Position numbers and translations under genes: made by a program | Assembly (NCBI RefSeq): GCF_024713945.1 | Contig: NC_134684.1 | Location: forward strand, 1,593,001 to 1,657,000 | Reading direction: 5' to 3' | Source: Dermatophagoides farinae | Lineage: Eukaryota; Arthropoda; Arachnida; Sarcoptiformes; Pyroglyphidae | Length of the DNA stretch: 64,000 bases | Shown: positions 1 to 64,000 of the stretch, piece by piece | How the letters are laid out: each line of letters begins with the position of its first letter | Numbering within the stretch: position 1 is the stretch's first letter | The notes under the pieces: model-generated | The model's input: the letters and a program-made list of their open reading frames with translations, nothing else | Databases searched by the model: none | Told to the model about the DNA's origin: nothing

Positions 1-3000
1 GAATGTGTAAAAAAAAGACCTACTTGAGAACATTGGCTTATTTGTTATTGTTGTTTTTTTGTTGTTGTTGTTGTTGTTGTTGGTATGTGCAGTTATATAT
101 AAATATATAAATGGATTGATGGGGAAGGGGATGTAATGGGCTGGGGTGGAGAGACCTTAATTATGTAGTCACATTTTATTGGTGAAATAAACAAACAAAC
201 AAACAAACGAACGAATGAATGAATGAATGAATGAACGAACAGAAAAAATTAGGTTCATCAAAACTTGTTGGATCCGGATTATTTGTGATGAATGTAATAT
301 TCGTGATGATGAAAGTGGAAAAAAAATAACTGAATGAAATTTTTTGCGGATCAAATTTTTTTGTTTCTGGTGAAAAAAAAATTTGTTAAAAAGACGATTG
401 TTATAATTTTCCATTTGAAAATATTACCTTAAAATCATCATTTTCATTGTTTTTTCTGTTTGTTTGTTTCTCATTCCATCTAAAATTCCTTGTCAAATAT
501 CATGAGAAAAAAATTTTCCTTTCCATCATATATCATGATGATCATCATGCGAATATCAAGAATGAAAAGATTTTTTTTTTTTTGGCTCACACTTCATTAT
601 CTATTAAGTAGCAGTGGTGGTGGTGGTGGTGGTGGTGGTGGCGGTGGAAGTACAGGAATTTTTAACCAGCTACTTGTTTTTTTATTCGTAGATCAAAAAT
701 TCAAAAATTGAAATCAGAATTATTTCTGAATATCAGAGTGAAAATAAAAATGAAAATTGCCATACCAGACATTTTTTCAATGGAATACTTGAATATTTCA
801 AAATGATTCACATGATATAATCATCTAAAACCCAATAATAATAATAATAATGATAATGATAACCATAGCCCATCAACTAGATTAGCATGTCTTATTCAAT
901 AATAACAATAATACATGACATGATATTGTTCATGTTGTTTACTGCCACATCATTATCTTACTTCCGACCATTTTTTCCATTTCATATGGTTTGTTTATTC
1001 CATTTTGATTGAGGCCATAAAAAAACAACAACAACAACAATAACAACACTGACAATTATTATTATTGACCAGTATATATTATTGCATTGTAAACACACGT
1101 TTCACATTCAATCCAAATGATGAATCAATGATGATGATGATGACCATGAATAAAAAAAACAAAATTCTGCATGACGTGAAACAAAAAAAAAAGACACTTG
1201 AAAACGGTGCCAATCACTTTTCAGTGTGTTTTTTTTCCCCCCATTGAATAAGTAATAGTAGTAATAGTAGTGGGTGTGTAAAGATTCAATTTTAAATATA
1301 TTATATATAAGACGAAACAATCATGATTCAGAAAATGATGATGATGATGAGAAATAATATTGTTGTGCTATCAGTGTTCACACACAAACACACACACACA
1401 CACATACTTAATATTTAAACATTTTATCCGATTGAAACATTCATTCATTCATCTGCCATTCGTTTCAAGTGTTTATGTGTGTGTGTGTAGTGAATTCTTA
1501 AATAATATATCACATACACACACATACTGGTGAATACAATTATTTCCGACCATTCCATACATACACATATATATAAAGACCAAAATAAGATGCTGATGAG
1601 ATGATATTTATGTGACACACAAATACACATAGGGATAGAAAAAAAAATGATCACACGAATCAACGATCTTTTTTGGATCATCATCACCATCATATAGGAA
1701 TTTATTTTATTTTATAAATTTTTAATTCTTTTCAATAAATAACAAAAAAAAAACTTCTAAGCTCTACAAACATATTTTAACACATAGAAATATAGAAAAA
1801 AAACCGTTCATTCATTCCGATTTCGATTTCGTTTTCGTTTTTTTATATTTTCGCGATTTTTTTTTATTATTTTATTATTATCACGATGATGATGATGATG
1901 ATCATAAATACAATGTGCAAATGGATTTTCTTTTTCTTGGATCTTTTTTTCTTTGTTCTCAAATCAATTCGCATTGAAATGTATGGATGGATGGATGGAT
2001 GGATGGATGATCGTCAAATAGAAGACGGACAGAGAAATTGTTGAATTGAGAAGATGAGAAATTCATGAGAAAAAGAAGAAGAAAAAAATCATTGAATTTT
2101 TCTATTTCAATGATAAGTAACATGGTCCAAAGCAAAAAAAAAATAAAGAAAAGCAAAAAAAAAATAAATAAATCAGATTGAAGTGTGGAAAAACATTCGA
2201 TTCTCGTTTTTTTTTTAAAAAATGGAATAAACTGGGGGATTATCACATGGAAAAAAAACCGGAAAATTCTTCTACAGAATATTCGACAATGGCAGCGAAT
2301 ATAAGGTGGAAGCATTCCAGAATAGATAGATTTGATGATTTATAAACGAACGATTTTTTTTGTTTTGTTTATGAAATGAAATTGATATCAGAAAAAATTT
2401 TTTTTCTTCAAAAAAAACGAATCTCATCATTATTATTATCATCAATATCGGCTTGAATTGTTAATTATAAAGAATAAATTGAAATGAAATCTTTCTCTTG
2501 TTCTCAGAAAATCATCACATGATATAAACTACAGCATTATTCCACATATTAAGAATATATGGCCCAAATTTGTTTACCATTGTTGACTATGAAACCAATA
2601 AATGGATGGCATTGATAGTCATTTACCCCAGCGAAAAATAAAAACAAAGAAATCCCAAGTTAAGTACAAGAGACAAACAATGAATCTCTGAACAAGGTTT
2701 TGTTGACGCAATTTATTTCCACAATAAGATAGAAAAAGAGAAGGATGTGGAAACAAAATCAAATTGATTGGAAACAACGAAAATGAAAATCAAATATACA
2801 AACTTTTTTCGTTTTCTGTTCTTGATCATGATCCAAATGCAACCGGATGGTTGACACAAGAATTGAAGCAAATTCTATCTATCCATCTATCTATTGTTAA
2901 GGATTATCTTCATTAGTGAGAAAGAAAAACAAAAGAAGAAGAAGAAGAATCTTCTTTTGTTTAGATTGACAATTTTTTCTTCTCTTTTTCTTTTTTTTTT

Positions 3001-4893
3001 TTTTTTGTTTTTCATTATTTTTTCTTCAATTATAATGATGATTATAATAATCTGTAATGATAATAATAAGTGTCAATTTCTCGATTCACAAAAACAAAAT
3101 CAAAAACATCGTACATGGCCAAGGTCAATATAAGAGACCAAGAATATTGACCATCACCATCATCATTATAAATATGAAGTTTAATTAATTGAATAATAAT
3201 TCTTCTTTGAAAAACCATAAATTGGATGATGGAATTTTTCTTCTTCTTCTTTTTGTTTTTTTTTTTCTGGAGAACCAGATTCTACTACGATTCATTTGAT
3301 CATTTTGGATCGACCGACCAAAAAAAAAAATTCCATGGTATTTTATTCAGGTATAACGCAAATGATCCGTAATGAAACACACACACACACATACACACAA
3401 TTTGGTTCTTGTTTTTTTTCATTCTATTCTTGAATCAGATTATAAACGGGAAAAAAATTTCATTTTTTTCCCCATCGATTCATTGTTTGTTTGTCATTAA
3501 AAAAAGAGCAAATTTTTTTTTGTGTGTGTGTGTGTGTGTCATTTCGTTTTCTTTTGTGTTCACATCATTTATTCAAGTTATTTGGTGCTTCAATGAATGA
3601 ATGTGTGTGTGTGTGTAAATATTGGATGATTTTTTTCCTGATTTGTTGTTCCATCAGACAAGAAAACAAAAAACAAAACAAAAACCAATGTCAATGAGTA
3701 TTGAATTTATATATTGGTAAATTCGATACAATTATTTTATCAATATTTTCTCATTATAAACAGATTTCCTATAAGAGAAAAAATGAAAAAAAAGGTCTTG
3801 ATGATAATGATAATGATGATGATGATCATCATCATCATCTTTGTCACAAACAAACACAGTAACAACAACAACAACAACAAGGACAACAATATTGATGACG
3901 ATCATTTTTTTCAGGATTGTAAACACACACACACATACACACATACACAGATATACGATATATAAACATTTAATGATCATAATTATACAAAAAAAAATTG
4001 GCCTCCATATGCATATGATGCATGACGTAAAGGTGTGAGAACAACAATAACTTATGACAACGACGACAACAACAACCAGGAACAACATGATACAAACATA
4101 AACAAACCAAATCAAACAAAATCATATATTAATCAGCCCATATATACAATATACAATATATATAGAGAGATGATGATTATCATATAAAAACATAGTGATA
4201 CGATAGAAAAAATGAAATGAAATCATTCATGGCATTAATTGTTGATTGATTGTAATATCTATATGGTGACATTTATTGCCTTTTGTTTTTATTACCATAT
4301 ATATATTATACATTTAATATATATCAGTGATAAAAGGTCAAGTGTTTTTTTTTTTGTTTCATTCATTCAAACCAAGCGATTAAGATAGATTGTTCCCTTT
4401 TTCACATTTAAAATTTTCGGTCAGTGAATTTTTTTCAATAATAAAAATTGATTGATTGAAAAATTTATTCATTTTTCGATTTGTATACAAACAAAAGTGA
4501 ATTATGAAACACATATATGTCATATATGCATGTAATGTGATTGGGTTATGAAAAATTTTGTGAATAGGCCAACACACACACACACATATGCCATTGACAT
4601 ATTGTGCCATTGATCATCAGTTTTTTTTTTTGGTGACAACTGTTTCTCAATATCCGTTTTTTTTTGTTGAGAAATTTTCAATTTTTGAAAAAAAATGACA
4701 AAATTTAATAACAATGCCCGACAGGAAACAAAAAAATTAGGTTCATTGTCAATAATCAAATATCAGCGGTATTCTTTACGGATATGGAATAGGAAATGGA
4801 ATACAATTTTGGGTCATGATATGGAAAACAAAAAACCAATGATACATGTGTGTAGGACTCATTTTGGTGGATTTAGAAATCAAAATTCGAATG

Positions 4894-4926
<33 letters not shown>

Positions 4927-5206
4927 ATTAATAATTATCATTACCACGAATTAATTAATTTCCATAAAACATTTGCATAAATTGTCAACAACATTCATCA
5001 TTCATTTTTTTACGACTTATGATTTTTTTTTCTTTTTTCAAAACTTTCTTTCTCTCTCTCTCTTTCTCTGTTTTTGTTCTCGTTCTCTACATGAAAACAA
5101 TACAATAGTAGCCCTGAGGCGGCCAACATATATAAATACATTGTATTTTCACAATCAAATTGGTGGATTTAGTCCGAATTTTCAATTTTCAATTGTCATC
5201 TGAATT
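1..5206. other. Microsatellite-rich non-coding stretch
   Basis: No reading frame here shows family-like protein sequence; the open stretches are short and translate simple repeats. It contains (GTT)n near 50-82, (CAAA)n/(TGAA)n near 190-240, (GGT)n near 613-648, (GATG)n near 1982-2008, (GT)n near 3520-3540 and (CA)n near 4903-4925, with many A/T runs. It could be intergenic DNA or a long intron of a gene lying to the left. Confidence 0.6.
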
Positions 5207-5213
5207 TATAAAA
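5207..5213 (+). promoter_or_regulatory. TATA box of the glycine-rich peptide gene
   Basis: TATAAAA lies 54 bp upstream of the first ATG (5267). A start site about 30 bp downstream would leave a 5' UTR of about 30 nt. A second TATA-like run lies near 5133. Confidence 0.45.
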
Positions 5214-5266
5214 AGTTTCTTTGTGTAAAAATAGTGAATGTAAATATAAGAAGCTGATTGATAATA

Positions 5267-5584
5267 ATGTATTCATTCAAAACAAATTCCATATTAATAT
5301 TGATTATTACCATCATGATCATTGGCTTTAATCATCATCATCATGTACAAGCATCCAAACGTAAAGGTGACATTATCATCTTAGGTTTTGGTGGTGGTGG
5401 TGGCCACAGTGACGGTTATGGTGGATATGGTGGATATGGTGGTGGTGGTGGCGGCGGCGGCCATGGTTTTCCAAGTATCATTCGAACCGGTGGTAAAAAA
5501 AGAGGCGATTTCATACTACTAGGTCGACGTAAACGACGTTCGATTCAATCAAATAATAATGATGATGATGAATATAACAACTGA
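5267..5584 (+). CDS. Secreted glycine-rich peptide precursor with paired basic cleavage sites
   Basis: A 105-residue single-exon protein. The ATG at 5267 is preferred because it opens directly onto a hydrophobic signal peptide (about residues 1-28, ending before the ASKRK run). The mature part has two similar short blocks, KRKGDIIILG and KKRGDFILLGRRKRR, separated by a Gly/Tyr/His-rich linker, then an acidic Asn/Asp tail. KKR before GDFILL and Gly-Arg-Arg-Lys-Arg-Arg after it is the pattern used by prohormone convertases, with the Gly serving as amide donor. The protein could therefore release an amidated GDFILL-type peptide. Alternatives are a glycine-rich antimicrobial or cuticular protein. 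I know no named family match. The gene converges on CIR1, only about 275 bp away. Confidence 0.7.
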   Translation: MYSFKTNSILILIITIMIIGFNHHHHVQASKRKGDIIILGFGGGGGHSDGYGGYGGYGGGGGGGGHGFPSIIRTGGKKRGDFILLGRRKRRSIQSNNNDDDEYNN

Positions 5585-5811
5585 TGGTGCCTGAAATAGT
5601 CCGAAAGAATAATTGTAAAAAAAATCGTATCATATCCATCGAATTTTGTTAATTTTTTTTTGATACCTCATATATTACACCCACACACACATAAGATAAA
5701 AAAATTCAAAATAGATTTCATTTCATATATACACACACATTGATCAAAATATTTATTTCATTCCATTATTTTATATTTCCAATCATTATATGAATTGAAA
5801 AAAAAATATTA

Positions 5812-5817
5812 AATAAA
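5812..5817 (+). terminator. Polyadenylation signal AATAAA
   Basis: AATAAA about 230 bp past the stop of the glycine-rich gene, inside the short convergent gap with CIR1. Confidence 0.35.
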
Positions 5818-5859
5818 ATACATTGAATTGAACAAAAATTATCATTATAGTAAATAAAA

Positions 5860-7011
5860 TTAATATCGTCGTCTATGATCATCACGAATACGATGACCAT
5901 TTTCTCGGCTACGAGATCTTGATTCTCGATGATGATGACGACGACGATGATGATGATGATCATTATGATCATATCGATCTTTATGATGATGATCTTTATG
6001 ATCACCACCACTATGATTTGATGATGAATGATTTTTCGAATTTCTTTGATGATGATGATTATTTATGTCAGAATGGCGGGATTTTTTAATATTTCTTTTT
6101 TCATCTTCCTCATCATCAGATTCTGAATTTGATGACGATGATGATGATGATGATGAAGAGGTTGATTTACGATGAGATTTTTTTGACTTTTTCTTTTTCG
6201 AAGATTTATCTTTTTTATGCTTTTTACTTTTCTTGTCCGTTTTATGTTTGGATGAAGATTTATTTAACGATTGTAATTTTTTAAGCAATAATTTCTTTTG
6301 TTTTGATGATAATGATTCTAAAAATGCATGTTCAGGATTCTGTACAGCAGCATTTGATACCATTTGATGATGAACATTATTTTTCATCGATTCAGGTCCA
6401 TAATTTCCGTACAAAGATTTCTTCAAAGCTAAACCTTGATCTTCTTTCATTGATGCGATCAATTCAATTTGCTCTATTTTTACAGGCGGTTTATCACCAG
6501 TTTCTGCTCCCGATGTGGATGTTTTTTTTGTTGTAGATGGATTACTAGCTGGTAATGATGTTGTATTGAAAAGTGGACATTCACGATCGGTATTTACATG
6601 ACCCCATTTATGACATTTCAAGCATCGAACATTCCTAACTTGAATACCGAATGGTTGATCACGAATGTCCATATTGTTTTTGGCAAAACTTTCTCGTGGT
6701 GCATTCCGTTGCCATTCAAATTTGTACTCTGGTTCAGCTTCATTCTCGATTTCTTTCGTATTCTCCTTTCGAACGCCTGGCGGTGCTTCATACATAAAAT
6801 TCAATGATAATTTATCTTTGGAATCCGAACCAGCTACTAAAAGTCGATTATTGTAAAGATCTTGTTCTTTTTCATATTGCAAACGCATTTCTTCTTCTTT
6901 CTTTTTGGCATCAATTGATCGTTGTTCGGCCATCCATACACGTTTAATATTCTCTTTTGATGCAGGATGAAATGGCTTTTTGCTCATAAAATTATTATAT
7001 CCTTTACCCAT
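5860..7011 (-). CDS. CIR1: CIR1, corepressor interacting with RBPJ
   Basis: A 383-residue intronless nuclear protein. The N-terminus closely follows vertebrate CIR1 from its first residue: an N-terminal CIR domain with FHPASKENIKRVWMAEQ, NRLLVAG, LNFMYEAPPG and FEWQRNAPRE, then RDQPFGIQVRNVRCLKCHKWGH with a CxxC...H...C zinc-knuckle-like cluster (CLKC, H, REC). A Lys/Ser-rich region follows (about residues 240-310), then a His/Arg/Ser tail ending in RS-like RSRSR. In animals CIR1 bridges CSL/RBPJ to Sin3-HDAC and also binds splicing factors, so it acts in Notch-target repression and RNA processing. Length is somewhat shorter than the human protein (450). It is divergent from COX15, with about 500 bp between the two starts. 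Confidence 0.95.
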   Translation of the reverse strand: MGKGYNNFMSKKPFHPASKENIKRVWMAEQRSIDAKKKEEEMRLQYEKEQDLYNNRLLVAGSDSKDKLSLNFMYEAPPGVRKENTKEIENEAEPEYKFEWQRNAPRESFAKNNMDIRDQPFGIQVRNVRCLKCHKWGHVNTDRECPLFNTTSLPASNPSTTKKTSTSGAETGDKPPVKIEQIELIASMKEDQGLALKKSLYGNYGPESMKNNVHHQMVSNAAVQNPEHAFLESLSSKQKKLLLKKLQSLNKSSSKHKTDKKSKKHKKDKSSKKKKSKKSHRKSTSSSSSSSSSSNSESDDEEDEKRNIKKSRHSDINNHHHQRNSKNHSSSNHSGGDHKDHHHKDRYDHNDHHHHRRRHHHRESRSRSRENGHRIRDDHRRRY

Positions 7012-7518
7012 GATGATAGCTGTATTGTTTTCGATAGGTACCTGTTTAAATTAAATGTTAAAAATATTGAAATATTCAAAACTACAAAAATGCTTACCAA
7101 AAAAAAAAAAAAAAAAATACGTCAAGAAATGAAAAATCAAAACAAATCAACACGAAAATCTACTCGTTCGAATGAACACCGTAATAAAAAACAATTCATA
7201 GACGACGAACTATTCAAAATTCAAAACATTCTTGTTTTAATATGTTGATGATCGATTCCTTAAAAACACGCACAAGAAATAATTTTAAATACAAGAAAAA
7301 TTTATTTAATTCAATTTTTACAATTGTTGATGATAAAAAATGAAAAAAATTGACATGCAATGATCGTCTAAAAATCGTAATATCGGTGAAACAAAGTGAC
7401 ACGTGCTTTATGAATTATGCCAAATTAATTTCAATTCAGAAAATTCATGAATATACAAACAGCTGTTTCATATTTATTTTTTTTTTTACTTTGAAGATTC
7501 TTTTGTTTTTTAAAAAAA
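7012..7518. promoter_or_regulatory. Shared head-to-head upstream region of CIR1 and COX15
   Basis: 507 bp separate two divergent start codons. It includes poly-A and poly-T runs (about 7098-7118, 7470-7490, 7508-7518) and no other coding signal. Minus-strand AAACAG followed by GTACCT, just upstream of CIR1, could be a 5' UTR intron acceptor. A bidirectional promoter is inferred from spacing only. Confidence 0.45.
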
Positions 7519-8796
7519 ATGATGTCCACGATATTTAGCCGTAATTTTTGCAGCCTAATTAGGCATTCGTTATCAGTTCAAACGATACGGCCATTAACAT
7601 TGTCACATCTTCGTAATGGTCAGAAGAATATTGCTTGGTATCATTACATTCCTAAATCATCTGGTCATTTTCAAACGTTACGAAATTCTTTGCGAAAATT
7701 TTCAAATACCCCAGAATTAGATGCTATTCAATTACGGCGAAATCGTATCATTGGATTCTGGCTACTATCATGCGCCGGTTTGACATTCGTAACGATATGT
7801 ATCGGTGGCATTACTCGATTGACAGAATCCGGATTATCTATGGTCGATTGGCATCCATTCAAAGAACTACCACCATTCAATAATGATCAATGGGAACAAG
7901 AATTTGAAAAATATAAACAATATCCAGAATTCAAAGTCAAAAACAAAGAAATTACATTGGATCAATTTAAACGAATCTGGTACATGGAATATGTTCATCG
8001 AATGTTAGGTCGTACAATTGGTGCACTATATTTCATACCTGCTGCATTGTTTTGGTCACGGAATTGGTTAAATAAATCCACAAAAATTCGTGTAGGAATA
8101 TTTGGTTCACTGTTAGCCGCTCAAGGATTACTCGGATGGTATATGGTCAAAAGTGGTCTAGAAGAGAAAGAAGTTTATACACATGAACCTCGTGTTAGCC
8201 AGTATCGTTTGGCCGCTCATCTGGGTACCGCTATGGTATTCTATACACTTATTTTCTACAATGGTCTTGTTAATATTTGGCCTGATAGTTTGATTAAAGG
8301 CACGCCAGCCGTTACCAAACAATTGATACGTTTCAAACGATTAGCTGCCGGATCTAAATTGTTCATATTTGCCACAGCATTATCCGGTGCTTTTGTTGCC
8401 GGTTTAGATGCTGGATTAGTATATAATTCATGGCCAAAAATGGCTGATCGTTGGATACCTACGGATATGTTAAGACAACAGCCATTATGGAGAAATTTTT
8501 TTGAAAATCCAACTTGTGTTCAATTTGTACATCGACATCTTGGTGAAATAACCGCTTTGTTTGTTATGGGTTTATGGGCATCATCATTAAAATTGAAGCT
8601 ACCATCAAAAGCACGAATAGCAACGAATTTATTGGCCTTAGCCATACTAACACAGGTGACATTGGGCATCACAGCATTATTACAATATGTACCAATTGAA
8701 ATTGCTTCAGCACATCAAGCGAATGCAATGGTTACATTATCAATAGCATTATGGTTATCAAAAGAACTACGGTGGATTAAAAAATTGCCAAAATAA
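7519..8796 (+). CDS. COX15: COX15, mitochondrial heme A synthase
   Basis: A 425-residue single-exon protein; Met-1 or Met-2 are equally good starts. About 65 residues of Arg/Ser-rich presequence fit mitochondrial import. The multi-pass COX15/CtaA core follows, with GGITRLTESGLSM, DWHPFKELPP, EYVHRMLGR, AAHLGTAM, AGLDAGLVYNSWPKM, VHRHLGE and SAHQANA. These carry the conserved histidines that ligate heme. The enzyme converts heme O to heme A in the inner membrane for cytochrome c oxidase assembly. Length matches the animal family (about 410-430). No intron or defect is seen. Confidence 0.97.
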   Translation: MMSTIFSRNFCSLIRHSLSVQTIRPLTLSHLRNGQKNIAWYHYIPKSSGHFQTLRNSLRKFSNTPELDAIQLRRNRIIGFWLLSCAGLTFVTICIGGITRLTESGLSMVDWHPFKELPPFNNDQWEQEFEKYKQYPEFKVKNKEITLDQFKRIWYMEYVHRMLGRTIGALYFIPAALFWSRNWLNKSTKIRVGIFGSLLAAQGLLGWYMVKSGLEEKEVYTHEPRVSQYRLAAHLGTAMVFYTLIFYNGLVNIWPDSLIKGTPAVTKQLIRFKRLAAGSKLFIFATALSGAFVAGLDAGLVYNSWPKMADRWIPTDMLRQQPLWRNFFENPTCVQFVHRHLGEITALFVMGLWASSLKLKLPSKARIATNLLALAILTQVTLGITALLQYVPIEIASAHQANAMVTLSIALWLSKELRWIKKLPK

Positions 8797-8863
8797 TAAT
8801 AATAACATATATATGTCATTGATTTGAATTGTTATTCCTATCAGGAGTTTTTTTTTGTCAATG

Positions 8864-8869
8864 AATAAA
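8864..8869 (+). terminator. Polyadenylation signal AATAAA of COX15
   Basis: AATAAA 68 bp downstream of the COX15 stop, before the next gene at 9043. Confidence 0.5.
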
Positions 8870-9042
8870 TATTAATTCATCAATCTTTTATTTTATTTTT
8901 ATGTTGAAAAAAACTTAACCGAAATTTCAAGGTTTTATTTGAATTAAAATTTTTTTTTTTTTTTGCTACAAAAACCAGTTGATCATCAAATTTGTTTCTG
9001 TTTTTGTTGTTGTTGTTGTTTAATCGAATGGTGAACATGTAA

Positions 9043-11851
9043 ATGAACACAATGATGATTAAAATTATATTGGTCATTATTTTATATCAGATTCTTGTTT
9101 GTGAATCGGTGACAATTAATAATAACAATCATAATAATAATGAAAATGGTGATCTAACCGATATTGTACAACAATGGAATAATAGATTCGATATGACCAA
9201 TTTTGGGCAACAATTAATGACATGGAATGATCGTTTACAAAAATTATTGTCCACAAAAATAAATGTTAGTCATGATTGTCGATATGCATTGAATGAATAT
9301 TTCAAAAATCCATTTCGACATAATTGGACTATGAAAAGTTGAGTATCAAACTGATTATTGATTAATCGCTTGAAACGATGAATTTTATTTTTCAGTGTGG
9401 GATTCGAATGGTCATTTTCCATCGGGTATTCTGGTGGGTACCTTTTTTGAACCTGGAAATTTTGATGAATGTCTCAAGATCAAATCAGTAGATAATAATG
9501 GCATTGAAGGCAAGTATTGTATAATGGAAATTAAATTACCACCAGTGTTGGATCCAAAGAATCCACCATTACCTTCGAATATGGACAATAATGGAATGAA
9601 AAATTGGTATGAATCAATTCGATTCATTTATGATTGGCAATCATTATCCGGTATCAACAATGGAATTTGTCTACCGTCCAGTTGTAGTGATGTGGAAACC
9701 AACGAAATTGTTGCTAAAGGTAATGTTATCTTTTCTTCTATTTAATTTCATGACCATTTTTTAAAATATGATCACCAGTCTTAATACCTGTGGAATCAAG
9801 TCTTCGTGCTCGGATACGATTTTGTCAAGAACGTAAAACACAGACCATCAATGTGCCGATAAGAATGGGCGAGAAAATCATTTGGTAAAAGATGATTCAT
9901 CATTTTCATTTGTTTGTAATCAGCCATTTTTTCGCACATAGGACCATCTTTTTCGGTCATTTATTTCTAGTTGTAATTGGTACAATAATGGAATTATTTA
10001 TCAAGGGAATAGAATCTAATGAAGGCATGTTGGGTATATTGATATGTTTTTCGCTAATCGAAAATACACGAACATTATTTCGAATTAGTCGATCAAAGCA
10101 TCATGAATCGACTGGAGAAAAAACTCAATTTAAATTCATTCATGGATTACGAGTTTTATCCATTTATTGGGTTGTATTGGCCCATGTTTTATTATTCCAT
10201 CCATTCACTCAATACGATGATCTGGTACCACCGGTTCATTCACTCAACACACGATTCTCGATCATACAGAATGTATTTGCACATTTTGTAGTCAATGCTG
10301 GTTTAGCTGTCGAAACATTTTTCTTCATCAGTGGTACACTTACCGTTTATACTATATTGACCACTACTGCTGAACGATCAAATCAATCGATCAATATTTT
10401 CACCTATATATGGCTTCGTTGGAATCGGTATGATGATCATATTCTCATAGGTCTAGATCATATAATGGAATTACATTTTAATTTTTCATCAAAGTTTCAC
10501 ACCACCATTATTGGGCGCAACATGTCTTTTACTTTTATGGCCACGTATTGGTCAAGGTCCATTATTCCATTCGGATTATATTGGATTCATTACTGAACCT
10601 TGCTATCAGAATTGGTATCTAAGTTTTGGTTATATAAGCAATCTATTTCCATCGGAAAAAGTGGTAAATACAAAAACGTAATCAGATTTTATCGAATTTT
10701 CATTTTTTTTTCACTATAGTGTAATGTAATGCATTGGTATTTGAGTGCTGATTTTCAATTACACATTCTTCTTTACGTTGTCATTTATTTTTTTACGATA
10801 AGACGATCATTATTAAGTTTTGTATATTCATACATTATGATTGGTCTTGGATTTTTCATACCAATAATAATTGTTTTACTTGGCTGGGGTTCAGCACCTA
10901 ATCCATCGATTTTTTTACATCCAAATTATCGGTAAATCAAAAATCCATTTCATTGATAAACATGAACAATAATTTTTTTTTGTTTCTATAAAACAGATTT
11001 CCAATTGAAAAAGTTGAACTTTTTATTTTTGCCACATGGAATCATTTCATACCATATTTTGTAGGAGCATTATTTGGTCTTTGGTTAGTTCAACGAAAAC
11101 ATCAAAACAATCAGATGTCCAAAGTATGCATTATGTAATAACAGAATGAAAAAAAACAGAATAATTTATGTTTGTCAAATTTTAAAAAAGTGGAAACGTT
11201 ACCTAATCTGGATCATATTGGGACCATTATTCATGATGCAACCATTTGGTTCATATTCATTCATCGATTCGGATAAACCTGTTGATCAGCCATTAATATC
11301 AGCCATTATGTTTGGTTTGGTTAGATCTATTTGGTCATTAGGAATTCTATGGCTATGTTGGCAATGTGTACAACAACAAGGTGGAATCATACAACGTTTT
11401 CTAGAATCGGAAATTATGCAACCATTTAGTCGACTTTCATTTAGTATTTATTTGGTTCACATAATACCGATTTGGCATTATATGTACACCATACGGCAAC
11501 CAGTCGAATTAAGCTTATTCAATTTGGTATGATTTTTTTCATTATTATTATCATTGAAATCCGATAAACACTAATGATGATGATTTCCATCCCCATTGAT
11601 AGCTATTCATTGGTATTGGTTCAGGATTTATTTCCACATTATTAGCTTTTTTTCTTTATTGTACATTTGAACGTCCTTATGTTCGATTGGTAAAAATTTT
11701 ATTATCCAATTCTAATCGATCTACCACTAATAATTATGAACAATCAGCTACTACTTCCAATAATAACAACAACAACAACAACAACAATACTGTCATCGAT
11801 ATTATTGAAATGAAAAATTTCGAAGAATCGAGAAAACAAACAAAAATGTAA
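9043..11851 (+). CDS. NRF-6-like multi-pass acyltransferase (nose resistant to fluoxetine family)
   Basis: Nine exons: 9043-9337, 9396-9719, 9779-9884, 9942-10427, 10495-10663, 10720-10931, 10997-11123, 11191-11526, 11603-11851. All have GT-AG borders and together give a 767-residue frame with no stop. Order: signal peptide, a luminal NRF domain with cysteines (HDCRYAL, FDECLKI, KYCIME, GICLPSSCS), then an acyltransferase-3 domain of about ten membrane spans with FIHGLRVLSIYWVVLAH, FFFISGTLTVY, FTPPLLGATCLLLLWPR, HWYLSADFQ, FSRLSFSIYLVH and YCTFERPY. The C-terminal tail is Asn-rich. In worms and flies this family affects lipid/yolk and drug transport in gut and epidermis; the substrate is unknown. 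The exon 4/5 and 7/8 junctions are the least certain. Confidence 0.9.
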
Positions 11852-13734
11852 TCACACTACGATTGATTGCACTTGCATATTACTATACTATGGTTGTTAT
11901 GCATCAACAAACACATATATAAACAAAGACACTCACCTGACGATGACATCAATGAACTAATCAAAAACAAAAACAAAACAACAACAAAACAAAAAAAAAT
12001 CAACAAAATAGAAAAAAAAACTCGTCACAATTGTTGTTCAATTTTTTCTCTGTTTACCAAGAGAACAGAAAAAAAATATATAAAGAAATTTGAAGGCGAT
12101 CATCTGAAGATCATCATCATCATCATATCGAGAGTATGAGAGAAAAGAAAACAGATTCACATTGTGAAATTTTGTTGTATTTTTGCCCTTATTGCGTACA
12201 TATTGACATTGGAAATAATAATGATGAAAAAATTGTAATTGAAAATTTCGTTAAATTTTTTTTTTTTTTTTTGCTTAACTAGGAAAAAAATAATAATTTG
12301 ATCATTTCATTTGTGTGTGTGTGTGTGATTGTGTCAATCAATCAATATATTGATAAATAAATAAATTTTTTTTTTTTTGTTGATCAACTAATAATAGCTT
12401 GATGGCCAAATCGTCTATTATATATATAGTATATATATGTTTACTCAGATGATAAATGTTAATGTTTGGAATATTGCAATATATACAATACAATATATAA
12501 TAATTATTTATTTTTAATAATTAATAATAATAATAGACATTGAACGAATCCATAATGACCATGATGATGATAATGATAATGATCAAAAAAAGTTTGAGGA
12601 TATATTTAAGAAATGAATATTGTTGTTGTTGTTGTTGTTGTATATATATCAAATACAATATTCATTTTCAAGTGACAATGTCAATGATAAGAAATTTTTC
12701 ATTACATTTGTTGAATGAAATATAAATATCTGGATTAAATACATAAAATGATACGTTTGTTGTTATATATGATGATGGATACATGATCATTGAAGGTTTC
12801 TTTTTTTTCTGAACACTTTAAATTAAAAACCCTTTTCGTGTTTCAATGACAATGAAATTAAATTAAATTTTTTTCTTTCTTGTTTCAAATGACGTCATTA
12901 ACAACTAATTTTTTGATTTTTTTTATCGTTAATCAATTAAATGAAAGATTTTTCTTTTTTTTTCTTTTTTTGTCGAATTATTTGCATTGATTTCTTTTTA
13001 CACACACACATCCGTGAATGTGTCAAGAATCACGTCTATATATCACGTATATATAAAAACAAAATGAAAACCAAAAAAAAAAAAAATTATGTAAATATCA
13101 AAGTGTCATCGTTATCATCATCATCATCATCATCATCATCAAGCGGCTATTAATTTCCATCAAGTTCGAATGAAACAAACAAACAAAAAAAATTTTTAAT
13201 TGATTCTGGAAATCCCTGAAAAAAAAATAACAAAACAAAACAAAACAAAACACAATCAAATTAAACACGATGTGAAACATGACAGTGTAAAAAAAATAAT
13301 TTTCCACTACCCATTAAATTCAACAAAAAAAAAATTTGATTGAGAAACCGAAATCTGATGAACCAATGAATTATTGAATGATGAAATTATCTCTGTCACG
13401 AACAACAGCCACCAACTACAGTAATCGATTTGAAATGATAAATATAAAATGAGTAAAAAAAAAAAGTAAAGACAAAATTTGAATAGTTCAGGAACAATAA
13501 AAAAAAACATCATTTATATTTCATTTGAATAATTATGAATCATCAAAAAAAAAATTAAAAATAAAAACTCGAATCGATTTACAACAGGAAAAAAAATTGA
13601 TTTGACAAAAATTTTCTTGATTAATAAACAAAAAAACACATTTCATTTGATTTGATTAATTTATTGGCATTAATACTAAGAAGATGATGATGATGATCGT
13701 GATAGTGAATTGTCCAAAAATTTATTATTATTAT
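11852..13734. other. Non-coding gap between NRF-6-like gene and HSD17B12-like gene
   Basis: The gap holds (GT)n near 12312, (GTT)n near 12620-12640, (ATC)n near 13108-13140 and long A/T runs. AATAAA-type signals occur in many places. I saw no protein-like frame or RNA gene. Confidence 0.55.
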
Positions 13735-15033
13735 TCATACATAATGGCTAAGTCCTTTACGTTTATAGCATCCTTTACGTAGCCGTTTCATACGGAAATA
13801 GGCAATTTTTGTATTAAGATTATTGCCAATTATAAATTTAACAATAAATGATTGAAAAAATGCTAATACATTATGGGCAAAATATCCATATGTACGTGTT
13901 TCAACGCCAACAGTTTTCAATGCTGAATGAACAAATTGATCAGGTGATGGTATCATAAATGAAATGGTTGGATTACGTATCATATTTGTTGATACATAAT
14001 ATGGTAATACAGATTGTACGACAATACCACGATCAGAATATTCGGAATGTAATGCACGTGAAAAATAATCCATATAAATTTTTGATGCCGAATAAATGGC
14101 CAGAAATGGTGTTGGAAATAGTGCTGAATATGATGCAACATTAATTATAATACCGGAACGTCGTGCTTCCATTATTGGTAATATAATATGTGTCATACGT
14201 GTCACAGATAATATATTACAATTCAATATATTCGTAATGAATTGATCAGAATTCGGTATTTTTGTAAAATATTCTGGATATTTATATGCCATACCAACAT
14301 TATTGATAAGAACATGTACATGGCCATTTAGGGCATGAATTTCATCACTAATATGTTTATAAATTGTATCCAATGTAAAATCCACGGCCATTGTTTTCAC
14401 TTGTGGACATTTAGGACATTCATTGAGTATATCGGCTTTAACTTTATCCAATTTTTGTTGATTACGACTAAGAAGAAATACACAATAACCTTTTTTAGCC
14501 ATCGCTTTAGCATAAGCTAAACCAATACCATCGGTTGAACCGGTTATAATGGCCCAACTGTCCGATCCGGGCCGCCATTTTGCACCAAAACCGAGCATAT
14601 AACAGATAAAAAATGTCCATAATGCTTGAATGAATTTTATGACCATCCATAGGATGAACACTATGGCTATGATTGATAATATTATTATAGGTGTTGGCAG
14701 TGTATTTATATCTGGTAATTGAAATCCACTACGATTCCAAGATTCAATAAGAATATTTGTATCATCACTATTAACCATATGATCATCATTATCATCGATG
14801 GTCATCATCATGGCTTCATCATCATTAATAATCATCGATGAAGGTAATGTTGTAGTACTTAGTTTATTGATCAATTTACTTGAATTTGAAATAGTTGTAT
14901 TCAATATTGATGATAATAATGGCGATGATATTGTACTTGTTGTCATTGCCATTGATGTATGATGATCATGATCAAGATCACTATTATTATGATCCATGTT
15001 AGACAATGATTCCAAGGTGGTTGTTGTCATCAT
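13735..15033 (-). CDS. 17-beta-HSD type 12 / 3-oxoacyl-CoA reductase-like SDR
   Basis: A 432-residue single-exon protein; ATG at 15033. The first ~100 residues are Ser/Thr/Asp/His-rich and not part of the family. A membrane segment (IIILSIIAIVFILWMV) follows, then a classical short-chain dehydrogenase: TGSTDGIG cofactor loop, VDF, NNVGMAYKYPEYF, NVASYSA with the catalytic Ser, and YSASK with the catalytic Tyr and Lys, then QSVLPYYVSTNM and SALKTVG. NNVG and the YEYPEYF-like block place it with HSD17B12/LET-767, the ER enzyme for the second step of fatty-acid elongation and for steroid ketone reduction. The catalytic residues are all present, so it should be active. The N-terminal extension is unusual for the family. 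Confidence 0.9.
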   Translation of the reverse strand: MMTTTTLESLSNMDHNNSDLDHDHHTSMAMTTSTISSPLLSSILNTTISNSSKLINKLSTTTLPSSMIINDDEAMMMTIDDNDDHMVNSDDTNILIESWNRSGFQLPDINTLPTPIIILSIIAIVFILWMVIKFIQALWTFFICYMLGFGAKWRPGSDSWAIITGSTDGIGLAYAKAMAKKGYCVFLLSRNQQKLDKVKADILNECPKCPQVKTMAVDFTLDTIYKHISDEIHALNGHVHVLINNVGMAYKYPEYFTKIPNSDQFITNILNCNILSVTRMTHIILPIMEARRSGIIINVASYSALFPTPFLAIYSASKIYMDYFSRALHSEYSDRGIVVQSVLPYYVSTNMIRNPTISFMIPSPDQFVHSALKTVGVETRTYGYFAHNVLAFFQSFIVKFIIGNNLNTKIAYFRMKRLRKGCYKRKGLSHYV

Positions 15034-18000
15034 TTTGACAAGATGATCAATAATTTCAATCAATCAATCAATATATAAATAAATTTGTATTGTAATAATA
15101 CTGTTGTTGTTTTGTTGTAGTTGTTATAAATAATCAAAAAAAAAAAAAAAAAAAAAAAGAAAAGAAAAAAAAACTGTCACAATCTTTGTTTGTTTATATT
15201 ATATATTCAATCACGGTGATTACTGTCAATGATATATGTGATTGAATAATGAATATAATAAAATCGTTGTCAGTTTGTCAAAAAAAAAGAGTATTGTTTC
15301 GATGTTTATTTTTAAAAATCTGTTTATATTTGTGTACAACAAACAATAATCACAATTCAAAAAAAAAAATGAAATGATGAACAAATGATGAACAAACTTA
15401 TATACGAAACGAAGAAAACATTCGAACACACACACACACACACACACAGAAAGACAAGGACACTAAAAGTTTGTTTTTTTTTTGGTGACGTGTGAATATA
15501 TGTTGTTTTTGAAAATGACGACGATGATAAGAGAATAATTGAATGGAATAAAGAATAAACAGAAAGAAGAAAAAGAGAATCCTGTTTTGCTGTTGGTGGT
15601 AATGGTAATGGTTGGTTGTTTTATTTGACAAATGATTTGTGTGTGTGTGTTTTTTTTTTGTATCCGTTGCAATTTGAATGAATGATAAAAAAATTCAAAA
15701 TTGTCAAATGAATATTATTTATATGCGAGAAAGAATTTCTTATTGTCGGAATTATTACGAAATGAATGGAGAATTTCAATTAATAATCAATAACAATATA
15801 TTTGATGACCAACAAACGATTCTTTTGAAAACGTATCAGTGACAATATATTCATAAGGAAAAAAATGATTTCCAAGTAATCCAGTAATATGTTGATTATT
15901 TATTTATATATATATATAGTGTGTGGTATTTAATTATTTGAAAATTTTTTCAATTTATTTTTCTCCTTATACACTGTGTTGTTGCAAACATTTTCATGAT
16001 AATTTGTAATTGTGATCAAAAATTTTGTCGTTGTCAGGCAATAAAATTGATTTCCAAAAAAAATTTTAATAGTTCAAGTTTATTCTCGGTAGTTTTTTTT
16101 TGACCAATTCTATGAATTTCTGGTTAATATGAGATATGATGATAAATGGCGGGGAAACACGTAAAACGTCAATAAAACATACGAAATTTTTTTTTTAAAA
16201 TTAAGCAATCAAAATTGAGCACCAGAAAAAAAATAATTTATAATAATAATAATCAATCGATGAAACAGAATGTAAAGAAATCTGATTGATCATATGTTTG
16301 ATTGACTATAGTGCACTGATCAACAGGTTGATGAAAGATATATTGAAGATTTGTTTTTCGAAACATTACTATTACACGAAACATTCGAATTTATGGGAAT
16401 TTTTTTTTTTTGATTTTTTCAAAAAAAACTATCATGAATCAGGAAGATTATAATTATAAATTGCAATAATTAAAATAAAAAAAAAAAATTTCGATTGCAC
16501 TTGGAAATTGTCCAAAAAAATATGAAGCGACAATTTTTTTTTTTTGTTTTTGTTGTTGTTGTTGTTTGCGTCAAGTAAATGTCCACTTGTTTTTATCAAT
16601 GTTTTTCCTGGTTATTGCGAACATTTAATTGATATTGATGGACAAAAAACCAAACTGAAGACCATAATTAGATTAATGAACGAATGAAATAATATGAAAA
16701 ATGAATGACGTTTCAATCGTATCGTGAAAGAAAAACCAATGGATTCTTTTGATTTTCAGGTAATTTTTACATGAGATCAATAAAAACACAATGTAATCAC
16801 CAGGAGGAGAACAAAAAAAAAAACAAATTTTCAATTCATTCAATGAATTGTAGGTTTTTTTCCAATCAAATTTTCAATGGAGAAAAAAAAATAATAATCA
16901 CAAATCACTCATTATCATCATCGATTTAATTACGAAAAAAAAAACGAAAGAAGTTATTCAGAAAAGCAGTGAAAAAAACGACGATTGTGCAACAATCAAA
17001 ACACAATTTCACATCACACACGAAAATGTTTTCGAAGAAGAAGAAGAAGAAGAAGAAGGGACAGCAGAAACTCATATGACTGGAATCACTATGGAATAGA
17101 AATTGGTCAAACAACAAAAAATAAAGAGAGATAGATGATGGAATTCAAAAAAAAAAAAAAAAAATGTTGAACACACCCGCACGAAACAGAGAAAAAAAAT
17201 ATGAAACGATTTGGTGAGAGAAACAAACAATTCAAGATTTGAATTTTTGTTGTTTGTTGTTGTTTTTTTTCACCTTGAATATATACATCAAATATATACA
17301 ATGAATATATGAAGCGCCCGAGAACTTTTTTTTTCTCTCTCTTTTTTTCTATTTCGATTTTTTTTCTCTCACTTTCGTTTCGTTTTTCAATTTTCAATTT
17401 TAAGATCTGAAAACGATTTCCTAACATACACGTGCCCGAAAAAAAAACAAGTTTTTTTTTCTTCAAATAATTTCCGATCATTTTTTTTCTTTGATTAAGC
17501 AATCGACAAATGAATCGATCTTTGGATCGTCTCATTCCATAGCAATTGATCATTGGCCTTTGTGTGTGTGTGTGTGTGGACACATGAAATACACGAGACA
17601 CTGACATTATCCTCTTTTTTTTCTTTCGTTTTCTCTTTTTTTTTTGGCCATCAAAAAAAACAAGATCGTTGCAATCCCTATCATCATCGTCATCATCATC
17701 ATCATCATCGACAAGACGACAACAATCATTGGTTTTTGATGGTCAAATGCAACCATTTTTTTTTTTTTTTTTTTTTTTTTTTATTTTTTTTTATTCGTTG
17801 TCGTTGTCGCTGTTGTTGTTGTTGTTGCCTGATTCATCCGATAATTTTCCATTTTTCAAGGTGCACACTATTTTTTTTTTCTTTTTCTTCTTCTTTTTTC
17901 TCATGTCTGTGATTTTTTTTTCTACATTAATTTTTTCTTTTTACTTTCTTTTTCTCTTTTTTTTTACCTTTCAATTTTACGAATTTTCTTCAGTATTATG

Positions 18001-19320
18001 GCCTGTATAATTATAATCATCATCATCATCATCAATGCTAAATAGGTTAGGGACGACAACTGGCTTGTGGTTGTTGTTGTCGTCGTCGTCGTTGTTGTTG
18101 TTGTTTATTATAAATTGAATATTTATACTTTTGTAATAATCATGATGATGATGATGATGATGATAATCATCTAACGGTTCCAGTAGGATTCTTGGAAAAA
18201 ATTTAATTTGTTGAAATTCATAATCTTATAATTGGTTATTTTGTATATAATAAATCAATGAAAGATGAAAACAAAACAGGAAAAAAAAACCAATTTTTAT
18301 CTTTAAAAATTTATTGGTAAATCATCATAATTTCCATTAAATAATAATCATCATGATCATAATATCATCATCATCATCATCAATTGATGAAGGCAAGAAA
18401 AACAATTACGTCAATCATTAGTGGTCGACGACGACAATATATAGTAATTGAAGGTCTCTCTCTAAATATAAATCCGGTAGTTTTTTTCCATCTCTATGGA
18501 TCTATTATCACACACACACACACACACACACAATGATTGATTGGATTTAGAAACAATGAAACAGAAAAAAAATCTAAGGACATCAAATAATAATAATAAT
18601 TTTGATGATGGAAAAAATGGTCATTTTCATTTTGTGGTCAGAAAAAAAAATCAATCAAATTTTTTAAAAAAAAAAAAATATTGCTGTCAAACATTAAAAA
18701 ACGGAAATGGCAATAATTTTTTTTTAAATTTATTTTTTGCTTCTAAATGACAAAGTTTTGTATGATGATGATGTGTCGAAAAAAAAATTGTCACAAAAAG
18801 ATTTGGCACAAACAAAAAAAAATCAGTTAATCAATGTATGGTATCATCATTGAATCTATCCAAATTACACACACACAAATGCTTATTCAACAATATATTC
18901 GATTTGAAAAATTTGAAGAAAAAAAAATTTCGCTCACTCATCATTTGTTGTTTTCGAATTATGATGCAAAAAAAAAAATAAAAAACGGACAAAAAAAATT
19001 GCTTCAATAATCAGAATCAGAATTAAAAAAAAAACAACACAAAATTTGTACCGAAAAAAAAATCTGTAGATATTATGTGACCAATTTGAAACTTTGAACT
19101 TTGGATTTTTTCTTTTTCTTCTTGTTCATTTATATATATTCAATGCCATAATAATCAAAGTTAACAAAAATTATCTTGATATTTTTGTTTGTTTAAAAAG
19201 CAGCTGTTTTTCTCTTTTTCTTTTTTTTTCTCAATTTGATATGATTTAAAAACGATTGCATTGGATCAGAATTGAAAACATTCTAAAATTTTCATTCATT
19301 CAAACATACACACATGCACA
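15034..19320. other. Repeat-rich non-coding gap
   Basis: A 4.3-kb stretch with a long poly-A run at about 15135-15160, (CA)n at about 15427-15448, (AAG)n near 17037-17055, a very long poly-T near 17758-17782, (GTT)/(GTC) tracts near 18070-18100 and (CA)n near 18511-18530. The longest minus-strand open stretch (17107-17607) is low-complexity. I see nothing gene-like. Confidence 0.55.
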
Positions 19321-21009
19321 ATGCGATTTTATTCTATTTGTACCATATGGGCTACAATTGTCGTAGCAACAGCAACTGATTCTAATTCAGATACAACATT
19401 CATATTCAATGGTGATGGATGTGAACAAAATCATCTATTTCAAACACGATATCGACCACAAATTCAACAATTAGCCAGTGATGTACAACGTATCATTGAT
19501 CATGTAATGAGTGTAAATGAATCTGGCCGAACTTATCGACAATTAGCAGAATTTGTTGATCGTTTTGGTTCACGATTGACTGGAACAAAAAATCTTGAAG
19601 ATTCTATTGATTATATGATTGATTTATTACGACAAGAAGGTCATGATAATGTTCATGGAGAATCGGTACAAGTTCCACGATGGACACGTGGTAATGAATG
19701 GGCTCGTATGATTAAACCAAGAGAGAAAAAATTAAATATTCTCGGTCTTGGCTATAGTGAAGGCACGAATGGTCAAACAATTGAAGCACCAATTGTTGTT
19801 GTACGAAATTTTACCGAACTTGAACAAAAATCTCGATTGATACCGGGTAAAATAGTTGTCTATAATTTTCATTATGAATCATATGGTAAACAGGCTATAT
19901 ATCGACATAGTGGTGCAAGTCGTGCAGCTGAATTCGGTGCCGTCGCAGCTATGGTAGGTGGTTTTCATTCATTCGAATTGAATTCAGTTTTTCTAATTCA
20001 TTCTATTTTTTTTGCATAATTTTCTTAATTAATTATTGCTTATTATACTAAATGAAGATAAGGTCATTGACACCATTTTCGATTGATTCTCCACACACTG
20101 GAATGCAAAGTAAGTGTGAAAATGAACAAGAAAATGGGGAAAAACAAAATTAACCAATTTTTTGCTGTTGTTTCACTATTCAAACATATAGCATACGATG
20201 TGAATGTAACGAGAATTCCAGCCATCAGCATAACTGCCGAAGATGCAGATCTATTTCAACGTTTCTCAGATCGAAATGGTAAATGAATTATATATGCTTT
20301 GCTATTTGATTAATTTTCTTTGCCGTTTTTATTAGAGGAAGTGATTGTTCAAATTTATTCGGAAAATCGTAATGAAAAAGAGCAAGGCATTTCACGTAAT
20401 ACAGTTAGCGATATACGTGGTGAACAATATCCAGATGAAATTGTATTGGTCAGTGGCCATATTGATTCTTGGGATGTTGGTCAAGGTGCTCTAGATGATG
20501 GTGCTGGTTCATTCATTTCTTGGCGTGCATTATCGGTGATTAAACAACTTGGTCTACGACCTAAACGAACAATGAGATCGATTCTTTGGACCGGTGAAGA
20601 ATTCGGTTTGATTGGTGTTTATGATTATGTAAAAAAACATCAAAATGAATTGAAAAATTATGTACTTGCTATGGAATCGGATATTGGAACATTCACACCG
20701 AAAGGTATTACATTTTCGGGTAGAAATAGTACATCACAATGTACATTATGGGAAATTTTACAATTGATGCATCCAATCAATGCAACAACATTGACAATAT
20801 CGACCGAAGGTTCCGATGTACAAGCATTCTATGAAAACGGTGTACCAATCAGTAGTCTTGATACGGCCAATGATAAATATTTCTATTTTCATCATACCCA
20901 AGGTGATACAATGACCGTCGAACAATCAGATGATCTGGATAAATGTCAGGCACTTTGGACATCTATTTCTTATGCATTAGCTATGCTTGATGATCGTTTA
21001 CCTCGATAA
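19321..21009 (+). CDS. CPQ: Carboxypeptidase Q (M28 plasma glutamate carboxypeptidase)
   Basis: Four exons, 19321-19953, 20058-20109, 20192-20278 and 20336-21009, join to a 481-residue frame. A signal peptide is followed by the pro/PA-like region (GSRLTGT, ESVQVPRW, GKIVVYNF), the small exon with SPHTGMQ, then the M28 metallopeptidase core. Co-catalytic zinc ligands are visible: His and bridging Asp in SGHIDSWDVG and LDDGAGS, Glu in WTGEEFG, Asp in MESDIG and His in YFHHTQGD. The fold and length match animal CPQ (about 470). It is a secreted or lysosomal dipeptidase/carboxypeptidase acting on unblocked dipeptides. All ligands are intact. Confidence 0.95.
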
Positions 21010-21176
21010 TTAAGAAAAAAAAAACATCTACATTTTATTTATCTATAGTGTCATCTATCGTTTTGTTTATGAATGATTTTTTATTATTTTGTTTTTATTC
21101 TTAATTTGAAAAAATAAAAATAAAAATTTTGAAATTTTGCATTTTGCATTTTGCAATTCAATTAAATTTTTCATAA

Positions 21177-22027
21177 TCAAGTACGCTGTGTCCAAGTAAT
21201 ACGGGTGCTTAATTGTCCTGGATTATGGCCACCAGCCATAGCCAAATTAATTTGACGATGATTATCACCATGATTGACCAATTGATCGATGGTTAATGTG
21301 ACACCACCCAAGAAAACATTGTTATTAGAACCATGATGATCCCATACTTCAGTTGTAACACGTGAATCACTGACAAATAAATAATTACTGGAACCGACAC
21401 ATACTTCATTCCATACTGGATAGTTGGTATTTTCTTTCACATGTGTCGAACATGAGACACAGTTTCGTCGATCTTGTATGGGAAGCTTTTGAATGAAGGA
21501 ATAAGAAAAACGCGAATTATTAATTTCCATATAATTCGAATCAAATAGAATATAAATTAAATTTTAAACTTACCGATATGGGCAATGAATTATTCATTAT
21601 ACAAACAGTAGCATATGCATTGGCTTTTTCATATAATGATGCCGAAATCAATTCGATATCAATATGGCCAACATGTTGTCGATTATGGCCAACACATTCA
21701 CCATTTTGACAAACCTGGATTTATTCAATTTTTTTTGGTTATCATTATTATCGACAAATTATTATGAATAATACACTGGACACTTACATAATTAGTTTGG
21801 CCAATCATACAAGTACGACCTTCATTTATATTGTGGCCATAAATTTGTCCATGAATATTACAATTTAAACGGCAATTATTATTAAGAAATTTTGTACCAG
21901 ATGGATCAATATCAACATGATGTAATTGGCGACATTGTTCTTGTGCTTGTGAATCGGCATGAACATTATCGAAAAAAGCCACTAAAATGACAATAGTAGC
22001 GACGGTCAAAATGTTGTAGAATTTCAT
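21177..22027 (-). CDS. Secreted Cys-rich plus C2-like domain protein
   Basis: Three exons, 21788-22027, 21574-21714 and 21177-21485, give 229 residues; ATG at 22027. A signal peptide (about 1-24) is followed by a ~65-residue Cys-rich module (CRLNCNIHG...RTCMIG...VCQNGECVG) whose Gly-x-x-Cys...CQNGxCV ending recalls the Cys-rich tails of ADAM/ADAMTS-type proteins. The rest reads like a C2 fold: HIDIELISASLYEKANAYATV, NTNYPVWNEVC, TTEVWDHHGSNNNVFLGGVTLTIDQL. NPxWNE- and VWDxD-like positions match C2, but the Asp calcium ligands are mostly replaced. No named orthologue is recognised. The 3' end lies only about 170 bp from the stop of CPQ (convergent). Confidence 0.75.
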
Positions 22028-22948
22028 TTTCAACGAAAAAAAAATACAAATGATTTTCAGATTTCAAATTATTTTCATTCAAAATTCAAATATGAATCAT
22101 ATATACAGCAATCGACGTAGATTTATATGGATTTATATTTTCTTCCTGAAAATCAATTATTGCAACAACTATCTTGAAAATGGTATCATAAAAAAAAACA
22201 ATAAAGTGCTTCTGGCATTGATAATCTATAGTCGGTAATCCTTTTTTGGGGATTATTACAAATCATCACAGTAATCGATTATTAATGATGATGATGATGA
22301 TGCGTACTTTTCATTAAATTATTTTACTGATATATCATCATAATGTAATTAAATGCCGTGAATACGAATATATAGCAACGATGACAACAACAACAACAAC
22401 AATGATTGAAATCCAAGTATTTACACATTGCTAAATCTATAAAAGACAATTGATCAGTTTTTTTTACCAATTCAATTTGAAAATAATCTAAAGAAAAATC
22501 TAGAACCACAAAAGTTATCATCAATTATTAGTATCAATGTTGAAATTTAATTCACGATTTCATTGATTTATTGATTAATATGTCCATGGACCATTTATAT
22601 ATATATTGTGATCTAATCTCAATTTATTGGAAATTGATCTGCATATAACAAAAGGGTGTGGTGAGAGAGAGAGAGAGTTGAAAGTACAATTTATTTATTG
22701 TATTAATTTCGATTTTTTTTTTTTTTTTGATAAACATCATTAGAAAAAAAACACTTCAGATTATCAATTATTAATTGATTGATTGATTGGTTGATCATCA
22801 TTACATCGATTCCTTGTGATAATTGGTCTAAACATACATGCATTAGATGGGGGGGAAAAAATTTCATTTTTATTGAATTTTAAAAAAATTCACAATTTTT
22901 TTATTTACACACACACACACAAATGGCCTATCAAAATTTGAAATGAAA
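22028..22948. other. Non-coding gap
   Basis: Simple repeats only ((ATG)n near 22286, (GA)n near 22664, (CA)n near 22907) and an 8-base G run near 22847. The promoter of the C2-like gene and the 3' UTR of cystinosin must lie here, but no clear element is visible. Confidence 0.5.
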
Positions 22949-24527
22949 CTAACTAGTGTTGATCGATATGTTAGCCGATGGTTTTGATTCGATGACAATA
23001 ATCGCTGTTGAATCATCATTATCATTATTACAAAGATTACTATTCAATGTCGGTGTCGATGTTTTAATATTTGAACATTTTTCCAACGATGAATCAGACG
23101 ACGATGGTGTAGAATTTCTATAAAGAATATAATGTTGTATTAGAAAGATTAGATCATATACAACCGATGCAAGACCAAGACCAAATTTTGGTAGATTACC
23201 CAATAATGTACGCCAATCATCTAAATGGATGAATGTAATAAAATGTATTAATTTGTATTAAAATTGATTCATTTCATTCGATTAATCATCATCATACCAT
23301 AATTATATGCTATAGTTAACATTTGTAACATTGAAAATGAACCACCTGTTATATCCAACCAAATCATCCATATAGTCCAACCAGCAGTTGATTTTCGACG
23401 AAAATTAAAATAAACTTGTGGTAAATATTTCAATGAAGTTACACTTAATTTAACATATGAAAAATAATATATCCATGTTAGCCAATTGATTACGTTGAAT
23501 CCGACCAAAATGATTAATATGATACCAACGGTCCATACGATTGCCTGATATAATTTCGATACTAAAGCAAAACGTTGATTTCCTTTCTATATGAATAAAG
23601 ACAAAAATTTATCAGAAAAACAATCAGAAAAAAACATTTAAAATCAATACAAACCTCATAAATGAAACATTGTATGAATGTAATGGATGTAGTAAAAGCG
23701 GCATGTAATCCATATACAACATCATTCAATTCAACAGGAATTTCACTTCGTGGAAATTTTAGCTCATATTGATCTTGTATAACCGATGAGAAATAAAGGC
23801 CACAATTGAATATAGAATAATAGATGAAACCGGTGAAATGTAAAATAGTATAATCGAAACTAAGACCAATGACACTTTTTCGTTTAAAATTTGTTACATT
23901 TTGTGGCCAAAATGATAATGACCAAATGAAAAAATATCCCCAACCCCAAAATAGGCTAAGTATGGTCCAGAATTGACCACGACCAACTCGTACACGAGTA
24001 AAGGCAAATTTATCACTGGAAAGAAATTTTAAATGATAATCGATCAATCCATAGAAAGTATAAACAAAAAAAACTATACCTTATGCTTGTATCGTTGAAT
24101 TCAAAAACTATAACATCATGACCAGGACGTACAGCCGTTATATTGATTCGTATTCGATAATTGTCGCTACTCAATCGTATAGGACTGAGTTCATTATCAA
24201 ACGTTGAACATGGTGAATGTTCACAAACAAATGAAACATCGACCGGTTTATCGGGTGGATTACTACGGATTTAAAAAAAAGTTGAATCATTAAATTAAAA
24301 GAATCAAGTTTGTGAAAAAATTCTTACATTAAATAAACATCAAACGAAGACGTTTCACCAGCTAAAATTTGTACATCAATCGGATCTGATTTAATACTAT
24401 TATTTTTTGATTGTTGTTTATCACCAGAATTCAGATCATCATCGTTAATTAAAGAATCGGCTAATATGACATTGGTCAATAATGATAACCAAAGAATTTT
24501 GGCAAAAAAATTTATCGATAACAACAT
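22949..24527 (-). CDS. CTNS: Cystinosin, lysosomal cystine/H+ symporter
   Basis: Five exons, 24328-24527, 24080-24262, 23655-24015, 23298-23586 and 22949-23220, give 434 residues. A signal peptide and an N-glycosylated luminal domain (NNS, NIT, NDTS sites) precede seven membrane spans with two PQ-loops: SFWPQNVTNFKRKSVIGLSFD and KYLPQVYFNFRRKSTAGWTIW. WLDITGGSFSMLQM and LPKFGLGLASVVYDLIFLIQHY match the last spans of animal cystinosins. It exports cystine from lysosomes with protons. The C-terminal tail is longer than usual and Ser/Thr/Asn-rich. I do not see the GYDQL-type lysosome-sorting motif of vertebrates. Confidence 0.95.
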
Positions 24528-25203
24528 TATTCACTGGATTCTGATCACAATTTGTTGTCTTTATTTATTATTTATTATAAATTTTGATTCATTATTATTT
24601 GCAACAAAACCTTTGATATACATTCCATTTTAAAAGTTGTAAAACGAAAAAAAAAATCTCATCATATGAGATAGATGTAAAACAATCCAATCACATGTTG
24701 GGAGAAAAAAAATCGAGGACAGTGTATATCTAGCACTAATTCAAACCAAAAAAAAAAAAAATTATCGTGCGATAACCCCCCCCCCATATCTTAGATAACA
24801 ACACCTGTTGTCATAAATTCTTTTACATGCTTTTCTCTCATGAATATATATATAGCTAAATTGATGCAATTAAATTCATGACATTTTTTTTATTTGTTTG
24901 TTATCGATTATTGAAGATGACATGGTCATAAAATAATTTCGAAATTATTGTTGGATCAACTGATTTCCATGGTGATAAATCATCATCATCAGCAACAGCA
25001 GCAAGACTTATTATTTGATTAGATGTTAATCACACAGACACACACAAAAGTACTTTTATCTCACCTGAAATCTCAATTCACCACAGTAGTATGAGTATAA
25101 TTAATAATCGGTTATTATTACAATAATTATAACAAATTTAAAGGCAAGAGAAAAAAAATGTACGCGAAAAATATCATGATCATTTTATGTTATGATATTA
25201 TCA
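24528..25203. other. Non-coding gap with a 10-base C run
   Basis: Between cystinosin and the PDGF/VEGF-like gene. A run of ten C at 24776-24785 stands out in this AT-rich DNA. No coding signal was seen. Confidence 0.5.
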
Positions 25204-26169
25204 TTAAACAAGTTGACCATTTCGAAGTCTAGAACTATGAATACATATGAATTTATAGATGAAAAACAATATTATTATGATCGCTAAAATGGATAATGAA
25301 CCAATTAGATGATAAAGAATTGAATTTGTTTGTAATGGAATATTCGTTGTAATCAATGGACGGCTAATCACTGATTGTATATCATCATGTTCAATCGTAT
25401 TCGGTGCTAATCGTATACATTTACATGATGTATGATTGACGAATGTTACCGTTTCGGTCATTGTTGTAAAATTTGTTTTCATTGCTTTCAAACGTGGTGC
25501 AATACGTTGACCAGCGGACACTTGTTGTCCGAGCATAAAATAATTAACGAAAAATACTTTCTCCACATTTTCCACCGTTTCTGGTCTACATAATTCACCG
25601 GGATTTGGACAACAGCCTGTTTGATCCGTACAACGGTGGATTATCTGAATATTTTTTTTTTAATTTTATTTATAATTTGTATATTATATCATCAAATTAG
25701 TTATTAGCGAGTTACAAATTCTTATTCAAATTGTTCATCATATACTCACTGTTCCACGTGGATAGAAAATTTTATTTGTCGATGCAGGTGGATAGACAAT
25801 TAATGGCCGTGGATCACGACAAAGACCAACAGTATTCATAAGATTTATGTGTAGTATAGCACGATCTTGCATTATCAAACGATGTTCGGCAATTTTTGAA
25901 TGTTGTTGTTGTAATGTTAATTTAGCTGCATTGATCAACAATAGATTACCAGAATAATAATTTAACATGGTGAATATTATCACATTGATTAAAATGAAAT
26001 GTTTAGAAATTGTTCGAAATGTTAAACATTCAATGTTTTCATGATGATGTTGTTGTTTAAGATCACCATGTACATTTACTGATGATAATTTTGGTCGTCG
26101 AATGAACATTTTATTTTTTTTGTTATATTTTTCGAATCCAAAATGTACACATTCATCAGTAAAAACCAT
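25204..26169 (-). CDS. PDGF/VEGF-related growth factor with C-terminal membrane anchor
   Basis: Two exons, 25750-26169 and 25204-25644, give 286 residues. The N-terminus has about 60 polar residues and then a hydrophobic signal/anchor segment. The cystine-knot domain follows: GLCRDPRPLIVYP, KIFYPRGT, HRCTDQTGCCPNPGELC and VTFVNHTSCKC. RCxxxxGCC...C and HTxCxC are diagnostic of the family. The intron falls inside the domain, just before the HRC block. The usual second cysteine, after the aromatic-Pro (xPxC), is replaced by RGT, so one of the classical interchain bonds may be missing. A 21-23 residue membrane span (LIGSLSILAIIIILFFIYKFI) and a short basic tail end the protein, which is unusual for a ligand usually secreted. 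The likely receptor is a PVR-type tyrosine kinase. Confidence 0.85.
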
Positions 26170-28306
26170 ACATCAGTGATGAACGAAATCATAATCGAAA
26201 ATTATTTATTCTTCTGGCGAAAAAAATTATGTATATGTTGTTTGTCTTTAATCCTAAAAATTTCAGAATTAGCCATTGAATGAACAACATCTTCATCATC
26301 ATCATCATTATTATATAGAATAATTTATTCCAATCAAGAAACTTGCCTTTTATTAATAGATTCAAGAATTCACGTATCGAGATATTTCAATACGAATCAA
26401 ATTTATCTTCATCCTTGAACGATGATGATGATGCTCGATGATGATGATGATGATGCTTGATGAATTAAATGGATTACCACGAATGAAATAACGAATCGAA
26501 TTGTAAACGGTAGATTGTTGTTGTTGTTGTTGTTGTTGTTCAATATTTTACACTTATTTCAAAATCAATGTAGATGTAATAAAATAATGGCTGTGTGTGT
26601 GTGTTTGCGTCGATGGTTGATTATCAATGATTATCATCATTAGCAACATATATGAAAATGGTGGTGATACAATCCATCCATCCATAGATTATAGAGCATA
26701 TATTAGTCATGAACAAAATCGATCGATATCGATATGTTTATATTCACATTCATGATGATTCCAATTTGCAAACAAAAAAAAAACAACAGAATTTAAAAGT
26801 TTCAAATAAATTCTTTTTTGTTTCAATTTTTTTTCAGAGATGGAATATCTCTATGATTAACATACAAAATAACATCATCATGGATTGGATTTGGTTAGAT
26901 GCACGGATCATTATATGACGTTCTTGTTTTGTTTATCATGTGTATGTGTTTGTTGTTGGTTTATGTTTTTTTTTTTTTTTTGGAGTGTGGTTTTTTTTTC
27001 TTCGCCTTAGAAAAATTTTATTTATCACATATAAGATGATTTTAGATTCGAAAAAAATATCGTCGTAGTGGTATGGATGAAATGAATATATCTCCAAATG
27101 TTTCTGTTTTCTAATTTTATTTTTTCTAAAGATGAGGAATGTATTCATCATGTCGTAGTAAAATAATCATGATGATGATCATGATGATCATGATGAACGA
27201 TGAACAATTTCTTCTTGATTTCCATAGCATCGAATTTTATCAATTTGAAGTGAATGAATGAATGATTAATTTAATTTAACTGCATATGTCCACATATTTT
27301 GTATCTTTATTATTTGAACCGGATTTTTCCGTTTAAAACATATTGGAGTAAATATTGTGTGTGTGGGGGGTGGGGGCGTTTTTCGCATTCATACACATTT
27401 CCGTAATATGATGATAATTGACATTGATTTAGATTTTTTTTTTGAAAGAAAATAAAAGAAAAGATAGTGTCTATTCACGTTTAATTAAATGTTTCTTTTT
27501 TTCGTACATCATCATCGATGATTAATCGATAGTCAAAGAGATGTGAGTGAGTGAATGGGAGTGCGGATACAATTGCACGTTCACATTGAAAGCCACTTGA
27601 AATTATGACTGTGTTACCTTAGTTTTTTTTTTTTTTTTTTGGTTTCAAAATTGAAACCAAAATTTTGCTAAGCAACATGAACACAATACATACAATAAAG
27701 ATCACGATTATTTTGAGTAATCAATCCAAACATTGGAATGTGCATTTACCAACAACAATTTGGATTTTTGATTCATAACCGGTAAATAGTCAAGTGGCCG
27801 CAGACATTACCTGTTTGCTCTCATGGACTGTTTTTCAAGAAAGAAAATTAGAAAAAAAAATGAAAAATATTTCCATGGAATATGTTTTTTTTTTGGATTG
27901 ATGGTTTGGATGGATTGATTGATTTCGATTTTGATTGTTTCCTTTTCAAAGTTTTGATATGACATTAGAAAAAAAAGGGGATCGATTTTTTTTTTGCTCT
28001 TTACTATCATTGATCGCTATCAGATTTTAAATACAATTTTTTTTTCTGTTCTATCCACTTGAGATTCCATATACATTTTAGATTTGGATTTTTTTTTAAA
28101 GTACGATCATTGTAAATTTTGGCTATTCAATTTTCATTTTCATTTCATTTTTTGTCTTGTTTGGTTGTTTTAACCACACATTATCTCATTATTTAATTTT
28201 CATTTTCATATTTTTTTTATTCGTCCAATTGAAATTTTGATTGGATTGTCAGTCAAAATCAAAAAAAAAAAAACAGCAGCAACAACAAAAAAAAAGAAAA
28301 TTCATC
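26170..28306. other. Non-coding gap
   Basis: It contains (ATG)n near 26420-26455, (GTT)n near 26517-26540, a G-rich GGGGGGTGGGGG at about 27365-27376, palindromic ATGATCATG-type tracts near 27165-27195, and poly-T runs. The two start codons flank it head to head, so promoters of the growth factor (-) and the EGF-repeat gene (+) should lie here. No gene-like frame was seen. Confidence 0.5.
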
Positions 28307-31300
28307 ATGCGAAAAAAAGACAATAATAATCATACAATGATTGTGATCAATAAATTACGATTATTTTGGTTTTTTGCCATCTTTTCATCTAGTCAGTTAA
28401 TTATTCCATGTATGACCAGTGATGAATCAAATTTCAAGATTGGTAAGTAAATTCAACATGTCATATATATCATCATTAATTAATTGTTCATTTAATCGAT
28501 TAGAATCAACTGGCTGGATAATTGCTGATGCATCAAATAATAATTGGCCAAGTAAAAATCTAAAAGAAACTGGGGAATTTTATGTTTACGATAAAATCTC
28601 TGAAAATCGTGATACATTAAAACTGAATCAAGAATCATGGCCATTAAATGAAAAAATTTCAAATTATTCCATTTTATTCACAGTAAGTGAACCAATCAAT
28701 CACACACATATATGTCATATTGATCTGATTCTATTGAATGAATCATTGTTTTATTTTCATAGTATTGGAAACCAAATAACGATTTACGGTGGCAATATCA
28801 TGAAAATTCAAAGAAAAAATGTATATTATTATCAAATAATACAAAAACATTCACTGAAACAAAATGGGAAAGATTATCACATGATCAATGGAAAAAAATT
28901 GAACTAGTTGCATTGGATACAGATGCAAGAATATTTTTCAAAAATATCGATGGTAAATAGAATTTTTATTAAAATTGACAAATTATTGAGACTTTTATCC
29001 CATATTTTAATTATAGTTGTGTATAGAGAAAAAATTGATTTACCAAAACGTCAAAATCCGACTGATAATTTCAAAGAATTACTTGATGGATTCAATGAAA
29101 TTTCTGTTGATCATTTTGAATATAATGAAACATACGATCATACTGCAACATTACAATATTTGATTTCCAAGCCGGATGATTTTGGCAAGACGTGTATCGA
29201 AATAAAACAGGAACCAAAGCAAGAATTATTAAAAAAAAACTTCCTGAATATCAGTGTTACATTTGAAAATGAACATGCCATTGAACTTCCTCTTATTTCT
29301 CTTTCAAAATTTTGTTTGGGAAATTATTTTGCATTGAATGCTAACGGTAGAACTATGATCACTATCAATGTGGAACCCGGTGAAACAAAATTTATTGTAA
29401 CATTCACTAAGGATGGCAAACCAGATGTTAAACCGATTGTACCGAAAAACGAAATCGATAATAATAAATGGATATACAATCACCCATTGTTTGATTATAG
29501 CATAATGTTGGGAAAAAAAGCCGATGAAAATACCGAAATCTATGCCTGTGATGTAATGGCAAATTGTTTTCAATATGTCACCAATGATAATCTATTTTAT
29601 GAGCTAGAATCATTCAGTCAAAATGCATTGAGTAAATCACCAATCATCAAAAGGTATTCTACCAATTCGAAGCTTCAATTTGAAGATAAATCAAAAATAT
29701 TGTCAATGGAAGAAAAAGTTTTTGAACAAATCAAAAAAAGAATGAAACCTAACGAAAAAGTAAAATTTGATGATAAAACTAAGACAATTTCTGGAGTAAA
29801 TGATACACTCACAATTCCATACATTGATCTTCGTGCATATCCTTCTGTTTCACTATCAGCTGCAGGATCGGATGAGATTCTTGTTAAAAGTGTTTCAATT
29901 CATAACGAAGAAAACACTGTCTCTACAATTGAATTCGACGATGTAAATTTATCAAAAATGGAAAAATTTTCAAATTTTTTGCATCCACGAACCTCGGATT
30001 TATTTGAAAATTATTGGCTAGAATTCAATTTCCAACCAACTTCTAAATCCAAGAACTTGAAATTAAAATTAGAATCATCAGCAGCAGCATTAGATACAAT
30101 AGCAGAAGATGAAAACCAAGGTTTATTTTATTATATTATTTTATTTTGATCAATTAATTTATTTACAATTTATTAATTGATAAACAATAGATCGTGTTTT
30201 GGGATTCTACGATTGGAAAAAAGTACCGTACGAAACGCAAGAAAGAAACTTGTCTTTCCAAATTAAATCATCTTCAACAAATTGTACTGAATCTTTCGAT
30301 GTTCCAATTCAAGTTATTTTTTATGATGGTAAAATTTTCAAACAAAAAGTCAATTTCAAAAAAGAAAAAAATGCCTGCAATTATAAAGGTGATATGAATA
30401 ATATACAAATCAATGGACCATTCAACATTTTCTACGATTTTCAAAATCCGACTTATGATAATAAGAAAGCTGATTTTTCAATGCAAATTAGCAAATTGGA
30501 TAGAAAAGTCAGTATGATTGAAATCAAATTCAATTAATCGCTAAAAAACATTTACCAATCACACAGGAAACAAAACCAACAAGTCCAACATATCATTGGT
30601 TTGATGGAAAATTTGATAATTTGAATTATTGTCCAGTAAATTTTGAATTCGATCAAAGGTAATATCGATGATTGATTCAATATTTTTATTATAATGACAT
30701 ATTGTTTTATTTTAAAATCAGTGTCAAGAGATGTATGTTAAGAACTATTTATCGAAATATACATGTCAATTGTAATTCAACAATCGGATGTTCAAACATT
30801 TTGGATCGAAAATTATTGCATATTAATTTATATGGAGATGGAAAAATATTCGAGTATTTTGGAGTGAAAACATTTTATTTTCCGAGCATAAACAAAAAAG
30901 CCGTAAAAAATCCGATTGCAATCAAAAGAATTGATGATCAAAATAATTTTTGCATTTCACTCATATATTTTGGCAACGGCAGTCGATTTTTCATCAGCCA
31001 TGATTGGTCAACAGCATTATATTCACCATTATCGTTCAATTCAAAAATTTCAGATGGTAGTCTTTCTAATTCAAAACCAAGCTCTTTATCATCGATTTGT
31101 GCTAGTCACTTATCAGCACATCCTGAAGAAGTCGATTCCATATTCTTATGGTTTGAACCATCAGATCAGTATGATGGCTTGGAATATATTACCAATATTA
31201 TAGTTGAATATCCAAAATTGCCGGAGGCACTAAATTCGTTCAATCTTGATGACTTAATGGAGGAATATTTTATCCCACATGATGAAAATAACATATTTTT

Positions 31301-34300
31301 TAATGAAACCGAAAAATCATTTGGAATTAATTTCTCATCGGCTGACCATAATGATACGACCAGTTTTGAAAATCGGTTGATAAGTAAATTCATCAATCTA
31401 AATCGAATAATAGCGATCGATACATTCCAGATTGATTTTGCTTTCCGCCAATTCATTGGTAATTGGATTGATTATGGTGACGTTTTCATTGAATTCCGAC
31501 CATCTTCCGAAGATCAGAAATCTTATTCACTCAAGGTAAAATTTAAAAACAAAATGTTTGAAAAAATTTTTAATGTTTTTTTTCATTTTGATAATCTAAA
31601 TACAGGAATTGAAATCAAGTCAAGTGAATACATTGATTTATAAAAGAATGAATCAAACGATTGATAAATTTCAGATACAATTTGTTTTCAGAGTAGACAA
31701 TCTGAAAAAGAAAGATTTGAATTTAGATTTTTCTATCAATGGAATAGCGTTGAATGACCCATGTGTTAATAAAAATATTGATCAAAGCTTTTGCCATAAA
31801 CAACAACATTACGGAGAATGTGTACGACATTTTTCTCCTAAACCATTTCATCGTTGCAAATGTGCCAAGTATGCTTCTGGCAATGATTGTGAACTGATAG
31901 ATTATTGTATAAAGGATGATGGCAGTACTTATTGTATCGAGCATAATTTTGGACTTTGTGAAAATTCCGCCGATCAATATGAATGTTCTTGTCCGAATGG
32001 ACAACGGTGGGTTAGATTTATGAAATGGTAAGTATACTAATTACCCTAAACATTGCGACTATAAGACGCGTATTGTACAAAAAAAAATGTTGATAAATAG
32101 TCTTATTGGAAAAAATATCTGCGTTTAGGTAGTTGTGTCTTATGATTTTAGTGTACAATTTGTTAATGAAAATTTAATTGATCTGTTCTCAATGAATTTC
32201 TTCCAACAATTTAGGTGTTTGACACCAGTCGATAAAGAATGTCCCATTAATGAACATTTTGCTTATAATAATAAAAACGAACCAATCTGTATATGTAATG
32301 AAAATTTTATTCGTATCAATGGTTCATGTGTTGAATACAATATCTGTGATCCATTACATCGGAAAGAAAAAAGAGAACAACCAGAAAAACCATGTGAAAA
32401 TGGATTGGCCGAATGTCAACCACTTCCGAATGACCAATATCGTTGTGTTTGTCCATCAAATCTTTACAATGTAAAAGGTATAAATTTTTTTAGGTCATGA
32501 AATTAACATGATGATAAATGAATATTTCATCATTTCATAGGTAATTTCGGAAAAGATGCACAATGTAGTGATCGATTTTGTGATCTATATATGGAATGTG
32601 ATCAAAAATGTGTATTCAATTCGACTAGTGGCCAGCACAATTGTGTTTGTTTCAACAGTCAATATAAACTTGATTCGGATAATAAATGCCAAATCCTTGA
32701 AAATTTCCGTGAAAAACTTGCCAAATGTTTACCCGAAGATCCACAATCACTGAACACATTAGAAATGCCATACCTTGACCTTGTTGGTAATTGTATGTGT
32801 AGATTCGGTTACAACTACAACGCAACAAGTAAAAAATGCGAAGATAATGGTAAGAATTTATTCAATGATTATTGAAACATTTTCAGATTACCATTTGATT
32901 TTTTATATAATCACATAGACAATGACAAAATTCATAAAATACTTGGTTGTGAAAGTTTTCGAATAAACGATGATGGTAAATTTGAATGTCAATGTCCAAA
33001 AGGTAAAGAATTCGATAATCACTATGGTGAATGTCGATGGAAACCATGTCCATCTGATATGATGATTAAATATGCTCATGATAAAAATGATCCTGGCAAT
33101 TTTGAATGTATTTCTCCTTGTGATTCAAAATTGGTTCGAAGGTTAGTTTTTCCGTTTGTGTTAGTTTTTAATTATATTTGATTACATTATGATCATTCGT
33201 TATTTAAAATAGTTGTTCAGCATTTGGTGGACAATTCTATGAATGTCATTCTGATCTGGCAATTGGATCTTTGATTGAATATAATTCTGATTGGGATATA
33301 GATGAACCATTTGTACATGGATATCATCATGCAAGTACTGATTCAAACAAATATTGTCGATGCATTTTTGGCTTCGATTTATTCGATTCATGGGAAAGAC
33401 GTTGTATACCGAAACGTAATTTTAATTATTTCACGATCGATATGACTTTCACAAAAATCAATAACAAAGATATTGTAAGTCTAAAATTTATCATATTTTC
33501 AAATAAGTTCTCATTTCAATTTTCATTATCTAATTTAGACCGAAGTGTTTTTCAAAGACATCTTGAGCATTCTATATGATTCTAAAAGATTGACAATCGA
33601 AAGTGTAATTTGTACGGAAAATGGTGATGAATCATTTGAATGTAAAGCGGTATTATCAACCTGGGATTCTTCAATCACAACGGATGCGATTAAAAAATTA
33701 TTAGAAATTAATTGCATTAACAAGGCACAATTATTTGCTAAATCATCAAACGATTCATGTGTTTATCTATATAAATCAACAAAAAAAGGACAGAATCAAA
33801 TCACAATTGAACGAAAAACTGATTCGATAATACATTCAGATCCATATGATGTAAGTTGAAATGTTATTTGAATACTAAATTTAAATTAATTTTCATTTCT
33901 AAATTTCATTCTAGTTTTGTCAATCGAATCCATGTTCATTTTTTCCTAATTCATATTGTGAATCCAATCCAAAAGATAGATCTGATTTTAAATGTAAATG
34001 TGGTGATGGCTATAAAATTGATGAAAAATTTTCCAACACCAGTGATGGAACAATATCATGCATGTAAATGTATGTATCAATTCTTAAAAAATGAATTTTA
34101 CTTTGTAATTATTGAAAATTAACATAATTTCATTTTGTTCATCTTGATGATAAAAAAAAAAAAAAAAATAGTGAAATCATGCAAAGATTTGGGCTATCAT
34201 TGTGAAGATTCGAAAGCCACCTGTTTAATGTTGAATGGACATAGTATACAAAATATTGAACAAAAATTACAAGCAAAACTTGTATTCGATTCACCGATTA

Positions 34301-34992
34301 TTGTCAATGATGATGATGGTCTGAAATCACCGATGCCATTCTGTCTTTGTAACAATGGATATTTACTTAATAAATTGAATTCATCATGCGATGGTAATTT
34401 GATTGATTGATTCATTAACATTTAATCATCATTTGATTTTTTATTTCTCTATAGATCATTGTAAAATGAATTGTAATAATGGTGAATGTTATTATACAAT
34501 GTCACAAAAACGTGAAACATGTATTTGTAAAGAAGGATGGATGGGTGAAAAATGTGATGTAAAAAAATCGGACAATGATAACGATAATAACAATAATGAT
34601 AATGATGATGATGATGGCAAAAATGGTTACAAAATATCAACAATTATATTGGCCATACTGACAGCATTATTGATTGTTGGTGTTATATTTTTATTCATAC
34701 GTTCACGGTAAGTAATACAAAAAATATGATGATTGATAATGAAAAAAAAAATTTGTTCATATACAAATAATTTATAGACAATCATAATACATTGATTGAT
34801 ACACTATATAGTTTGATACGGCCATCAACATCATCGATATCATCATCATCATCCACATCATCGAGGTTGCAAACGAATCATGGACAAACGGAAAGCCGAA
34901 ATACCATCATTAATCAACATTATCATTCCCGTACTGATAGATCAAGTGTTCAAATTTTGCATATTTCTAAATCAAATAAATTCGATGATTGA
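28307..34992 (+). CDS. Large EGF-repeat type I membrane protein
   Basis: About 17 exons: 28307-28442, 28504-28682, 28763-28952, 29017-30120, 30191-30507, 30567-30658, 30722-31535, 31606-32027, 32215-32477, 32541-32849, 32919-33141, 33214-33474, 33539-33850, 33915-~34063, 34172-34393, 34455-34707, 34812-34992; roughly 1,800 residues. A signal peptide precedes ~1,100 residues of Asn/Lys-rich, mostly beta-looking sequence that I cannot assign. Repeated EGF-like modules follow (for example CHKQQHYGECV...CKCAKYASGNDC, CSCPNGQRW, CDPLHRK...CVCPSNL, CKMNCNNGECYYTM...CICKEGWMGEKC). The C-terminus is an acidic Asn/Asp stalk, one membrane span (ISTIILAILTALLIVGVIFL) and a Ser-rich cytoplasmic tail. The architecture recalls tick gut antigen Bm86 or stabilin-like proteins, but orthology is not shown. 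The exon 5/6, 14/15 and last junctions are uncertain. Confidence 0.8.
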
Positions 34993-35568
34993 TTTTGATT
35001 ATTATTTTCTAATTTATTTTTGTTACCTATAAATATAATAAATTCAATAATTTATCAATAAAAATTGCCAATATTTTTATCATTATTTTCAAATCATCAT
35101 ATCGTTTGGTTTTTGTGTTCGCACACCTGGTTTACAATCTGCAAAAGCATATGCTTACATGATGATTGAAGAATTGTTGACCGATGACAACGTCGAGCGT
35201 GTAAATGAAATGCAGTTTTTTTGAAATGCTGAAGATTAATTGTTTTTTTGATTTGTGTTTGAATAAAGACGCTAATTTTGCTGACTGAAAGTAAAGTGTA
35301 AAACTTTATTCGTGCGATCTAAAATCGAAGATTAATTGTTACATTGAAAATTAATAGAGAAAAAAATTTCACTTTTTTGGAAATTTAAAAAAAACGTCAT
35401 TTTATATTAAAGTTTAATCATTATTTTTTGTTTTCAAGTTTTTATTAAGAAAAGAAAATTAACATGAAAAAGATTAAAGGATTGATTCCCATTTGTGGAA
35501 TGTAATGATTATATCAAATTTTCATGATCAAATCAAAAGAATAAAATGTTTAGAATCTGGTTTGAATC
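34993..35568. other. Gap with 3' flank of T1 and a short unexplained open fragment
   Basis: Two kinds of sequence lie here. 35085-35224 (+) reads as about 45 protein-like codons (TPGLQSAKAYAYMMIEELL) ending in TGA, followed about 40 bp later by AATAAA; no full gene is attached. From about 35400 on, the sequence matches the 3' flanks of T2, T3 and T4. Confidence 0.45.
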
Positions 35569-36957
35569 TTATGGAACCAATGATAAGAATGAAATTTTAT
35601 TTGTTTTTCTATTGATTGAATTCGTTGGTTCTGGACTGGTGTTATTCATTGTTGTTAGTTCCGTGGTTGTTGTCGTTGTTGGTCTTCTGGTTGTCGTTGT
35701 TGGTTCAGAAGTTGTGGTTGTTGGTCTTCTGGTTGTCGTTGTTGGTTCAGAAGTTGTGGTTGTTGGTCTTCTGGTTATCGTTGTTGGTTCAGGAGTTGTA
35801 GTTGTCGGTTTCTTGGTGGTCATTGTTGGTCTTCTGGTGGTCGTTGGCGCTTCCGTTGTTGTTGTGGTTGTCGGTTTCTTGGTGGTCGTTGTTGGTCTTC
35901 TGGTGGTCGCTGGCGCTTCCGTTGTTGTGGTTGTCGGTTTCTTGGTTGTGGTTGTAGGTTTCTTGGTTGTGGTTGTTGGTTTCTTGGTTGTCGTTGTTGG
36001 TCTTCTGGTTGTGGTTGTCGGTTTCTTGGTTGTCGTTGTCGGTTTCTTGGTTGTGGTTGTCGGTCTCCTGGTTGTAGTTGTCGGTTTCTTGGTGGTCGTT
36101 GTTGGTCTTCTGGTGGTCGTTGGCGCTTCCGTTGTTGTTGTGGTTGTCGGTTTCTTGGTTGTGGTTGTCGGTTTCTTGGTGGTCGTTGTTGGTCTTCTGG
36201 TGGTCGTTGGCGCTTCCGTTGTTGTTGTGGTTGTCGGTTTCTTGGTTGTGGTTGTAGGTTTCTTGGTTGTGGTTGTTGGTTTCTTGGTTGTCGTTGGCGC
36301 TTCCGTTGTTGTTGTCGTTGTCGGTTTCTTGGTTGTGGTTGTCGGTCTTCTGGTTGTGGTTGTCGGTCTTCTGGTTGTCGTTGGCGCTTCCGTTGTTGTT
36401 GTGGTTGTCGGTTTCTTGGTTGTGGTTGTCGGTTTCTTGGTGGTCGTTGTTGGTTTCTTGGTTGTCGTCGGCACTTCCGTTGTTGTTGTCGTTGTTGGTT
36501 TCTTGGTTGTCGTTGTCGTTGTTGGTTCTGTGGTTGTCGTTGTTGTCAAGGATTTGATAATATCAAAAGCTTCGTTCAATAATGGCTTGAACTTTTTGAA
36601 CATTGTCAACAATTCCAATTCAAAATGGGCGATTTTGAATGGATTATATGCATATTCTAACTCATGTTTGTAATACTTCATGGTTGCCAGTTTTTCTGTG
36701 ATTTCATCTTTCAAATCTGAATCGGGCAACTTTTCCAATACATCCTCGCCTCTTTCAATAAGCTCTTCAGCTTCGTTCAAAACATCATCTAGATTATCAC
36801 GTTTGAATCGTGGATTTGCATCAACTGTTTTCAGAATAAAAATTGTCCAAAAAAAATCAGTTGTGAAACTCTTGAATATCTTTAATGAAAACTACCTACC
36901 ATAAATACTGAACAAATTCAATGTTAGAATCAACAATAATGTTGCGGTTAATTTCAT
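35569..36957 (-). CDS. T1: secreted three-helix domain plus basic Thr/Pro mucin repeats
   Basis: Two exons, 36900-36957 and 35569-36824, joined in phase 1; 437 residues. Exon 1 encodes only the signal peptide (MKLTATLLLILTLNLFSIY). Exon 2 begins VDANPRFKR, a dibasic site suggesting pro-region removal, then one type A domain (EELIERGEDVLEKLPDSDLK ... HFELELLTMFKKFKPLLNEA), then about 270 residues of TTTTKKP, TTTTRRP and TTTTTTEAP units. The repeats carry net positive charge, unlike the EP-rich repeats of T3 and T6. The ending SPEPTNSINRKTNKISFL is shared with T3/T4, but a 2-nt loss relative to them replaces the shared DWFHKIRTRFNLF tail with SLVP. The TATA box and AATAAA conserved in T2-T4 are also altered here, so T1 may be losing function. 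Confidence 0.8.
35650..36545. repeat. Minisatellite coding the T1 mucin domain
   Basis: Imperfect 21-27 bp units built from ACAACC-type codons. Units end in KKP, RRP or EAP on the minus strand. The plus strand is also open and would read Val/Gly/Leu, which I take as a shadow. Confidence 0.85.
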
Positions 36958-37460
36958 GTTGTCGGCCTGTTTTGTGTGTTTATTTCAGAAATCCACGACG
37001 ATGTTAATGACAACAATTTAAAATTTGAAAGAAATTTTAATCACAATTTATTGCTAAGTAAACCAAGTGTAATCAATTTCTTTCGATCAATTGATTTTAT
37101 TCTTTTGAAATACATGTCGATTTCTATTAATCGATCGATAATCAAGGATGTATGGCTATTGATGATGAGAACTGTATCAATTGTTTATTGAGATTGTTCA
37201 ATCAGGAAATTGAGCTTAAATAAACGTAAAGCAAATTGAATCAATTTTACTCAGTAATTGAAATGAAGATCCTTGTCATCAACGATTTATAGATACTTGA
37301 AACATATATTACCTTTGAAATTGAGCAAAATTTCTCAAAATTAATCTAATTAATAAGGTCAGATTAATTAAATGGAATTTGCCATACACAAAGGATCAGT
37401 GTTGTCATCTGATAATAACAACAAATAAATCTTATCTGCGTTGGTATATTCAAGCATTCA
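36958..37460. repeat. Duplicated T-gene upstream region, copy 1
   Basis: About 500 bp that recurs upstream of T2 (40410-40930), T3 (43087-43640), T4 (46248-46800), T6 (54020-54300) and T7 (55266-55700). A landmark is the run TCGATAATCAAGGATGT near 37133-37150. The copies are easily aligned by eye but differ by substitutions and small gaps, which shows that promoter and gene were duplicated together. Confidence 0.8.
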
Positions 37461-38160
37461 TTGATCGCAAAATCTTATGAATTTTTTCAATGATTGAAAT
37501 GACATCAACATTCGTTTATATTGTTTTGAATCATCTTGCGACAAATTTTTAAGAGCAAAGATCAATCGTAAAACCGTTTATTGTTTAATCGATAGTGGAT
37601 CTAAAGTATTAATGTTTCCATCATAGATGCCTGTTGAAAAATTCTGGTCAAATCATTCTTTACACAGCCAATGGTTCACAATTGAAAGTGATGGGTGAAT
37701 CGATAGCAAAATTAAATATCAATAGTTGTGTTGTCGAACACACCGTATCGATTATGAACGTTATCGGATGCAGAAGTCTGTGCACTGGCGGTCGAACATC
37801 TTACTATGGATGATGATGCAGATAGTGGAAATGTAATCTGAACAATCGGATGTGGTTAATGAAGTAATCAATGCCATGATAAGATGAATTATATTGGTCA
37901 ACATAAATGTTTTGACATTATGTACTGTCGTTTTTACTGGCCTAAATGGCGGAATGATGTGAAACAGTGGAGTGCCTGTAATTTCAAAAAAGATAATTAT
38001 CCTCGACGGGCGAAACAATCTATGTCTGCAACTGATATTCTGAATCTTCTGAATCTTAATCCGTTTGAAAAAAATTGATGTAACGACACACTGTCAACAT
38101 CAAAATTGGGCAATCGTTATTTGTTTCAACCTTTTGACAGACCTAATATATTAAAGTTAA
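37440..38160 (+). mobile_element. Broken Ty3/gypsy-type fossil, copy 1
   Basis: Two parts are recognisable: an aspartic-protease-like stretch (DSG-type active site, about 37,560-37,760) and an integrase N-terminal zinc-finger-like stretch (RFYWPKW and NPFEK hallmarks, about 37,860-38,080). No long terminal repeats, reverse transcriptase or gag were seen. It is broken, with several breaks, and older than the T-gene duplications, because a second copy sits in the equivalent place between T2 and T3. Confidence 0.65.
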
Positions 38161-38231
38161 TCATCATTTTTAAATTTTTATAAAGAAAAGAAAAATAACA
38201 TTTAAAAGATTAAAAGATTAATTGATTGCCA

Positions 38232-38237
38232 TTTATT
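38232..38237 (-). terminator. Polyadenylation signal AATAAA, T2
   Basis: Lies 53 nt past the ancestral T2 stop. The same spacing holds for T3 and T4. Confidence 0.55.
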
Positions 38238-38384
38238 GAATGTAATGATTATGTCAAATTCTCATGAGCGAATCAAAAGAATAAAATGTTTAGAAAAGAT
38301 TGAATCTGGTTCGAATCTTATGGAACCAATCGGATAAGAATGTTTTTCTATTGATTGAATTCGTTGGTTCTGGACTGGTTTTAT

Positions 38385-40409
38385 TCATTGTTGTCGGTTT
38401 CGGACTTTGGCTTGTCGGTTTCGGACTTGGTGATGTCGGTTTCGGACTTGGTGATGTCGGTTTCGGACTTGGTGATGTCGGTTTCGGACTTGGTGATGTC
38501 GGTTTCGGACTTGGTGATGTCGGTTTCGGACTTGGTGATGTCGGTTTCGGACTTGGTGATGTCGGTTCGGTAGTTGGTGTTGTCGGTTCAGGAGTTGTTG
38601 TTGTCGGTTCAGGAGTTGTGGTCGTCGGTTCAGGAGTTGGGGTTGTCGGCTCCGGTGTTTTGGTAGTCGGTTCAGGAGTTGGGGTTGTCGGTTTCGGACT
38701 TGGTGATGTCGGTTCGGTAGTTGGTGTTGTCGGTTCAGGAGTTGGGGTTGTCGGTTCAGGAGTTGTTGTTGTCGGTTCAGGAGTTGTGGTCGTCGGTTCA
38801 GGAGTTGGGGTTGTCGGCTCCGGTGTTTTGGTAGTCGGTTCAGGAGTTGGGGTTGTCGGCTCCGGTGTTTTGGTTGTCGGTTCGGGTGTTTTGGTTGTCG
38901 GTTCAGGAGTTGGGGTTGTCGGTTTCGGAGTTGAGGTTGTCGGTTTCGGACTTGTTGTTGTCGGTTTCGGACTTGTGGTTGTCGGTTTCGGAGTTGAGGT
39001 TGTCGGTTTCGGAGTTGAGGTTGTCGGTTTCGGAGTTGAGGTTGTCGGTTTCGGAGTTGAGGTTGTCGGTTTCGGAGTTGAGGTTGTCGGTTTCGGAGTT
39101 GAGGTTGTCGGTTTCGGAGTTGAGGTTGTCGGTTCCGTGGTTGTCGTTGTGGTTGTTGGTTCCGAGGTTGTCGTTGTGGTTGTTGGTTCCGTGGTTGTCG
39201 TTGTCTGTTCTGTAGTTGTAGTTGTTGGTTCCGAGGTTGTCGTTGTTGGTTCGGTAGTTGTGGTTGTTGGTTCCGTGGTTGTCGTTGTGGTTGTTGGCTC
39301 CGTGGTTGCCGTTGTAGTTGTTGGTTCCGTGGTTGTCGTTGTCGGTTCTGTAGTTGTCGTCGTGGTTGTTGTCTGTTCTGTAGTTGTCGTTGTCGGTTCC
39401 GTGGTTGTCGTTGTCGGTTCTGTAGTTGTCGTTGTGGTTGGTTCCGTGGTTGTCGTTGTGGTTGTTGGCTCCGTGGTTGTGGTTGTCGGTTCTGTAGTTG
39501 TCGTCGTGGTTGTTGTCTGTTCTGTAGTTGTCGTTGTTGTCGTTCCGTGGTTGTTGGCTCCGTGGTTGTCGTCGGTTCCGTGGTTGTCGTTGTGGTGTCG
39601 GTTGGTTCTGTAGTTGTCGTTGTGTGGTTGGTTCCGTAGTTGTTGTGGTTGTTGGTTCCGTGGTTGTGGTTGTCGGTTCTGTAGTTGTCGTCGTGGTTGT
39701 TGTCTGTTCTGTAGTTGTCGTTGTCGGTTCCGTGGTTGTCGTTGTGGTAGTTGGTTCCGTAGTTGTTGTGGTTGTTGGTTCCGTGGTTGTCGTTGTCGGT
39801 TCCGTAGTTGTTGATGTTGTTGGCTCCGTGGTTGTGGTTGTCGGTTCTGTAGTTGTCGTCGTGGTTGTTGTCTGTTCTGTAGTTGTCGTTGTCGGTTGTT
39901 GTTGTTGTGGTTGGTTCCGTAGTTGTTGTGGTTGTTGGTTCCGTGGTTGTCGTTGTCGGTTCCGTAGTTGTTGATGTTGTTGGTTCCGTTGTTGTTGTTG
40001 TCAAGGATTTGATAATTTCATCAGCTTCGTACAATAATGTCTTGAACTTTTTGAACATTGTCAACAATTCCAATTCAAAATGGGCGATTTTGATTGGATT
40101 TTTTGCATTTTCTAATTCATGTTTGAAATGCTTCATGGTTGCCAGTTTTTCTGCGATTTCATTTTTCAAATCTGAATCGGGCAACTTTTCCAATACATCT
40201 TCGCCTTTTTCAATAAGCTCTTCAGCTTGTTTCAAAACATCATCCCGATTATCACGTTTGAATCGTGGATTTGCATCAACTGTTTTCAGAATAAATTGTC
40301 CAAAAAAACCAGTTGTGAAACTCTTGGATATCTTGAATGAAAACTACCTACCGAAAATACTTGCCCAACTCAATGTTAGAATAAACAATAATGTGGCGGT
40401 TAATTTCAT
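38385..40409 (-). CDS. T2: three-helix domain plus repeats with internal frame slips
   Basis: Exon 1 is 40352-40409 (signal peptide MKLTATLLFILTLSWASIF). Exon 2 runs from 40279; read without correction it stays open to 38385 and gives 650 residues. The type A domain is intact. The repeat then reads TTTTTEP, shifts near 39,893 to Asn/Asp/His-rich DNDNYRTDN, returns to TTTTTEP near 39,623, and shifts near 39,542 to Gln/Arg-rich RQPQLRN until the end. The family C-terminus (PTNSINRKT ... DWFHKIRTRFNLF, stop at 38,290) is present but in another frame, separated by one more net shift. This is either a gene that tolerates slips because all its frames are open, a decaying copy, or a consensus error in a long repeat. 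Confidence 0.6.
38395..40005. repeat. Minisatellite coding the T2 repeat region
   Basis: Changes character along its length: PTSPSPK units (38,400-38,560), TPEP/TPKP units (38,580-39,130), then TTTTTEP units (39,130-40,005), in minus-strand Thr/Pro frame. All frames are nearly stop-free. Confidence 0.85.
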
Positions 40410-40494
40410 GTTGTTGGCCTGTTTTGTGTGTTTATTTCAAAAATCCAAAAATATCCACAACGATTGTAATGACAACAGTTTAAAATTTGAAATA

Positions 40495-40501
40495 ATTTAT
40501 A
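40495..40501 (-). promoter_or_regulatory. TATA box of T2
   Basis: Minus-strand TATAAAT about 90 bp upstream of the T2 ATG; the same GCTATAAATT element is at the matching place in T3, T4 and T6. Confidence 0.5.
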
Positions 40502-40934
40502 GCCAGGAAGAACAAGTCTAATCAATTTCTTTCGATCAATTGATTTTATTCTTTTGTAACACTTGTCAATTTCTATTAATCGATCGATAATCAAGGATGT
40601 CTGGTTATTGATGATGAGAAGTGTATCGATTGTTTATTGAGATTGTTCAATTAGGAAATTGGACTTAAATAAACGTAAAGCAAATTGAATCAATTTTACT
40701 CAATATTTGAAATGAAGATCCTTGTTATCAACGATTTATTGATACTTGAAACATATATTACTTTTGAAATTAAGCAAAATTTCTCAAAGATTTCTCAAAA
40801 TCAATCTAATTAATAAGGTCAGATTAATTAAATGTAATTCGCAATACATAAATGATCAGTGTTGTCATCTAATAATAACAACAAATGAATATTATCTGCG
40901 TTGGTACTTTTTTCCTTGTTATATTCAAACATAC

Positions 40935-41240
40935 ATTGATCGCAAACCATCTCATGTGGTTAATGAAGTATTCAATGCCATGATAAGATGAATCATATTG
41001 GTCAACATAAATGTTTAAACATTATGTACTGTCGTTTTTACTTGCCTAAATGGCGGAATGATGTGAAATAGTGGAGTGCCTGTAATTTCAAAAAAAATAT
41101 TGATCCTCGACCGGCGAAACAATCTATGTCTGCAACTGATATTCTGAATCTTAATCCGTTTGAAAAAGTTGCGATTAATGTAGCGACACATTTTCAACAT
41201 CAAAATTTTTGCAATCGTTATTTATTTCAACCTTTTGACA
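40935..41240 (+). mobile_element. Broken Ty3/gypsy-type fossil, copy 2
   Basis: Matches the integrase-like part of the copy at 37,440-38,160; the protease-like part is not represented. Broken, with several breaks. It was carried along with the tandem duplication rather than inserted separately. Confidence 0.6.
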
Positions 41241-41332
41241 AACCTAATATATTAAAGTTAATCGTCATTTTTAAATTTTTATCAAGAAAAGAAAAATAAC
41301 ATTTAAAAGATTAAAGGATTAATTGATTGCCA

Positions 41333-41338
41333 TTTATT
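41333..41338 (-). terminator. Polyadenylation signal AATAAA, T3
   Basis: 53 nt past the T3 stop. Confidence 0.55.
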
Positions 41339-41390
41339 GAATGTAATGATTATGTCAAATTCTGATGATCAAATCAAAAGAATAAAATGT

Positions 41391-43086
41391 TTAGAAAAGA
41401 TTGAATCTGGTTCGAATCTTATGGAACCAATCGGATAAGAATGAAATTTCACTTGTTTTTCTATTGATTGAATTCGTTGGTTCTGAACTGGTGATATTCA
41501 TTGTTGTTGGTTCTGAAGTGGTGCTATTCGATGTTGTCGGTTCCGGAGTGGTGCTATTCAATGTTGTCGGTTCCGGAGTGGTGCTATTCAATGTTGTCGG
41601 TTCCGGAGTGGTGCTATTCAATGTTGTCGGTTCCGGGGTGGTGCTATTCAATGTTGTCGGTTCCGGAGTGGTGCTATTCAATGTTGTCGGTTCCGGGGTG
41701 GTGCTATTCAATGTTGTCGGTTCCGGGGTGGTGCTATTCAATGTTGTCGGTTCCGGGGTGGTGCTATTCAATGTTGTCGGTTCCGTTGTAGTTGTCAAGG
41801 ATCTGATAATTTCATCAGCTTCGTTCAACAATGATTGGAACATTTTGAACATTGTCAACAATTCCGATTCAAGATGGGCGATTTTGATTGGATTTTTTGC
41901 ATTTTCTAACTCATGTTTATAATGCTTCATGGTTGCCAGTTTTTCTGCGATTTCATTTTTCAAATCTGAATCGGGCAACTTTTCCAATACATCCTCGGCT
42001 CTTTTAATAAGCTCTTCAGCTTGTTTCAAAACATCATCCCGATTAGGTTTCTTAGTCGTTGTTGGTTCCGGTGTTTTGGTAGTCGGTTCCGGAGTTGGGG
42101 TGGATGGTTCCGGTGTTTTGGTAGTCGGTTCCGGAGTTGGGGTGGATGGTTCAGGTGTTTTGGTAGTCGGCTCCGGAGTTGGGGTGGATGGTTCAGGTGT
42201 TTTGGTAGTCGGTTCCGGTGTTTTGGTAGTCGGTTCCGGAGTTGGGGTGGATGGTTCAGGTGTTTTGGTAGTCGGTTCCGGAGTTGGGGTGGATGGTTCA
42301 GGTGTTTTGGTAGTCGGTTCCGGAGTTGGGGTGGATGGTTCAGGTGTTTTGGTAGTCGGTTCCGGTGTTTTGGTAGTCGGTTCCGGTGTTTTGGTAGTCG
42401 GTTCGGGGGTTTTGGTAGTCGGTTCAGGAGTCGGTGTTGTTGGTTCAGGAGTTGGTGTTGTTGGTTCAGGAGTTGGTGTTGTTGGTTCAGGAGTTGGTGT
42501 TGTTGGTTCAGGAGTTGGTGTTGTTGGTTCCGGTGTTTTGGTAGTCGGTTCAGGAGTTGGTGTTGTTGGTTCCGGTGTTTTGGTAGTCGGTTCAGGAGTT
42601 GGTGTTGTTGGTTCCGGTGTTTTGGTAGTCGGTTCAGGAGTTGGGGTTGTCGGTTCCGTTGTTGTGGTTGTCAAGGATTTGATAATTTCATTAGCTTCGT
42701 TCAATAATGATTGGAACTTTTTGAACATTGTCAACAATTCCAATTCAAAATGGGCGATTTTGATTGGATTTTTTGCATTTTCTAACTCATGTTTGTAATG
42801 ATTCATGGTTGCCAGTTTTTTTGCGATTTCATCTTTCAAATCTGAATCGGGCAACTTTTCCAATACATCCTGGGCACTTTTAATAAGCTCTTCAGTTTGT
42901 TTCAAAACATCATCCCGATTATCACGTTTGAATCGTGGATTTGCATCAACTATTTTCAGAATAAAATGTCAAAAAAAATCAGTTGTAAAACTTGCACATG
43001 ATAAATAACTGGAATTGAAACTACCTACCGAAAATACTTGTCCAACTCAATGTTAGAATCAACAATAATGTTGCGGTTAATTTCAT
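41391..43086 (-). CDS. T3: two three-helix domains separated by TPEP mucin repeats
   Basis: Exons 43029-43086 and 41391-42949 give 538 residues. Order: signal peptide; VDANPRFKR pro-site; type A domain 1; about 200 residues of TTPTPEP/TTKTPEP units; KKPNRDDVLKQ; type A domain 2; about nine TTLNSTTPEP units, in which NST is an N-glycosylation sequon repeated once per unit; and the conserved tail PTNSINRKTSEISFLSDWFHKIRTRFNLF-type ending (the last 13 residues are DWFHKIRTRFNLF). The two repeats differ in unit (7 aa versus 10 aa) and glycan type, the second offering both N- and O-sites. The protein is secreted. The frame is clean throughout. Confidence 0.88.
41490..41795. repeat. 30-bp minisatellite in T3 (TTLNSTTPEP units)
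   Basis: About nine near-identical 30-bp units, so homogenised recently; each encodes one NST sequon. Confidence 0.9.
42045..42665. repeat. 21-bp minisatellite in T3 (TPTPEP/TKTPEP units)
   Basis: Alternating 21-bp units; higher-order 42-bp pairs are visible at 42,090-42,350. Confidence 0.88.
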
Positions 43087-43172
43087 GTTGCTGGTCTGTT
43101 CGATGCGTTTATTTCAAAAACCCAAAAAAAATCCACAACGATTGTAATGGCAACAATTTAAAATTTGAAAGA

Positions 43173-43179
43173 ATTTATA
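43173..43179 (-). promoter_or_regulatory. TATA box of T3
   Basis: Minus-strand TATAAAT about 90 bp upstream of the T3 ATG, conserved with T2, T4 and T6. Confidence 0.5.
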
Positions 43180-44208
43180 GCTAGGAAAAATAAGTCTAAT
43201 CAATTTCTTTCTATCGATTGATTATATTCTTTTGTCGATTTCTATTAATTGATTGATAATCAAGGATGTCTGGCTATTGATGATGAGAAGTGTATCAATC
43301 GTTTATTAAGATTGTTCAATCAGGAAATTGGACTTAAATAAATGTAAAGCAAATTGAATCAATTTTACTCAATAATTGAAATGAAGATCCTCGTCATCAA
43401 CGATTAATTGATACTTGAAACAAATATTACCTTTGAAATTGAGCAAAATTTCTCAAAATTAATCTAATTTATAATGGCAGATTAATTAAATTGAATTCGC
43501 AATACAGAAACGATCAATGTTGTTATCTAATAATAACGATAAATACATCATATCGGCGTTGGTACTTTTTTCCTTGTTTTATTCAAGTATTCAATGATCG
43601 CAAAATCTTATGAATTTTTTCAATGATTGAAATTAAATCAACATTCGATTAGAATCATGTCGCCACAATTTTAGGAAAGAACCTTCTGACAAACCTAATA
43701 TATTAAAGATAACATTTTAAAATTTTTATCAAAAAAAGAAAAATAACATGTAAAGATGCCAAGTTCGGGTTGCTTGAATTATAATTTGGTTGATCATCAG
43801 TATTCCAGGAATCATGATAATTAACAAAATAATTGCCGTTGTATGATTGTACTTTGGAATTTCTACAACTGTAAATGGGTCGACATGTAGATAAAACAAA
43901 GTTCTTGACACAACGGATTTATGGATACAAGAACGGACATCATATAAAAAGATCAGCAAAATTATTATAATATCAGAGGAATCTCCACATTGTGGATAAA
44001 GAAGTTTTTTTCAGATGCAGTCTTGAAACGGTATTTTAGAAGCAATTGAATCTCATTTCACCCAACTCTGTATTTTTGTAAATCTTCATCAGTTTTTAAT
44101 AAAGTTTCAATAAAAAATTTAAATTAATTCAGAAGTTAATTTGTGCTAACCTATTTGAAATTCTATAAGCAAAAAAAAAAGATCAAAGAATTAATTAGTT
44201 GATTGTCA

Positions 44209-44214
44209 TTTATT
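44209..44214 (-). terminator. Polyadenylation signal AATAAA, T4
   Basis: 53 nt past the T4 stop, as in T2 and T3. Confidence 0.55.
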
Positions 44215-44266
44215 GAATGTAATGATTAAATCAAATTCTCATGATCAAATCAAAAGAATAAAATAG

Positions 44267-46247
44267 TTAGAAAAGATTGAATCTGGTTCGAATTTTATGG
44301 AACCAATCGGATAAGAATGAAATTTCATTTGTTTTTCTAATGATTGAATTTGTCGGATCCTGAGTGGTGTTATTCAATGTTGTCGGCTCCGGAGTGGTGT
44401 TATTCATTGATGTTGGTTCAGAAGTGGTGTTATTCAATGTTGTCGGTTCCGGAGTGGTGCTATTCAATGTTGTCGGTTCCGGAGTGGTGCTATTTAATGT
44501 TGTCGGTTCCGGAGAGGTGCTATTCAATGTTGTTGGTTTCTCAGTTGTTGTTGTTGGTTTCTTAGTTGTCGTTGGCGCTCCCGTTGTAGTTGTCGTGGAT
44601 CTGATAATTTCATCAGCTTTGTTCAACAATGACTTGAAATTTTTGAACATTGTCAACAATTCCAATTCGTAATGGGCAATTTTGATCGGATTATGTGCAT
44701 GTTCTAACACATGTTTGTAATGCTTCATGTTTGCCAATTTTTCTCTGATTTCATCTTTCAAATCTGAATCCGACAACTTCTCTAATACATCCTCTGCTCT
44801 TTTAATAAGCTCTTCAGCTTGTTTCAAAACACCATCCCGATTAGGTTTCTTAGTTGTTGTTGGCGCTTCCGTTGTTGTTGTTGTTGTCGGCTTATTAGTT
44901 GGTGTTGTTGGTTCCGTAGTTGTCGTTGTCGGTTTGGGTGTTTTGGTAGTATTTTTCTTAGTTGGCGTTGTCGGTTCAGGAGTTGGTGTCGTTGGTGCTT
45001 CCGTTGTAGTTGTCGTGGATCTGATAATTTCATCAGCTTTGTTCAACAATGACTTGAAATTTTTGAACATTGTCAACAATTCCAATTCGTAATGGGCAAT
45101 TTTGATCGGATTATGTGCATGTTCTAACTCATGTTTGTAATGCTTCATGTTTGCCAATTTTTCTCTGATTTCATCTTTCAAATCTGAATCCGACAACTTT
45201 TCCAATACATCCTCGGCTCTTTTAATAAGCTCTTCAGCTTGTTTCAAAACATCATCCCGATTAGGTTTCTTAGTTGTTGTTGGTTCGGTAGTTGTGGTTG
45301 TTGGTTCCGTAGTTGTGGTTGTTGGTTCCGTAGTTGTGGTTGTTGGTTCCGTAGTTGTGGTTGTTGGTTCCGTAGTTGTGGTTGTTGGTTCCGTAGTTGT
45401 GGTTGTTGGTTCGGTAGTTGTGGTTGTTGGTTCCGTAGTTGTGGTTGTTGGTTCCGTAGTTGTCGTTGTTGGTTCGGTAGTTGTGGTTGTTGGTTCCGTA
45501 GTTGTGGTTGTTGGTTCCGTAGTTGTCGTTGTTGGTTCCGTAGTTGTGGTTGTTGGTTCGGTAGTTGTGGTTGTTGGTTCCGTAGTTGTCGTTGTTGGTT
45601 CCGTAGTTGTGGTTGTTGGTTCCGTAGTTGTGGTTGTTGGTTCCGTAGTTGTGGTTGTTGGTTCCGTAGTTGTGGTTGTTGGTTCGGTAGTTGTGGTTGT
45701 TGGTTCCGTAGTTGTGGTTGTTGGTTCCGTAGTTGTCGTTGTTGGTTCCGTAGTTGTGGTTGTTGGTTCGGTAGTTGTGGTTGGCGCTTTCGTTGTTGTT
45801 GTGGTTGTCGGTTTCTTGGTTGTGGTTGTCAGTTTCTTGGTTGTCGTTGTTGGTTTCTTGGTTGTGGTTGTCGGTTTCTTGGTTGTCGTTGTGGGTTTCT
45901 TGGTTGTGGTTGTCGGCTTCTTGGTTGTGGCTGTCGTGGTCGTGTTCGTGGTTGAGTTTGTTGGTTTCGTGGTTGGTTTTGCTGGTTTCTTAATTGTCGT
46001 TTCATTGTTCAAATTTAAATCGGGCAGCTTTTCCAGTACATCCTCGCCCCTTTCAATAAGCTCTTCAGCTTGTTTCAAAACACCATCTCGATTATCACGT
46101 GTATTTGCATCAACTGTTTTAAGAATAAAATTTAAAAAAACAATAGTGAAACTCGCACCTGATAATTGGCTGGAATGAAAACTACCTACCGAAAATACTT
46201 GCCCAACTCAATGTTAGAATAAACAATAATGTGGCGGTTAATTTCAT
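44267..46247 (-). CDS. T4: secreted mucin with one truncated and two full three-helix domains
   Basis: Exons 46190-46247 and 44267-46113 give 634 residues. After the signal peptide comes VDANTRDN, in which the PRFKR pro-site of the paralogues is lost. The first type A domain keeps only helix 1 (EELIERGEDVLEKLPDLNL) and passes straight into KKP repeats. About 24 nearly identical TTTTTEP units follow, then two complete type A domains (KHELEHAHNPIKIAHYELEL) split by a mixed TPEP/TKKN linker, then TTLNSTTPEP-type units and the conserved DWFHKIRTRFNLF ending. The two complete domains are almost identical at the DNA level, so they were copied or converted recently. Confidence 0.87.
44589..45275. 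repeat. Recent internal duplication in T4
   Basis: 44,589-44,860 and 45,006-45,275 differ at only a handful of positions. Each covers one type A domain plus the KKPNRD junction. This marks unequal exchange or gene conversion. Confidence 0.85.
45270..45985. repeat. 21-bp minisatellite in T4 (TTTTTEP, then TTTTKKP)
   Basis: About 24 TTTTTEP units alternating only in GG/GGT-type silent sites, then KKP units toward the N-terminus. Confidence 0.9.
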
Positions 46248-46800
46248 GTTGTTGGCCTGTTTTGTGTGTTTATTTCAAAAATCCAAAAATATCCACAACG
46301 ATTGTAATGACAACAGTTTAAAATTTGAAATAATTTATAGCTAGGAAGAACAAGTCTTATCATTTTCTTTCTATCGATCGATTATATTCTTTTGAAACAC
46401 TTGTCGTTTTCTATTAATTGATTGATAATCAAGGATGTCTGGCTATTGATGATGAGAAGTTTATCAATTGTTTATTAAGATTGTTCAATCAGGAAATTGT
46501 ACTTAAATAAATGTAAAGCAAATTGAATAAATTTTACTCAATAATTGAAATGAAAATCCTTGTCATCAACGATTTATTGATACTTGAAACATATATTACC
46601 TTTGAATTAAGCATAACCAAATTAGAGTGATTTCTCAAAATCAATCTAATTAATAAGGTTGTGGTGGCGTTGTATTGAATTCACTACAAGGTCATATTTA
46701 TTTAATAGAATTCGCGATTCACAAATGATCAATGTTGTCATCTGATAATATCAACAAATAAATCATATCCGCGTTGGTATTTTTTTCCTTGTTATATCAA
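46248..46800. repeat. Duplicated T upstream region (T4), ending inside T5
   Basis: Matches the other T upstream copies up to the T5 repeat. The flank motif TTCCTTGTTATAT...ATTCAATG runs to about 46,811 and supplies the last codons and stop of T5. Confidence 0.75.
46333..46339 (-). promoter_or_regulatory. TATA box of T4
   Basis: Minus-strand TATAAAT about 90 bp upstream of the T4 ATG. Confidence 0.5.
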
Positions 46801-48738
46801 CTATTCAATGCTCGGGCTGGTGTAACGCGTTGTGGGTTCTGGGGTGGTGTAACGTGTTGTCGGTTCTCGGGTGGTGTAACGTGTTGTGGGTTCTGGGGTG
46901 GTGTAGCTTATTGTTGTCGGTTCCGGGGTGGTGTAACGCGTTGTGGGTTCTGGGGTGGTGTAACGTGTTGTGGGTTCTGGGGTGGTGTAGCGTATTGTTG
47001 TCGGTTCTCGGGTGGTGTAACGCGTTGTCGGTTCTCGGGTGGTGTAACGCGTTGTGTGTTCTGGGGTGGTGTAACGTGTTGTCGGTTCTCGGGTGGTGTA
47101 ACGCGTTGTGGGTTCTGGGGTGGTGTAACGTGTTGTCGGTTCTCGGGTGGTGTAACGTGTTGTCGGTTCTCGGGTGGTGTAACGTGTTGTCGGTTCTCGG
47201 GTGGTGTAACGCGTTGTGGGTTCTGGGGTGGTGTAACGTGTTGTCGGTTCTCGGGTGGTGTAACGTGTTGTCGGTTCTCGGGTGGTGTAACGTGTTGTTG
47301 TCGGTTCTCGGGTGGTGTAGCGTATTGTTGTCGGTTCTCGGGTGGTGTAACGCGTTGTGGGTTCTGGGGTGGTGTAACGCGTTGTCGGTTCTCGGGTGGT
47401 GTAACGTGTTGTTGTCGGTTCTCGGGTGGTGTAACGCGTTGTCGGTTCTCGGGTGGTGTAACGCGTTGTGGGTTCTGGGGTGGTGTAACGCGTTGTGGGT
47501 TCTGGGGTGGTGTAACGTGTTGTTGTCGGTTCTCGGGTGGTGTAGCGTATTGTTGTCGGTTCTGGGGTGGTGTAACGCGTTGTGGGTTCTGGGGTGGTGT
47601 AGCTTATTGTTGTCGGTTCCGGGGTGGTGTAGCTTATTGTTGTCGGTTCCGGGGTGGTGTAACGCGTTGTTGTCGGTTCTCGGGTGGTGTAGCGTATTGT
47701 TGTCGGTTCTCGGGTGGTGTAACGTGTTGTCGGTTCTCGGGTGGTGTAACGTGTTGTCGGTTCTCGGGTGGTGTAACGTGTTGTCGGTTCTCGGGTGGTG
47801 TAACGTGTTGTCGGTTCTCGGGTGGTGTAACGTGTTGTCGGTTCTCGGGTGGTGTAACGTGTTGTCGGTTCTCGGGTGGTGTAACGCGTTGTGGGTTCTG
47901 GGGTGGTGTAACGTGTTGTGGGTTCTGGGGTGGTGTAACGTGTTGTCGGTTCTCGGGTGGTGTAACGTGTTGTCGGTTCTCGGGTGGTGTAACGTGTTGT
48001 CGGTTCTGGGGTGGTGTAACGTGTTGTCGGTTCTCGGGTGGTGTAACGTGTTGTCGGTTCTCGGGTGGTGTAACGTGTTGTCGGTTCTCGGGTGGTGTAA
48101 CGTGTTGTCGGTTCTCGGGTGGTGTAACGTGTTGTTGTCGGTTCTCGGGTGGTGTAGCGTATTGTTGTCGGTTCTCGGGTGGTGTAACGCGTTGTGGGTT
48201 CTGGGGTGTTGTAGCTTATTGTTGTCGGTTCCGGGGTGGTGTAACGTGTTGTCGTTGTTAATTCCGTAGTTGTCGTTGTCGGGTTTGGGGTTGTGTTTTC
48301 TCTAGTCAAATCTTCGGCTTCTTCTAACCATGGTTTGAATTCGACAATAATACGTTCGATTTCCCATTCAATATGGACAACACGATGTTCATTATGGTCG
48401 TGTCTTTTTAATTGTTTTTCTAAATAAATCAATTTTTGTACATAATGTTCGATTTTGTGTCGCAACTGTCCATGTGGTAGTTTTTCCATAACATGTTCAC
48501 CACGTTGAATATAATGATTGGTTTTATCGATCAGATGATCATCAAAATCATTTTCGACATAAATACTTTTACAGTCGACAACATCTTTGTAAGAGGAGAG
48601 AAAAAATAAAAAAATTAGTCTTTTTCTCTATTTTAAACAACATTTTCAGTTACTTTGATAAAATACGATCGAAACAATAAAAAATGATAATGCAAACAAC
48701 GGCCAAGCAATAAACGTATTGAATTTCATCTTCATCAT
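46801..48738 (-). CDS. T5: secreted type B three-helix domain plus long TTRYTTREP repeats
   Basis: Exons 48654-48738 and 46801-48584 give 622 residues from the first ATG (619 if MKFNTFIAWPLF at 48,729 is used). The signal peptide differs from the T1-T4 type. The single helical domain is type B (HYIQRGEHVMEKLPHGQL ... HRVVHIEWEIERIIVEFKPW, LEEAEDLTRENTTPNP). It has one cysteine (VVDCKS). Roughly fifty 9-residue units of TTRYTTREP/TTRYTTPEP follow, rich in Tyr and Arg as well as Thr. There is no conserved C-terminus: the last residues SPSIE and the stop come from the duplicated flank of T4. Confidence 0.85.
46812..48270. repeat. 27-bp minisatellite of T5
   Basis: About fifty 27- or 30-bp units with internal CG-containing codons (ACGCGTT/ACGTGTT). 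Units vary between REP and PEP and between TRY, TIRY and TTRY, and blocks of identical units point to slippage or unequal exchange. Confidence 0.92.
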
Positions 48739-49092
48739 TGATTTTTGTCGTTTTTTTTAATTTAAAACTCCAAAAAAAAACGATTGATTGAAAACAATTT
48801 ATATAGTCATCATCAAATTTATTATGTGACCTAATAAAACTACCATATATAGTATTGCAAGATTAATCCTGAGTGGTTTCTTCTTCTCATTGATTGTCAT
48901 ACTCAAAAAAAACGAAAATCCGGATTAACCCAAAAAATAACATAGATAGTGATTCAGGATTTTAACAATTAAATGGGATTTTTGTTTAGATTCAATGACA
49001 ACAATTTTGTTACTGTTTTATAAATTTTCATTTATTAATTTCAATTCGAATCTTTTGTATGCGATTTGTGGTTATTTATTTAGTTTTTCGAT
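48739..49092. other. Gap between T5 and S1
   Basis: T5 promoter side and S1 3' UTR. A TATAAATT-like run lies near 48,797-48,804 on the minus strand, about 60 bp upstream of the T5 ATG. Nothing else was seen. Confidence 0.4.
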
Positions 49093-50614
49093 TCATTTAT
49101 TTGATTTTCGTTTCTTACTATTGCTTACACCAGAAGCTGATAATGATAATTGTCGATTAGAAATACTTCGTTTTGATTTTTTGTTCAATGTTTTTCGTTT
49201 CTTTGATGATGATTTTATCACTGATGATGATGATGATGATGATGGTGATCGTCGACGATTTGGATTCGCCTGAATATTCTGTATACGAATTGAACCTGAA
49301 CGGCTTTTTCCCATCACCTTATTACTACTATAAATTGATTCTATTTGAATTGAATTTTGTTCTCTATAACAATAATAATAAAAAGCGAATAGACAAATTG
49401 CTGTGATAATTGCAGCCAACATGATGTTTGCTATAGTTTTTTTTCAAAATTCACCATGGTAAAGCGCCATAAAGGTAGTAAATTAGATTAAATCGGAATG
49501 AAATTATTCAAATGAAAGAGAAAAAAAACTCACATTTCGAAACGATTGACGACGGTACCACTGTTGTTGAATGTGTTGTTGTAATAGATGACATAGTATT
49601 AGTTTGTGTTTCGGTTACAACTGACGATGATGATGTTTGACTGTTTGATTCTGTTGTCACAATCGTTGTAATTATTGTTGGTGATCCAATACAATTGAAA
49701 AATGATTGATATGAATGATTTTGAAATGGATATGATTCTTCTGGACTATCATAAACATCTTCATTAAATGAATAGATTGATTCCTTTGTAAATAGATAGA
49801 AACGACCATTAGCAACAAAACCTTTCATTACAGACCATTCGACAGGTTTACTACAACTTTTCCATATTGAAGTTATTGGTATACGAATTTGTTTAGTATC
49901 CTTATCATCAAAACAAATTGAACGAAATTCACCTAGTCTAATACGAGTTTTATCCTGTATTGCAGAATCCGATGTATTGTATGAAGCTATCTGTAATGAT
50001 GGATTATCATCACTTTTATTTCTTATCGTATAAAAATGTCCTGGTCTTGTACTGGATATGGTCACTTCTTTAAAACGATTAGCCAAACGCCAGCCAACAA
50101 TTATTCGTGAATGAGTAAGATCATAGCATAGACCAAATGATGGATATAAAAGTTTCGATGTAAGAAAACAAAACCAATCAGTATAACTATCAATTAATGT
50201 TATAGAATTGTAAACATAATGTTGAATATCTTGCCATTCTTTACTATTATAAAGTTTTGGATAAATATTCAATAATGGTGATGATTTTTTATGTAAATAT
50301 AATGTATTTATAGCCACATTCATTGAATCACGTTTGATTGCATAAACATTATAATCTTTGGTCACCAATAACATATGAATACGTGTCATTCCAATGGTTA
50401 AAATATTTAAATCATCACTGCCATCATAGCCAGCCAATGTTTTCATACAAATCTCCTGTTTTCATTTAAAAATCAAAAAAAAATGATAAATTTTTTAAGC
50501 ATATGAAAAAAAACAACTTACATCCGTATCCTGTGCCAATACGTTGATCAAAAGCTGATCGATGACCAATGTTATTATTAGCATAATCATTTTGATTTCA
50601 GAATATGAAATCAT
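49093..50614 (-). CDS. S1: single-pass receptor-like protein, family S
   Basis: Exons 50522-50614, 49534-50455 and 49093-49430 give 450 residues. A signal peptide exon of exactly 31 codons, then an ectodomain with the family blocks ILTIGMTRIHMLLVTKDYNVY, YTDWFCFLTSK, LCYD, RSICFDD, SCSKPVEWSVMKGFVANGRF, YLF...YSFNED and FFNCIGSP. A Ser/Thr stalk of about 40 residues follows, then a membrane span (AAIITAICLFAFYYYC) and a short Arg/Ser/Lys tail. Repeated KGF..xGRFYLF..VY.F.E resembles hemopexin/beta-propeller blades, but no known family is secure. S1 is the only member with a mucin-like stalk. Confidence 0.78.
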
Positions 50615-50844
50615 AATCTAAAAGTAACACGAGATGAAATTCAAACTCGTTTTTTTTATGGCCAGAATTTGCAATGCAGATTTTCATTTTTGTTTTTTTT
50701 TTTTTAAATATATGTCCACACAATAACAACACAAGAATAGATCATTATTTCATTAAAAATTTTTTTTTTTTGTTAAAAATTAATTTGATTATTTTCAAAT
50801 CAATGTGTTTTCGATATAAAATGATGAATGAATAATGTTTTCAT

Positions 50845-52431
50845 TTAATTTTTGACCATACTTTTGACTTTTGACATTTGACATTTTATTGTCGATTTGC
50901 TGACACTGCTATTATTCTTGTAACTTGGTTCAGATAAAAATGGTGCCGTTGAATTGGTGCTTAATTTTGAAAGCATTTTTTGTTTCGGAATTATCGATGA
51001 TTTTGAATTAATCATTGATTTTGTTGAATCTTTACAAACAAAAATGGATCTTGATCGATTACTTGAACTTTTTGGTTGTTTAGATTTAATAGTAGTAATA
51101 GAAGCAACGTTATTTTTATCAATTCCTTTTATGCTGCTACTTTTAATTTTTTTCTTATTTGTTGTTGATACATCTGATGCAAGAAATTCTTCAGCAATAG
51201 ATCCACTTTCAGCTATTTTTGATTGATAAAAACGACTTCGTGTTCGTATTTGATTTGATTCATCAATTTTTCGTTTAACAAATATTATGCAACATAAAAC
51301 TAATATTAAAATGATTAGTAGAAATACAACCACTGCTATGATCCAATACAGTACTATTTTCAGGTAAATAAAATAGAATTAGAATCAATCAATTAATTAA
51401 TTTGATGAACATCAGTCATATTATATTATCAATACTTACAATCATGTGACATTGGATCAGGAAAAATTGTACCCTGGCAAAGAAAAAATGATTCAAATGT
51501 TTGAATTTTCACTATATACGATTGTGGTAATCTTTTATCAGATTTAGATTTAAGTAAAATTTCATCAAATGAATAGACATACGAATCTTTGCCAAATAGA
51601 TAGAATTTACCATAAACATTAAGTCCTTTGAGTATGAGCCAATTGACCGGTGTTTTACATGTTTTTTCATCTATATGAATTTTTTGTTTACTATCATCAT
51701 CATAACAAAGTGAATGAAAACCATTGATTAACACATGATCAGTAGTTTTTTCTAATGATTTATCATCATTACATTTATAAGTTGCCAACTGTAACACATA
51801 TTTATTATTAGATTTTTCATAAAAACGACGAATTATGTGAAAATGACATGGTTCAAGTGTCGATATGAATATATCATCATAAAACATGGTTCTAAATTTC
51901 CAACCGAATATTACACGTTTAGTTTTTATACCATAATAAATTGGAACGATACTAGTTTGTAGACCTGTCTGTATATTTAAACAAAGCCAATCATCTTTCG
52001 AATCAATAATTGTAAATATATTCGTTGCAACTGATTTGATGTAAAAGAATCGTAAATCATTGAATAATACGGGATATTTGTATGCAATATTTATTGGTGA
52101 ATTTTTCAGATATAATTGATTTTTGTTCAATAATGTTGAATTCATCGGTAATTGATAGACAAAATGATCTTTTGTAATCATTATAAAATCGATACGAGTA
52201 ACACCAATGGACCACATATTCAATTGGCTATGATTAAAACGTAAACCTTCACATATAGGCTAATTTATTTGGAAAAAAAACAATGAATGAATTTTGAATT
52301 GAATGAATCATGTATGTGTGTGTGTGTGAAATACTTACATCTTTTGATTGGACAAACCAATCATTTCTATTTAGAATCAATGATAAAATTGAAAAAATTT
52401 CAATAATCATTAAATATTTCATAGTGAACAT
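50845..52431 (-). CDS. S2: single-pass receptor-like protein, family S
   Basis: Exons 52339-52431, 51440-52259 and 50845-51353 give 473 residues with the same exon plan as S1: a 31-codon leader, then the ectodomain, then an exon holding the membrane span and tail. Ectodomain landmarks: MWSIGVTRIDFIMITKDHFVY, DDWLCLN, SLCYDDD, KTCKTPVNWLILKGLNVYGK, FYLFGKDS and FFLCQGT. S2 and S3 have one additional Cys pair (PCHF, YKC). The span is unusually strong (IIAVVVFLLIILILVLCCII). The tail is about 130 residues, Ser/Lys-rich and basic, with no kinase or TIR domain. Role unknown; a cell-surface receptor or adhesion protein is inferred. Confidence 0.78.
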
Positions 52432-52687
52432 CGGTTTCAATAATATTGAACTAAAAAAAAAACAAGAAAAAAAATGTTCATTAAACTTTATTTATTGATT
52501 GATTCTACTTATATGATTTCAATTGGAATTTTTTTTTTAAATTAATAATTAAAAATTGGAATTGTATATTTAATTTAATATTTTTTCATCCATTGACAAT
52601 GTGTTCGAATGTTTTTCATTTTTTTTTTCGTCAATAATTTTGGTCAAAAATAACCGAATGCTGATGATATTGTTGGTAACATTAATT

Positions 52688-54019
52688 TCACAAGTATCCA
52701 TGGATAGTTGAGGCTGTTGATTCTGTAGTTGTTGTTGTTGGGTTTGGAGTTGTATTCTCTCTAGTCAAATCTTCGGCTTCTTCTAACCATGGCTTGAATT
52801 CAACAATAACATATTCGATTTCCCATTTAATACGTTCAACACGATGTTGATTATGATGGTGTCTTTGTAATTGTTCTACCAAATAAATCAATTCTCGTAC
52901 ATAATGTTCGATTTCGTCTCGTAAACGTTCATGAGGAAGCAGTTTTATAACATGTTCACCACGTTGGATATATCGATTTGCTTCATCGATCAGTTTCTTA
53001 GTTGGACTTTGGGTAGTCGGTTCCGTAGTTGTGGTTGTCGGTTCCGTGGTTGTGGTTGTTGGTTCTGTAGTTGTGGTTGTTGGTTCCGTGGTTGTGGTTG
53101 TTGGTTCTGTAGTTGTCGTTGTGGTTGTCGGTTCCTTGGTTGTTGGTTCCGTGGTTGTGGTTGTTGGCTCGGGAGTTGTGGTTGTAGTTGTCGGTTCCGT
53201 GGTTGTGGTTGTTGGTTCTGTGGTTGTGGTTGTCGGTTCCGTGGTTGTGGTTGTTGGTTCTGTGGTTGTGGTTGTCGATTCCGTAGTTGTGGTTGTTGGT
53301 TCCGTAGTTGTTGTGGTTGTTGGTTCCGTAGTTGTTGTGGTTGTTGGTTCCGTAGTTGTTGTGGTTGTTGGTTCGGTGGTTGTGGTTGTTGGTTCTGTGG
53401 TTGTGGTTGTCGGTTCCGTAGTTGTGGTTGTTGGTTCCGAAGTTGTTGTGGTTGTTGGTTCCGTGGTTGTTGTGGTTGTTGGTTCCGTGGTTGTGGTTGT
53501 CGGTTCCGTAGTTGTGGTTGTTGGTTCCGTAGTTGTTGTGGTTGTTGGTTCCGTGGTTGTGGTTGTCGGTTCTGTGGTTGTGGTTGTTGGTTCCGTGGTT
53601 GTGGTTGACAAATATCTGATAATTTCATCAGCTAAGTTCAAAAATGACTTAAACTTTTTGGACATTGTAGACAATTCCAATTCTAAATCGGCGATTTCGA
53701 CTGGATCATTTGCATGTTCTAACTTATTTTTGTAATCCTTCATTATTGCCAGTTTTTCTGTGATTTCAACTTTCAAATCTGAATCGGGCAATTTTTTCAA
53801 TACATCCTCGGCTTTTATAATAAGCTCTTCAGCTTCTTTCAAAACATCATCTCGATTTTCACGTTTGAATCGTGGATTTGCATCAACTGTTTTCAGAATA
53901 AATTTTTCAAAAAAAAAATCAGTCGTAAAACTCTTGAATATCTTGAATGAAAACTACCTACCGTAAATACTGAGCCAATTCAATGTTAGAATCAACAGTA
54001 ATGTCGCGGTTAATTTCAT
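52688..54019 (-). CDS. T6: type A plus type B helical domains joined by TTTTTEP mucin
   Basis: Exons 53962-54019 and 52688-53886 give 418 residues. Signal peptide MKLTATLLLILTLNWLSIY, VDANPRFKR, a divergent type A domain (EELIIKAEDVLKKLPDSDLK), about 190 residues of TTTTTEP units, then a type B domain (NRYIQRGEHVIKLLPHERLR ... EFKPWLEEAEDLTRENTTPN) and a short end ESTASTIHGYL. The order A-mucin-B is shared with T7. The last codons come from DNA homologous to the tail of S3 (CCATGGATAC), read in another frame, so T6 took its stop from a receptor-gene relic. Confidence 0.86.
53010..53600. repeat. 21/24-bp minisatellite of T6
   Basis: TTTTTEP and TTTTTTEP units; all frames are open, but here the Thr/Pro frame is kept from end to end. 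Confidence 0.88.
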
Positions 54020-54425
54020 GATTCTGGTCTGTTTGGTTCGTTTATTTCAAAAATCCAAAAAAAATCCACAACAATTGTAATGACAACAATTTTAAATTTG
54101 AAAGAAATTTTAATCACAATTTATAGCTAAGTAAACCAAGTCTAATCAATTTCTTTCGATCAATTGATTATATTCTTTTGAAATCCTTGTCTATTTCTAT
54201 TAATCGATCGATAATCAAGGATGTATGGCTATTGATAATGAGAAGTGTATCATCAATTGTTTATTGTGATTATTCAATCAGGAAAATAGAGTTAAATAAA
54301 TCGTTAAATCAAATCTATCTTATTGTTTTAAGGAATATGATGACTCTATAGACTGTATTTATTGAAATTTTAATATGAAAATGGGAAAATCAATATCGAG
54401 AACAAATTTCAAAAAGTTGTTTGAT
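54020..54425. repeat. T6 upstream copy and T7 3' side
   Basis: 54,020-54,300 matches the other T upstream copies. 54,300-54,425 has no match that I can see in the window. Confidence 0.6.
54119..54125 (-). promoter_or_regulatory. TATA box of T6
   Basis: Minus-strand TATAAAT about 100 bp upstream of the T6 ATG. Confidence 0.5.
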
Positions 54426-55265
54426 TTATTTTGTTGTCGGTTTGATAGTTGTCGTTGTCGGATTAGGGGTTGTATTTTCTTTGGTCAAATCTTCGGCTTC
54501 CTCTAACCATGGCTTGAATTCGTTAATATTACGTTCAATTTCCCGTGCAAGATATATAACGTGTTCTTGATTATGATGGTGTGTTACTAATTGTTTTTCT
54601 AAATAACTCAATCTTCGTACATAATGCTCGATTTCGTGTCGCAAATGTCCATGAGGTAGTTTTCCTAAAACATGTTCACCACGTTTGATATAATGATTCA
54701 TTTCAATGATCAATTGCTTTAATGGATTTAAGGTAGTCGGTTTTGTTGTTGTGGTTGTTAGTTTCGTAGTTTTTGTTGCTGGTTTAGGAGTTGATGTTGT
54801 CGGTTCCGGTGTTTGGGTTGTCGGTTCAGGAGTTGTGGTTGTCGGTTCCGTTATTGTGATAATTTCATTAGCTTCGTCCAATAATGATTGGAAATGTTCG
54901 AACATTGTCAACAATTCCAATTCAAAATGGGTGATTTTGATTGGATTTTTTGCATTTTCTAATTCATGTTTGTATTGCTTCATGTTTGTCAGCTTTTCTG
55001 CGATTTCATTTTTCAAATCTGAATCGGGCAGCTTTTCCAATACATCCTTGGCTCTTTTAATAAGCTCTTCAGTTTGTTTCAAAACATCATCCCGATTATC
55101 ACGTTTGAATCGTGGATTTGAATCAACTATTTGCAAAATAAATTGTCCAAAAAAAAATCAGTCGTGAAACTCGCACATGATGAATGACTTGAATGAAAAC
55201 TACCTACCGAAAATACTTGCCCAACACAATGTTAGAATCAACAATAATGTTGCGGTGAATTTCAT
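54426..55265 (-). CDS. T7: compact type A plus type B helical protein
   Basis: Exons 55208-55265 and 54426-55126 give 252 residues, the shortest member. Signal peptide MKFTATLLLILTLCWASIF, VDSNPRFKR, type A domain (TEELIKRAKDVLEKLPDSDL ... HFELELLTMFEHFQSLLDEA), only about 40 residues of TPEP/TTKP linker, then type B (MNHYIKRGEHVLGKLPHGHL, EHYVRRLSYLEKQL, EFKPWLEEAEDLTKENTTPN) and a short Thr tail. Because the linker is short, T7 shows the two domains side by side and their shared pattern (GE-hVL-KLP...L+.EI........YL..L) is obvious. It is close to what the A-B ancestor would look like before repeat growth. Confidence 0.87.
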
Positions 55266-55779
55266 GTTGTCGGCCTGTTTTGTGTGTTTATTTCAAAAAT
55301 CAAAAGAATTAATAGCAAAGAAGAACAAATCTAATCAATTTCTTTCGATCGATTGATTTTATATTCTTTTGAAATACTTGTCGATTTCTATTAATCAATT
55401 GATAATCAAGGATGTCTTGTTATTGATGTTTTTATTGCGATTATTCAATCAGGAAAATGGAATTAAATAAACTCAAATCAATATTACTCAATAAATGAAA
55501 TGAAAATCATCATCATCAATGATTTATAGATACTTGAAACATATATGTTACCTTTGGAATTAAGCCCAACCAAATCAGAGTGATTTCTCAAAATCAATAA
55601 GGTCAGATTAATTAAATGGAATTGACAATACACAATTGGACAGTGTTGTCATCTGATAATAACAACAAATACATCATTATCAGCGTTGATACTTTTTTTT
55701 TGCAATGCCAATATGTTTGAGTAATATCGATTCACGAGTTGGGGTAATCGATCCAGGAGGTGAAGCTGTTGATTTTGAT
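55266..55779. repeat. T7 upstream copy
   Basis: Another copy of the T upstream region, with the TATA element degraded. It continues to about 55,700. Confidence 0.6.
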
Positions 55780-56098
55780 AATTAGCTTGAATTTGATAAT
55801 AATAGTACGTTCGATTTCTCATTCAATATTGTTCATTATTGATTGGATTTCCGTAATTGTTATTTCTAAATGAATCAACATTCGCTAACATGATGTGCGA
55901 TTTTTTTTTTGGGTGAAATTTTCAATGATCATTGAATATTTTATAGTAAACATCGGGTTTTCGATTATACTAGAATGAAAAAAACAAGAAAAAAAATGTT
56001 CAATAAACTTGTTTTTATTGATTGAATCTACTTATTTGATTTCAATTGGAATTTTTGTTCTTCAAATTAATAATTAAAAATTTAGAATTATATATATT
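55780..56098 (-). pseudogene. Relics of a T type B domain and an S2-like leader exon
   Basis: 55,780-55,900 aligns with the type B helical domain DNA of T5 (GCTTGAATTTGATAATAATA near its start) but has lost the frame. 55,915-55,965 aligns with exon 1 of S2, and 55,970-56,200 aligns with 52,440-52,670 between S2 and T6. It is the scar of a duplication that joined a T gene to an S gene. It is not expressed as a recognisable protein. Confidence 0.65.
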
Positions 56099-57707
56099 TC
56101 AATTCAATATTTTTCCATTCATTGACATTGTGTTCGAATGTTTTACATTTATTTTTGGTATTTTTTTTGTCAATAATTTTGGCCAAAAACTACCAAATGT
56201 TGATGATCTTGTTGTGGGCATCAATTTTGGCAAAGAACCACCAAATGTTGATGATCTTGTTGTTGGCACTAATTTTGGCAAAAGACCACCAAATGTTGAT
56301 GATCTTGTTGTTGGCACCAATTTTGGTAAAGAACCATCAAATGTTGATGGTCTTGTTGGTTGCATTAATTTTACACGTATCCATGGATAGAATTTTCGTT
56401 TTTTTCGAGAAAATTCCGAATCTAATGGATAAGTAGCAGCAGTATTACTAGTTGTTGTTGATGTATTAATACTAGTAGTAGTCGTATCTGTATGTTTATT
56501 CAGTATTGATGATTCATTTTTACTTTGTTCAACATCCGATGTATCAATAGATTTGCTTCGTTTATGATGTTTCTTTGGATCCAATGCTGAACGTATTGTT
56601 TTTGAATGATGACGACGAAAAATTGAATAATTTTCAATTCGAATATATAAAAGACAGCATAATATCAAGAACAATGTAAGCAAAATAGCCAAAATTATCA
56701 TTAAAATTTTACTATGTTTTCCTAATATTTCAATGTAAATACCAAAAAAAAAATGTAAGGATTTTTTGTTTTTGTTTTTGTTTTTTTTTGTCGATCCTTT
56801 ACTCACCTGTCAAACTATCCGGTATCGATCCAGGACATACGAAAAATGATGAATATTTTCGTTGAATAACTGATACAGTGATGTTTTTTGTATAAAAATC
56901 TTCATTGAAAATATGTACATTATTCATATCGAATAAATAAAAACGACCATCAGCCACAAAACCTTTCATTATTGGCCATTTTACTGGATAATTTTTACAG
57001 TTTTCATCATATTCATTTTGGATACTGATTTCTTTTTCTTGTCCATCAGTATAACAAATTGTTCGAAATTGATTAACTATATTAATGGAATCAGTTATAA
57101 ATTTTTGACATTTATAAGTGGCAATTTCCAATCCATTTGTTATCGATGAATAACTTAATGCATAGTAACTACAAGATTTATTCGTTGATATAAGTACTTC
57201 ACGTTTATTACCAGTGAATATAAAACCAGGTTTAACATCATGATTATTTAGATCATAAGAAATGCCCTTTTCGACTGTTATACGAAACCATGTGGTCAAA
57301 CAAAGCCAATCGGTTTCATCATCAATCACGATGAATGCATTGAATATATTTTTTCGTATTTTTTCAAATTGTTCCGATTCAAAAAGAGCCGGATATTTTG
57401 TGGACATTGGTGTCGGTTCAGCATTTAAATATAATTGATCAATACTTGAATCAAGTGAATCTATGGATAATTCATATACAAAATAATTTTCCGTTATAAG
57501 TAATAGATTTTTTCTGGTTAAACCAACGGCCAAAATATTGGATTTATTATCATGTTGTTGGCCCTTTAAACTATGAGCTAATGAATGGCATAGTTGATTT
57601 GATTCAGTTTTATTGTTAATCATATATATTGAATCAATAGATAGAATTGTCCAAAAATACCACCACCACCACCATAAGCAACGGAAATTTAAATTTTGGA
57701 TCATCAT
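56099..57707 (-). CDS. S3: single-pass receptor-like protein with repeated cytoplasmic tail
   Basis: Exons 56807-57707 and 56099-56721 give 507 residues. The leader intron of S1/S2 is absent. The N-terminus has an odd run of five Trp (CLWWWWWYFW) in the leader. Ectodomain: ILAVGLTRKNLLLITENYFVY, TDWLCLTTWFR, TICYTDG, NCKNYPVKWPIMKGFVADGR, FYLFDMNNVHIFNEDF, FFVCPGS. Then a membrane span (MIILAILLTLFLILCCLLYI) and a ~180-residue basic tail ending in four copies of a 16-residue unit, TTRSSTFGGSLPKLVP-like. That unit is absent from the tails of S1, S2 and S4, and its Ser/Thr/Arg content suggests phosphorylation or adaptor docking (inference). Confidence 0.8.
56195..56385. repeat. 48-bp tandem repeat in the S3 tail
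   Basis: Four copies, three of them nearly identical, each coding 16 residues (KLVPTTRSSTFGGSLP-like). Confidence 0.85.
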
Positions 57708-57844
57708 TTTCAAAATTTTAACACACTAAAACACACAATAATAACACATACACATTTATACAACAAAAACTTGGACTTTTAAAAGAACACCAAATAATTG
57801 ATTAAATCAAACGACAGAATGAATTTGGAATTTTTAATTTTAAT

Positions 57845-59146
57845 TCAATAAAAATTTGAATCATGTACCATGTCATTTGATGAAGATTGTTGTGCCAATG
57901 ACGTGAACGTTGATTGTTGTTTCATCACAGTAGGTTTAGTCGATGATGATGATGGTGATGATAAAGCGGATTTTTTTCGTTCATTTACCAAACTTATTTT
58001 TGGTGCAACAGTAGAAGATTTGGACATAATTTCAGTCAATACTTTTGGTCTATGTTGAACAGTTGATGATTGAAAAAAATTACTACGTATTGATTTATCA
58101 TAAATCGATGATTGGATTTTCGATAATTTTTTTTCCTTTGATGGTGGTGGTGTTTTACTGAAATTCAAAAATAGCAATAGAATAAGTGACATTAACAATA
58201 TTAATATTAATACGAAAATAAGCCAAACATATCTTGATGGTATCATTTTAGAAATTGAATTCAAATGATCTGGACACCAGAAAAAAGTTCCATATGATTT
58301 CTTTGATAATGGATATGGTTTATAATTATCAAAAATGGCAATCTCATTGAAAATATAAACAGAATCATTTGAGAATAGATAGAATTTAGAATCGATAATA
58401 AAACCTTTTAATATTGGTAAATCGATTGGCTGCATATTTTTCGAAAAACAATCATCATTCATAACAATGATTGTTGTATGGATTGAAAATTTTTCAAACC
58501 AACATAGATTTTTATAAGGAAATAAATGTTTGATTCCAGAATTCTTTGTTACAGATTCACCATTCAATTGTAATTTAGTCATCTGTAGATAATTTGTATC
58601 CGGTTTTTTACGAATTGAATATAAAGATTTTGGTTCTTTTGTTGATATTAATATCTCATTCGATGAACCAGTATAATCCCAGCCAGAATGTATATTGCCA
58701 GTATTAAAATTGTAATTAATACCTGATCCTGAACCATCATCATTACTTTTATCATAAATGAAACAAAACCATGAACCATCATTATCGACAATAATAACTG
58801 CATCATGATATGAATTGATATTTTTTTGAAATAAATCATTATTCCATAATTTTGGATATTTATTCGACATAGCTATCGGTTTGGCTTGTATATAAAGCAT
58901 ATCAATAGTACTATTCATTTGTTGTAAATTAACCTCATATACATAATAATCAGTGGTCAATAGTATAAGTTTTGTTTGTGTTATACCAACAGTCATTATA
59001 TGAAATTGTTGATTTGTATTATTCACTGTTTTACAAATATCTGATGATGATTCATAACTATCCACTAAATTGATTGCCATCAATGTTTGTAGTGTCCACG
59101 TTAACCAACAAATCATTATGAGAAGAAAAAATTGTTCAAATTTCAT
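57845..59146 (-). CDS. S4: intronless single-pass receptor-like protein
   Basis: A 433-residue single exon; ATG at 59146. Signal peptide (MKFEQFFLLIMICWLTWTLQ), ectodomain with FHIMTVGITQTKLILLTTDY, GSWFCFIYDK, NLCWFEK, DDCFSKNMQPIDLPILKGF, SKFYLFSNDSVYIFNE, FFWCPDHLN, a membrane span (YVWLIFVLILILLMSLILLL) and a ~120-residue Ser/Lys tail. The five core cysteines are kept; the additional pair of S2/S3 is not. The loss of both introns could mean a retrocopy or stepwise intron loss. Confidence 0.8.
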   Translation of the reverse strand: MKFEQFFLLIMICWLTWTLQTLMAINLVDSYESSSDICKTVNNTNQQFHIMTVGITQTKLILLTTDYYVYEVNLQQMNSTIDMLYIQAKPIAMSNKYPKLWNNDLFQKNINSYHDAVIIVDNDGSWFCFIYDKSNDDGSGSGINYNFNTGNIHSGWDYTGSSNEILISTKEPKSLYSIRKKPDTNYLQMTKLQLNGESVTKNSGIKHLFPYKNLCWFEKFSIHTTIIVMNDDCFSKNMQPIDLPILKGFIIDSKFYLFSNDSVYIFNEIAIFDNYKPYPLSKKSYGTFFWCPDHLNSISKMIPSRYVWLIFVLILILLMSLILLLFLNFSKTPPPSKEKKLSKIQSSIYDKSIRSNFFQSSTVQHRPKVLTEIMSKSSTVAPKISLVNERKKSALSSPSSSSTKPTVMKQQSTFTSLAQQSSSNDMVHDSNFY

Positions 59147-59405
59147 CGTTCAAATGAATTTAAAAAATTCAAAAAATTCATATAGTCATCATGTGATTAT
59201 TTTATATGAAAAAAAAGTCAAAGTATTTTATTTATTAAATTTTTAAATTTAAATTTAACAAAAAAAAAATTCTCTGCATATTCTGTATTGTTCCATTGAA
59301 CATAGCAGCATATTTTTTTTTATTTAAAAAATAAAATTGTGACAATTGACTCTGACTAGAATTTTCATTCATTCATTCATTCATTGTTGTTGTTGTTGTT
59401 GTTGT
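59147..59405. other. Gap between S4 and ZIP13
   Basis: Short AT-rich spacer with (TTCA)n and (GTT)n near 59,370-59,405. Confidence 0.4.
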
Positions 59406-60750
59406 TTACAAATCAATGGCATTAATCGATTCCATAATAATTATACCAAAAATGACAAACATGATACGACATGATAAGATATAAATTCTTTTTCGTCGAT
59501 TTCCAATTTCCAATGTTGATTTCGTTGCCATTGATATATGATGACCATTGGTTTTTACCAATCCTTCCGAATCATCATTATTATTATTATTATCAAGATT
59601 CAACAATTCAGGCAAAAGGCTTGTTAATGCAATATAAAGAAAACCACCAGATGTAAGCGGTAAAATCCATAATGTTAAACTAAGTGAACCGGAATTTGTT
59701 TGCGATTGTTGTTCACAATATAGTACACATATGCTACCAATTATGGTGAATATCGATATGGATAATTGTGCACGAAATGCTCGCCAACAAGTGAAACCAG
59801 AACGTATGAGTATAACAAAATCGACAATTTCATGTGGCATTTCATGTAAAGCAATCGCTATGGTTGTCATAATGCCCATTTTGTAGCTAACCAAAAATGA
59901 TGCAGCCACTGACATTCCATGGGTAAAATTATCGAATCCATTGGCCAATAGATTTAGATAACCGGTAGCGTTTGGAGTATTATTGTTTAATGGTTGCAAT
60001 GATGATTCTATGATAAATTAATGATTATTATTTGAACTTTTTCAATAGTAAATTTTTAATCTTACCATTTTGAGCATCTTTTGAACATTTTTGGTGACGA
60101 TTTCGTAAATTTTTCGACTGACAATTTGCATTCTGTTGTTTGTGATTGGTGGTTATTTTATTGCTGTGAATTTTTTCATTAATCATCTTTTCATTATTAA
60201 TATTTTTTGAAAATTTATTGCTTTTATCACTATCCATAATCATAATCAATCCGATAAATGTTTCGGTGGTTGCAAAAACAATAACACCTATCAATATCCA
60301 TACACCAAGAAAATGTTGTGTATGTTGTGGTGTATAACCAGCCATAATTAATTGTCCACATGCTTCAGGTAAGATATGTAGAAAAACATCAGCAATCAAA
60401 GCACCGACTGCGAATGCTAAAATTAATTTTAAAAATTCACTTTGTTCAGGATCAAATTCATGTTGATTACGTAGATTAAATGATGAACGTTTTTGTAAAA
60501 AACGTAAAAATATCAACAACATTAACATTGATGAAAATGATATTACACAACAGGATGTAATGGTGACCAAATATAATTGAAACATTGTCGTATCATCAGT
60601 AATCTTTTCATTAACATTATGATTATTCGATATGATTGTATCATTAGATTTTAATATGGAATCTAAAGCAGCCGATGATGATGATGATGACCACCTGTTG
60701 GACACATCGTACCATAATGATTGATTCGATTGATGAATATTGTTGACCAT
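59406..60750 (-). CDS. SLC39A13: ZIP13-type zinc transporter (SLC39A13 / Zip99C)
   Basis: Exons 60066-60750 and 59406-60007 give 428 residues. Landmarks in order: FAVGALIADVFLHILPEA (HxxPE), a histidine-poor variable loop of about 75 residues, ATGYLNLLANGFDNFTHGMSVA (DNFTHG in place of HNFTDG, typical of ZIP13), IALHEMPHEIVDFVIL (HExPHE metal site), and LPLTSGGFLYIALTSLLPELL. ZIP13 moves zinc from the Golgi/vesicles to the cytosol (in Drosophila the orthologue also handles iron to the secretory pathway). Compared with human (371 aa) the first loop and the tail are longer and Asn/Ser-rich. No defect is seen. Confidence 0.93.
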
Positions 60751-63708
60751 TATTATTATTTTCTGATTAATTTGGTGGGATCACTATATAAAAGGATGAA
60801 AATCTTATTATTATCACTTTGGTTTATGATCACAATTTCATTGATATATCTCTATAGAGAGAGAGAAAAAAAAATTCGAATATCGATTCTCTATGATACT
60901 TAAAACTCGACGATATCGAATGACGAATATAATTGGATATGTAGAAATCAATCAAATTATTATGATGATGATGAGTATTATTTTTATTTCAACTGGTGGT
61001 TGTGTATCAACAACAACCGTTTTTCATTTGTTCATTAATTTTTTTTTCGGGATGACCATTTGAATATATTTGAACACTGTGCACAGCATCTATTATATTG
61101 TTATCAATCAAAGAGAAGAAAAGAAAAAAATGTCATACATTTTATCAATTCAAAAAAAAAAAATGCAGAAAAATGAAATTTACATTCGGATCATTAACTC
61201 ATCATCAATCAATCAATCAATGATTATTCGTGTATATTGTTGTTGATGAACAAGATTAAAGACGAAAAATATATAAAACAAAAAAAAAAAGATAAAACCA
61301 AATGTATATTGATTATCGATTGATTTTTGGCTATCGATTGTTGGAAAAAAAACTGCCAATACAGACACATACACACTTTTACATTTCTCTCTTTTTTTTC
61401 TTCTATCGTATCGTATCGTATTATTTGTCCAACACTCAAACATATATTCAAGGAAAGATTGACAAGTTTCTTTTCAACATATGTTCATCATCATGTATGT
61501 GAACCTAAAAATAATCAATTTCATTGAATCGAGATTTCTGTTTTAATTAATCTTTTTTTTAAAGAGAATAGAGACGAAAAGCAAAATTTCATTCATTCAT
61601 CATAGATAAGAGAGATAAATATTAAAAAAAAGAGAGAAAGAGAATGAAAACAAATCCATGTTATACACAAAATCGAATGTGTATTATTTTATATCAATCA
61701 ATGAACATGCATGCATGCATGCATCAAATATCAAATATGTAAAAAAAAGCTGACTATTTTGAAAATGTTGAACAATTCAACTTACCATCATCATTTATAT
61801 CAATTATGTAGCGTAAGTCATATTTTTTGGTTTTAGGAAAAAGAAAAAAAAATTTATCACTATATTATAATTTGTTCAAGAAACATCGATATATATAGAC
61901 CATCATCATCATCAATTGATTTATTATTCTCTTCCATTAATATTTGAACGATTATTATTATGACCTTAATGAATAAACATCAACAGCAGCAGCAGCAGCA
62001 GGAAATGTCAAATCAATATTGGCTTCGATAAATTATTGTTGATCATTTATTATTATTATTGAATATATAAAACGATCAGCATCAAATTGTTCACTATATA
62101 TAGTGATCACCACTGTTGCTTTTCTGAGTTAGAAATAATAAGAAGAAGAATTAAAACATAGTTTGATTTGATTTGATTTGATGTTTATCATCATCATTGT
62201 GTCAAAATTACAAACAACAACAACAAAATAGCTTTTTTTTCTTTTTGTTCGAGCTTGTATACAGTGGAATAGTTGTACACACTATAACATAATATGGTTT
62301 TTCTTTGACGTTGTAATTTTTAAGATATGAAATTCAACAAACAAAAAAACCTAACCCTTCATGATGTTAGATTTTCTTATATTTTTATAAATGATGAATG
62401 AATGATGATTATGATGATAATTTACATGGATGGATTTTTATATATTTTTTTCCCATAAACACATCACGTAACGTTCTATATGGATATGATGTTTCGAATT
62501 TGAGTTTGTTTGTTTGTTGATGCGGCCCAATTTTTTTTTAAATCCATGGATTTTTATCATGTGTGTGTGTGTGTTTGTTCAATTATTAAATTAACACATG
62601 TCATCAAATCATTCATCAATTGGCCTGTCATTTATTGATTGATTTTTTAACAAAAAACAACGAAAAAAAAATCAATTTTAAATTGATCAACTTTGTGAAT
62701 TAAAAAAAAAGAGGTAGAGATATATTGAAGTTGTATAAAAATCTAGGATGCTAGCAGTAGCAAAAGCTAAAAAAAAATAGCTCACACACACACAAATATC
62801 CGTCGTCTAACCAGATATAGTAGTAGTAGCATATATAGATGCAAATAACGGGATTGTCCGAAAAGAAACAAAAAAAAAACAAACAAACACAATACGCCCG
62901 TATACAAGTAAATGCTGCAGCATTTGTAAAAATTCTGGATGAAAAAAAAAATTATTATTCTACCATCGAAACGCATCTTTTTATCATCATCAACAACAAC
63001 AACAATATCAATATATCAAAAATACACATACATGTAACGTAAGTTTTAATTCGGTCACCAGAATTCATTTTTTTTTCTGGTTTCAAGAGTCGGCGTATCA
63101 TTCTCATTGCAGCTGAAAACAGCTTATTATATTTATCAAGATTTATCCAACATTCGTGTTATTTTTGTTGGTTTTTTTTAAAAAAAAATTTTTTTTTTTC
63201 GTTTTAGTTTCAATCATTAGTGTAGGAAAAAAAAAATCCTTCATCTCATCGTTTTCGTTTTTTTTTCAATTATCACGTATATGAACCAACAAATGGTAAG
63301 ATATATATATTCCATTGGATTCTTAATGATTTTTTTTTCTTCTCCTGAAGAATAGGTTACAATTAAATCATGATAAATATTGCCACAAGTTTTCAAGAAT
63401 GAAAATGATATATTAGATGTATAGAAATATCTAATCAGTTTACATTTTGTCTATCTTTGTGTGTGTGTGTGTGTGTATAACGAAGATGACGCCTTATTTT
63501 GATAGTCTGCTTTTGTTTGTTTTTTTCTTTTTTTGAACTGATACAATAATCTGATTTCTGATAATTTTTTTCCCCCATTATTAATTAATATATTTGAATT
63601 TCTAACTTTAATTGTAAATCTTTTTTTTTCTCAGTGATTTAGAAAAGAAAATTCTGAAATGATCATCGGATTATTTTCACTATCGTCGTTATTATTATTA
63701 AAATCATC
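60751..63708. other. Repeat-rich non-coding gap
   Basis: Includes (ATGC)n near 61,706-61,723, (CAG)n near 61,983-62,001, the perfect 16-bp palindrome TCACTATATATAGTGA at 62,091-62,106, (GT)n near 62,561-62,575 and 63,457-63,476, and long A/T runs. TTTCTCAG near 63,634 could be the acceptor of a 5' UTR intron for the next gene. Confidence 0.5.
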
Positions 63709-64000
63709 ATGTCTTTGCCAACAAAAAAAATTTCTACTATCACCAATGATGATGATCATAAGATTGATGATAATATTGATCAACAGAAACAATTAATAGA
63801 AATTGTAAACAAGAATGAAAACGAAAAGGAATCTGTGATAGAAACCGTAAACACTTCCATTGATAAAACTTTATTGCCGGATAATGATGAATCGTTGTGT
63901 ACGGACACTGTGGCTTCCAACAATCCAACAACAGCATTTAATATAATTGATGATTTGGAAACTTCATTAGTCAACAATTTTACGGTGGCTGATGTACCTA
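63709..64000 (+). CDS. Start of an unidentified acidic protein (runs off the window)
   Basis: ATG at 63,709 opens 97 codons to the window edge without a stop. The peptide (MSLPTKKISTITNDDDHKID onward) is hydrophilic, rich in Asp, Glu, Asn, Thr and Lys with no signal peptide or domain. It looks like the disordered N-terminus of an intracellular protein. The 5' acceptor-like TTTCTCAG about 75 bp upstream supports a spliced leader exon. The family cannot be told from this part. Confidence 0.6.
   Translation, partial: MSLPTKKISTITNDDDHKIDDNIDQQKQLIEIVNKNENEKESVIETVNTSIDKTLLPDNDESLCTDTVASNNPTTAFNIIDDLETSLVNNFTVADVP

Follow-up and report, generated by a model that had tools for sequence, protein, structure and literature searches.

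Two gene families, one mucin-like and one probably of 4BetaP type, interleaved in a 23.6-kb block of the Dermatophagoides farinae genome

The closest described counterpart of the membrane proteins treated here, designated S, is 4BetaP of D. pteronyssinus, a large mite membrane-protein family with at least 119 male-biased genes (PMC12105342), as against the 16 S loci found here by single-sequence searches. 4BetaP proteins are described with an N-terminal hydrophobic helix, an outside four-bladed propeller, a membrane helix and a disordered tail of variable length (PMC12105342), a layout in which S is alike. Hemopexin-fold propellers (matrix metalloproteinase C-terminal domains, vitronectin and plant albumins) likewise share the predicted four-bladed propeller with S, which differs in being membrane-anchored, with no Pfam hemopexin match and no protease domain seen.

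The second family, designated T, invites comparison with secreted non-gel-forming mucin-like proteins, with which it shares a signal segment, long Thr/Pro-rich repeats and repeat numbers that vary from copy to copy; it differs in its three-helix-bundle head, for which no credible family match was found, and lacks Cys-rich assembly domains. SsPTP1 of Sarcoptes, whose threonine-rich stretches are predicted to be O-glycosylated, represents a further group of secreted proteins with such stretches (PMC3181238), from which T is set apart by having no chitin-binding domain and almost no cysteine. No published description of a T family was found in the mite literature searched, mostly outside subscription journals, and the word "Mucin" is absent from the main text of PMC12105342.

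Layout of the block and the S family

The window is a 64,000-nucleotide stretch of contig NC_134684.1, and positions below are those of the window. The ORF map shows T and S genes interleaved within one 23.6-kb block. A preliminary description placed 11 genes on one strand here, and all 11 ORF sets are present on the minus strand over 35569-59149, with the order T1-T5, S1, S2, T6, T7, S3, S4 also borne out:

35569..36957, minus strand: T1; signal exon 36957-36900, followed after a 75-nt intron by the main exon, which starts at 36824; one A head at 36547-36801, then a Thr/Pro/Lys tract and a shortened C-terminal motif
36930..37450, minus strand: T1 copy of the T-type upstream region, which takes in 28 nt from the beginning of the signal exon
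38290..40409, minus strand: T2; signal exon 40409-40352; A head 40002-40256
41391..43086, minus strand: T3; signal exon 43086-43029; A heads 42672-42926 and 41796-42050 with Pro/Thr repeats between
44267..46247, minus strand: T4; signal exon 46247-46190; 420-bp internal repeat; heads A1 45956-46099 (truncated), A2 45017-45268 and A3 44597-44848
46801..48738, minus strand: T5; a signal exon of its own (48738-48654), then a 69-nt phase-1 intron; B head at 48295-48555; tract of a 27-bp repeat in about 52 copies
49093..50590, minus strand: S1; a signal exon (50590-50522), an ORF for the ectodomain (49508-50461) and a further ORF for membrane helix plus tail (49093-49443)
50845..52431, minus strand: S2; a signal exon (52431-52339), an ORF for the ectodomain (51429-52259) and a further ORF for membrane helix plus tail (50845-51378)
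52688..54019, minus strand: T6; opens with signal exon 54019-53962 and carries one A head (53609-53863) and one B head (52754-53008)
54426..55265, minus strand: T7; opens with signal exon 55265-55208 and carries one A head (54855-55103), one B head (54474-54731) and a short tract
56099..57725, minus strand: S3; ectodomain ORF 56799-57725; membrane helix and tail ORF 56099-56809
57845..59149, minus strand: S4; a single ORF of 434 aa, running from a hydrophobic N-terminus through a propeller-family ectodomain to the membrane helix and tail

The S proteins had been described as single-pass receptors sharing one ectodomain with divergent tails. Layout (by eye) and alignment support single-pass-type membrane proteins sharing one ectodomain, and the S1-S4 ectodomains are 26-35% identical (six pairs) with dissimilar tails. 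Inspection of the translations reveals an N-terminal hydrophobic (signal or membrane) helix in S1, S2, S3 and S4 and, again by eye in all four, a membrane helix followed by a low-complexity Ser/Lys/Arg-rich tail of variable length, which in the S3 tail ORF contains 48-bp coding repeats. The S3 ectodomain model, built from four sequences (S1-S4), is a four-bladed propeller, and the first 20 rows of its fold list, drawn from Foldseek's top 1000 chains, are of hemopexin fold; for S1, S2 and S4 the fold is assigned by alignment only. None of the four ectodomains matches the hemopexin repeat (PF00045) at E 10, and a genome search with PF00045 lists nine matches on C2, C4 and C6, eight of them over the cut-off and none on an S locus. 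Whole S4 gives three Pfam matches, all short of the cut-off and located on the membrane helix and tail, and PDB sequence searches with S found nothing.

An ORF on contig C4 agrees with Der f 21 (PDB 9had) at all 112 residues compared, which makes D. farinae the most likely species on sequence grounds too. Searches of the 62.4-Mb, 22-contig assembly place four of the 16 S loci in the T/S block and 12 elsewhere:

C8:0.93 Mb: one S locus
C3:6.38-6.41 Mb: seven S loci
C7:2.72 Mb: two S loci
C2: two S loci, the second resting on E 0.0068 and an ORF with S layout by eye

Further weak S matches lie on C4 and C6.

The nearest relatives of S3 are the loci at C8:0.93 Mb and on C3 (43%), not the neighbouring S genes, and in the 16-row tree the partner of S4 is a C7 gene (95/88, long branch). 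Of 200 bootstrap trees, 0 have a branch that sets S1-S4 apart from the other rows, and holding them together as one clade is rejected (AU p 0.023). With 8 of 13 inner branches open and several long end branches, the detailed S tree is unsure. By these sequence comparisons the S family is dispersed and old; with 16 genome loci and a published family of like architecture (PMC12105342), a view of S as new or special to the block finds no support. S1-S4 are most likely, by their architecture, members of the dispersed 4BetaP family (PMC12105342). Because that family is male-biased in the sister species (PMC12105342), a role as male germ-line or sperm-surface binding proteins is the most likely one by analogy.

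Structure and composition of the T array

A signal-like first exon and a 69-81-nt GT-AG phase 1 intron before the main exon can be drawn by eye in all seven T genes. T1, T2, T3, T4, T6 and T7 have near-identical signal exons and a common upstream region, of which a 521-bp piece (first 28 nt of the signal exon included) occurs in six genome copies, one at each of these genes. T5 has a different signal exon with the same intron phase, a B head only and no copy of this upstream region. The self-comparison shows that T-to-T duplication takes the upstream region together with the gene. Seven T genes had been counted, and a gene structure exists for each, but the Thr/Pro tract of T2 switches frame 0-1-0-2 (three changes) in the assembly, so T2 is frame-shifted as assembled and not intact.

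The modularity attributed to the T proteins is upheld by heads of about 85 aa. T1, T2, T6 and T7 have one A-type head each, T3 has two and T4 has three, of which the first is truncated; B-type heads occur in T5, T6 and T7. With T4's truncated first head left out, identities are 61-98% between A-type heads (28 pairs), 64-68% between B-type heads (3 pairs) and 18-31% between A and B (24 pairs). An A-type head is modelled as a three-helix bundle at a mean pLDDT of 96.2. Pairwise dN/dS between A heads ranges from 0.15 to 2.50 and exceeds 1 in 11 of 28 pairs, with a pooled pN/pS of 0.79 over eight heads (no significance test); the three B-head pairs give 0.38, 0.51 and 0.78. On these ratios A-head protein change is fast, and relaxed constraint and positive selection both fit.

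The heads are concentrated at one locus. An 84-aa A-head query has at least 11 matches at E 0.01 or better in the 62.4 Mb, all in the cluster, and a B-head query at least 12, 11 in the cluster and one on C9 at E 0.33; both counts are lower bounds, the searches scoring best candidates only. Among Pfam families only DinB_2 passes its own cut-off on T proteins, on whole T4 (32.4 bits versus 24.8), whereas single heads reach E 0.01 at best, in 2 of 11; as the T4 score adds up over repeated heads, the match is not credited. TIMP on T4 stays below its cut-off (22.7 versus 23.1), as do other families, and New_glue on T2, T6 and T7, also below cut-off (31 bits), reflects Thr-rich composition. A T profile run against PDB sequences gives 29 matches up to E 10, the best being alpha-catenin at E 0.0072, judged to be helical chance.

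Allergens of the Blo t 5 family adopt a three-helix bundle. The A-head model resembles this group in length and three-helix layout, and the Blo-t-5 profile finds three genome loci over its cut-off, all outside the T cluster; T heads could on this basis be remote relatives of the group 5/21 allergens (Blo t 5, PF11642), with the bundle recycled as a mucin head. Against such kinship, T loci are missing from the matches to the same profile even when these are taken up to E 10, profile-profile comparison returns a probability of 0.2% (with a thin three-sequence allergen profile), and the fold search with the T model fills its list with generic three-helix bundles. The kinship is rejected on profile evidence and we regard it as very unlikely.

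A stretch of at least 100 aa with Ser+Thr of at least 40% and Pro of at least 5% is taken as mucin-like. Such stretches are found in five of seven T proteins, with 100-residue Ser/Thr/Pro windows covering 367/440 residues in T1, 402/525 in T3, 458/646 in T4, 516/608 in T5 and 296/421 in T6, and no residues in T2 (read in its head frame) or T7. With the count started at the VDAN, VDSN or VVDC motif, six mature T proteins have no cysteine and T5 has one. Cysteine counts and a Pfam search reveal neither the Cys-rich assembly domains of gel-forming mucins nor the six-cysteine CBM14 chitin-binding domain of peritrophins, and no chitin-binding domain matched in Pfam.

These observations bear on the idea that T proteins are gut or peritrophic-lining mucins lying beside S by chance. 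Secreted proteins with Thr/Pro-rich, Cys-poor tails would suit such a lining, and a gut peritrophin of the scabies mite contains threonine-rich stretches (PMC3181238); however, that protein has four chitin-binding domains with six cysteines each (PMC3181238), whereas T has no match to such a domain and, except for the one in T5, no cysteine in its mature part. A gut-lining role is thus unlikely.

The T tracts are open in other frames and antisense too (ORF map), so an open frame alone is weak evidence of coding. Repeat mismatches at codon positions 1, 2 and 3 number 49, 63 and 116 in T1, 127, 114 and 177 in T3, 198, 150 and 250 in T4 and 96, 81 and 136 in T6, and are even in T5 (109, 116 and 111). 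Third-position variation favours the Thr frame in four of the five genes compared (T1, T3, T4 and T6), T5 being the exception; T2 and T7 were left out. Some signs of decay are present: the T2 frame shifts, the shortened C-terminal motif of T1, the truncated first head of T4, a B-head relic at 55785-55903 and the T5 tract without third-position excess would fit tracts that are mostly decaying minisatellites, with few T genes functional and the rest by-products of repeat expansion. Yet T1 and T3-T7 keep signal exon, intron, head and open main exon, and the third-position excess in four genes also counts against wholesale decay, which we consider improbable. Signal-like exons, Thr/Pro tracts and fast-changing heads support a local, fast-growing and fast-changing family of predicted secreted mucin-like proteins, in line with the original reading of T.

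The junction between T and S

Three features mark the place where the two arrays meet:

52394..52707, minus strand: S-derived junction copy, consisting of an S3-type 3' end, a spacer and the beginning of the S2 signal exon, immediately following T6 on its downstream side
55785..55903, minus strand: B-head relic abutting the S-derived junction, upstream of T7
55916..56227, minus strand: matching S-derived copy, made up of the S3 3' end, a spacer and the first codons of an S2-like signal exon, whose start is broken

The stretch 56227-55916 matches 52688-52394 at 81% over 314 bp, and S3-tail repeats extend the match to 52707; between 52726 and 52707 the T6 3' end joins sequence resembling the S3 tail. 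The B-head relic (55903-55785), 68% identical to T6 at E 3.8e-6, follows immediately past 55916. Among the self-matches listed (60 nt or more, not mostly within tracts), S-T sharing amounts to a single S-derived segment flanking the T7-T6 block on both sides. That is to say, the T7-T6 block is bracketed, as judged from these alignments, by two copies of a former S-to-S intergenic stretch, and with S-derived copies on both sides one recombination or duplication event explains the interleaving.

The preliminary description had taken shared breakpoints as a sign that the families duplicated together. Breakpoints between S and T do exist, but among the matches listed they trace to the one S-derived segment, which is no demonstration of co-duplication. 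A heads are 61-98% identical while S ectodomains are 26-35% identical, so the recent T duplications brought no S copies, and S1-S4 are not one clade. Repeated recent duplication of a T+S unit fails, since recent T copies lack equally recent S partners. The split between A and B heads (18-31%) is about as deep as the S divergence, which leaves room for an early joint T+S duplication.

The same evidence weighs on the proposal that sperm carry S propellers as binding partners for T mucins of either the male or the female tract, with linkage keeping matched alleles together. Interleaving in one 23.6-kb block, the male bias of the S-type family in the sister species (PMC12105342) and the fast divergence of A heads all speak for such a pair. 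In contrast, recent T copies came without S, the junction looks like a single event, and a pN/pS near 1 fits relaxed constraint too. S loci elsewhere also carry no T head within the sequence scanned: at the 12 loci, covered by 33 overlapping loci of 132,101 bases (about 43.6 kb without overlaps; C3:6392001-6395322 left out), no match to an unfiltered T-head profile is better than E 2.2 and a scan for Thr-rich ORFs finds 0, with flanks of mostly about 1.5 kb, so T genes further off would be missed. A co-evolving pair is therefore highly improbable. We give scarcely any credence to a gamete-recognition or sperm-coat locus in which heads of reproductive-tract T mucins are read by linked 4BetaP-type sperm propellers, and a T-S ligand/receptor pair of any sort would be a long shot. 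On sequence evidence an accident of recombination seems to account for the interleaving better than a ligand/receptor system does.

Proposed explanation and significance

Our preferred reading, with a probability of roughly 0.7, is that T and S are two unrelated families interleaved by chance, S of 4BetaP type and T a separate secreted array. S proteins would be type-I-like membrane proteins that expose a four-bladed propeller of hemopexin fold and keep a disordered tail of variable sequence within the cell, most likely serving in binding or adhesion in the male germ line or on sperm. T would form an array found in this genome only at the T/S block, with three-helix-bundle heads on Thr/Pro-rich tails that are presumably O-glycosylated to give a hydrated coat. 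It would have multiplied through tandem duplication of upstream region plus gene and through repeat expansion. The T7-T6 block would have entered or arisen inside the S array, one recombination leaving S-derived sequence on both sides, and T and S would not be a conserved ligand/receptor unit.

The gut-lining and ligand/receptor ideas first attached to the block find no support, and the published S-type family is male-biased (PMC12105342). For T, a reproductive-tract secretion is our tentative working guess, placed ahead of a gut lining because of the neighbouring S genes; other exocrine, cuticular or egg uses share the rest. The T/S neighbourhood is compatible with shared regulation.

An attractive ligand/receptor story is corrected by one recombination junction that explains the interleaving, and S most likely belongs, by its architecture, to a family previously described as male-biased (PMC12105342). 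The remaining interest lies in T: here a mite that is a major producer of allergens has, at one locus only, a secreted family whose helical head is unclassified and whose mucin tails change fast. If expressed, T proteins would be variable glycoproteins of interest for mite extracts and for reproductive tissue.

Boundaries of the block and the S3/T junction

The block of secreted mucin-like (T) and single-pass membrane propeller (S) genes ends at an exon of a ZIP zinc transporter that adjoins S4. Inspection of the other flank reveals a series of plus-strand frames, where none of the four ORFs tested matched Pfam at E 1e-4 and the last appears, by eye, EGF-like with a membrane helix. Part of the 48-bp repeats in the S3 tail also matches the T6 3' end.

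Window 28416-34711, plus strand: run of long ORFs
Window 55785-55903: T B-head relic between S3 and T7
Window 56161-56372: about four coding repeats of 48 bp, S3 cytoplasmic tail
Window 59409-60017, minus strand: ZIP exon

Reading frames and head-proximal sequence of the T genes

Along the T2 mucin tract (window 38290-40343) the frame order is 0-1-0-2, and these switches give the head frame a long Arg/Gln- and Asn/Asp-rich reading. They reflect either a pseudogene or assembly indels. Long antisense open frames across T tracts are expected from repeat composition.

Window 35528-36673, 38294-39613 and 46749-48269, plus strand: antisense frames, up to 506 aa

Directly behind the signal segment, just 5' of the A head, T1, T2, T3, T6 and T7 carry Arg-Phe-Lys-Arg, which we take to be a possible furin-type processing site. 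It is absent from T4 and from internal copies.

Related loci elsewhere in the assembly

In the allergen genes of groups 5 and 21 on C4, the matched stretches are ~0.8 kb apart. Several of the seven S-type genes on C3 closely resemble one another, and the cluster sequence examined on either side of C3:6392001-6395322 holds no T heads.

C4:4170433-4171937, opposite strands: neighbouring allergen genes, groups 5 and 21 (L036/L037)
C1:4915481: third, diverged Blo-t-5 locus
C3:6382727-6406813: cluster of seven S-type propeller genes
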